Positions 1 through 64,000 of a DNA stretch of 64,000 nt are shown piece by piece (positions within the stretch are counted from its first letter, which is position 1; each line of letters opens with the position of its first letter). The notes beneath the pieces were generated by a model, which was not told the DNA's origin, did not search any database, and saw nothing but the letters and a program-made list of their open reading frames with translations. Source of the DNA: Prevotella sp. (GTDB taxonomy: Bacteria > Bacteroidota > Bacteroidia > Bacteroidales > Bacteroidaceae); the NCBI GenBank assembly GCA_017619445.1, contig JAFZSI010000009.1:1-64000 (forward strand), given 5' to 3'. Made by a program: the position numbers and the translations under genes.

Positions 1-1
1 A

Positions 2-82
2 ATCAAGGCTTTCAGAACACAGTTCAGAGGTGTGGGGGACATCAGGTTCTTCATGTACAGGCTGGCCACCCTTTACTCTTGA
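2..82 (+). CDS. C-terminal tail of an unidentified ORF, possibly a transposase (partial, left edge)
   Basis: An open frame enters from the left edge and stops at TGA 80-82. It gives a basic, aromatic 26-residue tail that ends RFFMYRLATLYS. The tail resembles the C-termini of some Bacteroidales DDE transposases from memory, but the catalytic part lies outside the window, so the family cannot be named. No matching terminal inverted repeat could be identified because the other end is missing. The roughly 75 bases after the stop hold no gene and could be the end of an insertion sequence. It sits beside tRNA-Val, a common neighbourhood for mobile DNA. It could also be a chance open frame. Confidence 0.35.
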   Translation: MKAFRTQFRGVGDIRFFMYRLATLYS

Positions 83-155
83 TCAGCCGGCTTCACCAAC
101 CAGAAAAATCCGCTGACCCGAAGTTAACGGACAAAAGTAGTCGTTGAGGGTGGGC

Positions 156-196
156 AAAAAAGAAAGAGGAAGGAGCTTCTGGCTGACTTCCTCTTT
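156..196 (-). terminator. Rho-independent terminator of tRNA-Val
   Basis: A perfect 10-bp inverted repeat (163-172 with 187-196, AAAGAGGAAG against CTTCCTCTTT) encloses a 14-base loop. On the minus strand it is followed by C and six T (156-161). It lies 22 bases downstream of the minus-strand tRNA-Val. Confidence 0.7.
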
Positions 197-218
197 ATTC
201 CCTGATGATTAGTGTGAG

Positions 219-293
219 TAGGGACGCCCGGGCTCGAACCGGGGACCTCTGCAATGTGACTGCAGCGCTCTAAACCAACTGGGCTACGCCCCT
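219..293 (-). tRNA. tRNA-Val (anticodon CAC)
   Basis: Read on the minus strand, a full cloverleaf of 75 bases can be drawn. It has a 7-bp acceptor (AGGGGCG with CGTCCCT), a D arm GCCC/GAGC with one mismatch, an anticodon stem CTGCA/TGCAG around the loop GTCACAT, and a T arm CCCGG-TTCGAGC-CCGGG. The anticodon CAC reads GUG valine codons. The 3' CCA is not encoded. A TACTTTTG promoter and a U-tract terminator frame the gene. Confidence 0.85.
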
Positions 294-334
294 TTCATCA
301 GTGTCTCGGCTTGCTGTTGCTATGATAGCGGATG

Positions 335-366
335 CAAAAGTACAAAGTTTTTTTGAAACACGGCAA
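335..366 (-). promoter_or_regulatory. Promoter of tRNA-Val
   Basis: On the minus strand the -7 element TACTTTTG (335-342) lies 42 bases before the tRNA 5' end. A TTG (364-366) lies 21 bases further upstream. This fits the Bacteroidetes sigma-ABfr consensus. The tRNA-Glu promoter near the right end shares the GCGGATGCAAA context. Confidence 0.6.
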
Positions 367-432
367 TTATTTAGTGTTTTTTTTTATGTTTTTTTGTTTT
401 TTGAAAAATCCTTGTGGCCGCTTTCTCTGTTT

Positions 433-1671
433 TCAACGGTAAATGAGGGTGGTGAGGCGTTGGGGTGCAAAGAGCAGTTGTGCGGTTTGCTGAATCTGCT
501 GGGGTGTGATGTCGTCGATGTGCTGCAGCAGTCGTTCCACATCTTTTTCCCATCCGTAGTGCAGATAGCTTTTGCCAAAGTCGAGTGCAAACTGCTCGCG
601 GTTGTCACAGGCGATGCCTATTTGTCCCTTGAGTTGTTTCTTGGCAGCGTTGAGTTGTCGTTCGGTGAGTGGCTGTTGCATGAACTGGTTGAGCTCATGG
701 CGCACCAGTCGCAGGCAGTGGTTAACATCGTGTGGGTCACAGCCGAAATAGATGCACCAGAGTCCTGTGTCGGTGTGGGTGGTCATGCTGCTCTCCACGG
801 TATATACCAGTCCATTGCGCTCACGCAGGCTGATGTTGAGCCGTGCGTTCATGCCTGGGCCTCCGAGCATGTTGTTGAGCAGGTAGAGGGGCATTCTGAG
901 GGGGTGGTGGATGCTGAAGGCGCGTGTTCCCACCATGACATGTGACTGATGGGTGTGCTTCTCGATGATGACGGGGGAGGAGGGAGCGGAAAGGTTTTCT
1001 GGAGGGGCTGGAAGTTCTATATTCTCTATAGGTTCCAAAGGCTCTATATGTTCTAGATTTTTTTCCAAAAGGCGGATGAGGCGTGGGAAACTGATGTTGC
1101 CGTCGGCAAAGAACACCATGTTCTGAGGGTGGTAGTAACGGCGCACAAAACGCAAGGCATCTGTGGTGGTGAACTGCCTCACACGCGAGGCCTCACCCAG
1201 GATGTTGTGCCCCAGGGGATGGCCTTGGAAGATGATGTTCTCAAAGTCGTCGAAGATAAGTTCGGTGGGGGTGTCGTTGTAGCTCTCTATCTCATCGCAG
1301 ATGACGGCCACCTCCTTGTCAATCTCGTGTTGGGGATAGGTGCTGTGCATCACAATGTCGCACAACAGGTCAACGACCCTTGGCAGGTGGTCGTTCAGGA
1401 TGGCAGCATAGAACACGGTGTCTTCCTTGTTGGTGAAGGCGTTGAGCTCTCCTCCCACGCTCTCCAGGCAGTTCAGAATGTGCCAGGAACGGCGGCGCTC
1501 TGTGCCCTTGAAGGTGACATGCTCGCAGAAGTGGGCCAGTCCCTCATCGCCTGGTTGCTCATGGCGTGTGCCTGCATTGATTTCAAACCCGCAGAACACC
1601 ACAGGCGAGGGTGTTGGGCGGTGGATGATGCGCAGTCCGTTGCTCAGTGTATGGGTGTTGTAGGTGGTCAT
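433..1671 (-). CDS. M16 family zinc peptidase (processing-protease type)
   Basis: This 412-residue protein belongs to the M16 (insulinase / mitochondrial-processing-peptidase-like) family. The inverted zinc motif HFCEH is present at residues 47-51 (His47, Glu50 catalytic, His51), followed by the usual FKGTERR. The downstream segment EVAVICDEIESY should supply the third zinc ligand. A second, inactive M16 half follows, including SLRERNGLVYTVES. The length matches single-chain bacterial M16 peptidases. There is no signal peptide, so it is probably cytoplasmic or exported by another route. It begins 6 bases after the stop of the GH127 gene and is probably co-transcribed with it. The substrate is unknown. 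Confidence 0.9.
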   Translation of the reverse strand: MTTYNTHTLSNGLRIIHRPTPSPVVFCGFEINAGTRHEQPGDEGLAHFCEHVTFKGTERRRSWHILNCLESVGGELNAFTNKEDTVFYAAILNDHLPRVVDLLCDIVMHSTYPQHEIDKEVAVICDEIESYNDTPTELIFDDFENIIFQGHPLGHNILGEASRVRQFTTTDALRFVRRYYHPQNMVFFADGNISFPRLIRLLEKNLEHIEPLEPIENIELPAPPENLSAPSSPVIIEKHTHQSHVMVGTRAFSIHHPLRMPLYLLNNMLGGPGMNARLNISLRERNGLVYTVESSMTTHTDTGLWCIYFGCDPHDVNHCLRLVRHELNQFMQQPLTERQLNAAKKQLKGQIGIACDNREQFALDFGKSYLHYGWEKDVERLLQHIDDITPQQIQQTAQLLFAPQRLTTLIYR

Positions 1672-1677
1672 GGGTGC

Positions 1678-3741
1678 TCAGTCGTCCAGTCCTTTCAGCT
1701 TGTTGGCTATCCACACCTGCATCTTTCCTGCTCCGCGGTGGTTCCAGGCATAGTAGGGGATGAGCCTGATGGTGGTGTTGCTGACGGTTATCTGGCCCTT
1801 GTTGTCATAACCCAGTGCCTGTCCGTTGACAGAGATTTGCTTCACGCCCCCCACCAATGAGGGATTGTCGGTCACCTGGAACTGCGGCTGCTGCGGGAGC
1901 ATGAAGTTGAAGATGTTGAAACTGTTGTTGTCGGCACCCTCTGCACAATAGACCAGTGGACCGCGCTCAATGGACAGTTTGCCCTGGTCGTCTCTCACAC
2001 GGTTGTTGGCTTTCACAGTGCGGGGCTCCATGTCGAAGTGGATGCTCACCACATCGCCCTTCTTCCAATTGCGTGTCATGTTCACATAGCCGTCTTCGTT
2101 GGGCTCAGGCTGACCGCCATCCTTCTTGATGCGCTGCCCGTTGATGGTGATGCTGTAATGGAGCTGCTGCCCGTCGGTATAAGTGTAGAGGTTGGTAGGA
2201 ACCACCTGGTTGCGCAGCCACCCGGGAATCCTCACCTTCATGGTGAACAGCCCGGCCTTGTTGGCATTGACGCGGAGGCTGATGTCGCCGTCCCAAGGGT
2301 AGTTGGTCTGCTGCTCCAGCACCACATCCTTGCCCTCAACATTGATGGTGGCGGTGTTCCCTGCAAAGAGGTTGACATAGAGGTTGCGGTCTTTCACAGC
2401 ATACATGTAGCCGGGGAACGAGGGAATGAAACGGCAGAGGTTTGAGGGGCAGCAGGCACATCCGAACCAGGGCTGGCGGGTGTTGGTGTTGTCGGCATTG
2501 AACATATACTTGCCGTCTGCCTGCAAGGGGTTGGGGTAGAAGAACGTGCCACCATCGATGCTCATGCCACTGATGACCCCGTTGTAGAGGGTGCGCTCCA
2601 TGCAGTCAATGTAGCGTGAGTTGCCGTGCAGCAGGAACATGCGGTGGAACAGATAGACCATGGAAATGGCAGCACAGGTCTCGTTGTAGGCTGTCAGGTT
2701 GGGCAGTTCATAGTCGGCACCAAACGACTCACCCTCATGGCGTGCTCCCACACCGCCGGTGATGTAGTATTTCTTGGAGATGATGTTCTCACAGATTTTG
2801 TCAATGGCCTTGATGTAGGAAGAATCGCCTGTCAGGGCAGCCACATCGGCCATGCCAGCATACATATAACCAGCCCTCACGGCATGTCCCCACGCCTCTG
2901 TCTGCTCCACCACGGGCTTGTCGCTCTGCGAATAGATGTCCTTATGGCCTGTCTTTGCACGATAGTCGAGCAGGAACTTGGCTTCATCAAGGTATTTCTT
3001 CTCACCCGTGAGCACATAAAGCCGTGCCAGTGCCATTTCCGCAATCTGATGGCCTGGTGCCACGCAGGCCTGACCCGGGTTGGGACCCACCTCACGAATG
3101 ACACAGTCAGCATAGCGGCGGGCAATGTTCAGGAACTTGTCGCTGCCAGTAGCCTGATAGTGGGCACAGGCTGCATCCACCATGTGACCGAGGTTGTAGA
3201 GCTCATGGCTGGCCCATTCCTCTGCCTCCCAGCGCTTAGTGCCTGCCCATTGGTGGGGATGCTGTGGGTTGATGGTGCGTGCGGTGTAGAGATAACCATC
3301 AGGCTCCTGTGCGGCAGCCACAATGTCGAGCACAGAGTCAATGTATGCCTTCAGCCGTTTGTCGGGGTAGGTCTGCAACACATAGCTTGCACCCTCAAAG
3401 GTCTTATAAACATCGGTGTCATCAAACGAGAAACCCATGAACTTGGCCACGTTCCACTCGTCGGTCTGCAGTCCTGCGTGTCCAGGGTGCTGCAGGGTGT
3501 AGGCAGCCATCTCGAAATTCTTGTAACGGTGCTCACTCTCGCACTTGCTGAATGCCAGGGGGATGGTCACCTCGCGCGCTGCCTTGATGCGCTGGCCCCA
3601 GAAGGTGTTGGGAGTAACCTTTACGGCGGTGAAAGGCACTTGGCTGATGGGATAGCCATTGTTGGCCACGGCGGTTTTCTGTGCCATTGCGGCAGTACTC
3701 AGCAGCACGGCTGCAACGACTATGGAAAAATGCTTTTTCAT
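1678..3741 (-). CDS. Secreted GH127 beta-L-arabinofuranosidase
   Basis: A 687-residue protein with a cleavable signal peptide (MKKHFSIVVAAVLLSTAAMA, then Q). The (alpha/alpha)6-barrel sequence matches glycoside hydrolase family 127 (DUF1680). The zinc-binding set of that family is visible: Glu354 and Cys356 in YNETCAA, and Cys430/Cys431 in GCACCPSN. One of these cysteines is the proposed nucleophile in characterised enzymes. The family removes beta-L-arabinofuranose from plant hydroxyproline glycans or arabinans. A minus-strand TAATTTTG lies about 70 bases upstream. The M16 peptidase gene follows directly. Exact linkage specificity cannot be read from sequence. Confidence 0.9.
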   Translation of the reverse strand: MKKHFSIVVAAVLLSTAAMAQKTAVANNGYPISQVPFTAVKVTPNTFWGQRIKAAREVTIPLAFSKCESEHRYKNFEMAAYTLQHPGHAGLQTDEWNVAKFMGFSFDDTDVYKTFEGASYVLQTYPDKRLKAYIDSVLDIVAAAQEPDGYLYTARTINPQHPHQWAGTKRWEAEEWASHELYNLGHMVDAACAHYQATGSDKFLNIARRYADCVIREVGPNPGQACVAPGHQIAEMALARLYVLTGEKKYLDEAKFLLDYRAKTGHKDIYSQSDKPVVEQTEAWGHAVRAGYMYAGMADVAALTGDSSYIKAIDKICENIISKKYYITGGVGARHEGESFGADYELPNLTAYNETCAAISMVYLFHRMFLLHGNSRYIDCMERTLYNGVISGMSIDGGTFFYPNPLQADGKYMFNADNTNTRQPWFGCACCPSNLCRFIPSFPGYMYAVKDRNLYVNLFAGNTATINVEGKDVVLEQQTNYPWDGDISLRVNANKAGLFTMKVRIPGWLRNQVVPTNLYTYTDGQQLHYSITINGQRIKKDGGQPEPNEDGYVNMTRNWKKGDVVSIHFDMEPRTVKANNRVRDDQGKLSIERGPLVYCAEGADNNSFNIFNFMLPQQPQFQVTDNPSLVGGVKQISVNGQALGYDNKGQITVSNTTIRLIPYYAWNHRGAGKMQVWIANKLKGLDD

Positions 3742-3808
3742 GTGTTGAATGGTTCTGATATGGGTGATTGATTCTTGGTTTTTTTGACTTGTAACGACAA
3801 TGTGGCCA

Positions 3809-3816
3809 CAAAATTA
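3809..3816 (-). promoter_or_regulatory. Putative promoter -7 element for the GH127-M16 unit
   Basis: The minus strand reads TAATTTTG (TAnnTTTG), 68 bases upstream of the GH127 start codon. No good -33 TTG was found at the expected distance, so support is moderate. Confidence 0.4.
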
Positions 3817-3883
3817 CTCAAAAAACAGAAATATCGGTCTTATTTCGTCGAAATAATTTCATGGCGATGGACGTTGCCTGCAC

Positions 3884-3935
3884 AAAGGATTGCTTTATAC
3901 TCAAATTTTCTAGAAAATTTTTCAGTGAAACGCCA
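3884..3935. repeat. 21-bp-array family, copy 1
   Basis: One 13-bp unit, AAAGGATTGCTTT (3884-3896), is followed 19 bases on by the perfect palindrome AAATTTTCTAGAAAATTT (3903-3920). A degraded unit follows at about 3927. This geometry is the same as in copies 4, 5 and 6. It lies about 20 bases upstream of the pfkB-family promoter, in a divergent spacer. Confidence 0.7.
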
Positions 3936-3955
3936 CGCTATCCATTCTTTTTTCG

Positions 3956-3963
3956 TATTTTTG
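3956..3963 (+). promoter_or_regulatory. Promoter -7 element of the PfkB-family kinase gene
   Basis: TATTTTTG matches TAnnTTTG, 28 bases before the ATG at 3992. It lies just downstream of repeat-array copy 1. Confidence 0.6.
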
Positions 3964-3991
3964 CAGACAGTATCAGCAAATAGACAGACAA

Positions 3992-4924
3992 ATGCGCAAA
4001 GTAATTGGTATAGGCGAGACAGTTCTCGACATCATCTTCAAAAACGGACAGCCCATAGGCGCAGTGCCAGGCGGCTCAGTGTTCAATGGCATCATTTCGC
4101 TCGGAAGGGCTGGCATCAACACCACTTTCATCAGCGAGGCTGGCAACGACCGCGTGGGAAAGGAAATCATCAGCTTCCTCAGGGAAAACGGCGTGAATGC
4201 CGACAATGTGAATATCTTTCCCGACTCCAAGTCGCCCATCTCACTGGCATTCCTTGACGACAACAGCGATGCTGACTACATCTTCTACAAGGACCATCCG
4301 CACGACCAGCTGGACTTTGTGCTGCCCGATGTGCAGGCAGATGACATTGTGATGTTTGGCTCTTATTATGCCGTCAACCCTGTCATCCGTCCGCAGGTGA
4401 TGGGTTTCCTTGACTATGCCCGCAGCCGTGGAGCTATTCTCTACTATGATGTCAACTTCCGCCCCTCTCACCGCAACGATGTGATGAAGGTGACGCCCAA
4501 CATACTGGAAAACCTTGAGATGGCCGACATTGTGCGCGGCAGTCAAGAGGACTTCATGGTGATGTTCAAGAAAGATGACCCCGACCGTGTGTATAATGCT
4601 GAGATTTCGTTCTACTGCAAGAAATTCATCTACACCCAGGGCGAGCAACCCGTGATTCTCAGGGCTGAAGGCGGATTCAGGAAGAGCTATCCCGTGGTGG
4701 TTACCGACACCGTGAGTACCATTGGCGCTGGCGACAACTTCAATGCTGGCTTCGTGTATGGAATGATGAAATATGGCATCACACGCGAGGTGATAGAACG
4801 TGGACTCACCGAACAGCAATGGGACCAGCTCATGGAGTGTGCACAGCTGTTTGCCGCCGAATGCTGCAAGGGCATCAGCAACTCCATCAGCAAGGAGTTT
4901 GGAGAGCAGCTTGCGCTCAAATAA
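3992..4924 (+). CDS. PfkB family sugar kinase (fructokinase/ribokinase-like)
   Basis: The 310-residue protein has the ribokinase-fold signatures. These are an N-terminal GGSVFN plus a GNDRVGKEI segment for sugar binding, and the C-terminal anion-hole and catalytic motif GAGDNFNAGF, in which the Asp is the base. It probably phosphorylates a furanose sugar such as fructose in the cytoplasm. The substrate cannot be fixed from sequence. It starts a plus-strand run of six genes whose spacers are filled with TTCCCAT-type repeats. The start is supported by a promoter 28 bases upstream. Confidence 0.88.
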   Translation: MRKVIGIGETVLDIIFKNGQPIGAVPGGSVFNGIISLGRAGINTTFISEAGNDRVGKEIISFLRENGVNADNVNIFPDSKSPISLAFLDDNSDADYIFYKDHPHDQLDFVLPDVQADDIVMFGSYYAVNPVIRPQVMGFLDYARSRGAILYYDVNFRPSHRNDVMKVTPNILENLEMADIVRGSQEDFMVMFKKDDPDRVYNAEISFYCKKFIYTQGEQPVILRAEGGFRKSYPVVVTDTVSTIGAGDNFNAGFVYGMMKYGITREVIERGLTEQQWDQLMECAQLFAAECCKGISNSISKEFGEQLALK

Positions 4925-4933
4925 CAGCCTCGC

Positions 4934-5030
4934 TCATCTTTTCTCATTCATTCCCATCATTCCCATTCACTCCCATCACTCCCATTCCTCCCATAGTTCC
5001 CATCTCTTCCCATCGATTCCCATAAATAAA
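4934..5030 (+). repeat. TTCCCAT microrepeat spacer 1
   Basis: The spacer between the kinase and flavodiiron genes consists almost wholly of about ten imperfect 9-base units (CATTCCCAT and variants). The same family fills the next spacers at 7599-7646 and 8068-8126, and less clearly 6240-6285. Confidence 0.75.
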
Positions 5031-5040
5031 CCATAAAACC

Positions 5041-6234
5041 ATGACAGAAATCACAAGCAAAATCTTTTACGTTGGTGTAAACGACCGCAACAAGAATCTT
5101 TTCGAAGGCCTATGGCCACTGCCCAATGGCGTTAGTTACAATTCCTATCTCGTGGTGGATGAAAAGGTGTGCCTCATCGATACGGTGGAGGTGGATTTCT
5201 TCGTTCCCTTCATTCAGAACATCCGCGAGGTGATTGGCGACCGTCCCATTGACTACCTGGTTATCAACCACATGGAGCCCGACCACAGCGGCTCGCTGGC
5301 ACTCATCAAGAAGTATTATCCCGATGTCAAGATGATTGGCAACAAGAAAACCTTTGGTATGTTGCAGGGCTTCTATGGCATTGACAGCGACCAGATGGAG
5401 GTGAAAAACGGTGACACCCTGTCGTTGGGAACCACCAACCTCAGTTTCGTGCTCACACCTATGGTGCACTGGCCCGAAACCATGGTGACCCTGTGCAAAA
5501 CCACCGATAAAACCGTGCTTTTCAGTGGCGATGCCTTTGGTTGTTTCGGAGCATTGAACGGTGGCATCATTGACGAACAAATCAACTGCGACACTTTCTG
5601 GCTCGAAATGGTGCGCTACTATTCAAACATCGTAGGCAAATATGGCACTCCCGTGCAGAATGCGCTCAAAAAGCTTGCTGGCATTCAGTTCGACTACATC
5701 TGCGCCACCCACGGACCCGTGTGGCACACCTATATAGATAAGGTGGTCAGTATGTATGACCGCATGAGCCGCTATGAGACAGAGCCAGGACTCGTCATTT
5801 GCTACGGTACCATGTATGGTAACACTGAGCGGGCAGCAGAGGTGATTGCCCGTGCTGCCAGTCAGGCGGGTGTGAAGAACATTGTGATGTACAATGTGTC
5901 GAAAACCCACCACTCCTACATCATCCGCGATGTGTTCCGCTACAAGGCACTCATCGTGGGAGCACCCACCTACAACACCGGGCTCTATCATGAGATGGAC
6001 GTGCTGCTCTCTGAACTGGCCGGAAAGGACATTAAAAACCACCTCATCGGATGGTTTGGCTCCTATGGATGGGCCAGCAAGGCTGTGGCCGAAATTGCCC
6101 GATGGAATGGCGAAAAATTGCACTTCGAACCTGTTGGTGAGCCCGTGGAAATCAAGCAGAGCCTCACCCCAGAGACCTTTGCACAGTGCGAGGCCCTCGG
6201 ACGTGCCATGGCTGAGTGCCTCAAAGGAGAATAA
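5041..6234 (+). CDS. Flavodiiron protein (FprA-type, O2/NO reductase)
   Basis: A 397-residue A-type flavoprotein. The N-terminal metallo-beta-lactamase domain carries the di-iron ligands His77-x-Glu79-x-Asp81 in NHMEPDHSG, followed by MVHWPETM, FSGDAFG and ATHGPVWH. The C-terminal flavodoxin domain starts at about residue 253 (CYGTMYGNTERAAEV binds FMN). Such enzymes reduce O2 to water or NO to N2O with electrons from rubredoxin or NADH, protecting anaerobes from oxidative or nitrosative stress. All six iron ligands appear intact. It is cytoplasmic. Length and domain order are standard. Confidence 0.95.
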   Translation: MTEITSKIFYVGVNDRNKNLFEGLWPLPNGVSYNSYLVVDEKVCLIDTVEVDFFVPFIQNIREVIGDRPIDYLVINHMEPDHSGSLALIKKYYPDVKMIGNKKTFGMLQGFYGIDSDQMEVKNGDTLSLGTTNLSFVLTPMVHWPETMVTLCKTTDKTVLFSGDAFGCFGALNGGIIDEQINCDTFWLEMVRYYSNIVGKYGTPVQNALKKLAGIQFDYICATHGPVWHTYIDKVVSMYDRMSRYETEPGLVICYGTMYGNTERAAEVIARAASQAGVKNIVMYNVSKTHHSYIIRDVFRYKALIVGAPTYNTGLYHEMDVLLSELAGKDIKNHLIGWFGSYGWASKAVAEIARWNGEKLHFEPVGEPVEIKQSLTPETFAQCEALGRAMAECLKGE

Positions 6235-6291
6235 ACCCCGCCTCCATCAATCCCTCTATTTACATCCACTTCCATCCTTCCCACAAAAAAC

Positions 6292-7596
6292 ATGGAGCAA
6301 CTGCTGCACTACTGTTGGAAGCACAAACTTTTTCCGCTTGAGCCGTTGGTTACTGCTGACGGTCAGGCGGTGGAGGTTATTGACCCCGGACTTCACAACC
6401 GCAACAGTGGCCCCGACTTTTTCAATGCCAAGATAAAAATCGGTGGAACGCTCTGGGTGGGCAATGTGGAGATTCATGACCGTGCCACCGACTGGTTCCG
6501 TCATGGCCATGACCGCGATGCTGCCTACGACAATGTGGTGCTGCATGTGTGTGGGCTCATTGACGCCGACATACAGACGCATAGCGGCAACCATCCGCCA
6601 CAGATGCAGCTCACAGTGCCGCCAATGGTGGAGCAAAACTACCAGCAGCTGCTCACAACCGACAGTTATCCTCCTTGTTACCGCCTGATTCCCAGCCTCA
6701 AATCGCTCACCGTCCATGCATGGATGAGTGCGCTGCAGACCGAGCGGCTGGAACAGAAGACCCAGGCCATTGCCCGCCGTGTGGAATTGTGTGATGGCTC
6801 ATGGGAAGCGGCCTATTTCGTCACCATGGCACGCAATTACGGCTTTGGCATCAATGGCGATGCCTTTGAGACGTGGGCATTGAACATTCCCCTCAACTGT
6901 GTGGCTCATCACCGCGATGATTTGTTTCAGGTGGAGGCGTTCTTCATGGGGCAGGCAGGCCTGCTTGAAACCGACACCATTCCCAAATACTACCTGGAAG
7001 ACGCCTTGAAAGAGGGCTATTTCACACGTTTGAGAGGCGAGTATCAATATCTGGCCCACAAGTTCGGGCTCAAGCCCATGGATGTCACACTCTGGCGTTT
7101 CCTTCGCCTGCGTCCACAGAACTTCCCCCACATTCGCATTGCGCAGTTGGCCAATCTCTACCATCAGCATCGGGCAGGGCTCAGCCAGCTGGTGGAATGT
7201 GAGACCGTGGAACAGCTGCAAAAGTTGCTTGAAACCTGCGTCACTCCCTACTGGGAAACCCACTACACCTTTGGCTCCACGAGTTGCAAGACCCAGAAGA
7301 AACTCACGGTTTCATCGCTCAATCTGCTCATCATCAACACCGCCATACCCATGCTTTTTGCCTATGGTAGGCACCGCAGCAACCAACGGCTCTGTGACCG
7401 TGCTTTTGACTTGCTTGAGCAACTCAGGGCCGAGAACAACCACATCACGCGCATGTGGCAGCAATGTGGGCTTGACGTGCACACAGCTGGTGACAGTCAG
7501 GCGCTCATTCAACTGAAAAACAACTATTGTGACCGAAAGGACTGCCTGCGTTGCCGTTTTGGCTATGAGTATCTGAAACGAGCTGAAAGTCAGTAA
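6292..7596 (+). CDS. DUF2851 family protein, function unknown
   Basis: The 434-residue protein matches the Bacteroidetes family DUF2851, recognisable from its N-terminus: a GLHNRNSGPDFFNAKI segment, then GNVEIH and DNVVLHVC. The C-terminus has four cysteines (CDRKDCLRCRFG), suggesting a metal site. The NVEIH region resembles nuclease-like cores, but no catalytic role is established. No signal peptide or membrane segment was seen. It starts 57 bases after the flavodiiron gene within the same run. Confidence 0.85.
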   Translation: MEQLLHYCWKHKLFPLEPLVTADGQAVEVIDPGLHNRNSGPDFFNAKIKIGGTLWVGNVEIHDRATDWFRHGHDRDAAYDNVVLHVCGLIDADIQTHSGNHPPQMQLTVPPMVEQNYQQLLTTDSYPPCYRLIPSLKSLTVHAWMSALQTERLEQKTQAIARRVELCDGSWEAAYFVTMARNYGFGINGDAFETWALNIPLNCVAHHRDDLFQVEAFFMGQAGLLETDTIPKYYLEDALKEGYFTRLRGEYQYLAHKFGLKPMDVTLWRFLRLRPQNFPHIRIAQLANLYHQHRAGLSQLVECETVEQLQKLLETCVTPYWETHYTFGSTSCKTQKKLTVSSLNLLIINTAIPMLFAYGRHRSNQRLCDRAFDLLEQLRAENNHITRMWQQCGLDVHTAGDSQALIQLKNNYCDRKDCLRCRFGYEYLKRAESQ

Positions 7597-7598
7597 CT

Positions 7599-7646
7599 TC
7601 CATTCCTCCCATTCTTCCCATAACTCCCATCATTCCCATCTTTCCT
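7599..7646 (+). repeat. TTCCCAT microrepeat spacer 2
   Basis: The spacer between the DUF2851 and thioesterase genes is made of about five imperfect CATTCCCAT-type units on the coding strand. It contains nothing else. Confidence 0.7.
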
Positions 7647-7652
7647 CAACCA

Positions 7653-8066
7653 ATGAAATACATCTTTGAAACCCGCATGATGGTGCGCGACTATGAATGC
7701 GACATCGAGGGCATTGTAAACAACGCCAACTACCTGCACTACATGGAACACACGCGCCACTTGTTCCTCAAGGAGTGCGGCCTGAGCTTTGCCGAAATGC
7801 ACCGCAAGGGCATTGATGCTGTGGTGGCCCGCATGAACCTGCAGTTCAAGGTTCCCCTGCGCAGCGATGATGAGTTCATCTCGCGCCTTGCGCTCACCAA
7901 GGAGGGCATTCGCTATGTGTTCCGTCAGGACATCTTCCGTGCCAACGACAATCAGCTCTGCTTCCGTGGCACTGCCGAACTGGTGTGCATTGTCAACGGA
8001 AGACTGGCCAACAGTCCCGAATATGATGCAGCTTTTGCCCATTTCATCGAGAAAAACAGCCCATAA
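7653..8066 (+). CDS. YbgC/FadM-type acyl-CoA thioesterase (hotdog fold)
   Basis: At 137 residues this is a single 4HBT hotdog domain. The family signature near the N-terminus, ECDIEGIVNNANYLHYMEHTR, is a variant of the YbgC pattern in which Asp is followed by G-[IV]-[VN] and a Tyr. It hydrolyses acyl-CoA or acyl-ACP thioesters in the cytoplasm. The short-chain versus long-chain preference is not readable. It lies between DUF2851 and dprA in the same operon-like run. Confidence 0.85.
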   Translation: MKYIFETRMMVRDYECDIEGIVNNANYLHYMEHTRHLFLKECGLSFAEMHRKGIDAVVARMNLQFKVPLRSDDEFISRLALTKEGIRYVFRQDIFRANDNQLCFRGTAELVCIVNGRLANSPEYDAAFAHFIEKNSP

Positions 8067-8067
8067 C

Positions 8068-8126
8068 ACCCCATCATTCTCATCATTCCCAATCCTCCCA
8101 TCACTCTCATAATTCCCATCATTTCC
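8068..8126 (+). repeat. TTCCCAT microrepeat spacer 3
   Basis: About six imperfect 9-base units (CCCATCATT, CTCATAATT and so on) fill the spacer before dprA. The last unit runs to within a few bases of the dprA ATG at 8130. Confidence 0.7.
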
Positions 8127-8129
8127 CCC

Positions 8130-9248
8130 ATGGAAACCCTCTACTGCATTGCACTCACTCGCGTGTTCTCTTACCAGCCCGCACCTCTGCTACAGCTCTA
8201 CAGACAACTGGGCAGTGCCACGGCCATCATGGACCACCGCCATGACATACGCAGTGTGGTGCCCGATGCCTCACCCAAGTTGCAGGAAATGCTGCTGACA
8301 GTTGACGGAGAGCTGAAACGAGCAGAAGAGGAACTGACTTTCGACCAGCAGCACGCCATCACACCGCTGTGCTTCAACGATGAAGGCTATCCACAGCGTC
8401 TGCGCGAGTGTGAGGATGCCCCCTTGGTGCTCTACTATCGTGGAAATGCCGACCTCAACAGCCAACGGGTCATCTGCATGGTGGGCACACGCCACGCCAC
8501 CATCTACGGACAGGATTTTGTGCGCCGTTTCCTTGCCGACCTGCACCTCTTGTGCCCCAATGTGCTTGTGGTTAGCGGTCTGGCCTATGGTGTTGATATT
8601 CAGGCACATCGCAATGCCCTGCACAATGGTTTGCCCACGGTGGCTGTACTGGCTCATGGGCTTGACGACCTCTATCCTCCACGCCATAGGGAAACGGCCA
8701 TTCAGATGCTCACGCAGGGTGGCTTGCTCACCGAGTTCACCACCCACACCAATGCCGACAAGGTGAACTTTGTCAGGCGCAACCGCATTGTGGCAGGAAT
8801 GTCCGATGCCTGCATTGTGGTGGAGTCCGCGGCAAAGGGTGGCAGTCTGATAACGGCAGAATTGGCTCGCAGTTACAACCGGGAAGTGTTTGCCGTTCCA
8901 GGACGTGTGGGTGACAATTTCTCTGAGGGTTGCAACAACCTCATCCGCGACAATGCAGCCACCCTGCTTGGCAGTGCCGATGACTTTGTGCGCCTCATGG
9001 GTTGGCAGACCGATGCTGCGCTGCAACAAGCTCAGCAGCAGGGCATTGAGCGCAATATGTTTCCTGCGCTTTCACCCGATGAGGAGTCCATCGTGGCTTT
9101 CCTGCGCCACGAGGGTGACCTGCAAATCAACACGCTTTCTGTTAGCACCGGCATTCCCATTGGCCGCATGGCCTCACTGCTGTTTCAGTTGGAGATGAAG
9201 GGCGTGGTGAAAACGCTTGCCGGTGGTTTCTATCACCTGCTGCAATGA
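8130..9248 (+). CDS. dprA: DNA-processing protein DprA
   Basis: The 372-residue protein has the DprA/Smf Rossmann core: a CMVGTRHATIYG segment, SGLAYGVDIQAH, and GGSLITAELARSYNREVFAVPG, all diagnostic. An N-terminal SAM-like region and a C-terminal winged-helix segment (from about residue 305) complete the usual architecture. DprA binds incoming single-stranded DNA and loads RecA during natural transformation. It is also kept in species not known to be competent. Repeat array copy 2 begins about 30 bases after the stop. Confidence 0.95.
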   Translation: METLYCIALTRVFSYQPAPLLQLYRQLGSATAIMDHRHDIRSVVPDASPKLQEMLLTVDGELKRAEEELTFDQQHAITPLCFNDEGYPQRLRECEDAPLVLYYRGNADLNSQRVICMVGTRHATIYGQDFVRRFLADLHLLCPNVLVVSGLAYGVDIQAHRNALHNGLPTVAVLAHGLDDLYPPRHRETAIQMLTQGGLLTEFTTHTNADKVNFVRRNRIVAGMSDACIVVESAAKGGSLITAELARSYNREVFAVPGRVGDNFSEGCNNLIRDNAATLLGSADDFVRLMGWQTDAALQQAQQQGIERNMFPALSPDEESIVAFLRHEGDLQINTLSVSTGIPIGRMASLLFQLEMKGVVKTLAGGFYHLLQ

Positions 9249-9279
9249 CCGTTGCCCTGAAAAAACGCCTTATTTCCGC

Positions 9280-9379
9280 CAACCAATGCTTTGCATTCAT
9301 AAACCAATGCTTTGCGTTCATAAAGTGGCACTTTAGCGTCACAAAGTGATGCTTTACGAATAAATTTTCTAGAGAATAT
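9280..9379. repeat. 21-bp-array family, copy 2
   Basis: Four 13-bp units start at 9280, 9301, 9322 and 9343, an exact 21-bp period. Examples are AAACCAATGCTTT, AAAGTGGCACTTT and AAAGTGATGCTTT. The array ends in AAATTTTCTAGAGAATAT (9362-9379), whose last two bases are the first two of the dusB start codon (9378-9380). Any protein bound to the last element, or a hairpin formed by it in RNA, would cover the dusB ribosome-binding region. Confidence 0.85.
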
Positions 9380-10493
9380 GAGAATAGGAAATATAGAGTT
9401 CGGCCCAAAGCCTGTTTTCCTTGCACCCATGGAAGACGTTACCGACATAGGATTCCGTTTGCTGTGCAAGCGGTTTGGTGCCTCCATGGTCTATACCGAG
9501 TTTGTGAGCGCCGAGGCATTGGTGCGCAGCATCAAGAGCACCGTCAACAAGCTCACTATCAGCGATGAAGAGCGCCCTGTGGGCATTCAAATCTATGGGC
9601 GCGATGTGGAGGCAATGGTTGAGGCTGCACAGATTGTGGAACAGGCTGGCCCCGACCTCATAGACCTGAACTTTGGCTGTCCGGTGAAGAAAGTGGCAGG
9701 CAAGGGTGCTGGTGCGGGCATGTTGCAGGACATTCCCAAGATGCTCGACATCACCCGCCGCGTGGTCAATGCTGTTCATGTGCCCGTAACAGTGAAAACC
9801 CGCCTCGGGTGGAACCACGAGCAACTCATCATCACCACGTTGGCCGAGCAGCTGCAGGACTGTGGCATCCAGGCACTTACCATCCATGGGCGCACCCGCA
9901 GCCAGATGTACACCGGCCAGGCCGACTGGACACTCATCGGTGAAGTGAAGCGCAACCCGCGCATCACCATCCCCATTATTGGCAACGGCGACATTACAAC
10001 CCCTCAGCAGGCAGCAGAGGCTTTCGACCGCTATGGTGTGGATGCCATCATGGTGGGCCGCGCAACCTTCGGCCGTCCCTGGATTTTCAAGGAAATACGC
10101 GATTATCTGGATGGGGACTATCGGAGGTACGAGGGTACGGAGGTACGGGAGTACGAGAACACCTTTGCTGATGGAGACACTAATGGGAACGCAAGCGAGC
10201 ATACTATTCTCGTACCCCCGTACCTCCGTACCTCCGTACCCACGAATCTTACTTTCGACCAAAAGCTTGACATCCTCATCGAGCAACTGCGCATCAATGT
10301 GGAGCGCATCGATGAATACCGCGGCATTCTGCACACCCGCCGTCACCTTGCTGCCACACCCATCTTCAAAGGCATCCCCGACTTCCGGCAGACCCGCATT
10401 GCCATGCTCCGCGCAGAGACAATGCCCCAACTGCTCAGCATTCTTGAGGACTGCCGCCAGAGGCTTTCGACAGAGAGACAAAGTGATTGCTGA
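9378..10493 (+). CDS. dusB: tRNA-dihydrouridine synthase (DusB type) with an internal foldback insertion
   Basis: A 371-residue FMN-dependent TIM-barrel enzyme that reduces uridine to dihydrouridine in tRNA D-loops. Diagnostic segments are APMEDVTDIGFR, the active-site Cys in DLNFGCPVKKVAGKGAG, TVKTRLGW, TIHGRTR and PIIGNGDI. After RPWIFKEIRDYL (about residue 245), a stretch of roughly 30-40 residues is not typical of Dus proteins. It is encoded by an inverted pair of GTACCTCC repeats (10121-10241) that keeps the frame open. The insertion is between barrel and C-terminal helical domain, so the enzyme is probably active. The ATG lies inside the last element of repeat array copy 2. Confidence 0.93.
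   Translation: MRIGNIEFGPKPVFLAPMEDVTDIGFRLLCKRFGASMVYTEFVSAEALVRSIKSTVNKLTISDEERPVGIQIYGRDVEAMVEAAQIVEQAGPDLIDLNFGCPVKKVAGKGAGAGMLQDIPKMLDITRRVVNAVHVPVTVKTRLGWNHEQLIITTLAEQLQDCGIQALTIHGRTRSQMYTGQADWTLIGEVKRNPRITIPIIGNGDITTPQQAAEAFDRYGVDAIMVGRATFGRPWIFKEIRDYLDGDYRRYEGTEVREYENTFADGDTNGNASEHTILVPPYLRTSVPTNLTFDQKLDILIEQLRINVERIDEYRGILHTRRHLAATPIFKGIPDFRQTRIAMLRAETMPQLLSILEDCRQRLSTERQSDC
10121..10241. repeat. Foldback microrepeat element inside dusB
   Basis: The left arm (about 10122-10159) is built of GTACGGAG-type octamers. The right arm (10207-10241) carries the reverse complement, GTACCTCC. The innermost 27 bases pair with two mismatches around a 47-base core. The element is in frame within dusB and would form a strong hairpin in mRNA. 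Confidence 0.85.
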
Positions 10494-10600
10494 CAGAGAG
10501 ACATAGAGATTTTTTGACAATTAGACAATTAGACGAAAAGACAATTAGACAATTATACTTTTCGACAGAAAGACTTTTATACATTTAGAAAGAGAGAATA
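10494..10600. repeat. GACAATTA / GACAGAGAGA microrepeats after dusB
   Basis: The beginning of the 322-base spacer 10494-10815 consists of imperfect copies of GACAGAGAGACA and AGACAATT (8-base unit). The rest holds a 12-bp palindrome TTCGCGCGCGAA (10660-10671) and the promoter of the next gene. No coding region was seen. Confidence 0.65.
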
Positions 10601-10687
10601 ATAGATGGCAAGTATTGTTTTCATCCGTTAAAAATACTTGTTTATCTATTATTTTTATGTTCGCGCGCGAAATATTTCCGTTTTTCC

Positions 10688-10718
10688 TTGTTTGTTTCAT
10701 CAAAAATACATATTTTTG
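10688..10718 (+). promoter_or_regulatory. Promoter of the first large secreted protein gene
   Basis: TTG at 10688-10690, 20 bases, then TATTTTTG at 10711-10718. The ATG lies 97 bases downstream, leaving an A-rich leader. Confidence 0.65.
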
Positions 10719-10815
10719 TACGCTGTATCAGTGTGTGCAAGTTTTTTAAAAACTACAAAACCTGAAAACAACGATAGTACGAGAGAATCATAAACATTTT
10801 TAAATACTTACAACT

Positions 10816-13800
10816 ATGACAAAAAAATTACGATTATTTCTAACAATGCTATTCCTCACCCTATTGGGGGGAGCGAATGCAGCGTGGGCTCAAGAAGTCA
10901 CGTATGACTTCACAGGTTCAGATTGGACTGCTTCCGATGGAGTCCTCACCGATGGCACCGTTACTATTACAGGTGAAGGAAGTGCAAACTTCAAGATGAA
11001 CGGTGGCTACTTTATGCTTGGCAAACAAGGTGCCTACATCACTTTGCCCGCCTATAGCTTCGATGTGGAAAAGATTGAGGTTGTAGGAAGGACTGGTGCA
11101 TCTGGTTCTTGCAAACAAAACATCTTTGTTGATGATGTCGCTGTTAGTACAGAAACAACGGGTGTTACTGGTACAAACACCTATGAAATTGATCAAGATT
11201 ATCAGGCTGCAGGAACGCAGTACACAATCAAGGTTACATCAAGTCACAACACCCAAATTACTGCTATTAAGATTTACAAAGCAGGTACTGCTGCTTTAAC
11301 TGTAGCCACTCCCACATTCTCTCCCGAAGGTGGTGCTTTCACGACGGCTCAGGAAGTAGAGATTAGTACAACTACTGAAGGTGCAACGATTTATTACACA
11401 CTTGACGGCAGCACTCCTTCATCTTCAAGCGATGAATATGAAGGAGCCATTGAAATTGATGAAACAACCACTATCAAGGCCATTGCCGTGAAAGAAGGAA
11501 TGACCGACAGTGATGTTGCTGAGGCTACCTACACCATCATTACTGGTGGTGACAGCGATTCTTGGATTGAAACAAATCTCGCTGACTTGACAGAAGATGA
11601 CGTGTTTGTGATTGTTGGAAACAACGGAGCTAATTACGCCATGTCTAATGACAAAGGAACAGGCTATCCTCCTGCTGCCGTATCTGTGACTGTGAGCAAT
11701 GGATTGCTGACTGGTACTATTCCCGACAATATCAAGTGGAATATTAGTGGTAATGCTTCCAATGGCTATACTTTCTATCCTGATGGTAATACTTCAACAT
11801 GGCTCTATTGCACAGGCACCAACAATGGTGTGCGCGTGGGTGACAATACTGCAAATACGTTCACTGTTGATCAAGGCTATCTTAAGCACGCAGGCACAAG
11901 CCGCTATGTGGGTATTTACAACTCTCAAGACTGGAGATGCTATACATCAATAAACAGCAATATCCAAGGCCAAACCTTCAAGTTCTACAAGAAACCCACA
12001 GACGGTCCCGTATTGGCTAATCCTGAGCTTGCTTTCAGCGAAACTTCTGTTTCTGCTCAAGTAGGCGGCGATTTTACCGCTCCGACGCTTACATACGCTG
12101 ATGGATTTGATGGAACCATCGTTTACGAGAGTTCTGATCCCACAGTAGCCACCGTTGATGAAAGTACTGGTGAAGTAACCATCATAGGTGCTGGAACCAC
12201 CACCATCACAGCAAGCTCAGAGGCTACCGAAAACTTCCGTGCAGGCTCAGCATCCTACACGCTGACCGTTAATGCACCAATAACCGCCATCACCATTGCT
12301 GAGGCTCGTACAAAGAGTGTAGATACCGAGGTGCTGGTTCATGGTGTCGTTACAAGTGTTTACACCAAGACTGCATATATTGAGGACGGAACAGCTGCTA
12401 TTGTAGTCTATGGTGACAACAACCTCTCTGTGGCTGCTGGCGATGTGATTTCCGTAAGAGGTATTCTTGCTGATTATCATGGTCTGCTGGAAATCAAGAC
12501 TCCAACCATTGAATCGTATGATGGATCTTACACAGTGAATGTGAATAACTACACCATTGACCAGATTACCAACAATGATCAGGCCGAAGTGGTGAGAATT
12601 GAAAATGCCACCGTCACTGAGATTAATAATCTGAATGTGACTATTGCTCAGGGCGACAATACAATCTTGGTTCGCTTCAACAGAGCAAATGACATTACTT
12701 TTGCTGTTGACGACGTCATCAGCCTGACAGGTAACATCGGTTGCTATGATGGTCCACAGATTGCCAACCCGAGAGAGGTTGAAGTCTTGGGCGAAATCAG
12801 CTATTACCTTGCAGGTACTATGACCGACTGGGCTGACAATAAGGTTGAGATGACCAAGAACGCCGACGGCAGCTACACACTGACAGGCGTAGAGATGGCA
12901 GAAGCTGCCGAGTTCAAGATCATCAAGATGGAAGCTGGTTCTTCAGATCCCGTATGGCTTGGTGGACAGGCTGACGGCAACCAGTACTGGCTTACTGCTG
13001 ACAACCACACCGATGTACCGCTGGTAGCAGGTGCCAACTTCTACATGCCAATTGCCGGCACATGGGACATCACCGTTTCGTTCGATGCTAACAACAATCC
13101 TCTGATTACTGTTGATGGCAGCTGGCCCGAAAAGACCTACTATCTGGCAGGTGATTTCAACGATTGGAACACCACAGCTACCCCGCTGACTAAGAATGCT
13201 GACGGCACTTACACTGTTTCTCAGGTAATTGAATTGGATGAGGAATTCAAGATTGTTGACAGCGACGGAGCATGGTATGGTGCTGAAGCCGATGGAGATT
13301 TCTGGGTTACAACCGATATTTCAGATAATCCTATCTCAATGTCAGTTTCTAATGGTCATAACCTCGTCATGAAGGTTGAAAACGACAAGGCTTGGACACT
13401 CACGTTTGATGCTACAGACAAGACGCTCACCATCACTGGCTGGCCAATTGTTCTCGACGGCAACGCCTATGTGAAGGTTACTTCAACTGACGACTTGACC
13501 GACGGACATTACCTGATTGTATATGAGGGCAATGACACTCACTCAAGCGTGGCATTCGACGGAAGTTATGAAGATGCTAATGGTAAGTTGGATGCAGCAA
13601 ACAACATCATTGACGTAACCATTGCAGAGAAACTGATTGTTGCAAACGATGCCACCAATGCCGCAGCATTTATCATTGAGTCAACGGGCAATGAAAATGA
13701 ATATACCATTAAGTCTTCGAATGATAAGTATATCGGCAAAACTGCAAACTCAAATGGTTTGGATACGAGCACATCAACAGCATATACAAATACTATCGAC

Positions 13801-14568
13801 TTCGATGACGACGGTAATGCCGTGATTACTGCAAGTGGAAATTGCATTCTCCGTTACAACTATGCTTCTGACCAGCAGCGCTTCCGCTACTACAGGAGCG
13901 GCCAGCAGCCGATAGCTCTCTACAAGCTGACCACCGTTGATGAGATTCCTGTCACCATTGGCTCAACCGGCTACAGCACACTGTACTACAGCGACAAGGC
14001 TCTGGCTATTCCCGAGGGTATGACGGCACAATACGTTTCACAGGTTGGTGACAACGACGGCAAGATAACGTTCACAGAGATTAATAACCACTTTATTCCT
14101 AAGAACACGGCCGTTGTGCTGAAAGCAACACAAGGCAGCTACACATTCTTTGAGATTCCTGGCAGCGAGGAATTTGCCCCCGCAGACAACCTTCTGCTTG
14201 GTACCGACGCAGCAGAATTGACAACAGCGAAAGGATGGGCTGAGAATCTCGACTGCAAGTTCTATATGCTCTCACGTAACTCAAAGGGTGAAGACAAGTC
14301 AGTGGGCTTCTACTTTGCTAAGAACTGCCCGAACGGCGAGGCATTCACCAACGGTGCCCACAAGGCTTATCTGGCAGTGCCCAAGAGCCTGAATGCGAAG
14401 AGCTGCTACCTGTTCAGTGAGGCAGAAATTGCCGACGGCATTGGAGCTGTTGAAAGTCCGATGTTCAACACAGAAGACCTGAAGATTTACAACTTGAACG
14501 GACAGCGCGTGAACACACTGCAGCGTGGTATCTACATCATCAACGGCAAGAAGGTGCTGGTAAAATAA
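10816..14568 (+). CDS. Large secreted multi-domain protein with type IX-like C-terminal module
   Basis: The 1250-residue protein has a signal peptide (residues 1-26, ending AWAQ). In order it appears to hold: an N-terminal beta domain; a chitobiase C-terminal-like repeat with TIYYTLDGSTPS (about 160-240); a beta-rich domain; a Big_2-like domain with SSDPTVATVDESTGEVTI (about 400-490); an OB-fold-like segment with VLVHGVVTSVY (about 490-630); two E-set/starch-binding-like repeats beginning SYYLAGTMTDW and TYYLAGDFNDW; a lectin-like region; and a C-terminal module with GYSTLYYSDKAL ending in YNLNGQRV...GIYIINGKKVLVK. No catalytic motif was recognised. The ending, shared with the next two secreted proteins, suggests export by the type IX system and surface attachment. 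Its function may be binding carbohydrate or cell debris. Confidence 0.75.
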   Translation: MTKKLRLFLTMLFLTLLGGANAAWAQEVTYDFTGSDWTASDGVLTDGTVTITGEGSANFKMNGGYFMLGKQGAYITLPAYSFDVEKIEVVGRTGASGSCKQNIFVDDVAVSTETTGVTGTNTYEIDQDYQAAGTQYTIKVTSSHNTQITAIKIYKAGTAALTVATPTFSPEGGAFTTAQEVEISTTTEGATIYYTLDGSTPSSSSDEYEGAIEIDETTTIKAIAVKEGMTDSDVAEATYTIITGGDSDSWIETNLADLTEDDVFVIVGNNGANYAMSNDKGTGYPPAAVSVTVSNGLLTGTIPDNIKWNISGNASNGYTFYPDGNTSTWLYCTGTNNGVRVGDNTANTFTVDQGYLKHAGTSRYVGIYNSQDWRCYTSINSNIQGQTFKFYKKPTDGPVLANPELAFSETSVSAQVGGDFTAPTLTYADGFDGTIVYESSDPTVATVDESTGEVTIIGAGTTTITASSEATENFRAGSASYTLTVNAPITAITIAEARTKSVDTEVLVHGVVTSVYTKTAYIEDGTAAIVVYGDNNLSVAAGDVISVRGILADYHGLLEIKTPTIESYDGSYTVNVNNYTIDQITNNDQAEVVRIENATVTEINNLNVTIAQGDNTILVRFNRANDITFAVDDVISLTGNIGCYDGPQIANPREVEVLGEISYYLAGTMTDWADNKVEMTKNADGSYTLTGVEMAEAAEFKIIKMEAGSSDPVWLGGQADGNQYWLTADNHTDVPLVAGANFYMPIAGTWDITVSFDANNNPLITVDGSWPEKTYYLAGDFNDWNTTATPLTKNADGTYTVSQVIELDEEFKIVDSDGAWYGAEADGDFWVTTDISDNPISMSVSNGHNLVMKVENDKAWTLTFDATDKTLTITGWPIVLDGNAYVKVTSTDDLTDGHYLIVYEGNDTHSSVAFDGSYEDANGKLDAANNIIDVTIAEKLIVANDATNAAAFIIESTGNENEYTIKSSNDKYIGKTANSNGLDTSTSTAYTNTIDFDDDGNAVITASGNCILRYNYASDQQRFRYYRSGQQPIALYKLTTVDEIPVTIGSTGYSTLYYSDKALAIPEGMTAQYVSQVGDNDGKITFTEINNHFIPKNTAVVLKATQGSYTFFEIPGSEEFAPADNLLLGTDAAELTTAKGWAENLDCKFYMLSRNSKGEDKSVGFYFAKNCPNGEAFTNGAHKAYLAVPKSLNAKSCYLFSEAEIADGIGAVESPMFNTEDLKIYNLNGQRVNTLQRGIYIINGKKVLVK

Positions 14569-14587
14569 GAGTGAATGAAAGTTCTCA

Positions 14588-14641
14588 CACAGGGGAACAT
14601 GAGCTGACGGAGCTTCACTCCTCAACCTCTGTTCCTCTGTG
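14588..14641 (+). terminator. Hairpin after the first secreted protein gene
   Basis: CACAGGGGAACA (14588-14599) pairs with TGTTCCTCTGTG (14630-14641) over 12 bp with one G-T pair, around a 30-base loop. A run GGGACAAAAAAG follows instead of U residues, so it may be a processing or stability hairpin rather than a true terminator. Confidence 0.4.
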
Positions 14642-14696
14642 CGGGACAAAAAAGAAACAAAACATATTATATATATAAATAAGGTATAAGAAGATT

Positions 14697-14882
14697 ATGG
14701 AAATGAAAGAATATATCACACCTGCCATCAAGCTGCAGGTAATGGAACAACAACTTATGCAGGACATGTCTGCTCACGATGAAGAGGGCGACGGCGACCA
14801 GCTGGGTAAAGGTGCTCAGTTTGATGACGAAGAGGGAGGCTCAGGCATTCCCAAGCAGTTCCGCAGTGTCTGGGAAGAGTAA
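14697..14882 (+). CDS. Small acidic peptide of unknown function
   Basis: A 61-residue ORF, MEMKEYITPAIKLQVMEQQL at the start, then a glycine- and acid-rich tail with DEEGDGDQ and DDEEGGSG ending FRSVWEE. No signal peptide, transmembrane segment or cysteine is present. The KEYITPAIK opening resembles a class of short Bacteroidales peptides that start K-x-Y-x-x-P-x-I and have no known function. It lies between two large secreted-protein genes, in the same orientation and 128 bases after the first. ATG 14703 is an alternative start. The sequence is coding-like in base use, unlike the repeats that follow. Confidence 0.6.
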   Translation: MEMKEYITPAIKLQVMEQQLMQDMSAHDEEGDGDQLGKGAQFDDEEGGSGIPKQFRSVWEE

Positions 14883-15082
14883 TCTCGACAGAGAGTCCTT
14901 CGTCAGAGAGACAAAGAGTCTTATTTGACGTTCAGACAGTTAGACAGAAAGACATTTAATCTGTCAGACTGTTATTCAAGTAAAGCAAACCGGCCAAGTA
15001 CAGGTGCTTATGCCAACAGAGGCGTAGCGCTTGTACTTGGCCGGTTGCTGTTTGGAATTGTTTGATTGCTTCGTTTGTCTAT
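14883..15082. repeat. Inverted microrepeat arm and hairpin left of the 47-bp minisatellite
   Basis: 14885-14970 carries GACAGAGAGA/GACAAAGAG repeats. These are the reverse complement of the motifs in the minisatellite at 15083-15545. Between them is a 15-bp perfect stem (14988-15002 with 15032-15046, AACCGGCCAAGTACA) with a 29-base loop. It may act as a terminator or as the core of a large foldback structure. Confidence 0.6.
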
Positions 15083-15545
15083 CTGTCTAAATGTCGTTTT
15101 CTCTTTGTCTCTCAGTCCCCAACCATCCATCTGTCTAAATGTCTTCTCTCTTTGTCTCTCTGTCCCAACCCATCCATCTGTCAAAAAGTCTTTCTCTCTT
15201 TGTCTCTCTGTCCCAACCCATCCATCTGTCAAATGTCGTTCTCTCTTTGCTCTCTGTCCCAACCCATCCATCTGTCAAATAGTCTTTCTCTCTTTGTCTC
15301 TCTGTCCCAACCCATCCATCTGTCAAATGTCTTCTCTCTTTGTCTCTCTGTCCCCAACCATCCATCTGTCTAAACGTCGTTCTCTCTTTGTCTCTCTGTC
15401 CCCAACCATCTATCTGTCTAAATGTCTTCTCTCTTTGTCTCTCTGTCCCCAACCGTCTGTCTGTCTAAATGTCTTCTCTCTTTGTCTCTCTGTCCCCAAC
15501 CGTCTGTCTGTCTAAATGTCCTCTCTCTTTGTCTCTCTGTCGAAA
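15083..15545. repeat. Pyrimidine-rich minisatellite, about ten copies of a 46-48-bp unit
   Basis: Unit starts (CTGTC[TA]AA) occur at 15083, 15131, 15178, 15226, 15272, 15320, 15366, 15414, 15461 and 15508. Each unit reads roughly CTGTCTAAATGTC, TCTCTCTTTGTC, TCTCTGTCCCCAACC, ATCCAT. Copies differ by substitutions and 1-2 base changes. No unique spacers are present, so it is not a CRISPR. Open frames across it are low-complexity and not accepted as genes. Together with the left arm it accounts for the 868-base gap before the M6 protease start. Confidence 0.9.
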
Positions 15546-15592
15546 CTTCTCTCTGTCAAAAAATGAATTTTTCCTAAATCTTTGCGTTTTTC

Positions 15593-15623
15593 TTTGCAGT
15601 TTGCCGAATTCTATGTAACTTTG
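15593..15623 (+). promoter_or_regulatory. Promoter of the M6 metalloprotease gene
   Basis: TTTG at 15593-15596, 19 bases, then TAACTTTG at 15616-15623. The ATG at 15751 lies 127 bases downstream. This is the clearest promoter between the minisatellite and the gene. Confidence 0.65.
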
Positions 15624-15750
15624 TACGCTTTATGCACTTGTGTGAAATAATTCACCAATCATCTGTGTCAAAATAGGCATATCACTAACGTTGAATCATA
15701 CAATTAAAACGACAAATAAAACAAATAAAAACAATAAACAAACAGGAAAA

Positions 15751-18700
15751 ATGAAGCAAATCCTTACAATTCAAAACGCACAGCGCAAGGCCATCGCAAT
15801 GGTGCTGCTGCTCTTTGTGGCCACAGCATTGTGGGCCGTGCCTGCAAAACCAGGACTGAAACGTCAACTTACACTTACCAACGGAACGACTGTTACCGCC
15901 CAGCTCGTGGGTGACGAGTTTGGCCACTATTGGCTCGGCGATGACGGCAAAGCCTATCAGGCTGTCAAAGGCAGCAATGTTTATCAACTTGTTGATGCAG
16001 AAGCCGTTAAGCAGAAGTCACAAGTACGCCGCTCGGCTGTTAATAAGCAGCGAATGCGCCGCCTTGCTCCCAGCAAGGTGGGTCAGGTGGGCAACTATAC
16101 AGGCTCAAAAAAAGGACTCATCATTCTGGTGAGTTTCAGCGACGTTGCTTTCACTACTTCTAACGCTAACCAGTTTCCGAGCATTGTTAACAACACGAAC
16201 TATGTGCAGGGCAACTTCAAGGGGTCTATGCACGACTATTTCTATGCTCAGAGCGAGGAACAGTTTGATTTGACATTCGATGTGGTCGGGCCTGTTACTG
16301 TGAGCAACTCACAGTCTTATTATGGCCAAAACGACTCAGGAGGCAATGACATGTATCCTGCGACGATGGTGTCAGAAGCCTTGGATTTGGTCGATAGTCA
16401 GGTAAACTTTGCTGATTATGACTGGGATGGTGACAATGAGGTGGACCAGGTGTATGTTGTTTATGCCGGCAAGGGTGCGGCCGACGGCGGCGCAGCTGAC
16501 ACCATCTGGCCGCATGAATGGAGTCTCTCATCTGCACACTATTATGGAGACGGTCCGGGCGCGAAATGGCTCGATGGCGTGAAGATTGACACATACGCCT
16601 GTGGCGGTGAGAAGAACGGTTCAACGGGTGCATTGAACGGCATCGGCACCATGTGCCACGAATTCAGCCACTGTCTGGGTTATCCCGATTTCTACGATAC
16701 TGACTATAGTGGAGGTCAGGGCATGGGCAATTGGGACCTGATGGACAGCGGCTCATACAATGGTGACGGCTACCAGCCTGCCGGTTATACGGGCTGGGAG
16801 CGCTGGGTGGCCGGCTGGAAAACTCCCACTGAGCTGCTTTATACGCGGAATGTCACGAACATGCAGGCACTACAGAACGGTGGTGAGACTTTCATTATCT
16901 ATAATCAGGGCAACACCAACGAGTATTACATGTTGGAAAACCGTCAGAAGGTTGGCTGGGATGCCAGTTTGCCTGGTGCGGGCCTGCTCATTGTGCATGT
17001 TGATTATAGCGCATCAGCGTGGAACGCAAACACACCCAACGACGACCCAGACCACCAGCGCATGACGTGGATTCCTGCAGACAACGTGTATGATTATTAC
17101 TATAGTTGGGGGCAAAAATACTACACAGAAGAAGGTATGGCCACTGACCCCTTCCCATACGGCAGTGTGAATGCTTTCAACAAGAGCACAACCCCTGCCG
17201 CCAAGTTCTATAACAAGAATTCGGACAATACCTATTATCTGGACTCGTCTGTGGAGAACATCACGAAGAATTCCAACGGCACCATCTCGTTCAACTTCAA
17301 GGGCATCAGCACTGTTGCCTCGCCCGTGTTCTCGCCTGCTCCTGGCCGCTTTGCAGATGCACAGACCGTGAGCATCAGCTGTGAGACCGAGGGTTCGACC
17401 ATTTACTACACATCTGACGGCAGCACACCGTCGGCCACCCATGGAACTGTTTATAGCAGCCCCATCACCGTGAGCCAAACCACCACCCTGAAGGCTGTTG
17501 CCATAAAGGATGGTGAAGAGAGCGATGTGGTGACGGCTAAGTATACTATCGGTGTTGTCAGCAACTCCGAAACAACCACATTCCGGCGCGTAGAGTCTAT
17601 AGATGATTTGGAGAGCGACATGCGCTATATCATTGCCTGCGAAAGCAAGAGCAAGGCTGCGGGAGCATTGCAAACCGTAACTAATCCTTATCTGAGCAGT
17701 CAGGATGTGAATGTTGAAGAAGACGGGGATCTCATAACCATTAGTGATAACGTGGCTGTGTTTGTTCTTGAGGAAACCAACAACGGATGGGCATTCAAGA
17801 ACGAGAGCACTGGTCAGTATCTTTATGCCACTGCTGCCAAGAAAATGGCATACAGCAATTCGGCACAAGACTGGACACTTGAAAACAATGGTACTGTAGG
17901 TGTTGGCATGACCTTTGGTGATTATGGTACCATGCTCTACAATTCAGGTCAACCGCGCTTCACCACCTACACAAGTAATCCAACCACTTCGATGATAGTG
18001 TCTCACTTGTATATGGAATTTACAGAACCGCAGGAGAAACAGGACATTGCCATGAGCTTCGACCCCGCGGAAATTGAGATGACATGGGGTGGAACCTTTA
18101 CTCAGCCCACACTCACCATTGAGCCTGCGGGTTTGAATGTGCCAGTAAACTACACCAGTAGCGACACAGATGTGGCTACAGTTAATCCGGAAACAGGCGA
18201 GGTGACAATTGTAGGTATTGGCTCAACCACCATCACCGCTTCATTTGTCGGCAACCTTTACTATAACCCGTCATCAACTTCTTACACACTCGTAGTGAAT
18301 GAAGCTCCAATTGATCCCAATGCCGACCGCTATGAACTGGTGACTGACGCAAATACACTTGTGCCAGGCGACAAGTTGCTGTTTGCCTATATTAATGTTG
18401 GTAATAACGTCAAGAGAGTGATGAGTACCAACCAGGCCACGAGTAACCGTTCTGCGACCAATGATGTTATACTGAATTCCGACAACACGCTGACTCCGGG
18501 CAGTGCTGCCCAGGTGATTACCTTGGAGAAAGACGGCGACTACTATCTGTTTAATGTGGGCAACGGTTATCTATATATTGGTAATTCTGGCAACACATTG
18601 AGAACAAAGGCCACATATGATGATAATTCAAAGGCAACCATTTCTATTAGTGACGGTGATGCCACCATCCAGTTCCAAGGAACGAATCAGGCCAACCTTC

Positions 18701-19440
18701 TTCGTTATAACCCAAGCGCAATTATTTTCGCATGTTATAAGAGCACAACTACAAATATGGCAGTTCCGCAGATTTACCGTCTGAAGAAGACTGCCGAAAC
18801 GGTCACTATTGGCAAAACGGGCTATGCTACGTTGTACTATAGTCAAAAGAACCTTGTGGTGCCCGAGGGTGTTAAGGCCGTTACATACGCTATGGCTGAC
18901 GGTAAGTTGGAGGAAAGCAAGGCTTATGAGGCTGGCGATGTGATTCCCCAGGGTACTGCCGTAGTGCTTGTTGACCAGGTTGCCTTAGAAGAAGGCGTAA
19001 CAAGTCATGAGTATTCGTTCTACAAGACACCTGACAATGGTGAAGAGGACGATGCTAACCTGCTGATGGGCTTCGATGAGGACACTGAGACTGTAGGTCC
19101 TGACGGCAGCACCGAAGGTTATAAGTTCTATATGCTGTCACTCGACAAGAACAGTACCCCTGGCTCGGTGGGCTTCTACTTTGCCAAGAACCATCCCAAT
19201 GGCGAGCCGTTCGTGAGCAAGGCACACAAGGCTTACCTGCCGTTGCCGCTACAAGCCGCTGGTAGCAAGAGCTTCTTCTTGTTCAGTGAGATGGGAACCA
19301 CAGGCATTTACAATTTACAGAATTACAATTTACAATTTAATGGCTCTGCCATCTACGACCTGCAGGGAAGAAGAATTGAAAGTTCAAAGTTACCAAAGGG
19401 TATCTATATTGTGAACGGCAAGAAGGTTGTGGTGAAGTAA
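15751..19440 (+). CDS. Secreted M6 family metalloprotease with type IX-like C-terminal module
   Basis: Starting at ATG 15751 gives 1229 residues with a signal peptide (to VATALWA). A TTG 60 bases upstream is less likely. The M6 (immune inhibitor A-like) domain follows a short propeptide and carries the zinc site HEFSHCLGYPDF. The motif is HExxHxxGxxD, with Glu catalytic, at about residue 303. A chitobiase-like repeat with TIYYTSDGSTPS, a Big_2-like domain, a beta-rich region and the C-terminal GYATLYYSQKNL...VNGKKVVVK module follow. It probably digests extracellular protein at the cell surface. Near the C-terminus four ATTTACA heptamers (19307-19340) encode an extra YNLQNYNLQF stretch without breaking the frame. 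Confidence 0.88.
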   Translation: MKQILTIQNAQRKAIAMVLLLFVATALWAVPAKPGLKRQLTLTNGTTVTAQLVGDEFGHYWLGDDGKAYQAVKGSNVYQLVDAEAVKQKSQVRRSAVNKQRMRRLAPSKVGQVGNYTGSKKGLIILVSFSDVAFTTSNANQFPSIVNNTNYVQGNFKGSMHDYFYAQSEEQFDLTFDVVGPVTVSNSQSYYGQNDSGGNDMYPATMVSEALDLVDSQVNFADYDWDGDNEVDQVYVVYAGKGAADGGAADTIWPHEWSLSSAHYYGDGPGAKWLDGVKIDTYACGGEKNGSTGALNGIGTMCHEFSHCLGYPDFYDTDYSGGQGMGNWDLMDSGSYNGDGYQPAGYTGWERWVAGWKTPTELLYTRNVTNMQALQNGGETFIIYNQGNTNEYYMLENRQKVGWDASLPGAGLLIVHVDYSASAWNANTPNDDPDHQRMTWIPADNVYDYYYSWGQKYYTEEGMATDPFPYGSVNAFNKSTTPAAKFYNKNSDNTYYLDSSVENITKNSNGTISFNFKGISTVASPVFSPAPGRFADAQTVSISCETEGSTIYYTSDGSTPSATHGTVYSSPITVSQTTTLKAVAIKDGEESDVVTAKYTIGVVSNSETTTFRRVESIDDLESDMRYIIACESKSKAAGALQTVTNPYLSSQDVNVEEDGDLITISDNVAVFVLEETNNGWAFKNESTGQYLYATAAKKMAYSNSAQDWTLENNGTVGVGMTFGDYGTMLYNSGQPRFTTYTSNPTTSMIVSHLYMEFTEPQEKQDIAMSFDPAEIEMTWGGTFTQPTLTIEPAGLNVPVNYTSSDTDVATVNPETGEVTIVGIGSTTITASFVGNLYYNPSSTSYTLVVNEAPIDPNADRYELVTDANTLVPGDKLLFAYINVGNNVKRVMSTNQATSNRSATNDVILNSDNTLTPGSAAQVITLEKDGDYYLFNVGNGYLYIGNSGNTLRTKATYDDNSKATISISDGDATIQFQGTNQANLLRYNPSAIIFACYKSTTTNMAVPQIYRLKKTAETVTIGKTGYATLYYSQKNLVVPEGVKAVTYAMADGKLEESKAYEAGDVIPQGTAVVLVDQVALEEGVTSHEYSFYKTPDNGEEDDANLLMGFDEDTETVGPDGSTEGYKFYMLSLDKNSTPGSVGFYFAKNHPNGEPFVSKAHKAYLPLPLQAAGSKSFFLFSEMGTTGIYNLQNYNLQFNGSAIYDLQGRRIESSKLPKGIYIVNGKKVVVK
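19307..19340. repeat. ATTTACA heptamer tract inside the M6 protease gene
   Basis: Four to five near-perfect 7-base units (ATTTACA with one AATTACA and a single extra G) lie in frame just before the conserved C-terminal YDLQGRRI motif. The matching position in the two neighbouring secreted proteins lacks them. Confidence 0.6.
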
Positions 19441-19461
19441 TCCTAACCAAGAAAAACAACG

Positions 19462-22400
19462 ATGAAAAGGAGATTTTTTGCAGCAATGCTGCTGTGCCTG
19501 ACTGTTATTGGGGCTTATGCTCAAGCTCCCAATGGCAGCGGTACGTATTATCAGGCAGCAGACGGAAAGAAAGGCGAAGCCTTGAAGACCGCAATGTACA
19601 ATATCATTAAGTTGTCAACACCTGCTCCCGTTTCGTATTCTGGTCTGTGGACGGCCTACGAAAAGACCGACAAACGGAGTGACGGCTATCTGCGCGATTG
19701 GTATTCCAACAGCACAAACTATGTGATAGGTGGAAGCAAACAAGGTGCATCATATAATAAAGAGGGTGACAGCTACAACCGCGAACACTTGGTGCCACAG
19801 AGCTGGTTTGGATCAGGTCTTCCCAAGAGCGACGTCATTCAGGTAGTGCCTGTTGACGGCTATGTGAACAACATGCGCAGCAACAACGTCTTGGCTGAGG
19901 TGGAAACGGCTACCTACTCCTCGAACAACGGCTACTGCAAGTTGGGCACATGCAAAACCCCAGGTGGTTCAGGCACAGTGTTTGAGCCTAACGACGAGGT
20001 GAAAGGCGACATTGCGCGCATCTACTTCTATATGGCAACCAGCTACCAGAACAGCATAACAGGATGGGGTGGTGGAATATTTACTGGCACCTATTATCAG
20101 CCTTTCGCCCAATGGTATTTGGATATGCTGATGCGCTGGTCTAAGGCAGACCCTGTCGATGATGTGGAGATAGCCCGCAACAACGCGGTCTATTCTGATA
20201 CGAATCAGAAGAACCGCAACCCGTTTGTGGATTACCCGGGACTAGAGGACTACATCTGGGGTGACAAGGTGAACGAGACGTTCAGCTATGACAACTATAA
20301 CAGCACGTCAACCTTCGTTGCCGCACCCACCTTCACGCCAGCCACTGGCTCGACATTCACAGAATCGCTCAGCGTGACTATGAGTTGCAGCACCAATGGC
20401 GCCACCATCTATTACACCACAGATGGCAGTACCCCATCGGACAACAGTACACAGTACGTAGGCGCCATCACGCTGACAGAAACCACCACCATCAAGGCTG
20501 TCGCTTACGACGGTGAGGGCAACAGCAGCAGCGTGGCAACCGCCACCTATACCCTGTCATCGGGCGAGACACCTGTGGGCGATGTGTTTGAAAAGGTTAC
20601 GAATGCTTCGCAATTGGTGGCCGGACAAAACTATATCCTTGTATATGAAGGCGATCTTTGTGCATTAGGTGAAATTTCCACCACGGCCACAAAATTCGGT
20701 ATTGCTAAGGTTATTTATGGAAATACTGACGGAACGGTATCGCTTGGGAACAGTTCTGTGATGGTGTTGACACTGGGCAGAACTACAAGTGGCTGGTCAT
20801 TCCAACTTGACGACGGCACTTACTTGTCATGGAGTTCGGGCAACTCTCTGCAAACTTCCACGAGTGAATACAGTTGGATCATAGACTTGGGCGTTAATGG
20901 TGCCATCTTGAAAGCCGGCAGCGATGAAACCCGCGTTTTGCAGTTCAATGCGAATAACCCGCGTTTTGCCTGCTATACCAGTGCACAACAGCCTGTTTAT
21001 TTGTATGTGCAAAGTACGCCCTCAGATAAGCAGAATGTCTCCATGACATTCAGCGAACCAAGTGTTGAGGCAACATTGGGTGAGACATTCACGCCTCCCA
21101 CGCTAACTACCGATCCTGAAGACTTGACCGTTGAATACTCTAGTTCTAATATGGAGGTGGCCACGGTCGATGCTCAGACAGGCGCAGTGACGTTACAAGG
21201 CCCTGGTATCGTGACTATCACTGCCAGCTTTGCAGGTAACGATGATTACAACCCATTTAGTGCCAGCTACATACTCGAAGTGAGCGAGAAAGAAGTAGTG
21301 GAGGCCGATGCCACATTCATCTTCAATACCGATGAAGGCCTTGAGGCACTCGGCATTGGAAAGCCAGAGGAGGCTGGATGGTACACGGAAGTGTATGGCG
21401 ATTATACCAGTGGCGATGTTACCATGAATATTACAGGTGGCAGTAATTACACGACAAGAGTGTATGATGATCCGGTTGTAGGAACCACCTATCTGCAAGT
21501 ATATGGTGGCGGTAAGCTGACATTCTCTTCGGAGACTCCGATAGTGAAGATTGTCTTCACATCAGACAACGGTACGATATTCCGATTTGACAATGTTGAT
21601 GGCAACGAGTGGACGGGCGAAAGCACTTCGGTCACCTTCACCAACACGTCGGATAAGACTATACATGTCGGCACCGTAACCGTATTCCTGAAAGACGAGA
21701 GTGCTACGGCGCTGATGTACGAGAGCTTCAGCGGATATACAGGAAGTAGTGATAGCAGCACAGTACTTACAACAAGCAGCGACGTTCTGGATTACGACAA
21801 CTGGAGCAGCATTAGCAAAGTTTATGCAGGAAAAGATGGCTATAGCGATGGCGGCTGTGGTAAATTCGGTTCAAGCTCGGTTGCCGGCTCAATGACTACT
21901 GGCAACATCGGGCTCACCGGCAATGGCCGTCTGACCTTCAAGCTGAAGAAATACGGAAATGATAATGGCAGCTTGACGCTCACAATCACTGGAGCCAATA
22001 CAGAAGATGAAAAAACCTTCTCTGGCTTGAATACAGAATGGACAAGCTACACGGTGCACCTGACAGAAGCTACGGGCGACGTCACCCTGACATTCACATC
22101 CGAAAAGCGTCTCTACATTGACGACATCATGCTCGTGGATACCAACGTGCCTCTTGAGCCCGAAATCATGACTGTTAATGTGAGCAGCGTGGGCTACGCC
22201 ACCATGTACTACAGCGACAAGAACCTTGTTGTTCCTGAAGGAATGGAGGCTTATACCTACAAGATGGGCACCGACAAGCTGACCATAAGTACGGTTTATG
22301 AGGCTGGTGATGTGATTCCGCAGGGCACTGGCGTTGTACTCAAGGCTACTGAAGGCAGTTACTCATTCGAGGTTACAGAGGACGGCGGATTTGAAGACGA

Positions 22401-22800
22401 AGATAATCTGCTCTGTGGTACCGACGAGCGCACTACTATCAGCGAGCCGGGTTATAAGTACTACATGCTGTCGCTCAACAAGGATAGCGACCCAGAGTCT
22501 GTTGGCTTCTACTGGGGCAAGAACTCTAACAACGGCACGCAGATTACCAATGGTGCGCACAAGGCTTATCTGGCTGTTCCCACCGATGCTTCAACAGGTG
22601 CAAGCGGCGTGAAGAGCGGCTACCCGTTCAGCGAGATTGAGGCTGCCGAGGAGACAATATCCGATGGCATTAAGCAGTACGATACACAACGTTCGCAGGA
22701 CGTCAACGCGGTTTATAACCTGCAGGGACAACGTGTGAACAGTACAACGCTGCACAAGGGCATCTATGTTGTCAATGGCCGCAAGGTGCTGGTAAAGTAA
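19462..22800 (+). CDS. Secreted endonuclease I family nuclease with type IX-like C-terminal module
   Basis: The 1112-residue protein has a signal peptide (MKRRFFAAMLLCLTVIGAYA). Residues about 20-275 form an endonuclease I (EndA/Vvn-like, His-Me finger) domain. The segment DSYNREHLVPQSWFG supplies the catalytic His, and VNNMRSNN supplies the magnesium-binding Asn region. A chitobiase-like repeat with TIYYTTDGSTPS, a lectin-like region, a Big_2-like domain, a beta-sandwich region and the shared C-terminal module ending YNLQGQRV...VNGRKVLVK follow. It would degrade DNA or RNA outside the cell. It begins 21 bases after the M6 gene, so the two are probably co-transcribed. Confidence 0.88.
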   Translation: MKRRFFAAMLLCLTVIGAYAQAPNGSGTYYQAADGKKGEALKTAMYNIIKLSTPAPVSYSGLWTAYEKTDKRSDGYLRDWYSNSTNYVIGGSKQGASYNKEGDSYNREHLVPQSWFGSGLPKSDVIQVVPVDGYVNNMRSNNVLAEVETATYSSNNGYCKLGTCKTPGGSGTVFEPNDEVKGDIARIYFYMATSYQNSITGWGGGIFTGTYYQPFAQWYLDMLMRWSKADPVDDVEIARNNAVYSDTNQKNRNPFVDYPGLEDYIWGDKVNETFSYDNYNSTSTFVAAPTFTPATGSTFTESLSVTMSCSTNGATIYYTTDGSTPSDNSTQYVGAITLTETTTIKAVAYDGEGNSSSVATATYTLSSGETPVGDVFEKVTNASQLVAGQNYILVYEGDLCALGEISTTATKFGIAKVIYGNTDGTVSLGNSSVMVLTLGRTTSGWSFQLDDGTYLSWSSGNSLQTSTSEYSWIIDLGVNGAILKAGSDETRVLQFNANNPRFACYTSAQQPVYLYVQSTPSDKQNVSMTFSEPSVEATLGETFTPPTLTTDPEDLTVEYSSSNMEVATVDAQTGAVTLQGPGIVTITASFAGNDDYNPFSASYILEVSEKEVVEADATFIFNTDEGLEALGIGKPEEAGWYTEVYGDYTSGDVTMNITGGSNYTTRVYDDPVVGTTYLQVYGGGKLTFSSETPIVKIVFTSDNGTIFRFDNVDGNEWTGESTSVTFTNTSDKTIHVGTVTVFLKDESATALMYESFSGYTGSSDSSTVLTTSSDVLDYDNWSSISKVYAGKDGYSDGGCGKFGSSSVAGSMTTGNIGLTGNGRLTFKLKKYGNDNGSLTLTITGANTEDEKTFSGLNTEWTSYTVHLTEATGDVTLTFTSEKRLYIDDIMLVDTNVPLEPEIMTVNVSSVGYATMYYSDKNLVVPEGMEAYTYKMGTDKLTISTVYEAGDVIPQGTGVVLKATEGSYSFEVTEDGGFEDEDNLLCGTDERTTISEPGYKYYMLSLNKDSDPESVGFYWGKNSNNGTQITNGAHKAYLAVPTDASTGASGVKSGYPFSEIEAAEETISDGIKQYDTQRSQDVNAVYNLQGQRVNSTTLHKGIYVVNGRKVLVK

Positions 22801-22821
22801 CAGGCCGGTAGGCGACTCAAC

Positions 22822-22883
22822 GAGGAGAGCAGGGAAAAACCAAACAACGGAATTGAGATGAACGGTTTTTTCCTGTTTTCCTC
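22822..22883 (+). terminator. Stem-loop terminator after the endonuclease gene
   Basis: GAGGAGAGCAGGGAAAAACC (22822-22841) pairs with 22864-22883 over 20 positions with three G-T-type mismatches around a 22-base loop. Only a weak U run follows. It separates the secreted-protein cluster from the next gene. Confidence 0.5.
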
Positions 22884-22911
22884 TTATTAAGGAGTAGATA
22901 ATCTTTGAATT

Positions 22912-24195
22912 ATGGTACTGAATTATATTTGGATTGCGTTTTTTGTATTGGCGTTTATCATTGCGTTGGGCAAGCTCATTTTCATGGGTGACACCACTGT
23001 GTTTCCAGCCATGATGGATTCCACGTTCTCTTCATCGAAGACGGCTTTTGAGATTTCAATCGGACTTACGGGCGTGCTCTCGTTGTGGATGGGCGTGATG
23101 AAGATTGGTGAGCGCGGCGGTGTGGTGAATGTGCTGGCACGAATACTTTCGCCGTTGTTCAGCAAACTGTTTCCCGACATCCCCAAAGGTCATCCGGCTA
23201 CGGGCAGCATCTTTATGAACATTGCCGCCAACATGCTGGGGCTCGACAATGCTGCCACTCCATTGGGTTTGAAGGCCATGGAGCAGATGGAACAAATCAA
23301 ACAGGAGCAAATCAGCAAGAAAGAGGGACTCACAGAGGCTGAGCGTTCCCGGCTGAAAGAAACGGCTTCGAACCCCATGATAATGTTCCTGGTGCTGAAC
23401 ACCAGCGGCCTGACGCTGATACCAGTAACCATCATGACCTATCGCGTTCAGTTGGGCGCGGCACAACCTACAGACATTTTCATTCCCATCCTGATAGCTA
23501 CATTCTTCGCCACGTTGGCAGGCATCATCATCACAAGCCTCTGGCAGGGCATCAATCTGCTGAACCGCACCATGTTGTTCACCTTGGGGGGTGCTTGTGC
23601 GCTGGTGGGTGCCATGATATGGGGCTTCCGTCAAATGGATTCGGAACTGATGAACACGGTTAGCACCACTATTGCCAGTTCGTTGTTGATGACCATCATC
23701 ACGGGATTCATTGTGGCGGCCATGCGCAAAAAGGTGAATGTCTATGATGCTTTCATCGATGGAGCCAAAGACGGTTTCCAGACGGCGGTGCGCATCATTC
23801 CCTACTTAGTGGCCATTCTTGTTGCCATCGGTGTTTTCCGTGCGAGTGGAGCTATGGACATGCTCATCGGCTCGTTACGTTGGCTGGTGTCTGCTTGTGG
23901 AATAGATGCCGCTTGGGTAGATGCCATGCCTACTGCCCTAATGAAACCGCTATCGGGAAGTGGTGCCCGTGGTATGATGGTCGATGCGATGACAAATAGC
24001 GGAGCAGACTCGTTTGTGGGACGTTTATCGTGCATTTTCCAGGGCTCTACCGACACCACTTTCTATATTCTTGCCGTTTATTTTGGTAGTGTAGGCGTAC
24101 GTTTCACTCGCCATGCTGTTGCTTGCGGCTTGTTGGCAGATTTGGCGGGAGTGATTGCTGCTATCGCGGTGGCGTATATGTTCTTTGGGGGGTGA
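22912..24195 (+). CDS. SpmA/SpmB-fused nucleoside-recognition (Gate domain) membrane protein
   Basis: A 427-residue integral membrane protein equal to a fusion of spore-maturation proteins A and B. The first half carries GDTTVFPAMMDSTF and the NMLGLDNAATPLGLKAM motif. The second half has the SGSGARGMMVDAM and FQGSTDTTFYILAVYFGSVG motifs of the Gate domain. About nine hydrophobic segments are visible. Despite the name, Bacteroidales do not sporulate, and the fused protein is probably a transporter or channel of unknown substrate. A purine-rich repeat spacer follows. Confidence 0.85.
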   Translation: MVLNYIWIAFFVLAFIIALGKLIFMGDTTVFPAMMDSTFSSSKTAFEISIGLTGVLSLWMGVMKIGERGGVVNVLARILSPLFSKLFPDIPKGHPATGSIFMNIAANMLGLDNAATPLGLKAMEQMEQIKQEQISKKEGLTEAERSRLKETASNPMIMFLVLNTSGLTLIPVTIMTYRVQLGAAQPTDIFIPILIATFFATLAGIIITSLWQGINLLNRTMLFTLGGACALVGAMIWGFRQMDSELMNTVSTTIASSLLMTIITGFIVAAMRKKVNVYDAFIDGAKDGFQTAVRIIPYLVAILVAIGVFRASGAMDMLIGSLRWLVSACGIDAAWVDAMPTALMKPLSGSGARGMMVDAMTNSGADSFVGRLSCIFQGSTDTTFYILAVYFGSVGVRFTRHAVACGLLADLAGVIAAIAVAYMFFGG

Positions 24196-24196
24196 G

Positions 24197-24258
24197 GAAA
24201 GGAGTAGAGGAGTAGAGGAGTAAAGGAGTAAAGGAGTAAAAGAGTAAAAGGGGAGAAG
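24197..24258 (+). repeat. GGAGTAAAG microrepeat spacer 1
   Basis: About seven imperfect 9-base units (GGAGTAGAG, GGAGTAAAG) fill the spacer between the SpmA/B-like and flippase genes. The coding strand is purine-rich and repeats the Shine-Dalgarno-like AAGGAG. Confidence 0.75.
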
Positions 24259-24283
24259 GAATAAGTATATTTCAACGAAATAC

Positions 24284-25774
24284 ATGGCAAATTTAAAGAA
24301 TTTGGCAAAAGACACCGCCATTTATGGTCTTTCGAGCATCGTGGCGCGTTTCATCAACTACTGGCTGGTGCCCATACAGACGCAGAAGTTTAATGCGGCT
24401 GGTGGTCAGTATGGCATCATCACCAATGTGTATGCCTACGTGTCGCTGCTCATCATTCTGCTCACCTACGGCATGGAGACCACGTTCTTCCGCTTTATGA
24501 GCAAGGAGGGCGAGGATGCAAAGAAAGTGTATTCAACCACACTCCGCATGGTGCTGCTCACGTCGGCGGTGTTTACGTTTATCATCACGCTGTTCTTGCA
24601 ACCTATTGCCTCGTCCATGGGTTATGCTGACCATCCAGAGTATGTTTGGGTGATGTTCTTCACGGTGGCGGTTGATGCTTTTACGGCCATTCCTTTTGCC
24701 TATCTGCGTTACGCTCACAGACCCATCAAGTTTGCCACGCTTAAGATTCTGAACATCACGCTCAACATCATCCTCAACCTGCTCTATCTGATAGTGCTGC
24801 CAGCGTTGCGCATCAATCTGTTTGGCATTTACGACGAGCATTTCACGCTCAATGTGGTGTGGGTGTTCTACATCAACATGTTCTGTAGTCTCGCCACACT
24901 GCTCATGCTTTGGAAAGAGCTCAAGGGCTTCCGTTTCGGTTTCGATATGGGGACTTGCCGGCGTATGCTCAGCTACACATGGCCTTTGTTGGTCATGGGT
25001 TTGGCTGGTCAGTTGAATCAGGCCGCCTCTCAGATTTTGTTCCCATTCTTCTACAATGGCACGCCCGATGAGGCCAAGGCACAATTAGGCATCTATGGCG
25101 GTTGTATCAAGATTGCCATGATTATGGTGATGATAACGCAGGCATTCCGCTACGCTTATGAGCCGTTTGTGTTCGGAAAATCGCGTGATAAGGACAACAA
25201 GGAAACCTATGCCGTAGCCATGAAATATTATCTCATCTTCACCCTCCTGGCATTCCTCGTGGTTATCGGCTATATGGACGTGCTGCGCTATTTGGTGGGC
25301 ACCAGCTACTGGGAAGGTTTGCGTGTGGTGCCTATTGTGATGGCCGCAGAAATCATGTTCGGTGTGTTCTTCAACCTGTCGTTCTGGTACAAACTCACCA
25401 ACCGCACCATTTGGGGCGCATGGTTCTCGGGCATCGGAGCCGTGGTGCTTATTGTGGTTGATGTGCTGCTCATTCCCCGCTACAGCTATATGGCTTGTGC
25501 ATGGGCAGGCTTTGCCGCCTACGCCGTTTCGATGGTTGTATCCTATTTGGTGGGGCAGAAATACTATCCCATCAAGTATCCTATAGCCGACATGCTGGTC
25601 TATGTGGTGGTTGCCGCGGTGCTGTTTGGGGCCATGACTTGTGTTAACAACCAGTTGCCGTTGTGGGGTGCGCTAATAGCCAATACGCTCATCATTTTCT
25701 TTTTCTTGGCCTTCATTGTGAAGCGCGACCTTCCTTTGAGCGAACTGCCGGTAATCGGAAAGTATTTCAGATAG
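24284..25774 (+). CDS. Polysaccharide flippase, MOP superfamily (Wzx-like)
   Basis: The 496-residue protein has about 14 hydrophobic segments and the N-terminal KDTAIYGLSSIVARFINYWL typical of lipopolysaccharide O-antigen or capsule flippases of the MATE/MOP superfamily. It would move lipid-linked oligosaccharides across the inner membrane. No glycosyltransferases lie beside it, so it is not part of a visible surface-polysaccharide locus. The related MurJ family is possible but the motif pattern fits Wzx better. Confidence 0.85.
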   Translation: MANLKNLAKDTAIYGLSSIVARFINYWLVPIQTQKFNAAGGQYGIITNVYAYVSLLIILLTYGMETTFFRFMSKEGEDAKKVYSTTLRMVLLTSAVFTFIITLFLQPIASSMGYADHPEYVWVMFFTVAVDAFTAIPFAYLRYAHRPIKFATLKILNITLNIILNLLYLIVLPALRINLFGIYDEHFTLNVVWVFYINMFCSLATLLMLWKELKGFRFGFDMGTCRRMLSYTWPLLVMGLAGQLNQAASQILFPFFYNGTPDEAKAQLGIYGGCIKIAMIMVMITQAFRYAYEPFVFGKSRDKDNKETYAVAMKYYLIFTLLAFLVVIGYMDVLRYLVGTSYWEGLRVVPIVMAAEIMFGVFFNLSFWYKLTNRTIWGAWFSGIGAVVLIVVDVLLIPRYSYMACAWAGFAAYAVSMVVSYLVGQKYYPIKYPIADMLVYVVVAAVLFGAMTCVNNQLPLWGALIANTLIIFFFLAFIVKRDLPLSELPVIGKYFR

Positions 25775-25847
25775 GATTTAGCTTCTCCCAACAACGAGAA
25801 AAACAGATAAAAAACAATATAATACAGATAAAAAACTCAACTTGATT

Positions 25848-27965
25848 ATGAGAAAAATCACCCTTTTCATCGCTATTTTAGCCACTTTCGTACAGGCCAA
25901 GGCCGACGAGGGCATGTGGACACTCTACAACCTGCCGCCAGCTGTTTATGAGCAGATGCAGCAGGAGGGTTTCAAAGTACCCTACAACGACCTTTATTAT
26001 GGTTCGCACGCCATCAAGAATGCCGTGGTCAACTTCTCGGGTTATTGCTCGGGTGTGGTGGTGAGCCCCGACGGACTTGTGTTCACCAACCACCATTGCG
26101 GTTTCGAGGCCATCCGCTCGCACTCCACCGTTGAGCACGACTACATGCTGAACGGTTTCTATGCCAAAAGTTACGCGGAGGAGCTGCCCAACAAGGGTAT
26201 GTTCGTGAGTTTCATGGTTGATCAGGACGACATTACCGACCGGGTGATGAAACTCGGTTATGAGACCATGAACAACGAGGAGCGCGCCATGATGCTCGAC
26301 TCGCTGGAGAATGTCATGCTGAAAGACGTCAAGGCAAAAGATTCCACGCTGACGCTCGAAATAAAGCCTTTCTACGAGGGTAACATGTTCTATGCCACCA
26401 CCTATCGCGTGTTTCGTGACCTGCGGTTGGTGTTCACCATTCCCAAGTCGATGGGTAAGTTCGGAGGTGAGACCGACAACTGGATGTGGCCGCGCCAGAC
26501 GTGCGACTTTTCGGTGTTCCGCATCTATGCCGACCCCAAGCACAACGGCCCTGCCGAGTATAGCGAGGAGAATGTGCCCTACCATCCCGAATACTGGTCG
26601 CCCGTGTCGATGGAGGGCTACAAGGAAGGCGATTTTGCCATGACCATCGGCTATCCGGGCAGCACAGAGCGCTATCTGTCGAGCTATGGCATTCGCGAGA
26701 TGCGCGACGCGGAGAATACACCCCGAGTGCAAGTGCGGGGTGTGAAGCAGGAAATCATGGCCCGCCACATGCGCGCCTCCGAGGCCGTTCGCATCAAGTA
26801 TGACTCCAAGTACGCGCAGAGTTCCAACTACTGGAAAAACTCCATGGGAATGAACAAATGTATCGATTCCATCGGCATTATCGGCCAAAAACAAGCCTAC
26901 GAGAAGTTGTTGCGCCAATGGCAGGACACAACCGGATTCCTGAAAGGCAAGCTCGATTTCCAGCAGATGGAACGACTTTACAACCAGCGTTTCGAGCAGA
27001 CGCGCGCTTTCTATTATTGGATTGAGTCGTTTGCCCGCACCAACGAGTTCACCACGCGCGCCATGCGCATCCATAGCGGAATGCCCGTTGAAGGACCCAA
27101 GGAGAAGCCCAAGAAGCAATACAATATGTTCAAGGACAATAGCGACGATTGGGACTATGCCCTCGACCGCGAGGTGATGATTGCGTTGCTGAAGAACTAT
27201 GCCAGTCAGGTGGACAAGCAATATCTGCCGTCGTTCTACACTGACATTCGCGACCATTTTGGCAACGACTGCGAGAAATATGTTGACAATATGCTCAAGA
27301 AGTCGGTGCTCTTCAAGCCCGGCAAGCGCATCTACTTCAACAAGAAGAAGTTCCTGAAAGACCCGGGTGTGAAATACGGCATGTCGCTCATCGAGTTCCT
27401 GGCCGACATGCAGGAGCGCCTGGGCGTTGTCACCGATTCCATCAGCGAGCAGGAGAAATATCTCTGTGCCGCCAAGTTGCGCATGGAGGAAAACCTGCCC
27501 CACTACAGCGACGCCAACTTCACCATGCGATTGAGCTATGGACAAGTGGGCGGCTACATGCTCGGAGGGCAGCCGTCGGGTTACTACACCGCCGCTCCAA
27601 GCCTTGTGGAGAAGATGAACAAGGCTGCCGACATCATCGACTATGAGGCTGAGCCTATTATGAAGGAACTGCTCTCGTCCAACGACTTCAGCCCCTATAG
27701 CGATAAGACCACGGGCGACATGCAGCTCTGCTTCCTTACCAACAACGATATTACGGGCGGCAACAGCGGCTCACCCATGTTCGACGGTCAGGGACGGCTT
27801 ATCGGCCTTGCCTTCGACGGCAACTGGGACAGCCTTTCGAGCGACATAAACTTCGACAAGCGCCTGGCTCGTTGCATCGGCGTGGACATTCGTTTCGTGC
27901 TGTTCATGATGGACCGTTGGGGCCATGCTGACAGGCTTCTGAAGGAGATGGGAGTGAAGGAGTGA
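25848..27965 (+). CDS. S46 family dipeptidyl-peptidase, DPP7 type
   Basis: ATG 25848 gives 705 residues with a short signal peptide (to VQAKADEGMW). An upstream TTG is not needed. The chymotrypsin-like fold of family S46 is marked by the catalytic His in FTNHHCGF and the Ser in TGGNSGSPMFDG. Eighteen residues after the Ser there is Gly (GLAFDGNW). In characterised P. gingivalis enzymes this position is Gly in DPP7 (hydrophobic P1) and Arg in DPP11 (acidic P1). It would release dipeptides in the periplasm for peptide uptake. Length is standard for the family. Confidence 0.93.
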   Translation: MRKITLFIAILATFVQAKADEGMWTLYNLPPAVYEQMQQEGFKVPYNDLYYGSHAIKNAVVNFSGYCSGVVVSPDGLVFTNHHCGFEAIRSHSTVEHDYMLNGFYAKSYAEELPNKGMFVSFMVDQDDITDRVMKLGYETMNNEERAMMLDSLENVMLKDVKAKDSTLTLEIKPFYEGNMFYATTYRVFRDLRLVFTIPKSMGKFGGETDNWMWPRQTCDFSVFRIYADPKHNGPAEYSEENVPYHPEYWSPVSMEGYKEGDFAMTIGYPGSTERYLSSYGIREMRDAENTPRVQVRGVKQEIMARHMRASEAVRIKYDSKYAQSSNYWKNSMGMNKCIDSIGIIGQKQAYEKLLRQWQDTTGFLKGKLDFQQMERLYNQRFEQTRAFYYWIESFARTNEFTTRAMRIHSGMPVEGPKEKPKKQYNMFKDNSDDWDYALDREVMIALLKNYASQVDKQYLPSFYTDIRDHFGNDCEKYVDNMLKKSVLFKPGKRIYFNKKKFLKDPGVKYGMSLIEFLADMQERLGVVTDSISEQEKYLCAAKLRMEENLPHYSDANFTMRLSYGQVGGYMLGGQPSGYYTAAPSLVEKMNKAADIIDYEAEPIMKELLSSNDFSPYSDKTTGDMQLCFLTNNDITGGNSGSPMFDGQGRLIGLAFDGNWDSLSSDINFDKRLARCIGVDIRFVLFMMDRWGHADRLLKEMGVKE

Positions 27966-28029
27966 AGGAGTAAAGGAGAGAAGGAGGTAAAGGAGGTAAA
28001 GGAGTAAAGTAATAAAGGAGTAAAGGAGA
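27953..28029 (+). repeat. GGAGTAAAG microrepeat spacer 2
   Basis: Eight or so units of GGAG[TG]AAAG span from the last codons of the S46 gene to two bases before the next ATG at 28031. The last unit, AAAGGAG, is correctly spaced to act as a Shine-Dalgarno site. Confidence 0.75.
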
Positions 28030-28030
28030 A

Positions 28031-28822
28031 ATGAGACACACGATTTTTCTTTTCATTCTTTCGCTGATGGTTCTGACCGCTTGTGCGCAATCGCCTGCGG
28101 TCGTAAAGCAGCAGACAACGGCAAGGGCCGGGCAGGTTGTCAAGGCCAAGCAAGCATCAAAGCCGCAACAAACGCCGAGCAAACCTGCTCAAAGCCAGCA
28201 ACAAAAGACGCTCAGCAAAACGGCGCAGAGCTTGGCGCAACGCGGCTATGTGAACGTCAAGGACCGCGACGAAAGCATTCAGGTGAGCCTGATGTATGCG
28301 CGCCCCGACAACTTCTGCGGCAAGGTGCTCTATACCGACCTGCGCGAGGCTTATCTTCATCCGTTGGCTGCCGATGCATTGGCAAAGGCACAACGGCGGC
28401 TCAAGGAACTGCGCCCCGAATTGAGCCTGAAGGTTTATGATGCCGCCCGCCCCATGAGCATCCAGCAGCGCATGTGGGACGAAGTGAAGAACACCGACCA
28501 CAGTTTCTACGTCTCCAACCCGGCCAACGGCGGTGGCTTGCACAACTATGGCCTGGCGGTTGACATTTCCATCTGCGTGGCAGCTACGGGCGACACCATC
28601 CCCATGGGCACCAAGGTTGACCACATGAGTTCGGCTTCTCACATCGACCGCGAGACTGAGCTTGTTGCCCAGCGCCGCATCACCGCCGAGGCCCGTCAAA
28701 ACCGCCAGTTGCTGCGCGAGGTGATGGAGTATGCGGGTTATAAGCCCCTTCGCACCGAGTGGTGGCACTTCAACCTGCGCTCACGCGCCGAGGCCAAGAA
28801 GAATTTCAAGGTGATTAAGTAG
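28031..28822 (+). CDS. VanX-like D-Ala-D-Ala dipeptidase (M15D), lipoprotein
   Basis: A 263-residue protein with a lipoprotein signal (LMVLTAC lipobox, Cys18). After a Q/K/P-rich linker (residues 25-70), the M15D catalytic domain shows DAARPMSIQQ, the zinc ligands HNYGLAVDIS, and the C-terminal EWWHFN (catalytic Glu and third His). It would cleave D-Ala-D-Ala or related dipeptides in the periplasm, probably for peptidoglycan recycling rather than vancomycin resistance, since no van genes are present. It lies 8 bases before the methyltransferase gene. Confidence 0.9.
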   Translation: MRHTIFLFILSLMVLTACAQSPAVVKQQTTARAGQVVKAKQASKPQQTPSKPAQSQQQKTLSKTAQSLAQRGYVNVKDRDESIQVSLMYARPDNFCGKVLYTDLREAYLHPLAADALAKAQRRLKELRPELSLKVYDAARPMSIQQRMWDEVKNTDHSFYVSNPANGGGLHNYGLAVDISICVAATGDTIPMGTKVDHMSSASHIDRETELVAQRRITAEARQNRQLLREVMEYAGYKPLRTEWWHFNLRSRAEAKKNFKVIK

Positions 28823-28830
28823 GGGAGGAG

Positions 28831-30051
28831 ATGAACGATGCCACACTCGATTTCATTCGCCTTCATGCCGACGATGATGTGCGCCAGTTGGCGTTGAGGG
28901 CTCCTCGCGACGGGAGTGTCGATGTGCCTTTTGCCCTCAACCAGATTGCAGGCAGGCAGACGGCGCGTAAGAAACTACCCTCGTGGGCGGCGGTTGAAGG
29001 CATCCTCTTTCCGCCACACCTCAACATGGAACAATGTTCCAGCGAGCAGACCGCCCGTTACAAGGCTAAGGTTGTGGGCTCGGGTGGCAAAATGGCCGAT
29101 TTGACCGGTGGTTTCGGGGTTGATTGCTCGTTCATTTCGCGCGGTTTCAACGAGTGTTTCTATGTAGAGCAGAGCCCGAGTCTCTGTGAATTGGCGCGCC
29201 ACAACCTGCCACTTCTGGGGCTTGCTCAGGCAACCGTAGTGAACACCACCGCCGAGGGTTTTCTGCACACTTGCCCCCAACTCGACTTTGTTTTCATCGA
29301 CCCCGCACGCCGCGATGCTCACGGTGCGCGCACCTACTCCCTGGCCGATTGCACCCCCGATGTGCTGCGGCTCATGCCCCTGCTCGTGTTGAAAGCCCGT
29401 CGCATCATGATGAAACTCTCGCCCATGCTCGATTGGCGCAAGGCTGTGGCCGACGTTGAGCGGGCCGCTCAGGGGCAGGCTTTTGTCTGTGGCGTACACA
29501 TCGTTTCGGTGGCCAACGAGTGCAAGGAACTGTTGTTAGATGTGCGATGCAACTCGAATGATGGTGAAAAGCATCCCCTGCGTGTGGTGTGTGCGAACCT
29601 TGTTTCTGCCGATGAAACCGTGGTTTTTGAGACCTTCGACTCTCCATCACCTATCACCCACCACCCATCATCCATCACCCATCACCTATCACCCCTCTAT
29701 CTCTACGAACCCAACGCCTCCATCATGAAGGCAGGCTGCTTCGGAGCCCTCGTCGCGGTTTATGATGTTCAGGCCATTGCGCCCAACAGTCATCTGTTCG
29801 TTTCTGCCCATTTCATCGGCAATTTCCCAGGTCGTAAGTTTCGCGTCAACCACCTCGCCACCATGAATAAGCGCGACCTTCGCGAGACCCTCGCGGGCAT
29901 CACCCACGCCAACATTTCGGTGCGCAACTTTCCTTTGACGGCCGACCAGCTGCGCAAACGGCTTCGACTGAAGGACGGTGGAACGGATTACATCTTTGCC
30001 ACTACCGATGCTGAACGTCGCCACATTCTGCTCATTTGTAGCGGTTGCTGA
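28831..30051 (+). CDS. SAM-dependent methyltransferase with THUMP-like domain
   Basis: The 406-residue protein has a class I methyltransferase motif I, ADLTGGFGVDCSF, and motif IV-like FIDPARRD. It is followed by a C-terminal THUMP-like region common in Bacteroidetes (YEPNASIMKAGCFG ... FPGRKFRVN). RNA is the likely substrate, but the base is unknown. At 29641-29697 a low-complexity tract of CCCATCA-type heptamers adds about 18 residues rich in Pro, Ser, Thr and His between the two domains. The frame remains open, so the protein is probably made with a flexible insert. Confidence 0.82.
   Translation: MNDATLDFIRLHADDDVRQLALRAPRDGSVDVPFALNQIAGRQTARKKLPSWAAVEGILFPPHLNMEQCSSEQTARYKAKVVGSGGKMADLTGGFGVDCSFISRGFNECFYVEQSPSLCELARHNLPLLGLAQATVVNTTAEGFLHTCPQLDFVFIDPARRDAHGARTYSLADCTPDVLRLMPLLVLKARRIMMKLSPMLDWRKAVADVERAAQGQAFVCGVHIVSVANECKELLLDVRCNSNDGEKHPLRVVCANLVSADETVVFETFDSPSPITHHPSSITHHLSPLYLYEPNASIMKAGCFGALVAVYDVQAIAPNSHLFVSAHFIGNFPGRKFRVNHLATMNKRDLRETLAGITHANISVRNFPLTADQLRKRLRLKDGGTDYIFATTDAERRHILLICSGC
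29641..29697. repeat. CCCATCA heptamer tract inside the methyltransferase gene
   Basis: Seven or eight imperfect 7-8-base units (CCATCAC, CTATCAC, CCACC) lie in frame between the methyltransferase and THUMP-like domains. The same sequence type occurs in parE and the GH3 gene. Confidence 0.75.
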
Positions 30052-30067
30052 GTTTTGTCGGGGGTGC

Positions 30068-30143
30068 GGGGCGATTCTCTGTGTTTGTGGAGTGATTCTT
30101 TGTTTTTGCAGAGTGATTCTTTACGATTGCAAAGTTACGCTTT
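30068..30143. repeat. 21-bp-array family, copy 3 (degenerate)
   Basis: Units start at 30068, 30089, 30110 and 30131, again exactly 21 bp apart: GGGGCGATTCTCT, GGAGTGATTCTTT, AGAGTGATTCTTT, AAAGTTACGCTTT. The right half-site (CTTT) is better kept than the left. No TCTAGA palindrome is attached. It starts 16 bases after the methyltransferase stop. Confidence 0.7.
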
Positions 30144-30277
30144 AGTTTCGTAAACACCAAAAACAGGGTAGTCATAACCTGTGAAAATCTGTTAAGAAAT
30201 TGGCTTAATTCTCTTAATAATCGCATATGATATTTTCGCCCCGCAAACAGTACATTCACGATTTACATTCGATATGT

Positions 30278-30437
30278 GTCCCATCGTCCCAACGTCCCAT
30301 CGTCCCATTAAGCAGATGGCAGATGGTGGGAGATTGAAGATAATAAGGTTACTATATATATTTATATATATAGTAAAATTCTACTCTCTGCTTTTTCGTA
30401 TTTTAAAAGTACCTTAATGGGACGATGGGACGCGGGA
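30278..30437. repeat. Foldback microrepeat element with palindromic core
   Basis: The left arm (30278-30310) is built of CGTCCCAT units. The right arm (30413-30437) is its reverse complement (TTAATGGGACGATGGGACG). The core holds a perfect 12-bp stem with a 4-base loop, TTACTATATATA against TATATATAGTAA (30349-30376). No gene is present from 30052 to 30638. Confidence 0.75.
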
Positions 30438-30545
30438 CAGTGTGACGCAATACATGTCTTCTGTTAATAAGGCAATGATGCAGGAGTTTACCAAATATAA
30501 TAGATAAAATGCAGTCAGAAAAGGCTTGTTTCGAGGGCCAATTTT

Positions 30546-30576
30546 TTGGTGGTTTGGAAATTTTTTTGTATCTTTG
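30546..30576 (+). promoter_or_regulatory. Promoter of the Imm32-like gene
   Basis: TTG at 30546-30548, 20 bases, then TATCTTTG at 30569-30576. An ATG at 30639 leaves a leader of about 55 bases. Confidence 0.6.
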
Positions 30577-30638
30577 TAAGCGAAAGACAATAGGTGGTGG
30601 GATTGGTGAATACGGCAGGAGCGGGTCGAGTGATTCGA

Positions 30639-30944
30639 ATGAATGTGGGGTTGACAAACAGTTGTTTCGAAGAAAGTTTAGCGGTTATGGTGTTTCATGT
30701 GGATGTTCCCGATTATGACGGGCGGTGGATTCGGCTGAAGTGGGAGGATGGCGCGATGCTGAGGGTGCAGATGTCGGGCACGGAGGTGCTGGTTGCGGGC
30801 AACAAAGAGGGGCTGCGGTCGTTGGCCAACCATTTGCTGAACCTGTCGCAGGAAGCTGTGCCAGCGGGCACGCATGTGCATCTTGACGAGAACAACTCGC
30901 TGGAAGAGGGTTCGGCGGAGCTGATTGTGCAGAGGGAAGCGTGA
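30639..30944 (+). CDS. Imm32-like small protein (possible immunity protein)
   Basis: From ATG 30639 the product is 101 residues. GTG 30594 and ATG 30687 are alternative starts. The C-terminal half matches my recollection of the Imm32 family: GNKEGLRSLANHLLNLS, then HVHLDENNSLEEGSAELIVQ. Imm32 proteins are predicted immunity proteins of polymorphic toxin systems. No toxin or type VI gene is adjacent, so here it is an orphan and the role may differ. It has its own promoter. The protein is soluble with no signal peptide. Confidence 0.6.
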   Translation: MNVGLTNSCFEESLAVMVFHVDVPDYDGRWIRLKWEDGAMLRVQMSGTEVLVAGNKEGLRSLANHLLNLSQEAVPAGTHVHLDENNSLEEGSAELIVQREA

Positions 30945-30991
30945 GCAGGGGGAAATGTATTCGGGCGGTTAGACATTTTTAGAGCTTTTAT

Positions 30992-31023
30992 TTTGGGTAT
31001 GTCGCGAAAAAGCGTTATTTTTG
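30992..31023 (+). promoter_or_regulatory. Promoter of the GNAT-related gene
   Basis: TTTG at 30992-30995, 20 bases, then TATTTTTG at 31016-31023. This places transcription start near 31029 and so excludes any start codon at 31021, supporting the ATG at 31054. Confidence 0.65.
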
Positions 31024-31053
31024 CATTTTAAAAGCAAACAAACGAATAGTGAC

Positions 31054-32205
31054 ATGGCATCAGTAACCATCAAGAAGGTGGAGAGCAAGCGGGACTTGCG
31101 CACTTTCATCGATTTCCACTACGATTTGTATAAGGGCAATGAGTATGACGCGCCCACGCTGTTCAGCGACGACTTCGGCACGCTGAGCAAAGACAAAAAT
31201 GCGGCTTTCGAGTTCTGCGAGGCTGAGTACTATCTTGCCTATAAAGAGGGCAAGCTGGTGGGGCGCGTGGCGGCCATCATCAATCACAAGGCCAACAAGC
31301 GCTGGGAGCGCAAGAGTGTGCGCTTTGGGTGGATTGACTTCGTGGACGACCTGGAAGTGTCGGGCGCGCTGCTGAAGGCTGTGGAGGATTACGGGCGTGC
31401 AAAAGGCATGGAGGAGGTGATTGGCCCGTTGGGCTTCACCGATTTCGACCCCGAGGGCATGCTCACCGAGGGCTTCGACCAGTTGGGCACCATGGCCACC
31501 ATCTACAACTACCCCTACTACCCGCAGCATATGGAGCAGCTGGGCGGCTGGGTGAAGGACAACGACTACGTGGAGTTCAAGATTATTGTGCCCGACAAGG
31601 TGCCCGAGAAGATGACGAAGATTGCCGAGATGATTAAGAAGCGCTATAACTTGCACGTGCGCAAGATGACGAAGAAGGAGATAAACAGCGGCAAGGGCCA
31701 CGAGGTGTTCCACCTGATTAACGACACGTTCAAGGACCTTTACGGCTTCTCCGAGCTGACCGACAAGCAGGTGGACCAGTATGTGAAGATGTATTTGCCG
31801 CTGGCCGACCTCAACCTGATTCCCATTATCGAGGACTGGAGTACCGACGAGCACAAGATGGTGGGCGTGGGCATCACCATCCCCTCGTTGTCGCGCGCCA
31901 TGCAGAAGTGCCGCCGCGGACGGCTGCTGCCTTTTGGCTGGTGGCATGTGCTTCGCTCGCTGAAGATGCACAAGACCAACATCGTTGACCTGATGATGAT
32001 TGGCGTGCTGCCCGAATACCGCAAGAAAGGTGCCAACGCGCTGATGTTCTACGACCTCATTCCCTGGTACAACAAGTATGGCATTGAGTGGGGCGAGAGC
32101 CAGGTGGAGATGGAAAGCAACGAGAATGTGCAGGGACAATGGAGCTATTTTGAGACCATCAACCACAAACGCCGCCGTTGCTATAAGAAGGAGATTAAGG
32201 AGTAA
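31054..32205 (+). CDS. GNAT-fold N-acetyltransferase-related protein
   Basis: ATG 31054 gives 383 residues. The protein belongs to a Bacteroidales family related to GNAT acyltransferases. The N-terminal half has a KLVGRVAAIINHKAN segment (beta4-like) and GPLGFTDFDPEGML. The C-terminal half has DLMMIGVLPEYRKKGANALM, which resembles the acetyl-CoA-binding motif A (R/Q-x-x-G-x-G/A), and NENVQGQWSYFE. The acceptor is unknown. No signal peptide or membrane segment. It lies upstream of parE, separated by a purine-rich repeat spacer. Confidence 0.75.
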   Translation: MASVTIKKVESKRDLRTFIDFHYDLYKGNEYDAPTLFSDDFGTLSKDKNAAFEFCEAEYYLAYKEGKLVGRVAAIINHKANKRWERKSVRFGWIDFVDDLEVSGALLKAVEDYGRAKGMEEVIGPLGFTDFDPEGMLTEGFDQLGTMATIYNYPYYPQHMEQLGGWVKDNDYVEFKIIVPDKVPEKMTKIAEMIKKRYNLHVRKMTKKEINSGKGHEVFHLINDTFKDLYGFSELTDKQVDQYVKMYLPLADLNLIPIIEDWSTDEHKMVGVGITIPSLSRAMQKCRRGRLLPFGWWHVLRSLKMHKTNIVDLMMIGVLPEYRKKGANALMFYDLIPWYNKYGIEWGESQVEMESNENVQGQWSYFETINHKRRRCYKKEIKE

Positions 32206-32288
32206 AGGAGATTAAGGAGTAAAGGAGAGAAGGAGTAAGGGAGAGAAGCAGGGAAGCAGGGAAGGAGAGAAGGAGGAAAAGGAGTAAA
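32196..32288 (+). repeat. GGAGTAAAG microrepeat spacer 3
   Basis: About ten imperfect units (GGAGTAAAG, GGAGAGAAG, GCAGGGAAG) fill the spacer before parE. It is the third use of this purine-rich family on the coding strand within 8 kb. Confidence 0.75.
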
Positions 32289-32305
32289 AAAAGAAGAAAA
32301 AAGAT

Positions 32306-34297
32306 ATGGCCGACAACGAACAATTAACCAACACCCAACACCCATCACCCAACACCCCTGAATATACCGACGACAATATTCAGACCTTGACGGGCATTCA
32401 GCATATCCGTCTGCGCCCGGGCATGTATATTGGCCGACTGGGTGACGGCAACCTGCCCGAGGACGGCATCTACGTGCTGCTCAAAGAGGTGATGGACAAC
32501 TCCATCGACGAGTTCAAGATGAACGCGGGCAAGCGCATCGAGGTGGATGTGGAGGACAACCAGCGCGTTTCTGTGCGCGACTATGGCCGTGGCATTCCGC
32601 AAGGCAAGCTCATCGAAGCGGTTAGCGTGCTGAACACAGGCGGAAAGTACGACTCGAAGGCTTTCAAGAAGTCGGTCGGCCTGAATGGCGTGGGCGTGAA
32701 GGCTGTGAATGCCCTGAGCCGAAGGTTTGAGGTGCGCAGCTATCGCGACGGCATGATGCGCAAGGCTGTCTTTGAGCGCGGCATTCTGAAGGAAGACGTT
32801 ACCGAGAAAAGCGACGACGAGAACGGCACCTTTATCTTCTTCGAACCCGACAACGACGAGAAACTGTTCAAGAACTACTCGTTCCACGACGAGTATGTGG
32901 AGACCATGCTCCGCAACTATACTTACCTCAATCAGGGACTGACCATCATGTACAACGGCCGCCGCATTCTGAGCCGCAACGGCCTGCGCGACCTGTTGAG
33001 CGACAATATGACCAACGACGGCCTCTATCCCATTGTTCACATGCGGGGCGAGGACATCGAGATTGCCTTCACCCACACCGACCAGTATGGCGAGGAATAC
33101 CACTCGTTTGTCAACGGTCAGCATACCACCCAGGGCGGCACCCACCAGAGCGCGTTCAAGGAGCATATAGCCCGCACCATCAAGGAGTTTTTCGGCAAGT
33201 ATGAGTCGGGCGACATTCGCAACGGCATCGTGGCTGCCATTGCCCTCAACGTGGAGGAACCCGTGTTTGAGAGCCAGACAAAGATTAAGCTTGGCTCAAC
33301 ACTCATGGCTCCAGGCGGCGACAGCATTAACAAGTATGTGGGCGACTTCGTGAAGCAGCAGGTGGACAACTATCTGCACATCCACAACGAGGTGGCCGAG
33401 GCCATTGAGCAGAAGGTGAAAGAAAGCGAACGAGAGCGCAAGGCTATGGCGGGTGTGGCCAAGCAGGCCCGCGAGAAAGCCAAGAAAGCCAACCTGCACA
33501 ACCGCAAGCTGCGCGATTGCCGCATTCACTTCAGCGACACCAAGAACGACCGCAAGGAAGAGAGTTGCATCTTCATTACCGAGGGCGATTCGGCCAGCGG
33601 AAGCATCACCAAGAGCCGCGATGTGAACACGCAGGCTGTGTTCTCCCTGCGCGGTAAACCGCTCAACGCCTACGGGCTGAACAAGCAGGAGGTGTATAAG
33701 AACGAGGAGTTTTTCCTGCTCATGTCGGCACTCGACATCGAGGACGGACTCGAATCGCTGCGCTACAACAAGGTGATTGTGGCCACCGATGCCGATGTTG
33801 ATGGTATGCACATCCGCCTGCTCACCATCACGTTCTTCCTGCAGTTCTTCCCCGAACTGGTGAAGAAAGGCCACGTCTATGTGTTGCAGACACCCTTGTT
33901 CCGCGTGCGCAACCGCCGCACCAAAATCAAGAACAAAAAAGTGCTGGCCGCCGAAGACAAAAAGCTGGCCGAACTCAACACCCAACAAAAGAAGTCGGAC
34001 TTCATCACACGCTATTGCTATAGCGAGGAAGAGCGCCTGAAGGCTATCAGCGAATTGGGTCCCGACCCCGAAATCACCCGTTTCAAAGGCTTGGGTGAGA
34101 TTTCCCCCGAGGAGTTTGCGGGATTCATTGGTCCCGACATTCGTCTGGAGCAGGTAACGCTGCACAAGAACGACCAGGTGCAGAAGCTGCTGGCCTATTA
34201 TATGGGCAAAAACACGATGGAACGGCAGAATTTCATCATCGACAACCTGGTGGTGGAGGAAGACCGCCCGGAAGAAGACTCGGAGGAAGTGGCCTGA
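32306..34297 (+). CDS. parE: DNA topoisomerase IV subunit B (type IIA topoisomerase B subunit)
   Basis: A 663-residue type IIA topoisomerase B subunit. The GHKL ATPase shows VMDNSIDEF, the glycine-rich YGRGIP and [13 protein letters not shown]. The TOPRIM domain shows [16 protein letters not shown] and [14 protein letters not shown] separate, more typical gyrB is present at 60956-62926, so this copy is best called parE. Its partner parC is not in the window. The first 20 residues contain a heptamer-derived stretch ([12 protein letters not shown], about 32330-32360) ahead of the conserved ATPase start. This N-terminal extension should not harm function. An S41 protease gene follows 61 bases on. 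Confidence 0.9.
32328..32362. repeat. CCCAACA/CCCATCA heptamer tract at the parE N-terminus
   Basis: Four 7-base units (CCAACAC, CCAACAC, CCATCAC, CCAACAC) lie in frame within the first 20 codons. They match the tracts in the methyltransferase and GH3 genes. Confidence 0.7.
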
Positions 34298-34358
34298 CAG
34301 CTTGTGAAAATCAACAGCTGATTGAGAAAAGTGTGAGAAAAGAAAGAAGATAATTGTT

Positions 34359-35936
34359 ATGAAAAAAATATTCATTGGTTTCTGCTTGCTCTGTTGTCTG
34401 CAAGCATCCGCACAACTACGTTTCAATTTGGGACAGAACAGCCCGCAAAGCAAATTGCAATGGGCTGAGGCTGCCATCAACTCGCTTTATGTTGACTCGG
34501 TTGACGAGGGCAAGCTGGTGGAAGATGCCATTCGTGGCATGCTCAAGGAACTCGACCCCCACTCTTCGTATGCAACGCCCAAGGAGGTGAAGTCCATGAA
34601 CGAGCCTTTGCAGGGCAATTTCGAGGGTATCGGCGTGCAGTTCAACATGGTTGAGGACACGCTCATCGTGATTCAGCCCGTTACCAACGGTCCTTCAGAG
34701 AAAGTGGGCATCGTGGCTGGCGACCGCATCGTGTTGGTCAACGACACGGCTATCGCGGGCGTGAAAATGTCGAAGGAAGACATCATGAAGCGTCTGCGTG
34801 GCCCCAAGGGAACGAAGGTGAGATTGGGCGTGGCGCGTCGCGGTGTGAAAGACTTGCTGTCGTTCACGGTCACACGCGATAAGATTCCCGTGAAAACCAT
34901 CGACGGCGTGTATATGGTGAAGCCTGGCGTTGGCTATATTCGCATTGGCAGTTTTGGAGCCACCACCTACAACGAGTTCATGCAAGGCATTGAGCAGCTG
35001 AAGCAGCAAGGAATGAAAGACCTGCTGCTCGACCTTCAGGACAACGGGGGCGGTTACTTGCAGGCAGCGGCCGACATTGCCAACGAGTTTCTTGGCCGGG
35101 GCGACCTGATTGTCTATACCGAGGGCCGTCGTGTGCCTCGGAGCGAGTATAAGGCCGATGGAAGGGGAGTGTTGCGCGACGGCAAGGTGGTGGTGCTTAT
35201 CAACGAGTTTACCGCCTCGGCCGCCGAGATTGTCACCGGTGCCATTCAGGACCATGACCGCGGAATGGTGGTAGGCCGGCGTTCGTTTGGCAAGGGATTG
35301 GTGCAACGCCCCATCGACCTGCCCGACGGTTCGATGATTCGCCTCACCGTGGCCCACTATTACACACCCACGGGCCGCTGCATACAGAAGCCCTATAAGA
35401 AGGGCGACCTGAAAGACTACGAGATGGACCTCGACAACCGCCTGAAGCGTGGCGAGCTGACCAATCCCGACAGCATTCATTTTGCCGACTCGCTGAAGTA
35501 CAAGACGTTGCGCAAGGGCCGTACCGTTTATGGTGGCGGAGCCATCATGCCCGACTACTTCGTCCCCCTTGACACCCTGCAATACACACGCTACCACCGC
35601 CAGCTCTCCGCCAAGAGCATCGTCATCAGCCAGAGCATCAAGTTCATCGACAACAACCGCAAGCAGCTTCGTGCGCGCTATGCCAATTTCGAACAGTTCA
35701 AGGCTGACTTCGAGGTGCCCCAGTCGCTTGTCGATACCATTGTTGCCGAGGGCGAGAAGCAGAAAGTGAAACCCAAAGACGAGGAGGAGCTGCAACGCAC
35801 GTTGCCCTATCTGCGCAACCAGCTCAAGGCGCTCGTTGCCCGCGACCTATGGGACATGAGCGAGTATTTCCAGATTGCCAACGAACAGAGCCACATCTAC
35901 CAGAAAGGACTGGAAGTGATGGCTATTGATAATTGA
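34359..35936 (+). CDS. S41 family C-terminal processing protease with PDZ domain
   Basis: A 525-residue CtpA/tail-specific-type protease. It has a signal peptide (MKKIFIGFCLLCCLQASAQ), a PDZ domain (about residues 85-165, FEGIGVQF ... GVVAGDRI-like), and the S41 catalytic core with Ser in NEFTASAAEIV (near residue 289) and Lys in GRRSFGKGLVQ (about 25 residues later). It acts in the periplasm on C-terminal tails of exported proteins. A helical C-terminal extension (about 150 residues) is usual in Bacteroidetes members. It lies between parE and ruvB. Confidence 0.93.
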   Translation: MKKIFIGFCLLCCLQASAQLRFNLGQNSPQSKLQWAEAAINSLYVDSVDEGKLVEDAIRGMLKELDPHSSYATPKEVKSMNEPLQGNFEGIGVQFNMVEDTLIVIQPVTNGPSEKVGIVAGDRIVLVNDTAIAGVKMSKEDIMKRLRGPKGTKVRLGVARRGVKDLLSFTVTRDKIPVKTIDGVYMVKPGVGYIRIGSFGATTYNEFMQGIEQLKQQGMKDLLLDLQDNGGGYLQAAADIANEFLGRGDLIVYTEGRRVPRSEYKADGRGVLRDGKVVVLINEFTASAAEIVTGAIQDHDRGMVVGRRSFGKGLVQRPIDLPDGSMIRLTVAHYYTPTGRCIQKPYKKGDLKDYEMDLDNRLKRGELTNPDSIHFADSLKYKTLRKGRTVYGGGAIMPDYFVPLDTLQYTRYHRQLSAKSIVISQSIKFIDNNRKQLRARYANFEQFKADFEVPQSLVDTIVAEGEKQKVKPKDEEELQRTLPYLRNQLKALVARDLWDMSEYFQIANEQSHIYQKGLEVMAIDN

Positions 35937-36028
35937 CAATTAACTTCGTTGATTTTTTGTCACGACTCAGCCAATCATGCAACCATGTTGGCGTTAGCTG
36001 CTCCAATAATTGATAATTGAGATTTGAA

Positions 36029-37060
36029 ATGGAAGATTTCGATATTCGACAAGAAAGTTATTCAAAGGCAGAAAAAGACTTCGAGAACGCCCTGCGCCCG
36101 TTGAAGTTCAGCGACTTTAGCGGCCAGCAAAAGGTGGTGGAGAACCTTGAGGTGTTTGTCGAGGCTGCCAAATATCGTGGCGAGCCTCTCGACCACACTT
36201 TGTTGCACGGCCCTCCCGGACTGGGTAAGACAACCCTCTCGAACATCATTGCCAACGAGTTGGGCGTGGGATTCAAAGTAACCAGCGGCCCTGTGCTCGA
36301 CAAACCAGGCGACTTGGCGGGCATACTCACGTCACTGGAGCCCAACGATGTGCTGTTCATCGACGAGATTCACCGCCTCTCGCCCGTAGTGGAAGAGTAT
36401 CTGTACTCCGCCATGGAGGACTACCGCATAGACATTATGATAGACAAAGGCCCGTCTGCCCGTAGCATTCAGATAGACCTCAACCCCTTTACGCTGGTTG
36501 GAGCCACCACCCGTAGCGGCCTGCTCACGGCTCCCTTGCGCGCCCGTTTCGGCATTAACCTGCACCTTGAGTATTACGACCCGCAGACCCTCACCCGAAT
36601 CATCCGCCGTTCGGCCCGTATTCTTGGTGTGCCCATTGACGACGACGCTTCTGTGGAGATTGCACGACGCTCACGCGGAACGCCACGAATTGCCAACGCC
36701 CTGCTGCGCCGTGTCCGCGATTTCGCACAGGTGAAGGGCACTGGCCGCATTGACACCCGCATTGCCCGCATCGCCCTCACTGCCCTGAACATCGACCAGT
36801 TTGGACTCGACGAGATAGACAACAAGATTCTGCTCACCATCATCGACAAGTTCCATGGTGGTCCTGTGGGCGTCTCAACCATCGCCACCGCAATAGGCGA
36901 GGACACCGGCACTCTGGAGGAGGTCTATGAGCCTTTCCTCATCATGGAAGGATTCCTCAAACGCACACCCCGCGGACGTATGGCCACCGAACTGGCCTAC
37001 CAGCATTTCGGGCGAAACCTCTACGGTAGCAATACAGCTCAGCCAAACCTGTTTGATTGA
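36029..37060 (+). CDS. ruvB: Holliday junction branch-migration helicase RuvB
   Basis: From ATG 36029 the protein has 343 residues, the family's usual length. It shows Walker [12 protein letters not shown], Walker [11 protein letters not shown], sensor 1 GATTRSGLL, the RuvB beta-hairpin region around [16 protein letters not shown], and the C-terminal winged helix with [13 protein letters not shown]. RuvB hexamers drive branch migration of Holliday junctions with RuvA and RuvC, which are not in the window. The 92-base gap before it contains TTGATAATTG repeats and a small GCCAA/TTGGC hairpin. Confidence 0.97.
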
Positions 37061-37066
37061 GGCCGT

Positions 37067-37142
37067 AAAGTGGCACTTTAGAATCATAAAGTGGCACTTT
37101 GGAGTCGTAAAGAGGCACTTTACGGTGATAAAGGCTATAATT
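37067..37142. repeat. 21-bp-array family, copy 4
   Basis: Units at 37067, 37088, 37109 and 37130 (exact 21-bp period): AAAGTGGCACTTT twice, AAAGAGGCACTTT, then a degraded AAAGGCTATAATT. The array begins 6 bases after the ruvB stop and ends 28 bases before the GH67 ATG. No TCTAGA palindrome is attached. Confidence 0.85.
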
Positions 37143-37498
37143 GGAAAAAGCACAACAATATTTGGTCAGCATGAAGAAACTCGTTTTATTTTTGTTTGCA
37201 ATCGTCTTCGCGCAGCAGTTGTCAGCCGAGGATGGCCACAGGTTGTGGCTCCGTTACGACACGCTCAACCAGGCCAAGGTGTCGGCCAACCGTCGTTCGT
37301 CAACCATTGATATTGCTGTCAGCGAACTGCGGCTGTTTGCCCGCAGTGGGCAAATCAAGTTGAAGAAAGACGCCTCGTTGCCCGACGACGAGGGCTTCAC
37401 GTTGTCGGCAGACCAAAAGCAATGCATCACCATCAGCGCCCGCCGCGACATCGGCCTGCTCTATGGTGCCTACAAGTTGTTGGAGTTGCAACACGAGG

Positions 37499-37540
37499 GT
37501 ACTTCTCTCTCTCCCCACTCTCCTCTCTCCTCTTTCTTTC
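37499..37540. repeat. Pyrimidine-rich heptamer tract 1 in GH67
   Basis: A run of TCTCTCT, CTCTCCT and CTCTCTC-type units ends in TTTCTTTCC. It is bracketed by the direct repeat CACGA (37492-37496 and 37544-37548, 52 bases apart). It shifts the GH67 frame by +1. Confidence 0.8.
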
Positions 37541-38530
37541 CAGCACGATGCACCCTGCTTCGCGCTGAGGTTGCTCAACCATTGGGACAACCTTGACGGA
37601 AGCATTGAGCGCGGCTATGCGGGCAACAGCATTTTCGAGTGGTTTCATCTTGACCAACACCTTATAAAAGAATACGCGCGCGCGAACGCGTCCATCGGCA
37701 TCAACGGCTCGGTGCTCAACAATGTGAACGCCTCGCCTAAGATTCTCACCGCCCAATATCTGAATGAGATTAAAACTATCGCCGACATTCTGCGCCCCTA
37801 CGGCATCAGGGTGTATCTCAGCATCAATTTCGCCTCGCCTATGGCTTTGGGCGACACGCAGACAGCCGACCCGCTTGACAAAAGCGTGGCCGCGTGGTGG
37901 CGGAAGAAGGCCGACGAGATTTACCGGCTCATTCCCGACTTCGGAGGCTTCTTGGTGAAGGCCAACAGCGAGGGACAACCGGGGCCTGGCGACTATCATC
38001 GCTCGCACGCCGAGGGTGCCAACATGCTGGCCGACGCACTACAGCCCCACGGGGGCATCGTGATGTGGCGTTGCTTTGTCTATGGCGCCAACCACAAAGG
38101 CGAGGACCGTGTGATGCAGGCCGTTTCGGAGTTCAAGCCGTTGGACGGGCAGTTCCGCCCCAACGTGATTTTGCAGACAAAGAACGGGCCGCTCGACTTC
38201 CAGCCGCGCGAGCCTTACAGCCCCATATTCGACCAGATAAAGCAGACTCCCAACATGGCCGAACTCCAAATCACGCAGGAATATCTCGGACAGAGTCGCC
38301 ATTTGGTCTATCTTGCGCCCATGTGGAAAGAGTTTTTCTCGTTTGTTCCTGCTCAGAAGTTGAAAGGCGTAGCTGGTGTGGCCAATATCGGCAAGGACCG
38401 CAATTGGTGCGGCCACCATTTCTCGCAAGCCAACTGGTATGCTTTTGGGCGGTTGGCGTGGAATCCCGGCCTTGCATCGAAGGATATTGCGGAGGACTGG
38501 CTCACCCTGACGTTCGGGTCAAGTCCAGAG

Positions 38531-38580
38531 TTCAAAGTTCAGAGTTCAGAACTCTCTCCTCTCTCCTCTCTCCTCTTTTA
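38531..38580. repeat. AGTTCAG and CTCTCTC heptamer tract 2 in GH67
   Basis: Two or three AGTTCAG heptamers (38537-38551) are followed by three perfect CTCTCTC heptamers and a partial one (about 38552-38576). They lead into a TAG stop at 38579-38581. The tract shifts the frame by +2 (44 bases), returning it to that of the first piece. Confidence 0.85.
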
Positions 38581-39151
38581 GACATGATGGAGCACAGCCG
38601 CGAGGCATGTGTCAACTACATGATGCCCCTGGGCTTGCACCACATTTTCAAGTTCGACCATCACTACGGCCCCGAGCCCGACGGTTTCAAGGCCGAGTAT
38701 CCGTTGGAGTGGTGTCCCGTTTATTATCACAAGGCCGACGCGAACGGCATAGGCTTTGACCGCACAACCACCACCGGCACTGGAGCCACCGCGCAGTATC
38801 GCGACTCCCTTGCCCGTATCTATAATAACATTGATACTTGCCCCGAGGAGTTGCTTCTGTGGTTCCACCACGTGCCCTGGACCTACCGCATGAAGAACGG
38901 CCAAACTCTGTGGGAAAACCTGCAGGCCAAATACAATCAGGGGGTGGGAGAGGTTGACCAGATGCTCTACACTTGGCAGCAGGTGAAACCCTACATCGAC
39001 GAGCAGCGGTGGCGTGAAGTGAACGAGCGTTTGCAGCACCAGCTCGACAATGCTCGCGAGTGGCGCAATGTTTGCCTCAAATACTTCGGTGGGTTCGCTG
39101 AAGGAAATAATTAAAACATATATCAATGTTTCAACTCAAAAACAATATATT

Positions 39152-40621
39152 ATGAAGAAGATAATGATGATGGCAGCGATGCTGTGCACCTGCCTGAGCC
39201 TTTGGGCCGTAGAGAAAGTGGAGCGTCCGCGGTTGGTGGTGGGCGTAGTGGTTGATCAGATGCGGTGGGATTATCTCTACCGCTACTATGAGCAGTTTGT
39301 GGAGGGCGGACTGAAACGGCTCATCAAAGATGGTTATAACTTCGACAACATGCACTACAACTACCTGCCCACGGTGACGGCCGCCGGTCATGCCAGCGTG
39401 TATGCGGGCACCACACCTGCCATCCACGGCATTGCGGGCAACAACTACCACCTGAACGGCAAGACCATTTATTGCTGCGACGACCCCGAGGTGACGGGTG
39501 TGGGCACTGACAGCAAGGCAGGCAAGATGTCGCCGCGCAATCTGCTCACTACCAACATGTGCGACCAGCTGCGCCTTGCCACAGACTTCCGTTCGAAGGT
39601 CATCGGTGTGGCTCTGAAGGACCGCGCGTCCATTCTTCCGGCTGGGCATTCGGCCAACGGAGCGTTCTGGTTTGACAATGCCACGGGCGGATTCATCACC
39701 AGCACCTACTATATGCAGGAACTGCCGTCGTGGGTGAAGTCGTTCAACCGCGAGAACAAGGTGGACGGGAAGGAGAACATCTGGATTCTGCCCAAAGGTC
39801 TGACATTGACCACGAAAATGGCCATTGCGGCCTTGGACGGTGAGAAGTTGGGTCGCCAGAACGACCAGACAGACTTCCTCTGCATCAGCTATTCTTCCAC
39901 TGACGTGATGGGTCACAAATACGGCACGCGAGGCCCGAAGACCGATGAGATGTATTTGGCCCTTGATAAGGAGCTGCGCAACCTGATGGATGCGCTCGAC
40001 AGCCGCGTGGGGCGAGGCAAGTACCTGCTGTTCCTCACCGCTGACCATGCCGCCGGCCATAATGCCAAGTTCCTGAATGACCACAAGCTGCCCGGAGGCC
40101 AGGTGCCGTTCTGGGGCAAGCTGAAGAAACAGCTCAACACGGCGCTCGCCTCGCGGTTCGGAGGCGTTGACGTGGTTGACGACGTGATTGGCGAGCAGGT
40201 GTATCTCAACACTTCCGTCATCGAGGAGCGTGGACTCAACGAGGCCGACATCAAGCGTGCCGTATGCCGCGAGATTCTGAAGAACACCGATGTGCAGTAT
40301 GCCGTGCCGGTGAGCGACGTGATGACCGCGCCTATTCCCGCCCCCATACGCGACCGCATCGTGTTGGGCAACTGCCCCCGTCGCAGTGGCGACATACAAA
40401 TCGTGCCGCGCCCGGCTTACTACGACTATAGTTACGATGAAGGTTCGAGCCACTCGCATTGGGCTCCTTACGACACCCACGTGCCCTTCATCATCATGGG
40501 ATGGCACATTGACAGCGGCCACACCAATCAGCCCGTCTGCATACCCGACATAGCTGCCACTGTGTGTGCGTTGCTCAAAATACAGATGCCAAGTGGCTGT
40601 ATAGGCACTCCGCGACTGTAG
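39152..40621 (+). CDS. PafA-like secreted alkaline phosphatase
   Basis: From ATG 39152 the protein has 489 residues with a signal peptide (to CLSLWA). It resembles the calcium-independent alkaline phosphatase PafA of Bacteroidetes: RLVVGVVVDQMRWDYLYRY (metal-binding Asp), the catalytic Thr in PTVTAAGHASVYAG, Asn in GIAGNNYHLN, and metal ligands in YSSTDVMGHKYG, LTADHAAGHN and the SHSHWAPYDTHVP region. It would release phosphate from a broad set of esters in the periplasm. An upstream in-frame start at 39050 would lack the signal peptide and is rejected. It is followed by repeat array copy 5 and a terminator. Confidence 0.9.
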   Translation: MKKIMMMAAMLCTCLSLWAVEKVERPRLVVGVVVDQMRWDYLYRYYEQFVEGGLKRLIKDGYNFDNMHYNYLPTVTAAGHASVYAGTTPAIHGIAGNNYHLNGKTIYCCDDPEVTGVGTDSKAGKMSPRNLLTTNMCDQLRLATDFRSKVIGVALKDRASILPAGHSANGAFWFDNATGGFITSTYYMQELPSWVKSFNRENKVDGKENIWILPKGLTLTTKMAIAALDGEKLGRQNDQTDFLCISYSSTDVMGHKYGTRGPKTDEMYLALDKELRNLMDALDSRVGRGKYLLFLTADHAAGHNAKFLNDHKLPGGQVPFWGKLKKQLNTALASRFGGVDVVDDVIGEQVYLNTSVIEERGLNEADIKRAVCREILKNTDVQYAVPVSDVMTAPIPAPIRDRIVLGNCPRRSGDIQIVPRPAYYDYSYDEGSSHSHWAPYDTHVPFIIMGWHIDSGHTNQPVCIPDIAATVCALLKIQMPSGCIGTPRL

Positions 40622-40640
40622 CCTCGGATGGCCCGAACAC

Positions 40641-40696
40641 AAAGTGCCACTTTACGCATAAATTTTCTAGAGAATTTGCGCGTAAAGCAATGCTTT
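40641..40696. repeat. 21-bp-array family, copy 5
   Basis: AAAGTGCCACTTT (40641-40653), then AAATTTTCTAGAGAATTT starting 19 bases later (40660-40677), then AAAGCAATGCTTT starting 24 bases after that (40684-40696). The same 19/24 spacing is seen in copies 6 and 7. Confidence 0.85.
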
Positions 40697-40714
40697 GGAA
40701 CGAAGGTATAAAGG

Positions 40715-40762
40715 AATGCGGTGTTAACTGCGTGCTTTGCGCGCGTTAACACCGCATTTTTC
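40715..40762 (+). terminator. Terminator of the phosphatase gene
   Basis: AATGCGGTGTTAAC (40715-40728) pairs perfectly with GTTAACACCGCATT (40745-40758), 16-base loop, followed by TTTTC. The spacer to the converging esterase (40763-40860) holds GGAGTTA-type repeats and no gene. Confidence 0.8.
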
Positions 40763-40860
40763 ATGCTTTACATTCTTTTTGTGTTTCGCAAGCTCCGCTT
40801 GCTATGGAGTTATATGGAGTTAAGGGGAGTTAACTCCACAACTCCCCAAAACTTCAGTTA

Positions 40861-42072
40861 CTATTTGAACAGCCGCGGCGCGAACCAGTTGAGATACTTG
40901 CGCCAGTTGCTCCAGATGTGTCCGCCGTCGGTCTCGCGATATTCGTAGCGGTAGCCCTTTTGGTCGAGTTTCTGGCGGTAGCCCACATTGTCTTTGTACA
41001 GGAAGTCTGCATCGCCGATGGCAATGTAGTAGAGTTTTGGCGCTTTGCTGAACTGGCGGGCCAGTTTCTCATCCACATTCTGATAGATGAATGCATAGTC
41101 GCCCTGCGGGTTGCCGCGGTTGATGGCAGCCGAGAAGAGGCCCACGTAGTCGAACATGTCGGGGTTGTTGAGCGAGATGTAGAGCGAGTGGAAACCGCCC
41201 ATTGAGAGTCCTGCAATGGCCCGGTGTGCCTTGTCGGCCAATGTGCGGTAGTGGCTGTCGATGAATCCCACCACATCGCTGGCGAATGCTGCCTCTATGG
41301 CACCGTCCATGGTGCGCGGATTCATGAACGAGGGTTTGTACATGGAGTTGGCATATTCGCCGGGCACAGCTTGCTGACCGCCATTGCCGTTGGGCATGAC
41401 CAGAATCATGGGTTCGGCCTTGCCCTGTGCGATGAGGTTGTCGAGTATCTGGGCAGCACGACCCAGTTCGCTCCAAGCGTTCTCGTCGCCTCCTGCTCCG
41501 TGCAGCAGGTAGAACACGGGATAGCGGCGCTCTTTGTTCTTCGGGTCGTCGTATCCGGCGGGTGTATAGACCGTCATGCGCCTTTGGGCCATGTTAAGCT
41601 TAGGACTGGGATACCATACCTTGGCTACGGTGCCGTGGGGCACATCGCGCACGATGTAGTTGGCTGACAGTTCACCGTCGATGAAGAAGTAGTTGGTATA
41701 GGTGAAGATGTCACGAATCATATAGACGTTGTTCGGGTCCAGCATGCGCAGTCCGTCAACGTTGAGGCTGTAGGTGTGCAGCTCGGGGGTGAGCACGGGC
41801 GAGGTGTAGGACCACAGCCCCTGCGCGTCCTTTGTCAGTGCTGCCCTGCCGGCGATTTCTGTTTCGCCCCTGGGTGTTTGTATTTTCTGCTTTGGCAGGA
41901 AGTCGGCCTCCAATGTCACCTCCTTGGCCTGGGGGGCGAAGAATCTGATGGTGACGGTGTTGTCGGCGTTCACTTCTGGCGAGACGATGTTGCCTGCGTT
42001 CAGACCAACTGTTTCTTGTGCGGTGACTGCCGTTGCGGTAGCCAGCAGCAGGGTTGTCAATAGTGTTTTCAT
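40861..42072 (-). CDS. Secreted CE1-like esterase (acetyl-xylan or feruloyl esterase type)
   Basis: The 403-residue protein has a signal peptide (MKTLLTTLLLATATAVTAQ), an N-terminal E-set/CBM48-like domain (about 25-125) and an alpha/beta hydrolase domain of the putative-esterase (Esterase D/enterochelin-esterase) family. The nucleophile Ser is in GLSMGGFHS, the acidic residue probably in IGDADFLY, and His in TDGGHIWSNW. Such two-domain proteins in Bacteroidales often de-esterify xylan. It lies downstream of the GH3 gene on the same strand, next to GH67, which supports a xylan role. Exact ester specificity is open. Confidence 0.87.
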   Translation of the reverse strand: MKTLLTTLLLATATAVTAQETVGLNAGNIVSPEVNADNTVTIRFFAPQAKEVTLEADFLPKQKIQTPRGETEIAGRAALTKDAQGLWSYTSPVLTPELHTYSLNVDGLRMLDPNNVYMIRDIFTYTNYFFIDGELSANYIVRDVPHGTVAKVWYPSPKLNMAQRRMTVYTPAGYDDPKNKERRYPVFYLLHGAGGDENAWSELGRAAQILDNLIAQGKAEPMILVMPNGNGGQQAVPGEYANSMYKPSFMNPRTMDGAIEAAFASDVVGFIDSHYRTLADKAHRAIAGLSMGGFHSLYISLNNPDMFDYVGLFSAAINRGNPQGDYAFIYQNVDEKLARQFSKAPKLYYIAIGDADFLYKDNVGYRQKLDQKGYRYEYRETDGGHIWSNWRKYLNWFAPRLFK

Positions 42073-42099
42073 GTTGATGGGGGTTGGGTGTTTATTCTA

Positions 42100-42275
42100 A
42101 ATTATTAGTGGAGTTATCGGGAGTTAACTGAAGTTATCACGGTTTTCAACCGCTCCGGGAGTTAACTGACAATAGCCAGACTATTGTCCGCTAACTTCCG
42201 TTAACTCCCAATGAATTCGCAGACGTGTTGTTGAGCGATAGCGAAAAATTCATATAACTCCAGATAACTCCCGTG
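42100..42275. repeat. GGAGTTA(A/T)C foldback repeat element between GH3 and the esterase
   Basis: The spacer contains GGAGTTATC/GGGAGTTAAC units on the left and TAACTCC units on the right. An inner hairpin is perfect: GACAATAG (42168-42175) with CTATTGTC (42181-42188), flanked by GGGAGTTAAC (42157-42166) and GTTAACTCCC (42200-42209). It could attenuate transcription between the two genes. Confidence 0.7.
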
Positions 42276-42286
42276 AATAATAAAAG

Positions 42287-44671
42287 CTATTGTTTCATCA
42301 AGTTCAGTTTGTGCTGTGGTGTGAGTGCCTTGGTGGTTTTCTCGGTCAGCTGGGTGAGGTTGGCGGTGGCGGTGCCGCGAATGTCACGGCTGTTGGCACC
42401 AACGCAGAAGGTGTAGTTGCCAGCCTCTACCAGCCACTGGTTGTTCTGCTCGTCATACGATGCCAGGTCGCGTTTCTGCATCTTCATGGTGAGTGTCTGG
42501 CTCTCGCCGGGGCGCAGCTCGCGCGTCTTTCCGAAAGTCTTGAGCTCGTGCTCAGGCTTCTGCAACGTGCCCTTAGGAGCCTTGACATAAACCTGTGCCA
42601 CCTCTTTGCCGCTTCTGCTACCTGTGTTTTTGATGCTAACGCTGACGGTGATGTCGTTGCCGCTTACTTTCACGGTTGGCTTGCCATACTCGAAGGTTGT
42701 GTAGCTCAGGCCGAACCCGAAGGGGAATGTCACATCGCGTTTGAACGTGTCGAAGAAGCGGTAGCCCACATAGATGTCCTCTTCGTGGTTGGTGAAGTCA
42801 TAGTTTTGCACCTCCCTGCCTCCGGCCTTTATCTCGTTGTAGGTGTAGAGGTCAATGGAGCCGGGATAGTTCTTGGTGGAAGCATGGTCGGCTGCTGCGA
42901 TGGGCCAGGTCATGGTCAGCTTGCCGCTGGGGTTGGCTTTGCCTGTGAGTACGTCGGCCACCGAGTTGCCGCCTTCCATTCCAGGCTGCCAGGCCACGAG
43001 AATGGCGTCGGGATAGCCGCTCCACGAAGCAGTTTCCACCACCGAGCCACTGTTGATGATTACCACAACGGGCTTGCCCTGTGCATGGAAGGTGTTGCAC
43101 ACGTCGAAAATCATCTGACGCTCGTCTTGGGTGAGGTTGAACTCGCCCTCAATGTCGCGGTCAACACCCTCGCCAGCCTGACGGCCGATGGTGACGATGG
43201 CCGCGTCGGCGGCCTTCACCTCGTTGTTGATACATATTGAGCTGATGGCAATCTCGGGATATTTCTGCTGGCCGAACATTTCCTGCTGATACCACTTTGC
43301 GGGATGGCGGTCGGCCTGGAACTTCACCTTTGCGTAGTCCAGATATTTGCGGTAGATGTTGGTGAGTGTTTCCGACGAGCTGATGCCCGCATTCTTCAGT
43401 CCCTCCACCATATCTACTACGTAGGGCGGATGCACACAGCCCGAGCCAGTGCCACCGGAGAAGAAATCGTAGCTGTTCTCGCCAAACAGGGCCACGGTCT
43501 TGATGGTTGGGTGCTGGGTGTTGGATGTTGAGGCTTGGGTGTTCCACGGCAATGTGCCGTTGTTCTTGATGAGCACCATACCCTCGTTGGCTGCCTGACG
43601 GGTGATGACTGCGTGCGCCTTCAGGTCAGGTTTGTTGGTTGCCGGATAGTGGCGGAAGCTGGGTGTTTTAACGATATACTCGAGCATTCTGCGCACGTTG
43701 CGGTCCACATCCTTGATGTCGAGCTGTCCGTTCTTCACGCCCTCAATGATTTCCTTCACCTGCGAGGGATGGCCAGGCTCCATGAGGTCGTTGCCTGCAT
43801 GAACCTCGTCAATGGTGCGCAGTCCCTTGCGTATGCCAATCCAGTCGGTCATCACCATGCCCTTGTATCCCCAGTCCTCGCGCAGGATTTTGGTCAGCAA
43901 ATCGAGGTTTCCCATGGAGAACAAGCCGTTGATGCGGTTGTAGGACGACATGATGGTCCACGGACTGCTTTCGCGCACGGCAATCTCGAAGCCTCTGAGG
44001 TAGAGTTCTCTTGCTGCGCGTTCGCTCAGACGCTCATCGGTGCTGGTGCGGTTGGTCTCCTGCGAGTTCACGGCAAAGTGTTTGGCACTTACACCCACGC
44101 CCTGGCTCTGCACACCGCGAATATAGGCTGCTGCAATCTTGCCTGTGAGCAGCGGATCCTCGCTATAGTACTCGAAATTGCGCCCACAGAGCGGGTTGCG
44201 GTGCAGGTTCATGCCCGGTCCTAAGATGACATCGCAGCGGTATTCCATGGTTTCGTTGCCAATGGCCTGTCCTATCTTTTCCAAAAGGTCGGTATTCCAG
44301 GTTGAGGCTAAGCAAGTGCCGATAGGAAACGCCGTGGCATAGTAGGTGTTGGTGTCGTTTTTGCGAATGGGGTTGATGCGCACGCCAGCGGGGCCGTCGG
44401 TGAGGATTGTGGCGGGGATGCCCAGTCGCGGAATGGCCGCCGTGTTGCCGGCAGCGCCGTCCACCAAGTCGGCTTCGCCTCCCACTGCAGCCTGGTCACC
44501 GAAGAATGTGTTGGCTCCTCCTACGAGCAGCTTGGCTTTTTCTTCGAGTGTCATGGCGTTAAGAACTTCGTCAATGTTGTTGGCGCTGAGTTGCGGCGCG
44601 CCGGTCTGTGCCTGCAGGCCTGTTGAGCAGGCTATGGCAGCACAAAGAAGGGCTTGTTTCATGATTTTCAT
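42287..44671 (-). CDS. Secreted GH3 beta-glycosidase (beta-glucosidase/xylosidase type)
   Basis: Starting at the ATG that ends at 44671 gives 794 residues with a clear signal peptide (MKIMKQALLCAAIACSTGLQA). A start 39 bases upstream would add a polar leader. GH3 N-domain motifs include GPGMNLHRNPLCGRNFEYYSEDP and AKHFAVN. The nucleophile Asp is in GMVMTDWIG. The C-domain has the acid/base region AGEGVDRD and GFGLSYTTF. A fibronectin III-like domain closes the protein. It probably acts on beta-linked gluco- or xylo-oligosaccharides. A heptamer-type stretch (NTQASTSNTQHP, about 43500-43545) lies in frame between the two catalytic domains. Confidence 0.9.
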   Translation of the reverse strand: MKIMKQALLCAAIACSTGLQAQTGAPQLSANNIDEVLNAMTLEEKAKLLVGGANTFFGDQAAVGGEADLVDGAAGNTAAIPRLGIPATILTDGPAGVRINPIRKNDTNTYYATAFPIGTCLASTWNTDLLEKIGQAIGNETMEYRCDVILGPGMNLHRNPLCGRNFEYYSEDPLLTGKIAAAYIRGVQSQGVGVSAKHFAVNSQETNRTSTDERLSERAARELYLRGFEIAVRESSPWTIMSSYNRINGLFSMGNLDLLTKILREDWGYKGMVMTDWIGIRKGLRTIDEVHAGNDLMEPGHPSQVKEIIEGVKNGQLDIKDVDRNVRRMLEYIVKTPSFRHYPATNKPDLKAHAVITRQAANEGMVLIKNNGTLPWNTQASTSNTQHPTIKTVALFGENSYDFFSGGTGSGCVHPPYVVDMVEGLKNAGISSSETLTNIYRKYLDYAKVKFQADRHPAKWYQQEMFGQQKYPEIAISSICINNEVKAADAAIVTIGRQAGEGVDRDIEGEFNLTQDERQMIFDVCNTFHAQGKPVVVIINSGSVVETASWSGYPDAILVAWQPGMEGGNSVADVLTGKANPSGKLTMTWPIAAADHASTKNYPGSIDLYTYNEIKAGGREVQNYDFTNHEEDIYVGYRFFDTFKRDVTFPFGFGLSYTTFEYGKPTVKVSGNDITVSVSIKNTGSRSGKEVAQVYVKAPKGTLQKPEHELKTFGKTRELRPGESQTLTMKMQKRDLASYDEQNNQWLVEAGNYTFCVGANSRDIRGTATANLTQLTEKTTKALTPQHKLNLMKQ
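43500..43545. repeat. CAACACC heptamer tract inside the GH3 gene
   Basis: On the coding (minus) strand four or five units of CCAACAC/CCAGCAC/CCAACAT lie in frame in the linker between GH3 domains. The sequence is nearly the same as in parE. Confidence 0.65.
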
Positions 44672-44706
44672 GTTGTTTTTTTGTTTATGTTGGTTGTTTC
44701 TGTTTG

Positions 44707-46068
44707 TCATTGGGTTGTGCGCAGGGTGGAGATGTCAATTTTTTTGCCGAGGCGGCTTTTTGTCGAGCGAATGGCCTGCTCCGAGCAGCAGAACGAGTTG
44801 GCTTTCTGCTCATCGCTTTTGCCGTAGTGCTCCATGATGCAGAAGAAAGTCTCCTTGGGTGTCAGCGGCACGGGGCAGTTGTCTATTTGCTTTGCCAACG
44901 TCGGGTTCACCTGCCAGAGCACCTGCGTCGCCTGTCGTTCCTGTTGCTTGCCGTATTGCGAGATGTTGTTTCCGGCGATGATGTCGTAAAGCACGTCGAT
45001 ACCGGCTTTTGTCTCGGCAATGGAACCGCTGAAGATGTGGTCAATGGGCAGCGAGGCAGCGATGGCGTGCAGTTTTTCGCCCATCTGTTGACGCAGTTGC
45101 TTCATTTCCTGCTGGTGGCGGCGGTAGAGTCGCTGCTGTTTGCGGCTGTACCACCACGCCGGGAGGAACACTGCGTTGAGCAGGACGATGACGGCCAGCG
45201 AGTACCACCATTTCTGTTCGGCTTTCTCGCGCTCCGACACCTCGCGCTCGTACTGGTCCTGCACCTTGAGCAGTTGCACCTGGTCGCGCGAGCGGTCCAT
45301 CAGCTGGCTCACGTTCTCCATAAGCCGATATGCCTCCAGCGCCTTCTGGTAATTGCCCTGCTGCAGGAAGTATTCATATTGTATGCGCAGGCGGCTGTAG
45401 CTCACCTGCGTGTTGTTGCTCTCGTTGAAACGGCTGAGCAGCTGTTGTAGCTTGCCCTTGTCGCCCTGCTGCTGGTAGATGTGGCTCAGCAGCGTGAAAG
45501 CGTTGCCGAGCGAGGCCGTGTCGGTTGCCAGTTCGAGCGCCTTTGTGGCATTGATTTCGGCCTCGGCAATGCTGTCGTGCAGCAACTGGTGGTAGGCCTG
45601 GTTCTTTAGCATGGTTGACAGCTGGCTCTTGTCGGCCCATTGGCTGAGTGCCATGGCGTGCTGGTTGGTTTGGAAGGCGTGTTCGGTCTCTCCAAGCTCG
45701 TTGAGCACGTGTGCCTTGCCTATGAGCACGTCGATAACGAGGCTCTCCTTGCGCGTGGCCCATGCGTGGGGCAGTGCGTAGTCGAAGTAGATGAGGGCCA
45801 GCTGCAAGTCGCCGCTGCTGGCGTTTATCCACCCGATGTGTTGAAACACACGGCAGGCTTTCTGGTGGTCGGTCTGCGGTGTGATGGCCTGCTCGGCCTC
45901 TTTCAGGCTCAGCATGGCCGCAGTCAGGTCGTGGCGTTCCAAGTGTGCCATGCCCTCGTCCAACAATCGGCCCACCAGTTGGTCGGACTGTGCGTTGCGG
46001 TCTTGACTACAGGCCGCTGCACAGAGCACGATGGCCAGAGCAATGAAAATGTAAGGCAGATGTCTCAC
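44707..46068 (-). CDS. Membrane-anchored TPR regulator-like protein (lipoprotein start at GTG)
   Basis: The GTG ending at 46068 gives 453 residues with a clean lipoprotein signal (MRHLPYIFIALAIVLCAAAC). The ATG 72 bases upstream would bury that signal and lies upstream of the only promoter seen. The protein contains about six TPR-like helical repeats (residues 30-290), a transmembrane segment (WWYSLAVIVLLNAVFLPAWW), a coiled-coil stretch, and a C-terminal region with CSEQAIRSTKSRLGKKI that looks like a helix-turn-helix. This architecture is common in Bacteroidales as a one-component sensor-regulator. It lies directly upstream of GH3 and the esterase and may control them. Confidence 0.75.
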   Translation of the reverse strand: MRHLPYIFIALAIVLCAAACSQDRNAQSDQLVGRLLDEGMAHLERHDLTAAMLSLKEAEQAITPQTDHQKACRVFQHIGWINASSGDLQLALIYFDYALPHAWATRKESLVIDVLIGKAHVLNELGETEHAFQTNQHAMALSQWADKSQLSTMLKNQAYHQLLHDSIAEAEINATKALELATDTASLGNAFTLLSHIYQQQGDKGKLQQLLSRFNESNNTQVSYSRLRIQYEYFLQQGNYQKALEAYRLMENVSQLMDRSRDQVQLLKVQDQYEREVSEREKAEQKWWYSLAVIVLLNAVFLPAWWYSRKQQRLYRRHQQEMKQLRQQMGEKLHAIAASLPIDHIFSGSIAETKAGIDVLYDIIAGNNISQYGKQQERQATQVLWQVNPTLAKQIDNCPVPLTPKETFFCIMEHYGKSDEQKANSFCCSEQAIRSTKSRLGKKIDISTLRTTQ

Positions 46069-46120
46069 GGTATTTCGACAGCTTTTCCTGTTGTTTTTTA
46101 AGCGTTCTCGAATGTTTTTA

Positions 46121-46128
46121 CAAAGGTA
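46121..46128 (-). promoter_or_regulatory. Promoter -7 element of the TPR regulator gene
   Basis: The minus strand reads TACCTTTG, 53 bases before the proposed GTG start. No strong -33 TTG was found. Confidence 0.45.
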
Positions 46129-46182
46129 GTTATTTTTCACGAAACAGCATTAGAAAAGAATGACTATTTTTCCTCACACGGC

Positions 46183-46395
46183 AAGAATCATTCCCAGCGT
46201 GGCAAGAACAGTTTCATGCGTGGCAAAAATATCTTCCGATTCTACGAAACGTAAATGTCTGGTTTGCGGTTGAATTTTCTAGAAAATTTCATCGTAAAGT
46301 GCAGCTTTGTGTTCGTAATTGTACGTATGGCAAAAATAAAGCATTACTTTACGATGATAACTGATAGGTTTATGGGAAAATTCTCTAGAAAATTT
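46183..46395. repeat. 21-bp-array family, copy 6 (longest)
   Basis: Two 18-bp palindromes bracket the array core: GAATTTTCTAGAAAATTT (46272-46289) and AAATTCTCTAGAAAATTT (46378-46395). Recognisable 13-bp units are AAATGTCTGGTTT (46253, 19 bases before the first palindrome), AAAGTGCAGCTTT (46296, 24 bases after it) and AAAGCATTACTTT (46338, two periods later). Upstream, GGCAAGAA-type degraded units recur at 46180, 46201 and 46222, still in 21-bp steps. Confidence 0.75.
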
Positions 46396-46507
46396 GAGTA
46401 TAACTCGCCACGTTGTTCCCATGAACCGCAAAAAGGGCATAACAACATGCCGTGCGGCTGTGTCAAAACCGCTTTCCGGAAGAATGCAACTCGCTGACAA
46501 TGAGGTT

Positions 46508-46565
46508 AAAGCCTGTTGCAGCCTGTGTCAATAGGCAGAGCCCTATTGCGCGGACAGGCTTTTTG
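46508..46565 (+). terminator. Two-tier hairpin upstream of the small RNA candidate
   Basis: AAAGCCTGT (46508-46516) pairs with ACAGGCTTT (46554-46562). An inner stem CAATAGG/CCTATTG (46529-46535 with 46542-46548) lies inside, and a T run follows. It looks like a terminator for plus-strand RNA from 46400-46500, although no gene is seen there. The TTG of the next promoter lies in its inner stem. Confidence 0.5.
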
Positions 46566-46576
46566 GCTTATATTTG
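46546..46576 (+). promoter_or_regulatory. Promoter of the small RNA candidate
   Basis: TTG at 46546-46548, 20 bases, then TATATTTG at 46569-46576. This is as good a match as any promoter in the window, but no coding region starts nearby. Confidence 0.6.
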
Positions 46577-46581
46577 CACCA

Positions 46582-46661
46582 CCAATACGCATATCTGAAA
46601 ATGCCGACCGTCGCTACGCCTGTCCCCACCTTGCGCAGATTCGGTCGGCATTTGGTTTTTT
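46582..46661 (+). ncRNA. Candidate small RNA of about 80 nt
   Basis: A promoter ending at 46576 is followed about 80 bases later by a strong terminator: AAATGCCGACCG (46599-46610) with CGGTCGGCATTT (46642-46653), then GGTTTTTT. Nothing between them is coding. The 31-base loop (46611-46641) would be the exposed region. No match to a known RNA family was recognised. It could also be a leader attenuator for gpmI, 266 bases downstream. Confidence 0.45.
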
Positions 46662-46705
46662 AACCGCTTTTATACTCTCATATTTGCTCATTCCGCAGAA
46701 AAGCC

Positions 46706-46788
46706 GTACCTTTGACTTCGTCGAAGGTACTTGCGTTCGGAAAAGCAAAGAAAAAAGTGTTTTCCTTTGGCTTTTCACTCACTAATTG
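46706..46788 (+). promoter_or_regulatory. Degenerate copy of the gpmI/ung promoter module
   Basis: TACCTTTG (46706-46713) is followed by TTCGG, an 11-bp inverted repeat (GAAAAGCAAAG with CTTTGGCTTTTC) and CACTCACTAA. The order of motifs is the same as in the better conserved copies at 46789-46863 and 49658-49731. Confidence 0.5.
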
Positions 46789-46863
46789 GATAAAATCTTC
46801 ACGCTCGGCAAAGAAAACAAGCTTTCTTTGCACTCACTTATTCAGATTTTTAGTACCTTTGCA
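46789..46863 (+). promoter_or_regulatory. Promoter module of gpmI (conserved 75-bp cassette)
   Basis: Contains CTTCACGCTCGG, the inverted repeat CAAAGAAA-ACAAGC-TTTCTTTG, CACTCACTTATTCAG, and the -7 element TACCTTTG (46854-46861). TTTG at 46827-46830 may be the -33 element, spacing 23. Nearly the same sequence precedes ung. Confidence 0.7.
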
Positions 46864-46927
46864 CTCTCTAATTGAGGCAAGTGCAAAACAGACATCAATA
46901 ACAACAAACAAAATAGGTATTTCAATT

Positions 46928-48448
46928 ATGGCAAAAAAAGCTCTGCTGATGATCCTCGACGGTTGGGGCATCGGAAAACGTGGAAAGGGTGATGTGATTT
47001 TCAACACACCGACCCCTTATCTTGATTATTTGACGGCAGTAAGCGCACACGCGCAGCTGCAGGCCTCGGGCGAGGATGTTGGACTGCCCGACGGACAGAT
47101 GGGAAACTCGGAAGTGGGCCACCTGAACATCGGTGCGGGCCGCATCGTGTATCAGGACCTGGTGAAAATCAACCGCGCCTGCCGCGACAACTCCATCATG
47201 GAGAACCCGCAGGTGAAGGCTGCCTATACATACGCCAAGGAGAATGGCAAGAAGCTGCACCTGATGGGACTGACTTCCGACGGTGGTGTGCACTCAAGCC
47301 TCGACCATCTGTTCAAACTCATTGAGGTGGGCAAGGCCTACGGCCTGAAGGACCAGACGTTCGTGCATTGCTTCATGGACGGCCGCGACACCGACCCCAA
47401 GAGTGGCAAGGGATTCATTGAGCAGGTACTGAAGGTGTGCAAAGAGAACGACGCGCACATTGCCAGCATCGTCGGACGCTTCTATGCCATGGACCGCGAC
47501 AAGCGTTGGGAGCGTGTGAAAGAGGCTTACGACCTTGTGGTTGCCGGACAGGGCAAACAGGCTACCGACATGGTGAAAGCCATGCAGGAAAGCTATGACG
47601 AAGGCGTTACCGACGAGTTTATCAAACCCATCCACAACGCTTCGGTCAACGGAATCGTGGAAGAGGGCGACGTGGTCATCTTCATCAACTTCCGCAACGA
47701 CCGCGCCAAGGAGCTGACCATCGCGCTGACTCAGGAGGATATGCCCGATGCAGGTATGAAGACCATTCCCAACCTGCAGTACTACTGCATGACTCCTTAC
47801 GATGCCAAGTTCCAGGGGCTGCACATCCTGTTCCCCAAGGAAAATGTGGAGGACACGCTGGGCGAATACCTGTCCAAGCAGGGCAAACGTCAGCTGCATA
47901 CGGCAGAGACCGAGAAGTATGCCCACGTGACATTCTTCTTCAACGGCGGACGCGAGGCTCCCTTCCAGGGCGAGGACCGAATACTGGTGGCAAGTCCCAA
48001 GGTGGCCACCTACGACCTGAAACCCGAGATGAGCGCCTACGAGGTGAAAGACAAACTGGTGGCTGCCATCAACACACAGCAGTACGACTTCATCGTGGTG
48101 AACTTTGCCAACGGCGACATGGTGGGTCATACGGGTGTCTATAACGCCATCGCAAAGGCCGTCTGGGCCGTTGACAACTGTGTGCGCGAGGTCATCGAGG
48201 CCGTGAAGAAGAACGACTACGAGGCCATCATCATTGCCGACCACGGCAATGCCGACAATGCCATCAACCCCGACGGCACACCCAACACGGCCCACTCGCT
48301 CAATCCCGTGCCGTTCATCTACGTGACCAACAACAACTCGGCCACGGTGAAGGACGGACGTCTGGCCGACGTGGCTCCCTCCATTCTCCACATCATGGGA
48401 CTGGAGCAGCCTGCCGACATGACGGGCGAGTGCCTCATTCAGGACTAA
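46928..48448 (+). CDS. gpmI: 2,3-bisphosphoglycerate-independent phosphoglycerate mutase
   Basis: From ATG 46928 the protein has 506 residues, the usual length. It interconverts 3- and 2-phosphoglycerate in glycolysis with two manganese ions. Visible motifs are ILDGWGIG (metal Asp), the phospho-acceptor Ser in [22 protein letters not shown], the FINFRNDRA segment, and [12 protein letters not shown] plus [10 protein letters not shown] for metal binding. A longer open frame begins at 46712 but crosses the promoter. The ATG chosen follows the TACCTTTG promoter by 67 bases. The foldback element 48465-48558 is downstream. Confidence 0.97.
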
Positions 48449-48464
48449 GACCGTTTAGCTTCCT

Positions 48465-48558
48465 GTTACGAGATACGAGTTCAGAGTCATGATTAGCTTT
48501 GTGGGGTTGAACACTCCATTTAGGTGCTAATCATGACTCTGAACTCGTATCTTGTAAC
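48465..48558. repeat. 33-bp inverted repeat after gpmI
   Basis: 48465-48497 and 48526-48558 are complementary over 33 bases with one mismatch, around a 28-base loop. The arms contain GAGTTCAGAGTC, related to the AGTTCAG heptamers in GH67. The position fits a gpmI terminator but no U run follows, so it is better viewed as a foldback element. Confidence 0.85.
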
Positions 48559-48614
48559 TCTAAATCAATCAGCCCGTCAGACACTCCTCGCTTTGGGAAG
48601 GCGGGCGTGTGTTT

Positions 48615-49430
48615 TTAGTACTCTCCAAGTCCGTGTGCCAAGGTCATAAAGGTGGTGGGATAGAAATAGTCGTAGCGCCCGTCGCCGTCCTGGTCGAGCA
48701 TCCAGATTTTAAATTCTTGCTTTGAGCTTTTCACCGACGACTTAATCCACAGCTGAATGCAGTTTTCATCGGCGGTATAGCTGTATTTGTTCAGTTCCAT
48801 CTCCATGGTGACAGGCTCTGAGGGCGTGTAGCCGTTGGCGCGCGTGGCACCATTGAAGTAGGAGCGCACGGCCTGCATGTATTTCTCGTTGTACTGGCCC
48901 AACTGACCCCAGTCGGAGGCGTAGAAGTCGGCTGCGCCCGTGCTGATGTCCTTGTATTTCTTGCCGATGTAGTTAATCATGCGCTTGCACTCGTCTTTAT
49001 CCACGAAATACTGGCTAACGGAAGCTGCCATCAGCGCGGGTGCCAAGTAGGGTGTGTCGTGCAGGTCGTTCATTCCTTTTGGCAGGTGCAGGGCTTTCAG
49101 TTCTGCCAGTGTGCGGGGCAGGGCAGAGAGGGTTACTTTCACTTTTCCTACGGCTGCATTGTCGTACTGGTAGTAGTCAAACTCACCGTCGCCCACCTTG
49201 ACTGTGGTTTTCGACAGGCCGCTCTCGTCGATGGATACATCAATTAAGCGTGCGTCGCCATTGTTAGCGTTTGCCTGTGCGCCGTTTTCATTGCCGGTCA
49301 GCGCGTCGCTGATTCCTGTTACTTCCTGGGCGTTAGCGCCTTTCTTCATGCTGTCGGCGCAGCCGCTCAATGGCCCTGAGACTGCCAGGACCAGTGCTGT
49401 TGTTGAAATAAACTTGCTGATAGTGTTCAT
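48615..49430 (-). CDS. Predicted lipoprotein of unknown function
   Basis: The 271-residue protein has a lipoprotein signal (LVLAVSGPLSGC, Cys24), a low-complexity linker, and a globular domain from about residue 60 that I do not recognise. An EF-hand-like segment LDQDGDGRYDYFYP lies near the C-terminus. Glycine- and Tyr-rich parts such as YYQYDNAAVGKVKV suggest beta structure. It should be anchored in the inner or outer membrane. It has its own minus-strand promoter, TATCTTTG at 49513-49520, and is not in an operon. Confidence 0.75.
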   Translation of the reverse strand: MNTISKFISTTALVLAVSGPLSGCADSMKKGANAQEVTGISDALTGNENGAQANANNGDARLIDVSIDESGLSKTTVKVGDGEFDYYQYDNAAVGKVKVTLSALPRTLAELKALHLPKGMNDLHDTPYLAPALMAASVSQYFVDKDECKRMINYIGKKYKDISTGAADFYASDWGQLGQYNEKYMQAVRSYFNGATRANGYTPSEPVTMEMELNKYSYTADENCIQLWIKSSVKSSKQEFKIWMLDQDGDGRYDYFYPTTFMTLAHGLGEY

Positions 49431-49512
49431 TGTTTTCTGTATGGTTAATGGTTATTCTTCTTTTTTCATTTCAAGTTTGGCTTTGTGAATGCAGAATTGG
49501 CAATTGTTTTCG

Positions 49513-49520
49513 CAAAGATA
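49513..49520 (-). promoter_or_regulatory. Promoter -7 element of the lipoprotein gene
   Basis: TATCTTTG on the minus strand, 82 bases upstream of the ATG. Confidence 0.5.
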
Positions 49521-49534
49521 ACTCTTTTCTGTCT

Positions 49535-49590
49535 ATTTTGATGCTTTACGGTTGAATTTTCTACAAAATTTGGGCGTAACTCTATGCTTT
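49535..49590. repeat. 21-bp-array family, copy 7 (degenerate)
   Basis: A degraded unit ending ATGCTTT (49535-49547), then GAATTTTCTACAAAATTT 19 bases on (49554-49571), then AACTCTATGCTTT 24 bases on (49578-49590). Sequence has drifted but the 19/24 spacing is kept. Confidence 0.7.
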
Positions 49591-49657
49591 ATGGTCTGCA
49601 TTGCGGGAAATGTGCGAACAACTCGTCGTTTTTGTTTCGTGGAATGCTGATTATTTT

Positions 49658-49731
49658 GATAAAAACTTCACGCTCGGAAAAGAAAACAAGCTTTCTTTGC
49701 ACTCACTTACTCAGTTTTTTGTATTTTTGCA
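49658..49731 (+). promoter_or_regulatory. Promoter module of ung (copy of the gpmI cassette)
   Basis: About 90 percent identical by eye to 46789-46863, including CTTCACGCTCGG, the AAAGAAA-ACAAGC-TTTCTTT inverted repeat and CACTCACTTACTCAG. The -7 element is TATTTTTG (49722-49729). Confidence 0.7.
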
Positions 49732-49777
49732 AGCAAATGTTGCAACCAACCGTAAACAATTCACAGTTATTTATTTG

Positions 49778-50443
49778 ATGAACGTACAGATAGAACCTTC
49801 CTGGAAAGAACAATTGCAGGCCGAGTTTGAAAAGCCCTATTTCGTGCAGCTGACGCAGGCTGTGCGGCAGGAATATCAATCGACCACGTGCTATCCGCCG
49901 GGTCGCCTGATTTTCAATGCCTTCAACCTGTGTCCATTTGACAAGGTGAAAGTGGTGATTATCGGACAAGACCCTTATCATGAGCCAGGTCAGGCCCACG
50001 GGTTGAGTTTTTCGGTGCAGGACGGTGTGCCTTTCCCGCCGTCGTTGCAGAACATTTTCAAGGAAATATCCGATGATTTGGGCATCAACGTGCCTACGAC
50101 CGGCAACTTAACACGCTGGGCCGAGCAGGGTGTGCTGTTGCTCAACGCTTCGCTTACTGTTCGTGCCCATCTGGCCAATTCCCATGCGCGACTCGGCTGG
50201 CAAACATTTACGGATGCCGCCATCAAGGCACTGGCAACTCGTCGCGAGCACCTGGTGTATATGCTCTGGGGCGGATTTGCGCGGGGCAAGGCTTACATGA
50301 TTGACAAACAGAAAAACCTTGTTTTGGAATCGGTGCATCCGTCGCCACTATCGGCCAACCGTGGCGGCTGGTTCGGACAGCATCAGTTCTCGCGGTGCAA
50401 CGAATACCTGCGTCAAAACGGCTTAGAACCCATCAAGTGGTGA
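49778..50443 (+). CDS. ung: Uracil-DNA glycosylase (family 1)
   Basis: From ATG 49778 the protein has 221 residues, normal for family 1 UDG. The water-activating motif GQDPYHEPGQAHGLSFSV (catalytic Asp), the uracil-binding LLLNASLTVR and the DNA-intercalating HPSPLSANRGGWFG are complete. It excises uracil from DNA to start base-excision repair. A longer in-frame opening at 49601 crosses the promoter and is rejected. The DUF3109 gene follows after 14 bases, so they are probably co-transcribed. Confidence 0.97.
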   Translation: MNVQIEPSWKEQLQAEFEKPYFVQLTQAVRQEYQSTTCYPPGRLIFNAFNLCPFDKVKVVIIGQDPYHEPGQAHGLSFSVQDGVPFPPSLQNIFKEISDDLGINVPTTGNLTRWAEQGVLLLNASLTVRAHLANSHARLGWQTFTDAAIKALATRREHLVYMLWGGFARGKAYMIDKQKNLVLESVHPSPLSANRGGWFGQHQFSRCNEYLRQNGLEPIKW

Positions 50444-50457
50444 AAGGAACAACAACG

Positions 50458-51093
50458 ATGCAAGACAGAATGCTTCCCATATTACAGGTGGGCGATGTGC
50501 TGGTTTCTCCCGACATCCTTACCGAGAAGTTTTGCTGCGACCTGAGCGCTTGCAAGGGTGTCTGCTGTGTGGAAGGTGATGCTGGAGCTCCCGTTTCGCC
50601 CGATGAAATCGGTGAAATTGAAGATGTGCTTGATATTGTTTGGAACGATATGTCGGCATCGGCACAAGCGGTTGTTGATAAGCAGGGCGTGGCCTATATC
50701 GACCCTGAAGGCGAACTTGTGACGAGCATTGTGAACGGCAAGGACTGTGTGTTTACGTGTTATGCAGACTTGACAGACTCAAGCAACGGTGGAGTTATCC
50801 GCGACTGTTGCCTCTGTGTGTTGGAGAAAGCGTTCCGTGCTGGCAAAACCAGTTGGTGCAAGCCCATCAGCTGTGCCCTTTATCCCATCCGTGTGAAGAC
50901 TTTCAAGAGCGGACAGGTTGGTCTTAACTACAACCGGTGGGCTGTGTGCAAGGATGCAGTGAAGCACGGTCAGGAGCTGGGCCTGTGTGTCTATCAATTC
51001 CTGAAAGAGCCGCTTGTGCGCCGTTTTGGCCAGGCGTGGTACAACGAGCTATGTGCCTTGGCCGACGATTTGCGCGGACAAGGCTTCTTGTAA
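50458..51093 (+). CDS. DUF3109 family cysteine-rich protein
   Basis: From ATG 50458 the product has 211 residues. The family, found across Bacteroidetes, is recognisable from CCDLSACKGVCCVEGDAGAP near the N-terminus and from further conserved Cys groups (DCCLCVLE, WCKPISCALYPIR). The cysteine pattern suggests an iron-sulfur or zinc site. The function is not established. It follows ung closely and ends 20 bases before the converging AraC gene. Confidence 0.88.
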   Translation: MQDRMLPILQVGDVLVSPDILTEKFCCDLSACKGVCCVEGDAGAPVSPDEIGEIEDVLDIVWNDMSASAQAVVDKQGVAYIDPEGELVTSIVNGKDCVFTCYADLTDSSNGGVIRDCCLCVLEKAFRAGKTSWCKPISCALYPIRVKTFKSGQVGLNYNRWAVCKDAVKHGQELGLCVYQFLKEPLVRRFGQAWYNELCALADDLRGQGFL

Positions 51094-51112
51094 CATTCTG
51101 AAATCTTGCTTA

Positions 51113-51991
51113 TTAAGTTTTTCTGTATTCAGAAGGACTCATGCCTACGTGCTCCTTGAAAAATTTGCCAAGGAACGACTGGTTGGGAAAGTGCAACGCC
51201 TCTGAAATCTCCTTGATGCTCATCGTGGTGTTTTTCAGCATCACCCTCACCTCGAGTGTCACATAACTGTCAATCCATTCGTTGGGTGTGCGTTTGCTCA
51301 CTTGTTTGATGGTTTCTGAAAGATATTTTGGTGTGATGCAGAGTTTCTCGGCATACCAGCCCACACGGCGTTCCTGACGGAAGTTTTCTTCCACCATTTT
51401 GATGAATTTGGTGAAAATGATGTCGGCTCGCGTCTGACGTTTTTCGCTCATTTGCTGCATACGGTAAATCACGCTACTCAGGTCGTAGAACATGGCCAGG
51501 AGCAAAGCGCGCACAGCGTCGCGCCTGAACTTATTCTCGAAGTTTGCGGTCCGGGCTTTAATCATTGAGAAATAATTCTGAAACACCTCGGCCTCTTTTT
51601 GCGTGAGCGACACCACGGGGTGGGTGCGCGAGAAGAGAAACAGCGAGGAAACATCGCTGATATTCTTGATGATTTCGTTGAAAAAGTTTGTCGTAAGGAT
51701 GAAACAAAGCCCTTCAAGGTCGGGACTGGCCATGAAGTTGTCCATGATGTGTCCTTCAGAGATGATGAGAACGTCGTTGCGGTTCACCAGTTGTTCTTGG
51801 GTATCGACTGTGTATTGCGCCCTGCCGCGTGTGCACATGGCAACGATTATTCTGTTCATGCGGCGCGGTTCGCGCGGAATGGGAGCTTCGGAGAGGTTGT
51901 CGAGCAACACAAGGTCGTTCTCCAGAAAGTCGCCCAGCCCCATTTTCCTAACCTTTTCGACATTCAAGTCTTGAATAGTTTTTCTTTCCAT
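51113..51991 (-). CDS. AraC family transcriptional regulator
   Basis: A 292-residue protein with an N-terminal cupin-like sensing domain (residues about 20-150) and a C-terminal AraC DNA-binding domain with two helix-turn-helix motifs: GWYAEKLCITPKYLSETIKQ and ISEALHFPNQSFLGKFFKEH, ending GMSPSEYRKT. It is the last gene of a minus-strand group containing GH95 and a rhamnosidase-N-like protein, 8 bases after the latter. It may sense a fucosylated or related sugar signal and regulate that group. The ligand is not readable. Confidence 0.9.
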   Translation of the reverse strand: MERKTIQDLNVEKVRKMGLGDFLENDLVLLDNLSEAPIPREPRRMNRIIVAMCTRGRAQYTVDTQEQLVNRNDVLIISEGHIMDNFMASPDLEGLCFILTTNFFNEIIKNISDVSSLFLFSRTHPVVSLTQKEAEVFQNYFSMIKARTANFENKFRRDAVRALLLAMFYDLSSVIYRMQQMSEKRQTRADIIFTKFIKMVEENFRQERRVGWYAEKLCITPKYLSETIKQVSKRTPNEWIDSYVTLEVRVMLKNTTMSIKEISEALHFPNQSFLGKFFKEHVGMSPSEYRKT

Positions 51992-51999
51992 CGTTTATA

Positions 52000-53205
52000 T
52001 TAGGGTTGTTGTTTGTCTTGATGAATACCTGTGTTTGTATCATCGTCTCCGTCTTCTTCGTCATTGTCCATTTCATCATAAAAAACAATGGATTCATCGG
52101 ACAAATAACTGTTCCGGTCTTCCATGTATGGACGGACATAGTATTGTTCTGGCGGTAGCAGTTCGATAGCTTCCACTGCCACAATGTTGTCACGGTTGAA
52201 GTAGGACGGGCCTGTGATGACAATGTATCCCGATGGCCCAGCTGTAAATCTCCTGCAAGCCTGCTCGTCATCCTTTCCGTTGCAGGTGTAGGTGAGCCCG
52301 TTGATAATGAGTTCATCGCCTGCTTTCATTTTCTGCAGGGTAACCCTGACCCAGCCGTTGAAGGTAGCTCCGCAACCCACTGCCAGCCTGCGTACCACAG
52401 GGACGGGAACAACTGTTGTGCTGTCTGTGACGATGCTGTCAACCCTCAAACTGTCAGCCAATCCAGTGCTGTCTGTCAATCCTATGTTGTTTGTGAGACT
52501 CACGCTTTCTGCCCGATTTGTGCTGTCTGGCAGTTCAACTGCTTTGTGGGTGTCTTCCCACAGCCCGCAGTCGTGCACCAATCCCAAACGTGTGGGAACA
52601 CCGTCGGTTTGTTGCATCACGATGACCGAAGGCTTGTATCTTGATAGCCTCTCCACCTGTTTATGAAAGGCCACAGGTGGTTCGCTGCCATTGATGTGAT
52701 AGCGTCCGTCAATGATTTCTTCTCCGTTGGGCATTGTGCGAGCCATGGCCGATGTGCAACGCCACGATTCATCGGTGAAATGGGCAAAAACGCGTCGTGA
52801 TTCTGTGCCGTAAAAGGTCACCGCAAGCTGCTTTTGAGCACTATTTATGTTAATGATACTGTCGGGCAAGGGTGAATACCACACAGCCACGTTGTTTGTG
52901 CCTCTTTTCAGATAAGGTAACACATCGTAACGCACCACGCAGATGGTATCGCCCTGTGTCATGCGAGCTGGTTCGAACACGTGTGTGGTAACATTACGCC
53001 CGTTAACATAGAGCACAAAACGTCCGCTGCTGGCTATCTCAATTACAGCACGCTCGGGCACCGAGGCAAAATTGTAGCTTCGATTGAACCACAACTGTTC
53101 ATAAGGACATGCTGTTGCGGCATGAATCCAGCGTTGCGCCCAGTCCTGAGCCTGAATCATGCCTGGTAACGAGCAAAACAATGCGATGAGCAGCCTTCGT
53201 GTCAT
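52000..53205 (-). CDS. Secreted protein with alpha-L-rhamnosidase N-terminal-like domain, no catalytic domain
   Basis: The 401-residue protein has a signal peptide (MTRRLLIALFCSLPGMIQAQ). Residues about 22-150 resemble the N-terminal jelly-roll domain of GH78 rhamnosidases (WIHAATACPYEQLWFNRSY ... GRFVLYVNGRNV). A Ser/Thr/Asp-rich linker with repeated LTDSTGLADS follows (about 235-265), then a second beta domain with VGCGATFNGWVRVTL (about 275-360). The catalytic (alpha/alpha)6 barrel of GH78 is missing. It overlaps the GH95 stop by ATGA, so translation is coupled. It may bind carbohydrate for the GH95 enzyme. Confidence 0.7.
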   Translation of the reverse strand: MTRRLLIALFCSLPGMIQAQDWAQRWIHAATACPYEQLWFNRSYNFASVPERAVIEIASSGRFVLYVNGRNVTTHVFEPARMTQGDTICVVRYDVLPYLKRGTNNVAVWYSPLPDSIININSAQKQLAVTFYGTESRRVFAHFTDESWRCTSAMARTMPNGEEIIDGRYHINGSEPPVAFHKQVERLSRYKPSVIVMQQTDGVPTRLGLVHDCGLWEDTHKAVELPDSTNRAESVSLTNNIGLTDSTGLADSLRVDSIVTDSTTVVPVPVVRRLAVGCGATFNGWVRVTLQKMKAGDELIINGLTYTCNGKDDEQACRRFTAGPSGYIVITGPSYFNRDNIVAVEAIELLPPEQYYVRPYMEDRNSYLSDESIVFYDEMDNDEEDGDDDTNTGIHQDKQQP

Positions 53206-55715
53206 TTGATGGTTTTTGTTTTGCCTCCGTCTATGGTCAGCTCTTTTTCCGTGCCGTTATATTGCACGATTACTTTGGTCTTTTGTGTGGTTTTGTTGTG
53301 GATTTCGGCAGTCACCACCTTGCCGTTACGCCAGGTCATGGCCACTTCTAACCCGCCGCGTGTGCAGATGCCTTTCACATGTCCTGATGGCCATGCCGCA
53401 GGCAGTGCGGGCAGTAGGTCAATGGCTGTTACGGGTGTTTCTTTTGTTGCTGTCACATGGCTCTGCACCAGCATCTCGCAAACACCTGCTGTACCACCAA
53501 AATTGCCGTCAATCTGGAAGGGTGGGTGAGCGTCCATAAGGTTTGGATAAGTTCCTCCCGAACGTCGTCTGTCGGGCCCTTTGTAATTGTCGGGCGATAC
53601 ATAGGTGAGAAGTTTCTGGTAGATGTGGTAAGCCTGCTCTGGTTCCCTCAGGCGGGCCCACAAGTTGATGCGCCATCCCGTGCTCCACCCAGTGGTCTTG
53701 TCGCCTTTTATTTCCAGTGAGCGGCGGCATGCGTTGCCTAACAGGTTGCTGTTCTGTAGGCTTACCAATGGACTGTTGGCGTTGGTCAACTTGTTGAACA
53801 ACGGATTTACAACCGCGGTGAGGTGATTGCCAGGGTACAGGCCAATGAGGTGACTTTGGTGTCGGTGTTGGAAATCGAAGTCATCCCAGTCGAAGAACCA
53901 TTCGTTGAGGTCGCCCATGTGTCCGATGGTATAGGGATGTAGGGCATTCAGTGCCTCCTGCTGTTGTTCTATGAGTCGGTCGTAGGGGTTGAGCCTTTGT
54001 TCTGCGCTGATGGTGTTGGCCAGCAACTCACGGATAATGGCCATATCGGCAGTACCTCCGTAGCAAGTCATTCCGTGGTAGCCTTTGTCAGTCACGTACT
54101 CATTTTCGGGTGATGTGCTGGGTGCTGTGATGAGTTCCTCGGGCTTGTTGGGGTTGTTTATGAGCCATGTGAGGCAGAAATCAACGGCTCCCTGCATAAG
54201 TGGCAGTGCTGTCTGTTGCAAGTATTGAGTGTCCTGTGTGAACAGAAATTTCTCCCACAGCTGATTGACGAGCCAGGCACCGCCCATGTTCCAGTTTGCC
54301 CACTCTGGCTTTTCGTTTTTCTCGCCTACAGGATTGGTCATAGCCCAGATGTCGCTGTTATGGCTGCTGCACCATCCACGGTCAATGCCATAGTAGTTTT
54401 TTGCGGTGAAACGGCCATTTTCTGACAATGCTTTAACAAATCCGTCGAGCGGCATGGCCATTTCTGCGAGGTTTGTTGTGAATGCTGGCCAGTAGTTTTC
54501 CTCCAAGTTAATGTTGACGGTATAGTTGCCGCGCCACGGCGAGAATTTATGGGGTGTCCAAAGGCCCTGCAGATTGGCGGGAACGTTGGGTGTGCGCGAA
54601 CTGCTGATGAGCAGGTATCGGCCATATTGGAAGTATAGCGTTTCGAGGTAGGGGCGGAGGGTTGCGATGGATTGGTTGCCAGCTGTAGCACTTGCCTTAA
54701 ATGCTTTGCCTTCGGCTGTCGGTTGCAGGCTGTCGGTGTAGTCGAGCAGCATCTTGTCGGTGGGCCTGTCGTTGTTGGGCTGGGCACCTTCAATGTGCAG
54801 CTGCATGCGTGTGAAGAATTGTCGGTAGTCGTCAATATGGCGTTGCCGAAGCTGTTCGTAGGAGTAGTTCTGCAAGTGCCAGGCATCATCGGCGGCCTGC
54901 TCGATATAAGGTGCGCCCTGCGTGACGGGATGGCGGTCGAAGCCGTTGAAACTGGTCTCGTTGACAAAGTAAATCACGGCTTCAGTGGCTCCTGTGATAA
55001 GCAATGTTGAGTCGGTTGCCGTACACTGGCCGTCGGTAAGCCTTGTCAGCAGATTGCAGCAGAAGTGAATGCTGTTGTTCGGGTCGCCAATGGCATGTCC
55101 GGTCATGGTTAGCTGGTTGGGCGATGCTTTCACAGCGTGTGGAACCTGTGCTGTGAGCTGCAGTTCAAGGTTGATGCGCTGCTTGTTGTCGGCGCTGATG
55201 CGCATGGCCACCACTTTGTCGGGATTCGATGCGAAACACTCGCGTGTGAACGTTGTTCCACCTTTTTTATAATATACGTGCGCAATGGCACTGTCCAGAC
55301 TCAGTTCGCGTCGGTAACCCGTATAATCACCGCCGTCGCGGTCGATGATGTGGAGTGTTGCCAAGGGCTGATAGTACTGCGAATTGTGGCCTTGCACGTG
55401 CAGTTGCAGCGAGTCGGCCAGTGCGTAATCCTCGTTGAACAATGCTTTTCTTATCTCAGGAATCCACTTCGATGCACCTGCATCCTCGTTTCTGTCAACA
55501 GGCTGACCTGTCCACAAGGTAATATCGTTCAGATAGATGCTGTCGTTGTCGGGTGCGCCGTAGAGCAATGCTCCCAACTTTCCGTTGCCAATCGGTAATG
55601 ACTCTTCGAAGTAAGTAGCAGGTCGGTCGAACCACAGCCGCATGGGCAGTTGGTCTTGTGCCAGCATGGCCGTTGCGAAGAGCAGAGTGAGCGAGAAGGT
55701 GGTTGTTCGTTTCAT
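53202..55715 (-). CDS. Secreted GH95 alpha-L-fucosidase-type glycosidase
   Basis: An 837-residue GH95 enzyme with a signal peptide (to TAMLAQ). Family signatures are complete: RLWFDRPATYFEESLPIGNG and LNDITLWTGQP at the N-terminus, the Asn pair in YTVNINLEENYW, the catalytic Glu in APSTSPENEY, and QIDGNFGGTAGVCEML near the C-terminus. GH95 removes alpha-1,2-L-fucose (some members L-galactose) by inversion. Host glycans or plant xyloglucan are possible sources. It follows a lipoprotein gene by 74 bases and overlaps the next gene by 4. Confidence 0.93.
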   Translation of the reverse strand: MKRTTTFSLTLLFATAMLAQDQLPMRLWFDRPATYFEESLPIGNGKLGALLYGAPDNDSIYLNDITLWTGQPVDRNEDAGASKWIPEIRKALFNEDYALADSLQLHVQGHNSQYYQPLATLHIIDRDGGDYTGYRRELSLDSAIAHVYYKKGGTTFTRECFASNPDKVVAMRISADNKQRINLELQLTAQVPHAVKASPNQLTMTGHAIGDPNNSIHFCCNLLTRLTDGQCTATDSTLLITGATEAVIYFVNETSFNGFDRHPVTQGAPYIEQAADDAWHLQNYSYEQLRQRHIDDYRQFFTRMQLHIEGAQPNNDRPTDKMLLDYTDSLQPTAEGKAFKASATAGNQSIATLRPYLETLYFQYGRYLLISSSRTPNVPANLQGLWTPHKFSPWRGNYTVNINLEENYWPAFTTNLAEMAMPLDGFVKALSENGRFTAKNYYGIDRGWCSSHNSDIWAMTNPVGEKNEKPEWANWNMGGAWLVNQLWEKFLFTQDTQYLQQTALPLMQGAVDFCLTWLINNPNKPEELITAPSTSPENEYVTDKGYHGMTCYGGTADMAIIRELLANTISAEQRLNPYDRLIEQQQEALNALHPYTIGHMGDLNEWFFDWDDFDFQHRHQSHLIGLYPGNHLTAVVNPLFNKLTNANSPLVSLQNSNLLGNACRRSLEIKGDKTTGWSTGWRINLWARLREPEQAYHIYQKLLTYVSPDNYKGPDRRRSGGTYPNLMDAHPPFQIDGNFGGTAGVCEMLVQSHVTATKETPVTAIDLLPALPAAWPSGHVKGICTRGGLEVAMTWRNGKVVTAEIHNKTTQKTKVIVQYNGTEKELTIDGGKTKTIK

Positions 55716-55789
55716 TGTGTATGCTTGTTTTTATATTGCTGCAAATAATCTCATTTTCTTATAGGTTGTTGCTTGTCTGCAAACAGTTA

Positions 55790-56752
55790 CTAATCTATGA
55801 TGGTGCTTTCAAGCCCCGTGTAGGGTTCGTTGCCGTGGGTAAGGAGGTTGTCAATGAGGTTGCGGTTCCATTGTTCCACCTCGTTGGGCTGTTTGATTGC
55901 CTTTAGCTTGTTGAGCATGAGCTGCCAGTAGGGTTTGTCGAAATTGTAGATGAGAAACTCCATGTCGAGCACGTCAGTACTGAGCCATTTCCATCCTGGG
56001 TCTTCGGCATATTGCAGTCTGATGGTGTTTTCATCGCCGTAGTTCACCTCCAGTTCGCCAGTCTCGCCAATCATGTTGCAGTAGTGCAGGTTAACACCTT
56101 TGTCGGCAGGGGCAAAGGCCATGTGCCATCGCCCAGGTGAAAGGCGGATTTTGTCGGTAAGGTCTCCATTGCCGTCTTCGATGAAGAAATAGTTCATGTC
56201 GGGGCTGTCGGGCAATATGGGGCCTCTCATGGTGTCGTCGGTGATGGTGATGAGGCCGTCTTTGGTAGGTTCAAACTTGCTGGTCAGCATCCGTTTGTAG
56301 CCACGGTTGCGGAATGCTTTCAGGTCGTTGCATTCAATAAGCGTTAAAGCAATGGTCTCACCGTTATAAGCCGTGAGTGTGGTGATGTCGCCCACTTTTT
56401 GGGCCACGAAACGGGCACCCTGGCCAATCATTTCCTTCTTGGGCGATGTTTCCTGATAGACGCCATTGCCTTCGGGCTTGAGTGTGAGTTTCAGTTCGCC
56501 TTTTGTGGCAGAAACAACGAATTCATCGTTGTTTTTGGAAATATTCATGATACCCATATCCCAGTTTGCCATTGTTCCAATGCCGTCGATTGTGGCCGTG
56601 GTTGGGTTGCCTGTTTCCTCTTCAGCGGCCTTTTCTGACTGTTCGACAGGTTGCTGCGTGTTGTCGCTGTTGTTATTGGCTGGCTTCTTGTCGTTGCAGG
56701 CCGCGAGTGCCATGATGGCCGTTGCCATAATCAGGAAAGAAGATGTTTTCAT
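55790..56752 (-). CDS. Predicted lipoprotein of unknown function upstream of GH95
   Basis: Starting at the ATG that ends at 56752 gives 320 residues with a lipoprotein signal (MKTSSFLIMATAIMALAAC). A longer frame starting 78 bases upstream would hide it. An Asn/Gln/Glu-rich linker follows, then a domain with IDGIGTMANWDMGIM and a C-terminal helical part (FDKPYWQLMLNKLKAIKQ). I do not recognise the family. Its place as first gene of the GH95 group suggests a surface role, but this is inference only. Confidence 0.7.
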   Translation of the reverse strand: MKTSSFLIMATAIMALAACNDKKPANNNSDNTQQPVEQSEKAAEEETGNPTTATIDGIGTMANWDMGIMNISKNNDEFVVSATKGELKLTLKPEGNGVYQETSPKKEMIGQGARFVAQKVGDITTLTAYNGETIALTLIECNDLKAFRNRGYKRMLTSKFEPTKDGLITITDDTMRGPILPDSPDMNYFFIEDGNGDLTDKIRLSPGRWHMAFAPADKGVNLHYCNMIGETGELEVNYGDENTIRLQYAEDPGWKWLSTDVLDMEFLIYNFDKPYWQLMLNKLKAIKQPNEVEQWNRNLIDNLLTHGNEPYTGLESTIID

Positions 56753-56847
56753 GATGTTTGTGTGTTTTGATAATGAATGTTGGTTTTGCAAAGTAACAAA
56801 AAAAATATGATTTTGCCTGCACTTTCTCAAGAAAATTTGCTTTTTCC

Positions 56848-56878
56848 TTGGCTGTTTGTCAAGATTTTGCTATCTTTG
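56848..56878 (+). promoter_or_regulatory. Promoter of lemA
   Basis: TTG at 56848-56850, 20 bases, then TATCTTTG at 56871-56878. The ATG at 56975 is 96 bases downstream. Confidence 0.6.
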
Positions 56879-56974
56879 TCGGGTAATAACCTTTTTCAGG
56901 GAGCGGCTCTGCTGTCTCCCATTGGTTTGTGTGGCCGCAACCTTTTGCAATTATTCACCTAAAACAATAAGATT

Positions 56975-57553
56975 ATGGTAACAGCATTAGTTATTTTGTT
57001 AGTCATTATTCTCGGCATCGCGTTGCTGATTGGTCTTTACATTTTCTCCACGCAGCGCAAGTTGGTAAACCTCGACGAGCTTTGCAAGAACGCGTTCAGC
57101 CAGATTGCCGTTCAGCTCAACTCACGTTGGGATGCCGTTATGGCACTTGCCAAAATGACGGCACAGTACAGCAAACACGAGTCCGAAACCATTATCAAGG
57201 CCATTGAGGCACGCCGTCAGGCTGCTCCAGTGACCACCCCGCAGCAGTTCAACGAGCAGCAGGGTGCCATTAGCGACATTCTGGGCCGACTGATGGTGGT
57301 ACACGAGGCTTATCCCGAGCTGAAGGCCAACGAGCAGTACATGAAGACCATGGAAAGCATCAACGAATACGAGGAAAAGGTGCGCATGAGCCGTATGGTT
57401 TACAATGACACCGCCACCCAGATGAACCGCATGGTGCGCCAGTGGCCCTCAAGCTTCGTTGCCAGCATGCTCAACTTTGGCGAGAAAGAATATCTCAAGG
57501 TTGATGAGGAGAAAAAGCAGAGCTATCCCAATATTGAAGAAGCATTCAAATAA
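56975..57553 (+). CDS. LemA family membrane protein
   Basis: A 192-residue protein with one N-terminal transmembrane segment (residues 2-26) and a helical-bundle domain typical of LemA: RKLVNLDELCKNAFSQIAVQL, NRMVRQWPSSFVA. The C-terminal FGEKEYLKVDEE variant of the usual PF-F motif is present. Function is unclear. In many bacteria LemA lies beside a DUF2207 or TPM-domain membrane protein, and here the DUF2207 gene follows after 35 bases, consistent with a shared envelope role. Confidence 0.92.
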   Translation: MVTALVILLVIILGIALLIGLYIFSTQRKLVNLDELCKNAFSQIAVQLNSRWDAVMALAKMTAQYSKHESETIIKAIEARRQAAPVTTPQQFNEQQGAISDILGRLMVVHEAYPELKANEQYMKTMESINEYEEKVRMSRMVYNDTATQMNRMVRQWPSSFVASMLNFGEKEYLKVDEEKKQSYPNIEEAFK

Positions 57554-57588
57554 ACCACTCTTAGAGCCCGAACAAAAAACGTTTTTCT

Positions 57589-59289
57589 ATGAGCAGACGT
57601 TTGCCATATTTCCACCGTGGCATTGCACTCGTGGCAATGCTCACGGTGGTTTTGCTTTCTGCTGCTGCCCATGAGATGAGGCAAATGCGGGTGTTTGTCG
57701 ATTTGCTGCCGGGCGGCGATGCCTACATCACCGAGGTTCGCGACATGTACATCGGCAGCGAGGGCACCGAAATCTATATCCCCATTGGCAACCTCAACGG
57801 CAGCCAGGTGGAACTCATCGGCGTTGAGGAGCAAGGCACGAAATACAACAACATTGGCGACTGGGATGTGGACCGAAGCCGCTCGTTCAAGGCCGGAAAA
57901 TGCGGCGTGGTGAGAAAGTCGGACGGTGGCGTGGAAATCTGCTGGGGCGTGGGCGACGAAGGCTCGCACACCTACATCACCACCTATCTGGTGACAAACC
58001 TGCTGCGCGGATATTCCGATGCCGACGGCTTCAATTACATGTTCGTTAACCCCGGAATACGCCCGCTGCCCGAGAATGTGGAACTGCAGGTGAGGCGCAG
58101 CCAGCTCACAGACGGCAAGCTGGAACAGCTGCCGCTGCCTGCCGACAGCGTCAAGGCGTGGGCTTTCCGCTTCAGAGGCAATGTTGAGATTGGCGACAGC
58201 ATCGTGCGCGTCACCACCAGCGAGGCTTTCAGCTCGGAGAGCGCCATGATTGTGATGTGCCGCTTCGAAAAGGGTATGTTCAACCCAGAATTGGAAACCG
58301 AGAAGAGTTTTGAGGCCGTCAGGGAGCGTGCCTTCGAAGGCAGCGACTACGGTGTCAAGGAACGCTCTGCTTGGGATACGTTCTGGGAAGAAACCATCTA
58401 TCTCATCTGCCTCGCCTTGTTCTTCTTCGTGCCGCTCTTGACGGCCATCTACACTTGGTGGCAAAAGCGCAAACTGAAAAAGTCCATCGAGAAAGACTTG
58501 ACGTGGTATCGCGAAATCCCCTACAAAGGCGACCTGAAACACTCACAGATGATGCTGAAGGAACTCAGCTACAAAGGCATGAGCACAGAAAACCTGCTGC
58601 AAGCCTATGTGCTGCGCATGATTTACAACGGCCAGCTTCTCATCAAAGACGTGCGCTATCCCAAGACAGGCAAGACAGGCCAGTTGCTCGGCATTGGCAA
58701 ACCCATGACGACCGAACAGCTCAGCGGCGAAGACGTTTACCTGATGCCACGCATGTATGAAATCTTCAAGGCTGCTGCGGGCGACGACCAGATACTGCAA
58801 CCCAAGGAGCTGACCAACTATATGGGCAAGCACGCCGAACAACTCGAAACCTTCGCCCAACGTCTGAACAAGAAAGGCTCTCTCAGCACGGCGAAACGCG
58901 AGTTCGAAAAAATGCGCGACTTGGTTGGATTCCGCAAATTCCTCAAGGAGTTTACCATTTCCAACGAACGCCATGCGCGCGAGGTGACCCTCTGGAAAGA
59001 ATATCTGGTGTTCGCAACCCTGTTTGGCTGTGCCGACCAGGTGCGCAAGGACATGAAGCAAATCAATCCCGAATTCTTCCAGATGGACAAAATCACCAGC
59101 CAGCTGGAAACAAGCACGCTTATACTGCCTAACTACTCGCTGGCACTCGACAACGGTATTAACCGCATCAACCGTGCCGTGGCAGAACGCGAAGCACAGG
59201 CGCGCCGCTCATCAGGCGGCGGTGGCTTCTCGTCGTGGGGCGGTGGCGGCGGCTTCTCAGGCGGCGGCGGTGGCGGCGGCGTGAGATAG
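57589..59289 (+). CDS. DUF2207 predicted membrane protein
   Basis: The 566-residue protein has a signal peptide (to LLSAAAHE), an N-terminal beta domain (RVFVDLLPGGDAYITEVRDMY, about 25-250) that matches DUF2207, one membrane segment (LICLALFFFVPLLTAIYTWW, about residue 270), a cytoplasmic helical region, and a glycine-rich C-terminus (FSSWGGGGGFSGGGGGGG). The last feature is characteristic of the family. It pairs with LemA. The role is unknown, possibly envelope maintenance. Confidence 0.9.
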   Translation: MSRRLPYFHRGIALVAMLTVVLLSAAAHEMRQMRVFVDLLPGGDAYITEVRDMYIGSEGTEIYIPIGNLNGSQVELIGVEEQGTKYNNIGDWDVDRSRSFKAGKCGVVRKSDGGVEICWGVGDEGSHTYITTYLVTNLLRGYSDADGFNYMFVNPGIRPLPENVELQVRRSQLTDGKLEQLPLPADSVKAWAFRFRGNVEIGDSIVRVTTSEAFSSESAMIVMCRFEKGMFNPELETEKSFEAVRERAFEGSDYGVKERSAWDTFWEETIYLICLALFFFVPLLTAIYTWWQKRKLKKSIEKDLTWYREIPYKGDLKHSQMMLKELSYKGMSTENLLQAYVLRMIYNGQLLIKDVRYPKTGKTGQLLGIGKPMTTEQLSGEDVYLMPRMYEIFKAAAGDDQILQPKELTNYMGKHAEQLETFAQRLNKKGSLSTAKREFEKMRDLVGFRKFLKEFTISNERHAREVTLWKEYLVFATLFGCADQVRKDMKQINPEFFQMDKITSQLETSTLILPNYSLALDNGINRINRAVAEREAQARRSSGGGGFSSWGGGGGFSGGGGGGGVR

Positions 59290-59304
59290 CTCCGCAAACA
59301 CCAC

Positions 59305-59347
59305 AATCAGGGATTCGGTCATTGCCTTCCGAATCCCTGATTTTTAT
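59305..59347 (+). terminator. Terminator of lemA-DUF2207
   Basis: AATCAGGGATTCGG (59305-59318) pairs perfectly with 59329-59342, 10-base loop, then a T run (59341-59345). Confidence 0.85.
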
Positions 59348-59356
59348 TATATCGCT

Positions 59357-59456
59357 AAATTTTCTAGAGAATTTAATCGTAAAGTGGCACTTTGGAACTG
59401 TAAAGTGGCACTTTGGAATCGTAAAGCAATGCTTTGTTTTCACAAACCAATGCTTT
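59357..59456. repeat. 21-bp-array family, copy 8 (best preserved)
   Basis: AAATTTTCTAGAGAATTT (59357-59374), then units at 59381, 59402, 59423 and 59444: AAAGTGGCACTTT twice, AAAGCAATGCTTT, AAACCAATGCTTT. The first offset is 24 and the rest exactly 21. It lies between a terminator and the next promoter. Confidence 0.9.
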
Positions 59457-59500
59457 GCGGTTTCAATGGCCATTTTTATGCACATTTTTCTGGATTTTGC

Positions 59501-59531
59501 TTTGCGAAGCCGATGAATTGCATTATTTTTG
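59501..59531 (+). promoter_or_regulatory. Promoter of the aspartic protease gene
   Basis: TTTG at 59501-59504, 19 bases, then TATTTTTG at 59524-59531, 22 bases before the ATG at 59554. Confidence 0.65.
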
Positions 59532-59553
59532 CAACAACAAATTTGCTTCGACC

Positions 59554-60879
59554 ATGATTGTGCTGTTCCGTCTGCTCACAACGCTGCTTCTGCTGCTGAC
59601 ATTTGCACCGGCCTTTGCCCAAAAGGCCGATGAAATGGCTGTTTTGCTTATGAAGAAGGGCGACGCACTGGCCTTGCGAAGGCTGCTTGTTGTAAACAGA
59701 GATTCGCTCAATAAGCGCACGCTGGCCTTGGCTGAGGCTTATGTCAGGGGCTGTCAGGGCGATGCGCACCGTGCCGCCAAAGACATGCGCCGCGCCATGA
59801 AGAAACAAAACGGAGAGATTGACAGCGCGTTGGAGGAACGGCTGACTTTCGGCATTGCCTTGCAGCAGCATCGGGCTGGCAAAAACCGCAAAGCAGCCAA
59901 AACGCTCGCAAATTATATGAGGACGCGTGGAACGTTTGCCATGCTATCCACGTTTCAGCAATATGAACAGCTGTTCCGCGCATACCATTCCCAGCACATT
60001 GACCGTGTGAGTCCTGGCGATGCCCGGATTCCTTTCCGCCTAGATTCGGTGGGCGGAAACGGGGTACGGTCGGTGGCCATGCGCATTCCGGCGGAGGTAA
60101 ACGGGGTGAATGCCGACTTCATGCTCGACACGGGAGCCACCCTGAACGTGGTTAGCCAGGCTATGGCCGACTCTTTGGGGCTTGAAAGGTTGGGATTGCC
60201 GGTTTTTCTCGATGGAATGGGCAAAAATCGTGGGCAGATGGCACTTGCAAAGTCCATCTCCTTGGGTGGCAGAACCTTGAAAAATGCGCTTTTCTGCGTG
60301 ATGGACGGCCAGCAAACCGATGCTTCAGCAACCGAAAACATGGCTCATCTGAATGCCATTTTCGGTTTGCCCCTGCTGATGCTTTTCACCGATGTGCAGA
60401 TAGATTTCCGCAACCAAACCATTTTGGCCACCGTGAATGCCGACAATGACAACCTTCAGCGGAATGGTGAGTCAGAACAAACATTTCTGGAGCGTGGCAA
60501 CCTGAGCATCGGGTTCTCTGAGAACGGTCTGCTGCTCGAGGTGTTCCATCATGGCCGCCCATTGTCGCTAATACCCGACACGGGAGCCACCCACAGCGTT
60601 CTGAATACTGCCGATGCGCCAGAACAGCGCGATTACATCACGAGTAATTTCCCTCATCGTGAGGTGGAGTTCGTTGGTTGGGGCGGTCGGCAACGCGGAC
60701 GCGAGTATCTCTATCCGCAGTACGATGTGACAGTAGGCCAGACGGTGGTTTCCCTGCCCGAGATGTCTGTCTTCGACGCTCCCGTTTACGACAGCCGCCT
60801 GGGCATGGACTTCTTTACGCGCTGCGAGCGCGTCAGTTTCCACCTCCGTTATCCCTTCCAGCTGACCGTCATCCGGTAG
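59554..60879 (+). CDS. Secreted protein with two retropepsin-like aspartic protease domains
   Basis: From ATG 59554 the product is 441 residues with a signal peptide (to APAFAQ), a helical region (25-150), and two clan AA aspartic protease domains in tandem. The first has FMLDTGATLNVV (about residue 190). The second has LIPDTGATHSVL (about residue 340). Each is followed by a typical flap and GLPLL or GMDFF motif. Retropepsins need two DTG motifs, normally from two subunits, so this single chain could form an internal dimer. It would act in the periplasm. The substrate is unknown. Confidence 0.87.
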   Translation: MIVLFRLLTTLLLLLTFAPAFAQKADEMAVLLMKKGDALALRRLLVVNRDSLNKRTLALAEAYVRGCQGDAHRAAKDMRRAMKKQNGEIDSALEERLTFGIALQQHRAGKNRKAAKTLANYMRTRGTFAMLSTFQQYEQLFRAYHSQHIDRVSPGDARIPFRLDSVGGNGVRSVAMRIPAEVNGVNADFMLDTGATLNVVSQAMADSLGLERLGLPVFLDGMGKNRGQMALAKSISLGGRTLKNALFCVMDGQQTDASATENMAHLNAIFGLPLLMLFTDVQIDFRNQTILATVNADNDNLQRNGESEQTFLERGNLSIGFSENGLLLEVFHHGRPLSLIPDTGATHSVLNTADAPEQRDYITSNFPHREVEFVGWGGRQRGREYLYPQYDVTVGQTVVSLPEMSVFDAPVYDSRLGMDFFTRCERVSFHLRYPFQLTVIR

Positions 60880-60890
60880 TTCCATACACA

Positions 60891-60936
60891 AAAAAGCGTA
60901 TCCCGATGGAAATGTCTCCGTCGGGATACGCTTTTT
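60891..60936. terminator. Bidirectional terminator between the protease and gyrB
   Basis: A 20-bp stem (60891-60910 with 60917-60936), one mismatch, 6-base loop, with A5 on the left and T5 on the right. It serves both the plus-strand protease and the minus-strand gyrB. Confidence 0.92.
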
Positions 60937-60955
60937 ATGAATTGGCTTGCCTTTG

Positions 60956-62926
60956 CTATGCGTCGATGTTGGCGTAAGTGGCGTTTTGCTCGATGAATTC
61001 GCGTCTTGGCTCCACGTCGTCGCCCATGAGCATGGAGAAGATTTCGTCGGCCTCGGCAGCGTTCTCAATGGTCACCTGCTTGAGCAGTCTGTTGGCCGGG
61101 TCCATGGTGGTTTCCCACAACTGTTCGGGGTTCATCTCACCCAGACCTTTGTAGCGCTGTGTGTGCAGGGCGGTGCTGTTCTCGTCGCCAGCCACATACT
61201 TGTCGATAAATGCCTGTCGCTGCTGCTCGGTGTAGCAGTATTCCGACACTTTCTTGAACGTGCATTTGTAGAGCGGCGGTGTTGCAATGTAGAGGTGACC
61301 CTCCTGGATGACGCGGGGCATAAAGCGGTAGAAGAGCGTCATGATGAGCGTGTCGATGTGCGAGCCATCGACGTCGGCGTCGGTCATGATGATGATTTTG
61401 TCGTAGCGCAGTTTGTCGATGTTGGCCTCCTTGTCGCCCTCGCCCTCAACGCCGAAGCGCACGCCGATGCTCTGAATGATGTTCATCACCGATTCGGCCT
61501 CGAACACGCGGTGCCACTGCACTTTCTCCACGTTCAGGATTTTTCCGCGCAGGGGTAGGATGGCCTGGAAGTGGCGGTCGCGTCCCTGTTTGGCCGAACC
61601 GCCGGCCGAGTCACCCTCAACGAGGAAAATCTCGCATTCCTTGGGGTCTTTGTTTGAGCAGTCGGCCAGTTTGCCGGGCAGTCCGCCGCCGCTCATGGGA
61701 TTCTTGCGCTGCACACTCTCGCGCGCCTTGCGGGCGGCAATACGTGCCGTGGCGGCAAGCACCACCTTGTCGCAAATCTGGCGTGCCTCCTTGGGATGCT
61801 CCTCAAGGTATGCTGCGAGCGCTTCGCCCACGGCCTGCTGCACGGCACCTGTCACCTCGCTGTTGCCCAGTTTGGTCTTTGTCTGTCCTTCAAACTGTGG
61901 CTCAGCCACCTTGATGCTGATGACGGCAGTCAGTCCTTCGCGGAAGTCTTCGCCTGCGATTTCGATTTTTGCTTTCTCTATCTGCTTAGAGATTGCCGGG
62001 TCCTGATCGGCGTAGCTCTTGAGGGTTCTGGTAAGTGCCATACGGAATCCTGTGAGGTGGGTTCCGCCCTCGATGGTGTTGATGTTGTTGACGTATGAGT
62101 GTATGTTTTCCGAGTAATCGGTGTTGTACATCACAGCCACTTCGATGGGAATGCCCTGTTTCTCTGTTTTCAGGTAGATAACATCATCGAAGAGGTGTGT
62201 GCGGTGGCGGTCAACGTAGCGCACAAATTCCTTCAGGCCTTCCTGGGCATGAAACACTTCCTGCTTTGTCTTCCCTTCCTCGTCGGGACGGAGGTCGGTG
62301 AGGGTGATGGTGATGCCTGCGTTGAGGAAAGCCAGCTCGCGCATGCGGCGGGCGATGATGTCCCACTGGTAGGTGGTCGTTGTGAAGATGGAAGCGTCGG
62401 GCCAGAACTGCTGGCGTGTGCCTTGCAGGGTTGTTTCGCCTACCACCTTGACGGGATAGAGCGGTTTGCCCTTCTCATATTCCTGTTGATAGATTTTTCC
62501 GTCGCGAAACACCTGCGAGAGCATGTGACTTGACAAAGCGTTTACGCAGCTCACGCCCACGCCGTGTAGTCCTCCAGACACTTTGTAGGAGCCTTTGTCG
62601 AATTTACCTCCGGCGTGGAGCACGGTCATGACCACTTCGAGGGCCGATTTGTGCATTTTCTCGTGCTCGTCAACGGGAATGCCTCGGCCATTGTCCTGCA
62701 CGGTGATGGAATTGTCCTCGTTGATGGTTACTTCAATATGCGTGCAGAAGCCGGCCATGGCTTCGTCTATCGAGTTATCTACGGTTTCGTTCACCAGGTG
62801 GTGCAGTCCTTTTTCACTGATGTCGCCTATGTACATTGCGGGGCGTTTGCGTACAGCCTCAAGCCCTTCCAGCACCTGTATGTTACTGGCTGAATAGTTG
62901 TTTTGATTCTCTTGAATTTCTGCCAT
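60956..62926 (-). CDS. gyrB: DNA gyrase subunit B
   Basis: A 656-residue GyrB of normal length for Bacteroidetes. The GHKL ATPase has NETVDNSIDEAMAG, DNGRGIPV and the GGLHGVGVSCVNALS motif. The TOPRIM domain has VEGDSAGGSAKQGRDR and IMTDADVDGSHI. The C-terminus has YKGLGEMNPEQLWETTMDP. With GyrA (not in the window) it introduces negative supercoils. Two TAACTTTG promoters lie upstream. This is the standard gyrB. The related gene at 32306 is parE. Confidence 0.97.
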   Translation of the reverse strand: MAEIQENQNNYSASNIQVLEGLEAVRKRPAMYIGDISEKGLHHLVNETVDNSIDEAMAGFCTHIEVTINEDNSITVQDNGRGIPVDEHEKMHKSALEVVMTVLHAGGKFDKGSYKVSGGLHGVGVSCVNALSSHMLSQVFRDGKIYQQEYEKGKPLYPVKVVGETTLQGTRQQFWPDASIFTTTTYQWDIIARRMRELAFLNAGITITLTDLRPDEEGKTKQEVFHAQEGLKEFVRYVDRHRTHLFDDVIYLKTEKQGIPIEVAVMYNTDYSENIHSYVNNINTIEGGTHLTGFRMALTRTLKSYADQDPAISKQIEKAKIEIAGEDFREGLTAVISIKVAEPQFEGQTKTKLGNSEVTGAVQQAVGEALAAYLEEHPKEARQICDKVVLAATARIAARKARESVQRKNPMSGGGLPGKLADCSNKDPKECEIFLVEGDSAGGSAKQGRDRHFQAILPLRGKILNVEKVQWHRVFEAESVMNIIQSIGVRFGVEGEGDKEANIDKLRYDKIIIMTDADVDGSHIDTLIMTLFYRFMPRVIQEGHLYIATPPLYKCTFKKVSEYCYTEQQRQAFIDKYVAGDENSTALHTQRYKGLGEMNPEQLWETTMDPANRLLKQVTIENAAEADEIFSMLMGDDVEPRREFIEQNATYANIDA

Positions 62927-62951
62927 TTTTAGTTGTTCTGTTTATAGTGTG

Positions 62952-62982
62952 CAAAGTTACAAAAAAACGAGCAAAATGCAAA
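62952..62982 (-). promoter_or_regulatory. Proximal gyrB promoter
   Basis: On the minus strand, TTTG (62979-62982), 19 bases, then TAACTTTG (62952-62959), 25 bases before the ATG. Confidence 0.65.
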
Positions 62983-63033
62983 AGAAAAACTGGTTTTTCT
63001 TTTCATTTCCGAGTGCTTGTAACTTAGGCGTGC

Positions 63034-63041
63034 CAAAGTTA
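63034..63041 (-). promoter_or_regulatory. Distal gyrB promoter -7 element
   Basis: A second minus-strand TAACTTTG, 82 bases upstream of the first. No clear -33 element was identified. Confidence 0.4.
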
Positions 63042-63108
63042 CGAAAAAATGTTCAAACAGAGAAATTCCAGATGTAAAAAGACTTTAAAAATCGGGTGGT
63101 TTGGGCAG

Positions 63109-63144
63109 AAAAAAATAGGGCTGACACCCGTGTGGGCGTCAGCC
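63109..63144 (-). terminator. Terminator of rpsT
   Basis: GGCTGACACCC (63119-63129) pairs with GGGCGTCAGCC (63134-63144). On the minus strand the 11-bp stem with one G-T pair is followed by a T-rich run (63109-63117). Confidence 0.88.
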
Positions 63145-63183
63145 TTCTTTATGGTTTGCTGTGGCGGGTTTCCCGCACGCTTT

Positions 63184-63438
63184 TTATCCCAGTTTGTTGA
63201 TGTGCTTGGCAAGGCTGCTCTTGAGGTTAGAAGCCTTGTTCTTGTGGATGATGTTGGTCTTTGCCAGTTTGTCCAGCATTTTCTGCACGGAGGGATAGAG
63301 TTTCACAGCCTCCTCTTTGTCCGTCATGGCGCGGAGCTTGCGAACGGCGTTGCGCATGGTCTTAGCGTAATACCTGTTGTGCAGAGTTCTTTTCTTTGTC
63401 TGACGGATTCTTTTCAGTGACGATTTGTGGTTTGCCAT
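63184..63438 (-). CDS. rpsT: 30S ribosomal protein S20
   Basis: An 84-residue, highly basic protein starting [19 protein letters not shown], the S20 signature. It binds 16S rRNA early in 30S assembly. Length is standard. It lies between tRNA-Glu and gyrB on the minus strand and has its own terminator. Confidence 0.97.
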
Positions 63439-63612
63439 TTTTTTGAATGATTTTTTAAATGTTTAATTGATAATGTTAAAGCCTGTGGGTCTTGCGTCAT
63501 GTCGGCTGCCCTGGGCAAATTTTGGAAAAGCACGGGTCTTTTCACAAAACTCTCCGCCACCTTATCCCGCTACTCACGGTAGCACTTGGCTGTGCAGATG
63601 GCGGATTTAATG

Positions 63613-63684
63613 TAGTCCCTAGGAGAGTCGAACTCCTCTTTAGAGAATGAAAATCTCTCGTCCTAGCCGATAGACGAAGGGACC
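63613..63684 (-). tRNA. tRNA-Glu (anticodon TTC)
   Basis: The minus strand folds into a 72-base cloverleaf. The acceptor GGTCCCT/AGGGACT has one G-T pair. The anticodon stem AGAGA/TCTCT has loop TTTTCAT, giving anticodon TTC for glutamate. The T arm is GAGGA-GTTCGAC-TCTCC with the usual pairing. The 3' CCA is not encoded. Confidence 0.9.
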
Positions 63685-63703
63685 GTCGCTTAATTTGCGG
63701 ATG

Positions 63704-63735
63704 CAAAGGTACTGCAAATCTTCGAGCCCACCAAA
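63704..63735 (-). promoter_or_regulatory. Promoter of tRNA-Glu
   Basis: On the minus strand, TTTG (63732-63735), 20 bases, then TACCTTTG (63704-63711), 19 bases before the tRNA 5' end. Confidence 0.65.
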
Positions 63736-63858
63736 TTTTCTTGTATATTTTTTTCTTTATGCCCCGTTTTTTGTGTCTTTTTCATGGTTTTTGCCGTTGT
63801 TTTTGTGCTATGCCGTTGATTTTTCGGCCTTTATGACGCATTTTTTCCAAGTTTTTCC

Positions 63859-63889
63859 TTTGCTTTTCCAACGATTTGTGCTACTTTTG
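63859..63889 (+). promoter_or_regulatory. Promoter of recO
   Basis: TTTG at 63859-63862, 19 bases, then TACTTTTG at 63882-63889. The ATG follows after only 5 bases, implying a leaderless or nearly leaderless transcript. Confidence 0.6.
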
Positions 63890-63894
63890 CAAGC

Positions 63895-64000
63895 ATGTTG
63901 ACAGAGAGCCGTGCCATTGTTTTGCAATGCTTGAAGCTGGGTGAGCAGAAGATGATTGTTGATATGCTGACCGAGCAGGAGGGCCGCGTCTCGTTCGTGG
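63895..64000 (+). CDS. recO: DNA repair protein RecO, N-terminal part (runs off the window)
   Basis: The 35 codons visible read MLTESRAIVLQCLKLGEQKM, then IVDMLTEQEGRVSFV, which matches the N-terminal OB-fold of RecO (ESRAIVL, GE-K--V-MLT---G). RecO loads RecA onto SSB-coated DNA in the RecF pathway. The gene continues beyond the right edge. The start is supported by homology and by the promoter immediately upstream. Confidence 0.88.
   Translation, partial: MLTESRAIVLQCLKLGEQKMIVDMLTEQEGRVSFV

Follow-up and report, generated by a model that had tools for sequence, protein, structure and literature searches.

Intergenic arrays on a 21-bp grid around a CTAG-centred palindrome in Prevotella, a possible docking lattice for a DNA-shaping protein

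Introduction

Repeats of 21-22 bp are typical of iterons. Among dispersed intergenic repeats, PINSR (PMC4755523) is present in 177-184 copies with a 188-bp consensus lacking terminal inverted repeats, and about three-quarters of its places are common to two strains; section 3.4 of that paper makes no mention of an internal 22-bp structure. The BrickBuilt MITE of Porphyromonas gingivalis (PMC4596501) is also intergenic, and its 19 copies are composed of 23-nt tandem repeats (about two helical turns) with a leader and a tail that have small inverted-repeat ends; a palindromic centre is not described in the part of the paper used here. The sections consulted on REP/BIME and REPIN-RAYT systems report many intergenic copies with species-specific sequence, and REPs and BIMEs as protein binding sites (PMC2817692, PMC3116915, PMC8049555, PMC6006769, PMC12306157). 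The DNA gyrase motif of E. coli is described as 130 bp long, degenerate and symmetric about its centre, with flanks in which G+C is periodic at 10.75 bp, and gyrase cleavage sites are overrepresented in a subset of BIME-2 (PMC6379681).

We analysed positions 1-64,000 (forward strand) of contig JAFZSI010000009.1 from Prevotella sp. (GCA_017619445.1; source genome G000); this 64,000-nucleotide stretch is referred to as the window. The original prediction for this DNA had proposed an element with no described likeness in Bacteroidales; PINSR and BrickBuilt are described neighbours.

Results

Units and centres in the window

The exact unit AAAG-N5-CTTT occurred 14 times in the window, compared with 1.22 expected (sd 1.08; 100 dinucleotide shuffles, largest 4), and the only lags between 13 and 60 bp among these units were 21 (five pairs), 42 (three pairs) and 43 (one pair). 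The predicted 21-bp spacing is real. A TCTAGA-type 18-mer had been assigned to six arrays, and this was borne out by seven centres in six arrays when up to two changes were allowed (Table 1). CTAG is scarce in the window, with 12 sites compared with 249 expected by composition and 86 by a Markov estimate, and six of the 12 are centres. Most of the predicted arrays stood, but those at 30068 and 46183 are mostly degenerate, and one unit (49578) is recognisable in that at 49535. Evidence for the array from 30068 includes a lag of 21 picked up at 30052 in a periodicity scan. The stretch 46183-46255 appeared by eye to be a different 21-bp repeat whose phase does not match that of units 46296 and 46338.

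Table 1. Arrays in the window and their units, centres and surroundings
Position	Strand	Units	Centre	Surroundings and remarks
3884..3920	.	3884, AAAGGATTGCTTT	3903-3920, perfect, AAATTTTCTAGAAAATTT	divergent intergenic region
9280..9379	.	9301, 9322, 9343; 9280 degenerate	9362-9379	between tandem genes
30068..30143	.	30131, single exact unit	none	degenerate 21-bp array
37067..37121	.	37067, 37088, 37109	none	6 bp past end of called gene
40641..40738	.	40641, 40684; 40726 AACT-type	40660-40677	convergent genes either side
46183..46414	.	46296, 46338, 46359, 46402	46272, 46378, 106 bp apart	distinct 21-bp repeat 46183-46255
49535..49590	.	49578, AACTCTATGCTTT	49554, variant (TCTACA), GAATTTTCTACAAAATTT
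59357..59456	.	59381, 59402, 59423, 59444	59357-59374	one-sided array

Geometry of the grid

Across the G000 genome there were 64 exact 21-bp pairs and 167 copies of the palindrome AATTYTCTAGARAATT (a 16-mer), with none of either in the control, so that the genome-wide 21-bp excess that the original prediction proposed to look for was found. Exact units close to a centre sit on a single 21-bp grid. In the window and 80 further G000 stretches, units and centres formed 138 pairs no more than 130 bp apart, with offsets of only -125, -124, -103, -82, -61, -40 and -19 on the upstream side and of only +24, +44, +45, +66, +87, +88, +108, +128 and +129 on the downstream side; the predicted flanking positions, -19 and +24, are among them. 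The one-base shifts are probably due to the half-step of a second centre. Adjacent centres in G000 and its nearest relative, G191, were spaced by 43+21n, with one exception of 107 and one of 191 (one base off), and those in other species by 65 (19 cases) or 66 (one case), that is, 43+22. When the centres were masked in 18 pair loci of other species, the lags most enriched over the control were 22, 11, 44, 65, 55 and 43. The power of WW dinucleotides at 10.5-10.75 bp was 3.1-4.5 times that of the control, and a profile fit gave a flank period of 10.5-10.55, the profile having been folded and its symmetry thereby assumed. Neighbouring G000 units were often exact direct copies of each other (19, compared with 2.0 in shuffles).

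Comparison of G000 with G191

Profiles anchored on 93 G000 centres and 58 G191 centres carried periodic information to about 110 bp from the centre in both genomes. Beyond 105 bp the information per position did not exceed 0.13 bit in G000 and 0.23 bit in G191, and the signal faded out with neither a second conserved block nor fixed ends in either profile. The A+T profiles correlated best at shift 0 (r 0.51), and their maxima agreed within 2 bp, apart from one additional G000 maximum, whereas beyond 30 bp the two consensus sequences were identical at just 8-10 of 21 positions per unit. Between the two genomes the centre, the A+T phase and some array positions persist, and the unit sequence is rewritten. 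The predicted selection on geometry is supported by these species, in which the units differ but the centre is common to both and the A+T maxima nearly coincide. AA/TT alone gave no 10.5-bp peak in G191, the strongest tested period being 12, and classical A-tract curvature is therefore unsupported there.

Conservation in relatives, the other expectation, held in part. Among the 23 G000 array regions with an aligned flank, nine had a G191 centre within 700 bp, compared with one of 35 array-free regions (Fisher p 0.0006), and a centre is likewise present in the G191 counterpart of array 46183..46414, which lies upstream of the iPGM gene. G191 units at shared positions were rewritten rather than copied, and orthologous regions were mostly unalignable outside genes. 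On the other side, 14 of the 23 regions had no nearby G191 centre, which counts against a docking lattice; 313 of 398 same-genus genomes lacked the 16-mer; and covariation of half-sites was weak or negative.

Half-sites and pairing

The palindromic unit of the original prediction does not hold as a rule, because half-sites mix in G000, where near-palindromic units of AAAG/AAAG type made up 120 of 386, and G191 units are strongly non-palindromic. Watson-Crick pairing of positions 4 and 10 was 0.09 in G191 (0.34 when shuffled) and 0.41 in G000 (0.45 when shuffled); by this measure, the stem-loop unit of REP and REPIN sequences was found in neither genome. Pairing of positions 5 and 9 in G000 (0.52 compared with 0.44) exceeded all 500 shuffles and is a weak signal. 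Adjacent G000 units were slightly more reverse-complementary than shuffled ones (0.498 compared with 0.459, reached by 2 of 400 shuffles; six exact cases compared with 2.0), whereas adjacent G191 units were less so (0.322 compared with 0.437).

A long stem spanning the centre was rejected, since the arms flanking it were no more complementary than shuffled partners and showed no covariation beyond these. In the window, Rfam at gathering thresholds matched just two tRNAs. Covarying stems or an Rfam match, as expected of a terminator or RNA element, were therefore not found, the weak inverted signals being confined to G000. Of the two possibilities that had been put forward, a protein platform stays the likeliest, and tandem RNA hairpins are disfavoured by the non-palindromic G191 units and by the arms.

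Genomic placement

All 86 placed G000 clusters were intergenic. The median distance of arrays was 133 bp from called stops and 238 bp from called starts, and arrays also occurred in convergent regions; array 3884-3920 ends 71 bp short of a predicted start at 3992. Convergent, tandem and divergent regions numbered 23, 40 and 20 with an array and 15, 107 and 30 without one in G000, a comparison that is biased because a region next to a convergent one can never be convergent. The corresponding numbers were 6, 25 and 7 with an array and 40, 166 and 44 without in G191 (no convergent excess), 7, 12 and 2 compared with 7, 36 and 12 in G084 (non-significant, p 0.10), and 4, 2 and 0 compared with 9, 33 and 13 in G061 (p 0.04, with just six array regions). 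Supercoil handling would be consistent with an excess of arrays between convergent genes, but such an enrichment is not claimed here.

Arrays in other Prevotella

The 16-mer was found in 85 of the 398 same-genus genomes, in 1 to 167 copies, so that the element is not private to G000. Among the matches listed, eight of nine two-copy genomes had their copies exactly 65 bp apart. Other Prevotella carry 22-bp arrays with different words, some of which look like simple repeats in the periodicity scan. Arrays sit within larger dispersed repeats in Tb.RUG.330, RGIG3222 and RGIG10013, and some arrays in other Prevotella belong to symmetric elements of about 430 bp. Many arrays have no centre, and species differ in their period (21 or 22); both facts count against a docking lattice.

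G084, in which the 16-mer had no match, carries a repeat of fixed length without a TCTAGA centre at 23 places in 200 kb; at 18 of these it measures 182-194 bp. It is built of four units with AAAG/AAAC half-sites that follow a 22-bp grid, units 1 and 3 being near reverse complements in 16 of 20 copies. This repeat is probably PINSR, judging from its length, its number of copies and the two large contigs that make up the genome. The tryptophanase match in G084 falls below the family cut-off. A 194-bp copy matched neither G000 nor G191 at E 0.001.

A viral origin was set aside. The three-unit pattern matched two viral contigs, the centre pair one and the single 18-mer 24. The ORFs of the contig matched by the centre pair look cellular by eye. 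Several three-unit matches (in Nostoc, Flavobacterium, Spirochaetaceae and Lachnospiraceae, among other taxa) resemble unrelated tandem repeats and did not count as relatives.

Neighbouring genes

Twenty loci were fetched because they hold a centre, and 17 of them hold pairs. The HU-HIG family (PF18291, scanned for one member) was present in six, five of which also had a VapE-like gene, and was absent from 14; its sole other match, in 1.90 Mb of other fetched sequence searched with identical queries, adjoins a centre pair in G077 (L230). In L334, L338 and L350 the pair lies between divergent HU-HIG-like and VapE-like/BT4734 genes. In L351 a TCTAGA centre is partnered by CTCGAG at a distance of 65 bp, and in L343 the pair adjoins the VapE-like gene, more than 1.5 kb from the HU-HIG gene. 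HU-HIG had no match in the sampled G000 or G191 sequence, and VapE had none in the window and the 80 G000 stretches. One conserved neighbour gene for all pairs was accordingly rejected, the best being HU-HIG (6/20) and VapE-like (5/20).

A RAYT-like HUH protein in G000, the sole PF01797 match there, is below the Pfam and NCBIfam cut-offs, and a copy in G191 lies about 250 bp from a centre. This family, A1, was present in 62 of 100 same-genus genomes and absent from array-bearing G084 and G061; G084 has no PF01797 match either, and G061 has one to another Y1 transposase. A RAYT/HUH transposase as a required partner was therefore rejected, and the cognate RAYT expected in every genome with REP or REPIN sequences was not found throughout the array-bearing genomes.

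Discussion

With its 167 centres, exclusively intergenic clusters and lack of fixed ends, the G000 element resembles PINSR as described in the cited part of PMC4755523. It differs in sequence, as judged from the G084 copy, a stand-in for the published consensus, which was unmatched in G000 and G191. Terminal inverted repeats and fixed ends, which mark MITEs and BrickBuilt, are lacking in the anchored profiles, and where the cited part on BrickBuilt describes no palindromic centre, six arrays of the window have one of TCTAGA type. In contrast to REPs and REPINs, each unit is a 13-bp pair of half-sites, the grid is exact at 21/22 bp, and RAYT presence does not track the arrays in the compared Prevotella genomes. 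The gyrase motif is degenerate over its 130 bp; the arrays have base-specific words in both centre and units, and their periodic flanks extend about 110 bp to either side.

Sister species retain the spacing with altered letters, which suggests that the arrays serve a DNA-shaping protein as a docking platform. We give about an even chance to the reading of each element as a docking lattice between genes, on which a protein would bend or wrap DNA. The CTAG-centred palindrome would be the conserved, sequence-specific seat, and the half-sites on either side would recur each half unit, at about 10.5-11 bp, so that A+T-rich contacts would stay on one helical face as far as about 110 bp in either direction. 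Unit letters would drift and be homogenised locally by tandem duplication, with the phase retained. The role would probably be chromosomal and BIME-like (local bending, supercoil handling or insulation between genes) rather than that of a single regulon. The best lead to the protein is the HU-like HU-HIG gene beside some low-copy pairs, whose product is a candidate on grounds of position.

The arrays may instead be selfish or neutral dispersed repeats of REP/REPIN, MITE or PINSR type, perhaps aided in trans by a transposase and needing no host function, which we regard as possible though somewhat unlikely. Spacing would be kept because copies inherit it. Two points here count against the docking lattice: arrays copied as a whole would retain their spacing without any protein, and exact direct copies are frequent among neighbouring units. 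Patchy presence with species-specific words, direct unit duplication, the arrays inside larger dispersed repeats, the PINSR-like G084 repeat of similar build and the RAYT-like proteins of G000 and G191 argue for selfish copies, whereas the profiles that fade without fixed ends, the rewriting of G191 units at shared positions and the absence of A1 from G084 and G061 argue against them. It is improbable that the arrays are origin-like iterons of a small mobile replicon whose cassette combines HU-HIG with a VapE-like primase-helicase, and that some lineages have them scattered as non-autonomous copies: the pairs of L334, L338, L350, L351 and L343 and the repeat length fit such an origin, but most fetched loci have no HU-HIG gene, and neither gene was matched in the sampled G000 sequence.

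Operators of one transcription factor with a large regulon would explain the palindromic centre and the position of array 3884-3920 before a start, but arrays lie nearer to stops, occur in convergent regions and are many for one operator, which makes this very improbable. Transcribed tandem RNA hairpins or terminators are equally improbable. The near-palindromic G000 units, the 5/9 pairing, the slight complementarity of adjacent G000 units and the paired units 1 and 3 of the G084 repeat are consistent with hairpins; the strongly non-palindromic G191 units make them unlikely, as do the adjacent G191 units, the cross-centre arms and the Rfam result, and they were rejected as a general rule, with weak G000 signals remaining.

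The docking lattice may be extended, quite tentatively and with considerable doubt, to a genus-wide intergenic class that would conserve helical geometry instead of sequence, having a CTAG seat, half-sites on an 11- or 10.5-bp lattice, lineage-specific words and a dedicated HU-HIG protein building nucleosome-like wraps at fixed places; PINSR and other unexplained Prevotella repeats would then be its dialects. Should the arrays be selfish copies, they illustrate well how repeat words can be exchanged at fixed places from one sister species to another. If geometry is what selection sees, they would form a natural counterpart, in bacteria, to nucleosome-positioning DNA, and several unexplained repeats in this genus, common in gut and mouth, would share one anatomy.

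Arrangement of units and centres

The original prediction described eight intergenic arrays in which a 13-bp AAAG-N5-CTTT palindrome (the unit) recurs every 21 bp and is associated with an 18-bp TCTAGA palindrome (the centre). The unit occurred 14 times in the window compared with 1.22 expected copies, and lags of 13-60 bp between exact units were 21 bp (5 pairs), 42 bp (3) and 43 bp (1), with no others. Seven centres lay within six of the window arrays. The observation stands, and its extent exceeds what had been proposed. In the genome that contains the window (G000; incomplete, 2.87 Mb in 81 contigs), two-unit pairs at exactly 21 bp were found 64 times (reversed-pattern control, 0), and the 16-mer AATTYTCTAGARAATT, which is its own reverse complement, was found at 167 places (control, 0).

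The window and eighty stretches picked around listed arrays or centres were analysed together, giving 81 sequences and 524 kb in total. All 138 unit-centre pairs at most 130 bp apart fell on the grid −19−21k / +24+21k, plus or minus one base. Since the flanking unit starts are 43 bp apart, the centre occupies its own slot, 21.5 bp from either neighbour. In the fetched stretches, neighbouring centres were spaced 85, 106 (four times), 107, 127 (twice), 148 (three times) and 191 bp in G000, and 43 (three times), 85 (three times), 106 and 127 bp in the nearest relative, G191. These spacings equal 43+21n, with two exceptions in G000 (107 and 191 bp) that miss it by a single base.

Genes were called by a purpose-written codon-usage script. 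Of 90 clusters, 86 were placeable between two called genes and all 86 were intergenic, with flanking genes in tandem (40), convergent (24) or divergent (22) orientation. The 58 G191 centres, as well as 23 PINSR-like places and seven arrays in the same-genus genomes G084 and G061, respectively, also lay outside called genes.

CTAG was strongly under-represented in the window (12 occurrences versus 249 expected from composition and 86 by a Markov estimate), and six of the 12 were element centres. It was also rare in G084 and G061, and not in every same-genus stretch.

Composition of the units

In G000, 386 of 744 grid slots beside 93 centres passed an A/T-edge filter. The half-sites were AAAGC (204), AAAGT (197), AAACC (105), AACTC (56) and rarer others, mixed within units. 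In G191, 210 of 464 slots passed, and the commonest units joined an AACG, AATG, ATCG or ATTA half to an ATCT or AACT half. Unit positions 4 and 10 paired at 0.09 in G191 compared with 0.34 in shuffles, which indicates that the G191 unit is neither a hairpin nor a simple homodimer site. In G000, the 4/10 pairing was at or below shuffles (0.41 versus 0.45) and the 5/9 pairing was above them (0.52 versus 0.44; largest shuffle, 0.50). The predicted palindrome is better described as a pair of half-sites that is palindromic at times, not always. Arm complementarity across the centre showed no excess over shuffled partners in G000 or G191.

Distribution in the genus

The two-unit pattern was present in six of 100 same-genus genomes including G000, and was strong in three (G022, 73; G000, 64; G040, 15). 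The 16-mer was present in 85 of 398 genomes including G000, at 1 to 167 copies each. Among the matches listed, eight of nine two-copy genomes had their 16-mers exactly 65 bp apart, the exception being G302. Twenty loci from 17 genomes were fetched, chosen mostly for showing 65-bp pairs; 17 carried centre pairs, always spaced exactly 65 bp, that is, 43+22. In L351, the TCTAGA centre had a CTCGAG version 65 bp away, and L352 (from G223) had G000-like AAAG/AAAC units. With centres masked, the top six enriched lags in 18 pair loci (the 17 plus L353) relative to control stretches were 22, 11, 44, 65, 55 and 43. Around the midpoint of these loci, inverted symmetry reached 0.357 versus 0.294 in controls (sd of single controls, 0.016).

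A lag survey covered one 20-kb stretch from each of 18 other same-genus genomes, chosen mainly for few contigs. Lag 22 was found at nine of 20 tandem places (lags 12-44) in seven genomes, and lag 44 at two more. These places differ in words, and some resemble simple repeats; that of G350 was AAAGTTGAACTTT. G061 had AAATTGGGCGAAATT-type units with a 22-bp period.

Other repeats were observed at individual loci. L334 had TGTAGGCTT-type repeats on one side, in its right flank. In Prevotella sp. RGIG3222 (L026, L029, L058, L085), symmetric dispersed elements of ~430 bp had GGGTGTCAGGGTGACAG...CTGTCACCCTGACACCC arms flanking a 3-unit array. In Bacteroidetes MAGs (L019, L025, L032, L070, L078), AAAGTCGCACTTT or AAAGTGCGACTTT arrays occurred among GATAACTATC-type repeats.

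Relation to a published repeat

The closest published item found was PINSR, presented in section 3.4 of PMC4755523 as a 188-bp intergenic repeat of P. intermedia with 177-184 copies and no known function. In open-licence PMC papers, PINSR was found by name in PMC4755523 alone, and none of the papers listed described a lattice of 21 or 22 bp. G084, a 2.7-Mb genome made up of a 1.97-Mb and a 0.71-Mb contig, was picked through a tryptophanase match that falls below the family cut-off. Within 200 kb it contained a repeat at 23 places, of which 18 measured 182-194 bp. Genome-wide, 40 of 293 candidates were scored and all 40 matched. This repeat holds four units with AAAG/AAAC half-sites on a 22-bp grid, and is probably PINSR, judging by its length, its copy number and a genome in two large contigs. 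It had no match in G000 or G191; G222 had at least 40 short matches spanning 38 bp of it.

Candidate partner proteins

A1, a RAYT-like HUH family with an extra C-terminal part, was detected in 62 of 100 genomes (E 0.001), with one copy in G000 and six in G191, one of the six about 250 bp from a centre. A1 had no match in G084 or G061, and was therefore ruled out as a partner required by arrays in general. The family had up to 13 matches per genome, some being two pieces of one gene.

Coordinates of individual features
Feature	Location	Observation
453-aa gene	window 44707-46068	adjoins array at 46272; no Pfam match at 0.001
Array	window 46272	G191, near the matching centre: A1-family HUH gene in place of the 453-aa gene
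tRNA	window 63613-63684	contains two of the 12 CTAGs
374-aa RAYT-like HUH protein (L266)	G000:C47:58985-60106	conserved C-terminal part without Pfam match; unit-like AAAGCAGCGGTTT directly after the stop codon
Direct repeats, ~11 bp	L353:760-1260	AGCCTACACAA and reverse complement; inverted orientation, outside the centre pair
Second, distinct 22-bp array in G084	L240:1644	ATATGACGTCATAT palindromes

The only gene families in more than two of the 20 fetched loci encoded an HU-HIG-like protein (six loci; named by Pfam from L334) and a VapE-like putative primase-helicase (five; named from L334, L338 and L350). An HU-HIG gene also adjoins a pair in G077 (L230), the sole match when the same queries were run against a further 1.90 Mb of fetched sequence. 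The NCBIfam HU family scored below cut-off in all three small proteins tested. HU-HIG is a lead for the partner protein, short of proof, as the presence of a centre was the criterion for choosing the loci and 14 of the 20 lacked an HU-HIG gene.

Conserved grid, divergent words

G191 was the best same-genus match for the array-adjoining iPGM gene (87% identical). The main rival explanation, that the arrays are a copied, selfish repeat of the REP or PINSR kind, is possible and less likely than the reading favoured below. Adjacent units were exact direct copies 19 times in G000 (2.0 shuffled) and 17 times in G191 (5.4), a frequency indicating that tandem duplication is one route by which words spread. 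For 58 G000 intergenic regions, a flank could be aligned to the G191 sequence that was fetched. A G191 centre lay within 700 bp for 9 of the 23 regions that have a centre and for 1 of the 35 that have none (p 0.0006, Fisher test), most G191 stretches having been picked for holding a centre, which affects both rows equally. The other 14 of the 23 had no G191 centre within 700 bp in that sequence.

With sequences folded outward from the centre, periodic information reached about 110 bp in both genomes. Their A+T maxima lay within 2 bp of each other, save one extra in G000, and the profile correlation was highest at shift 0 (r 0.51). The A/T dinucleotide period was 10.5 bp in G000 and 10.75 bp in G191; AA/TT alone peaked at that period in G000, not in G191. 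Consensus agreement was 14/16 within 16 bp of the centre and 7/14, 10/21, 10/21 and 8/21 farther out, and in the locus pairs inspected the same 18-mer had GTCGTGAGATAATTT-type units around it in G191, where G000 had the AAAG type. The arrays resemble the E. coli gyrase motif, described in PMC6379681 as symmetric with flanks of 10.75-bp period, in form only. The best reading, to which we give about an even chance, is that the arrays may form a phased lattice on which a DNA-bending protein docks.
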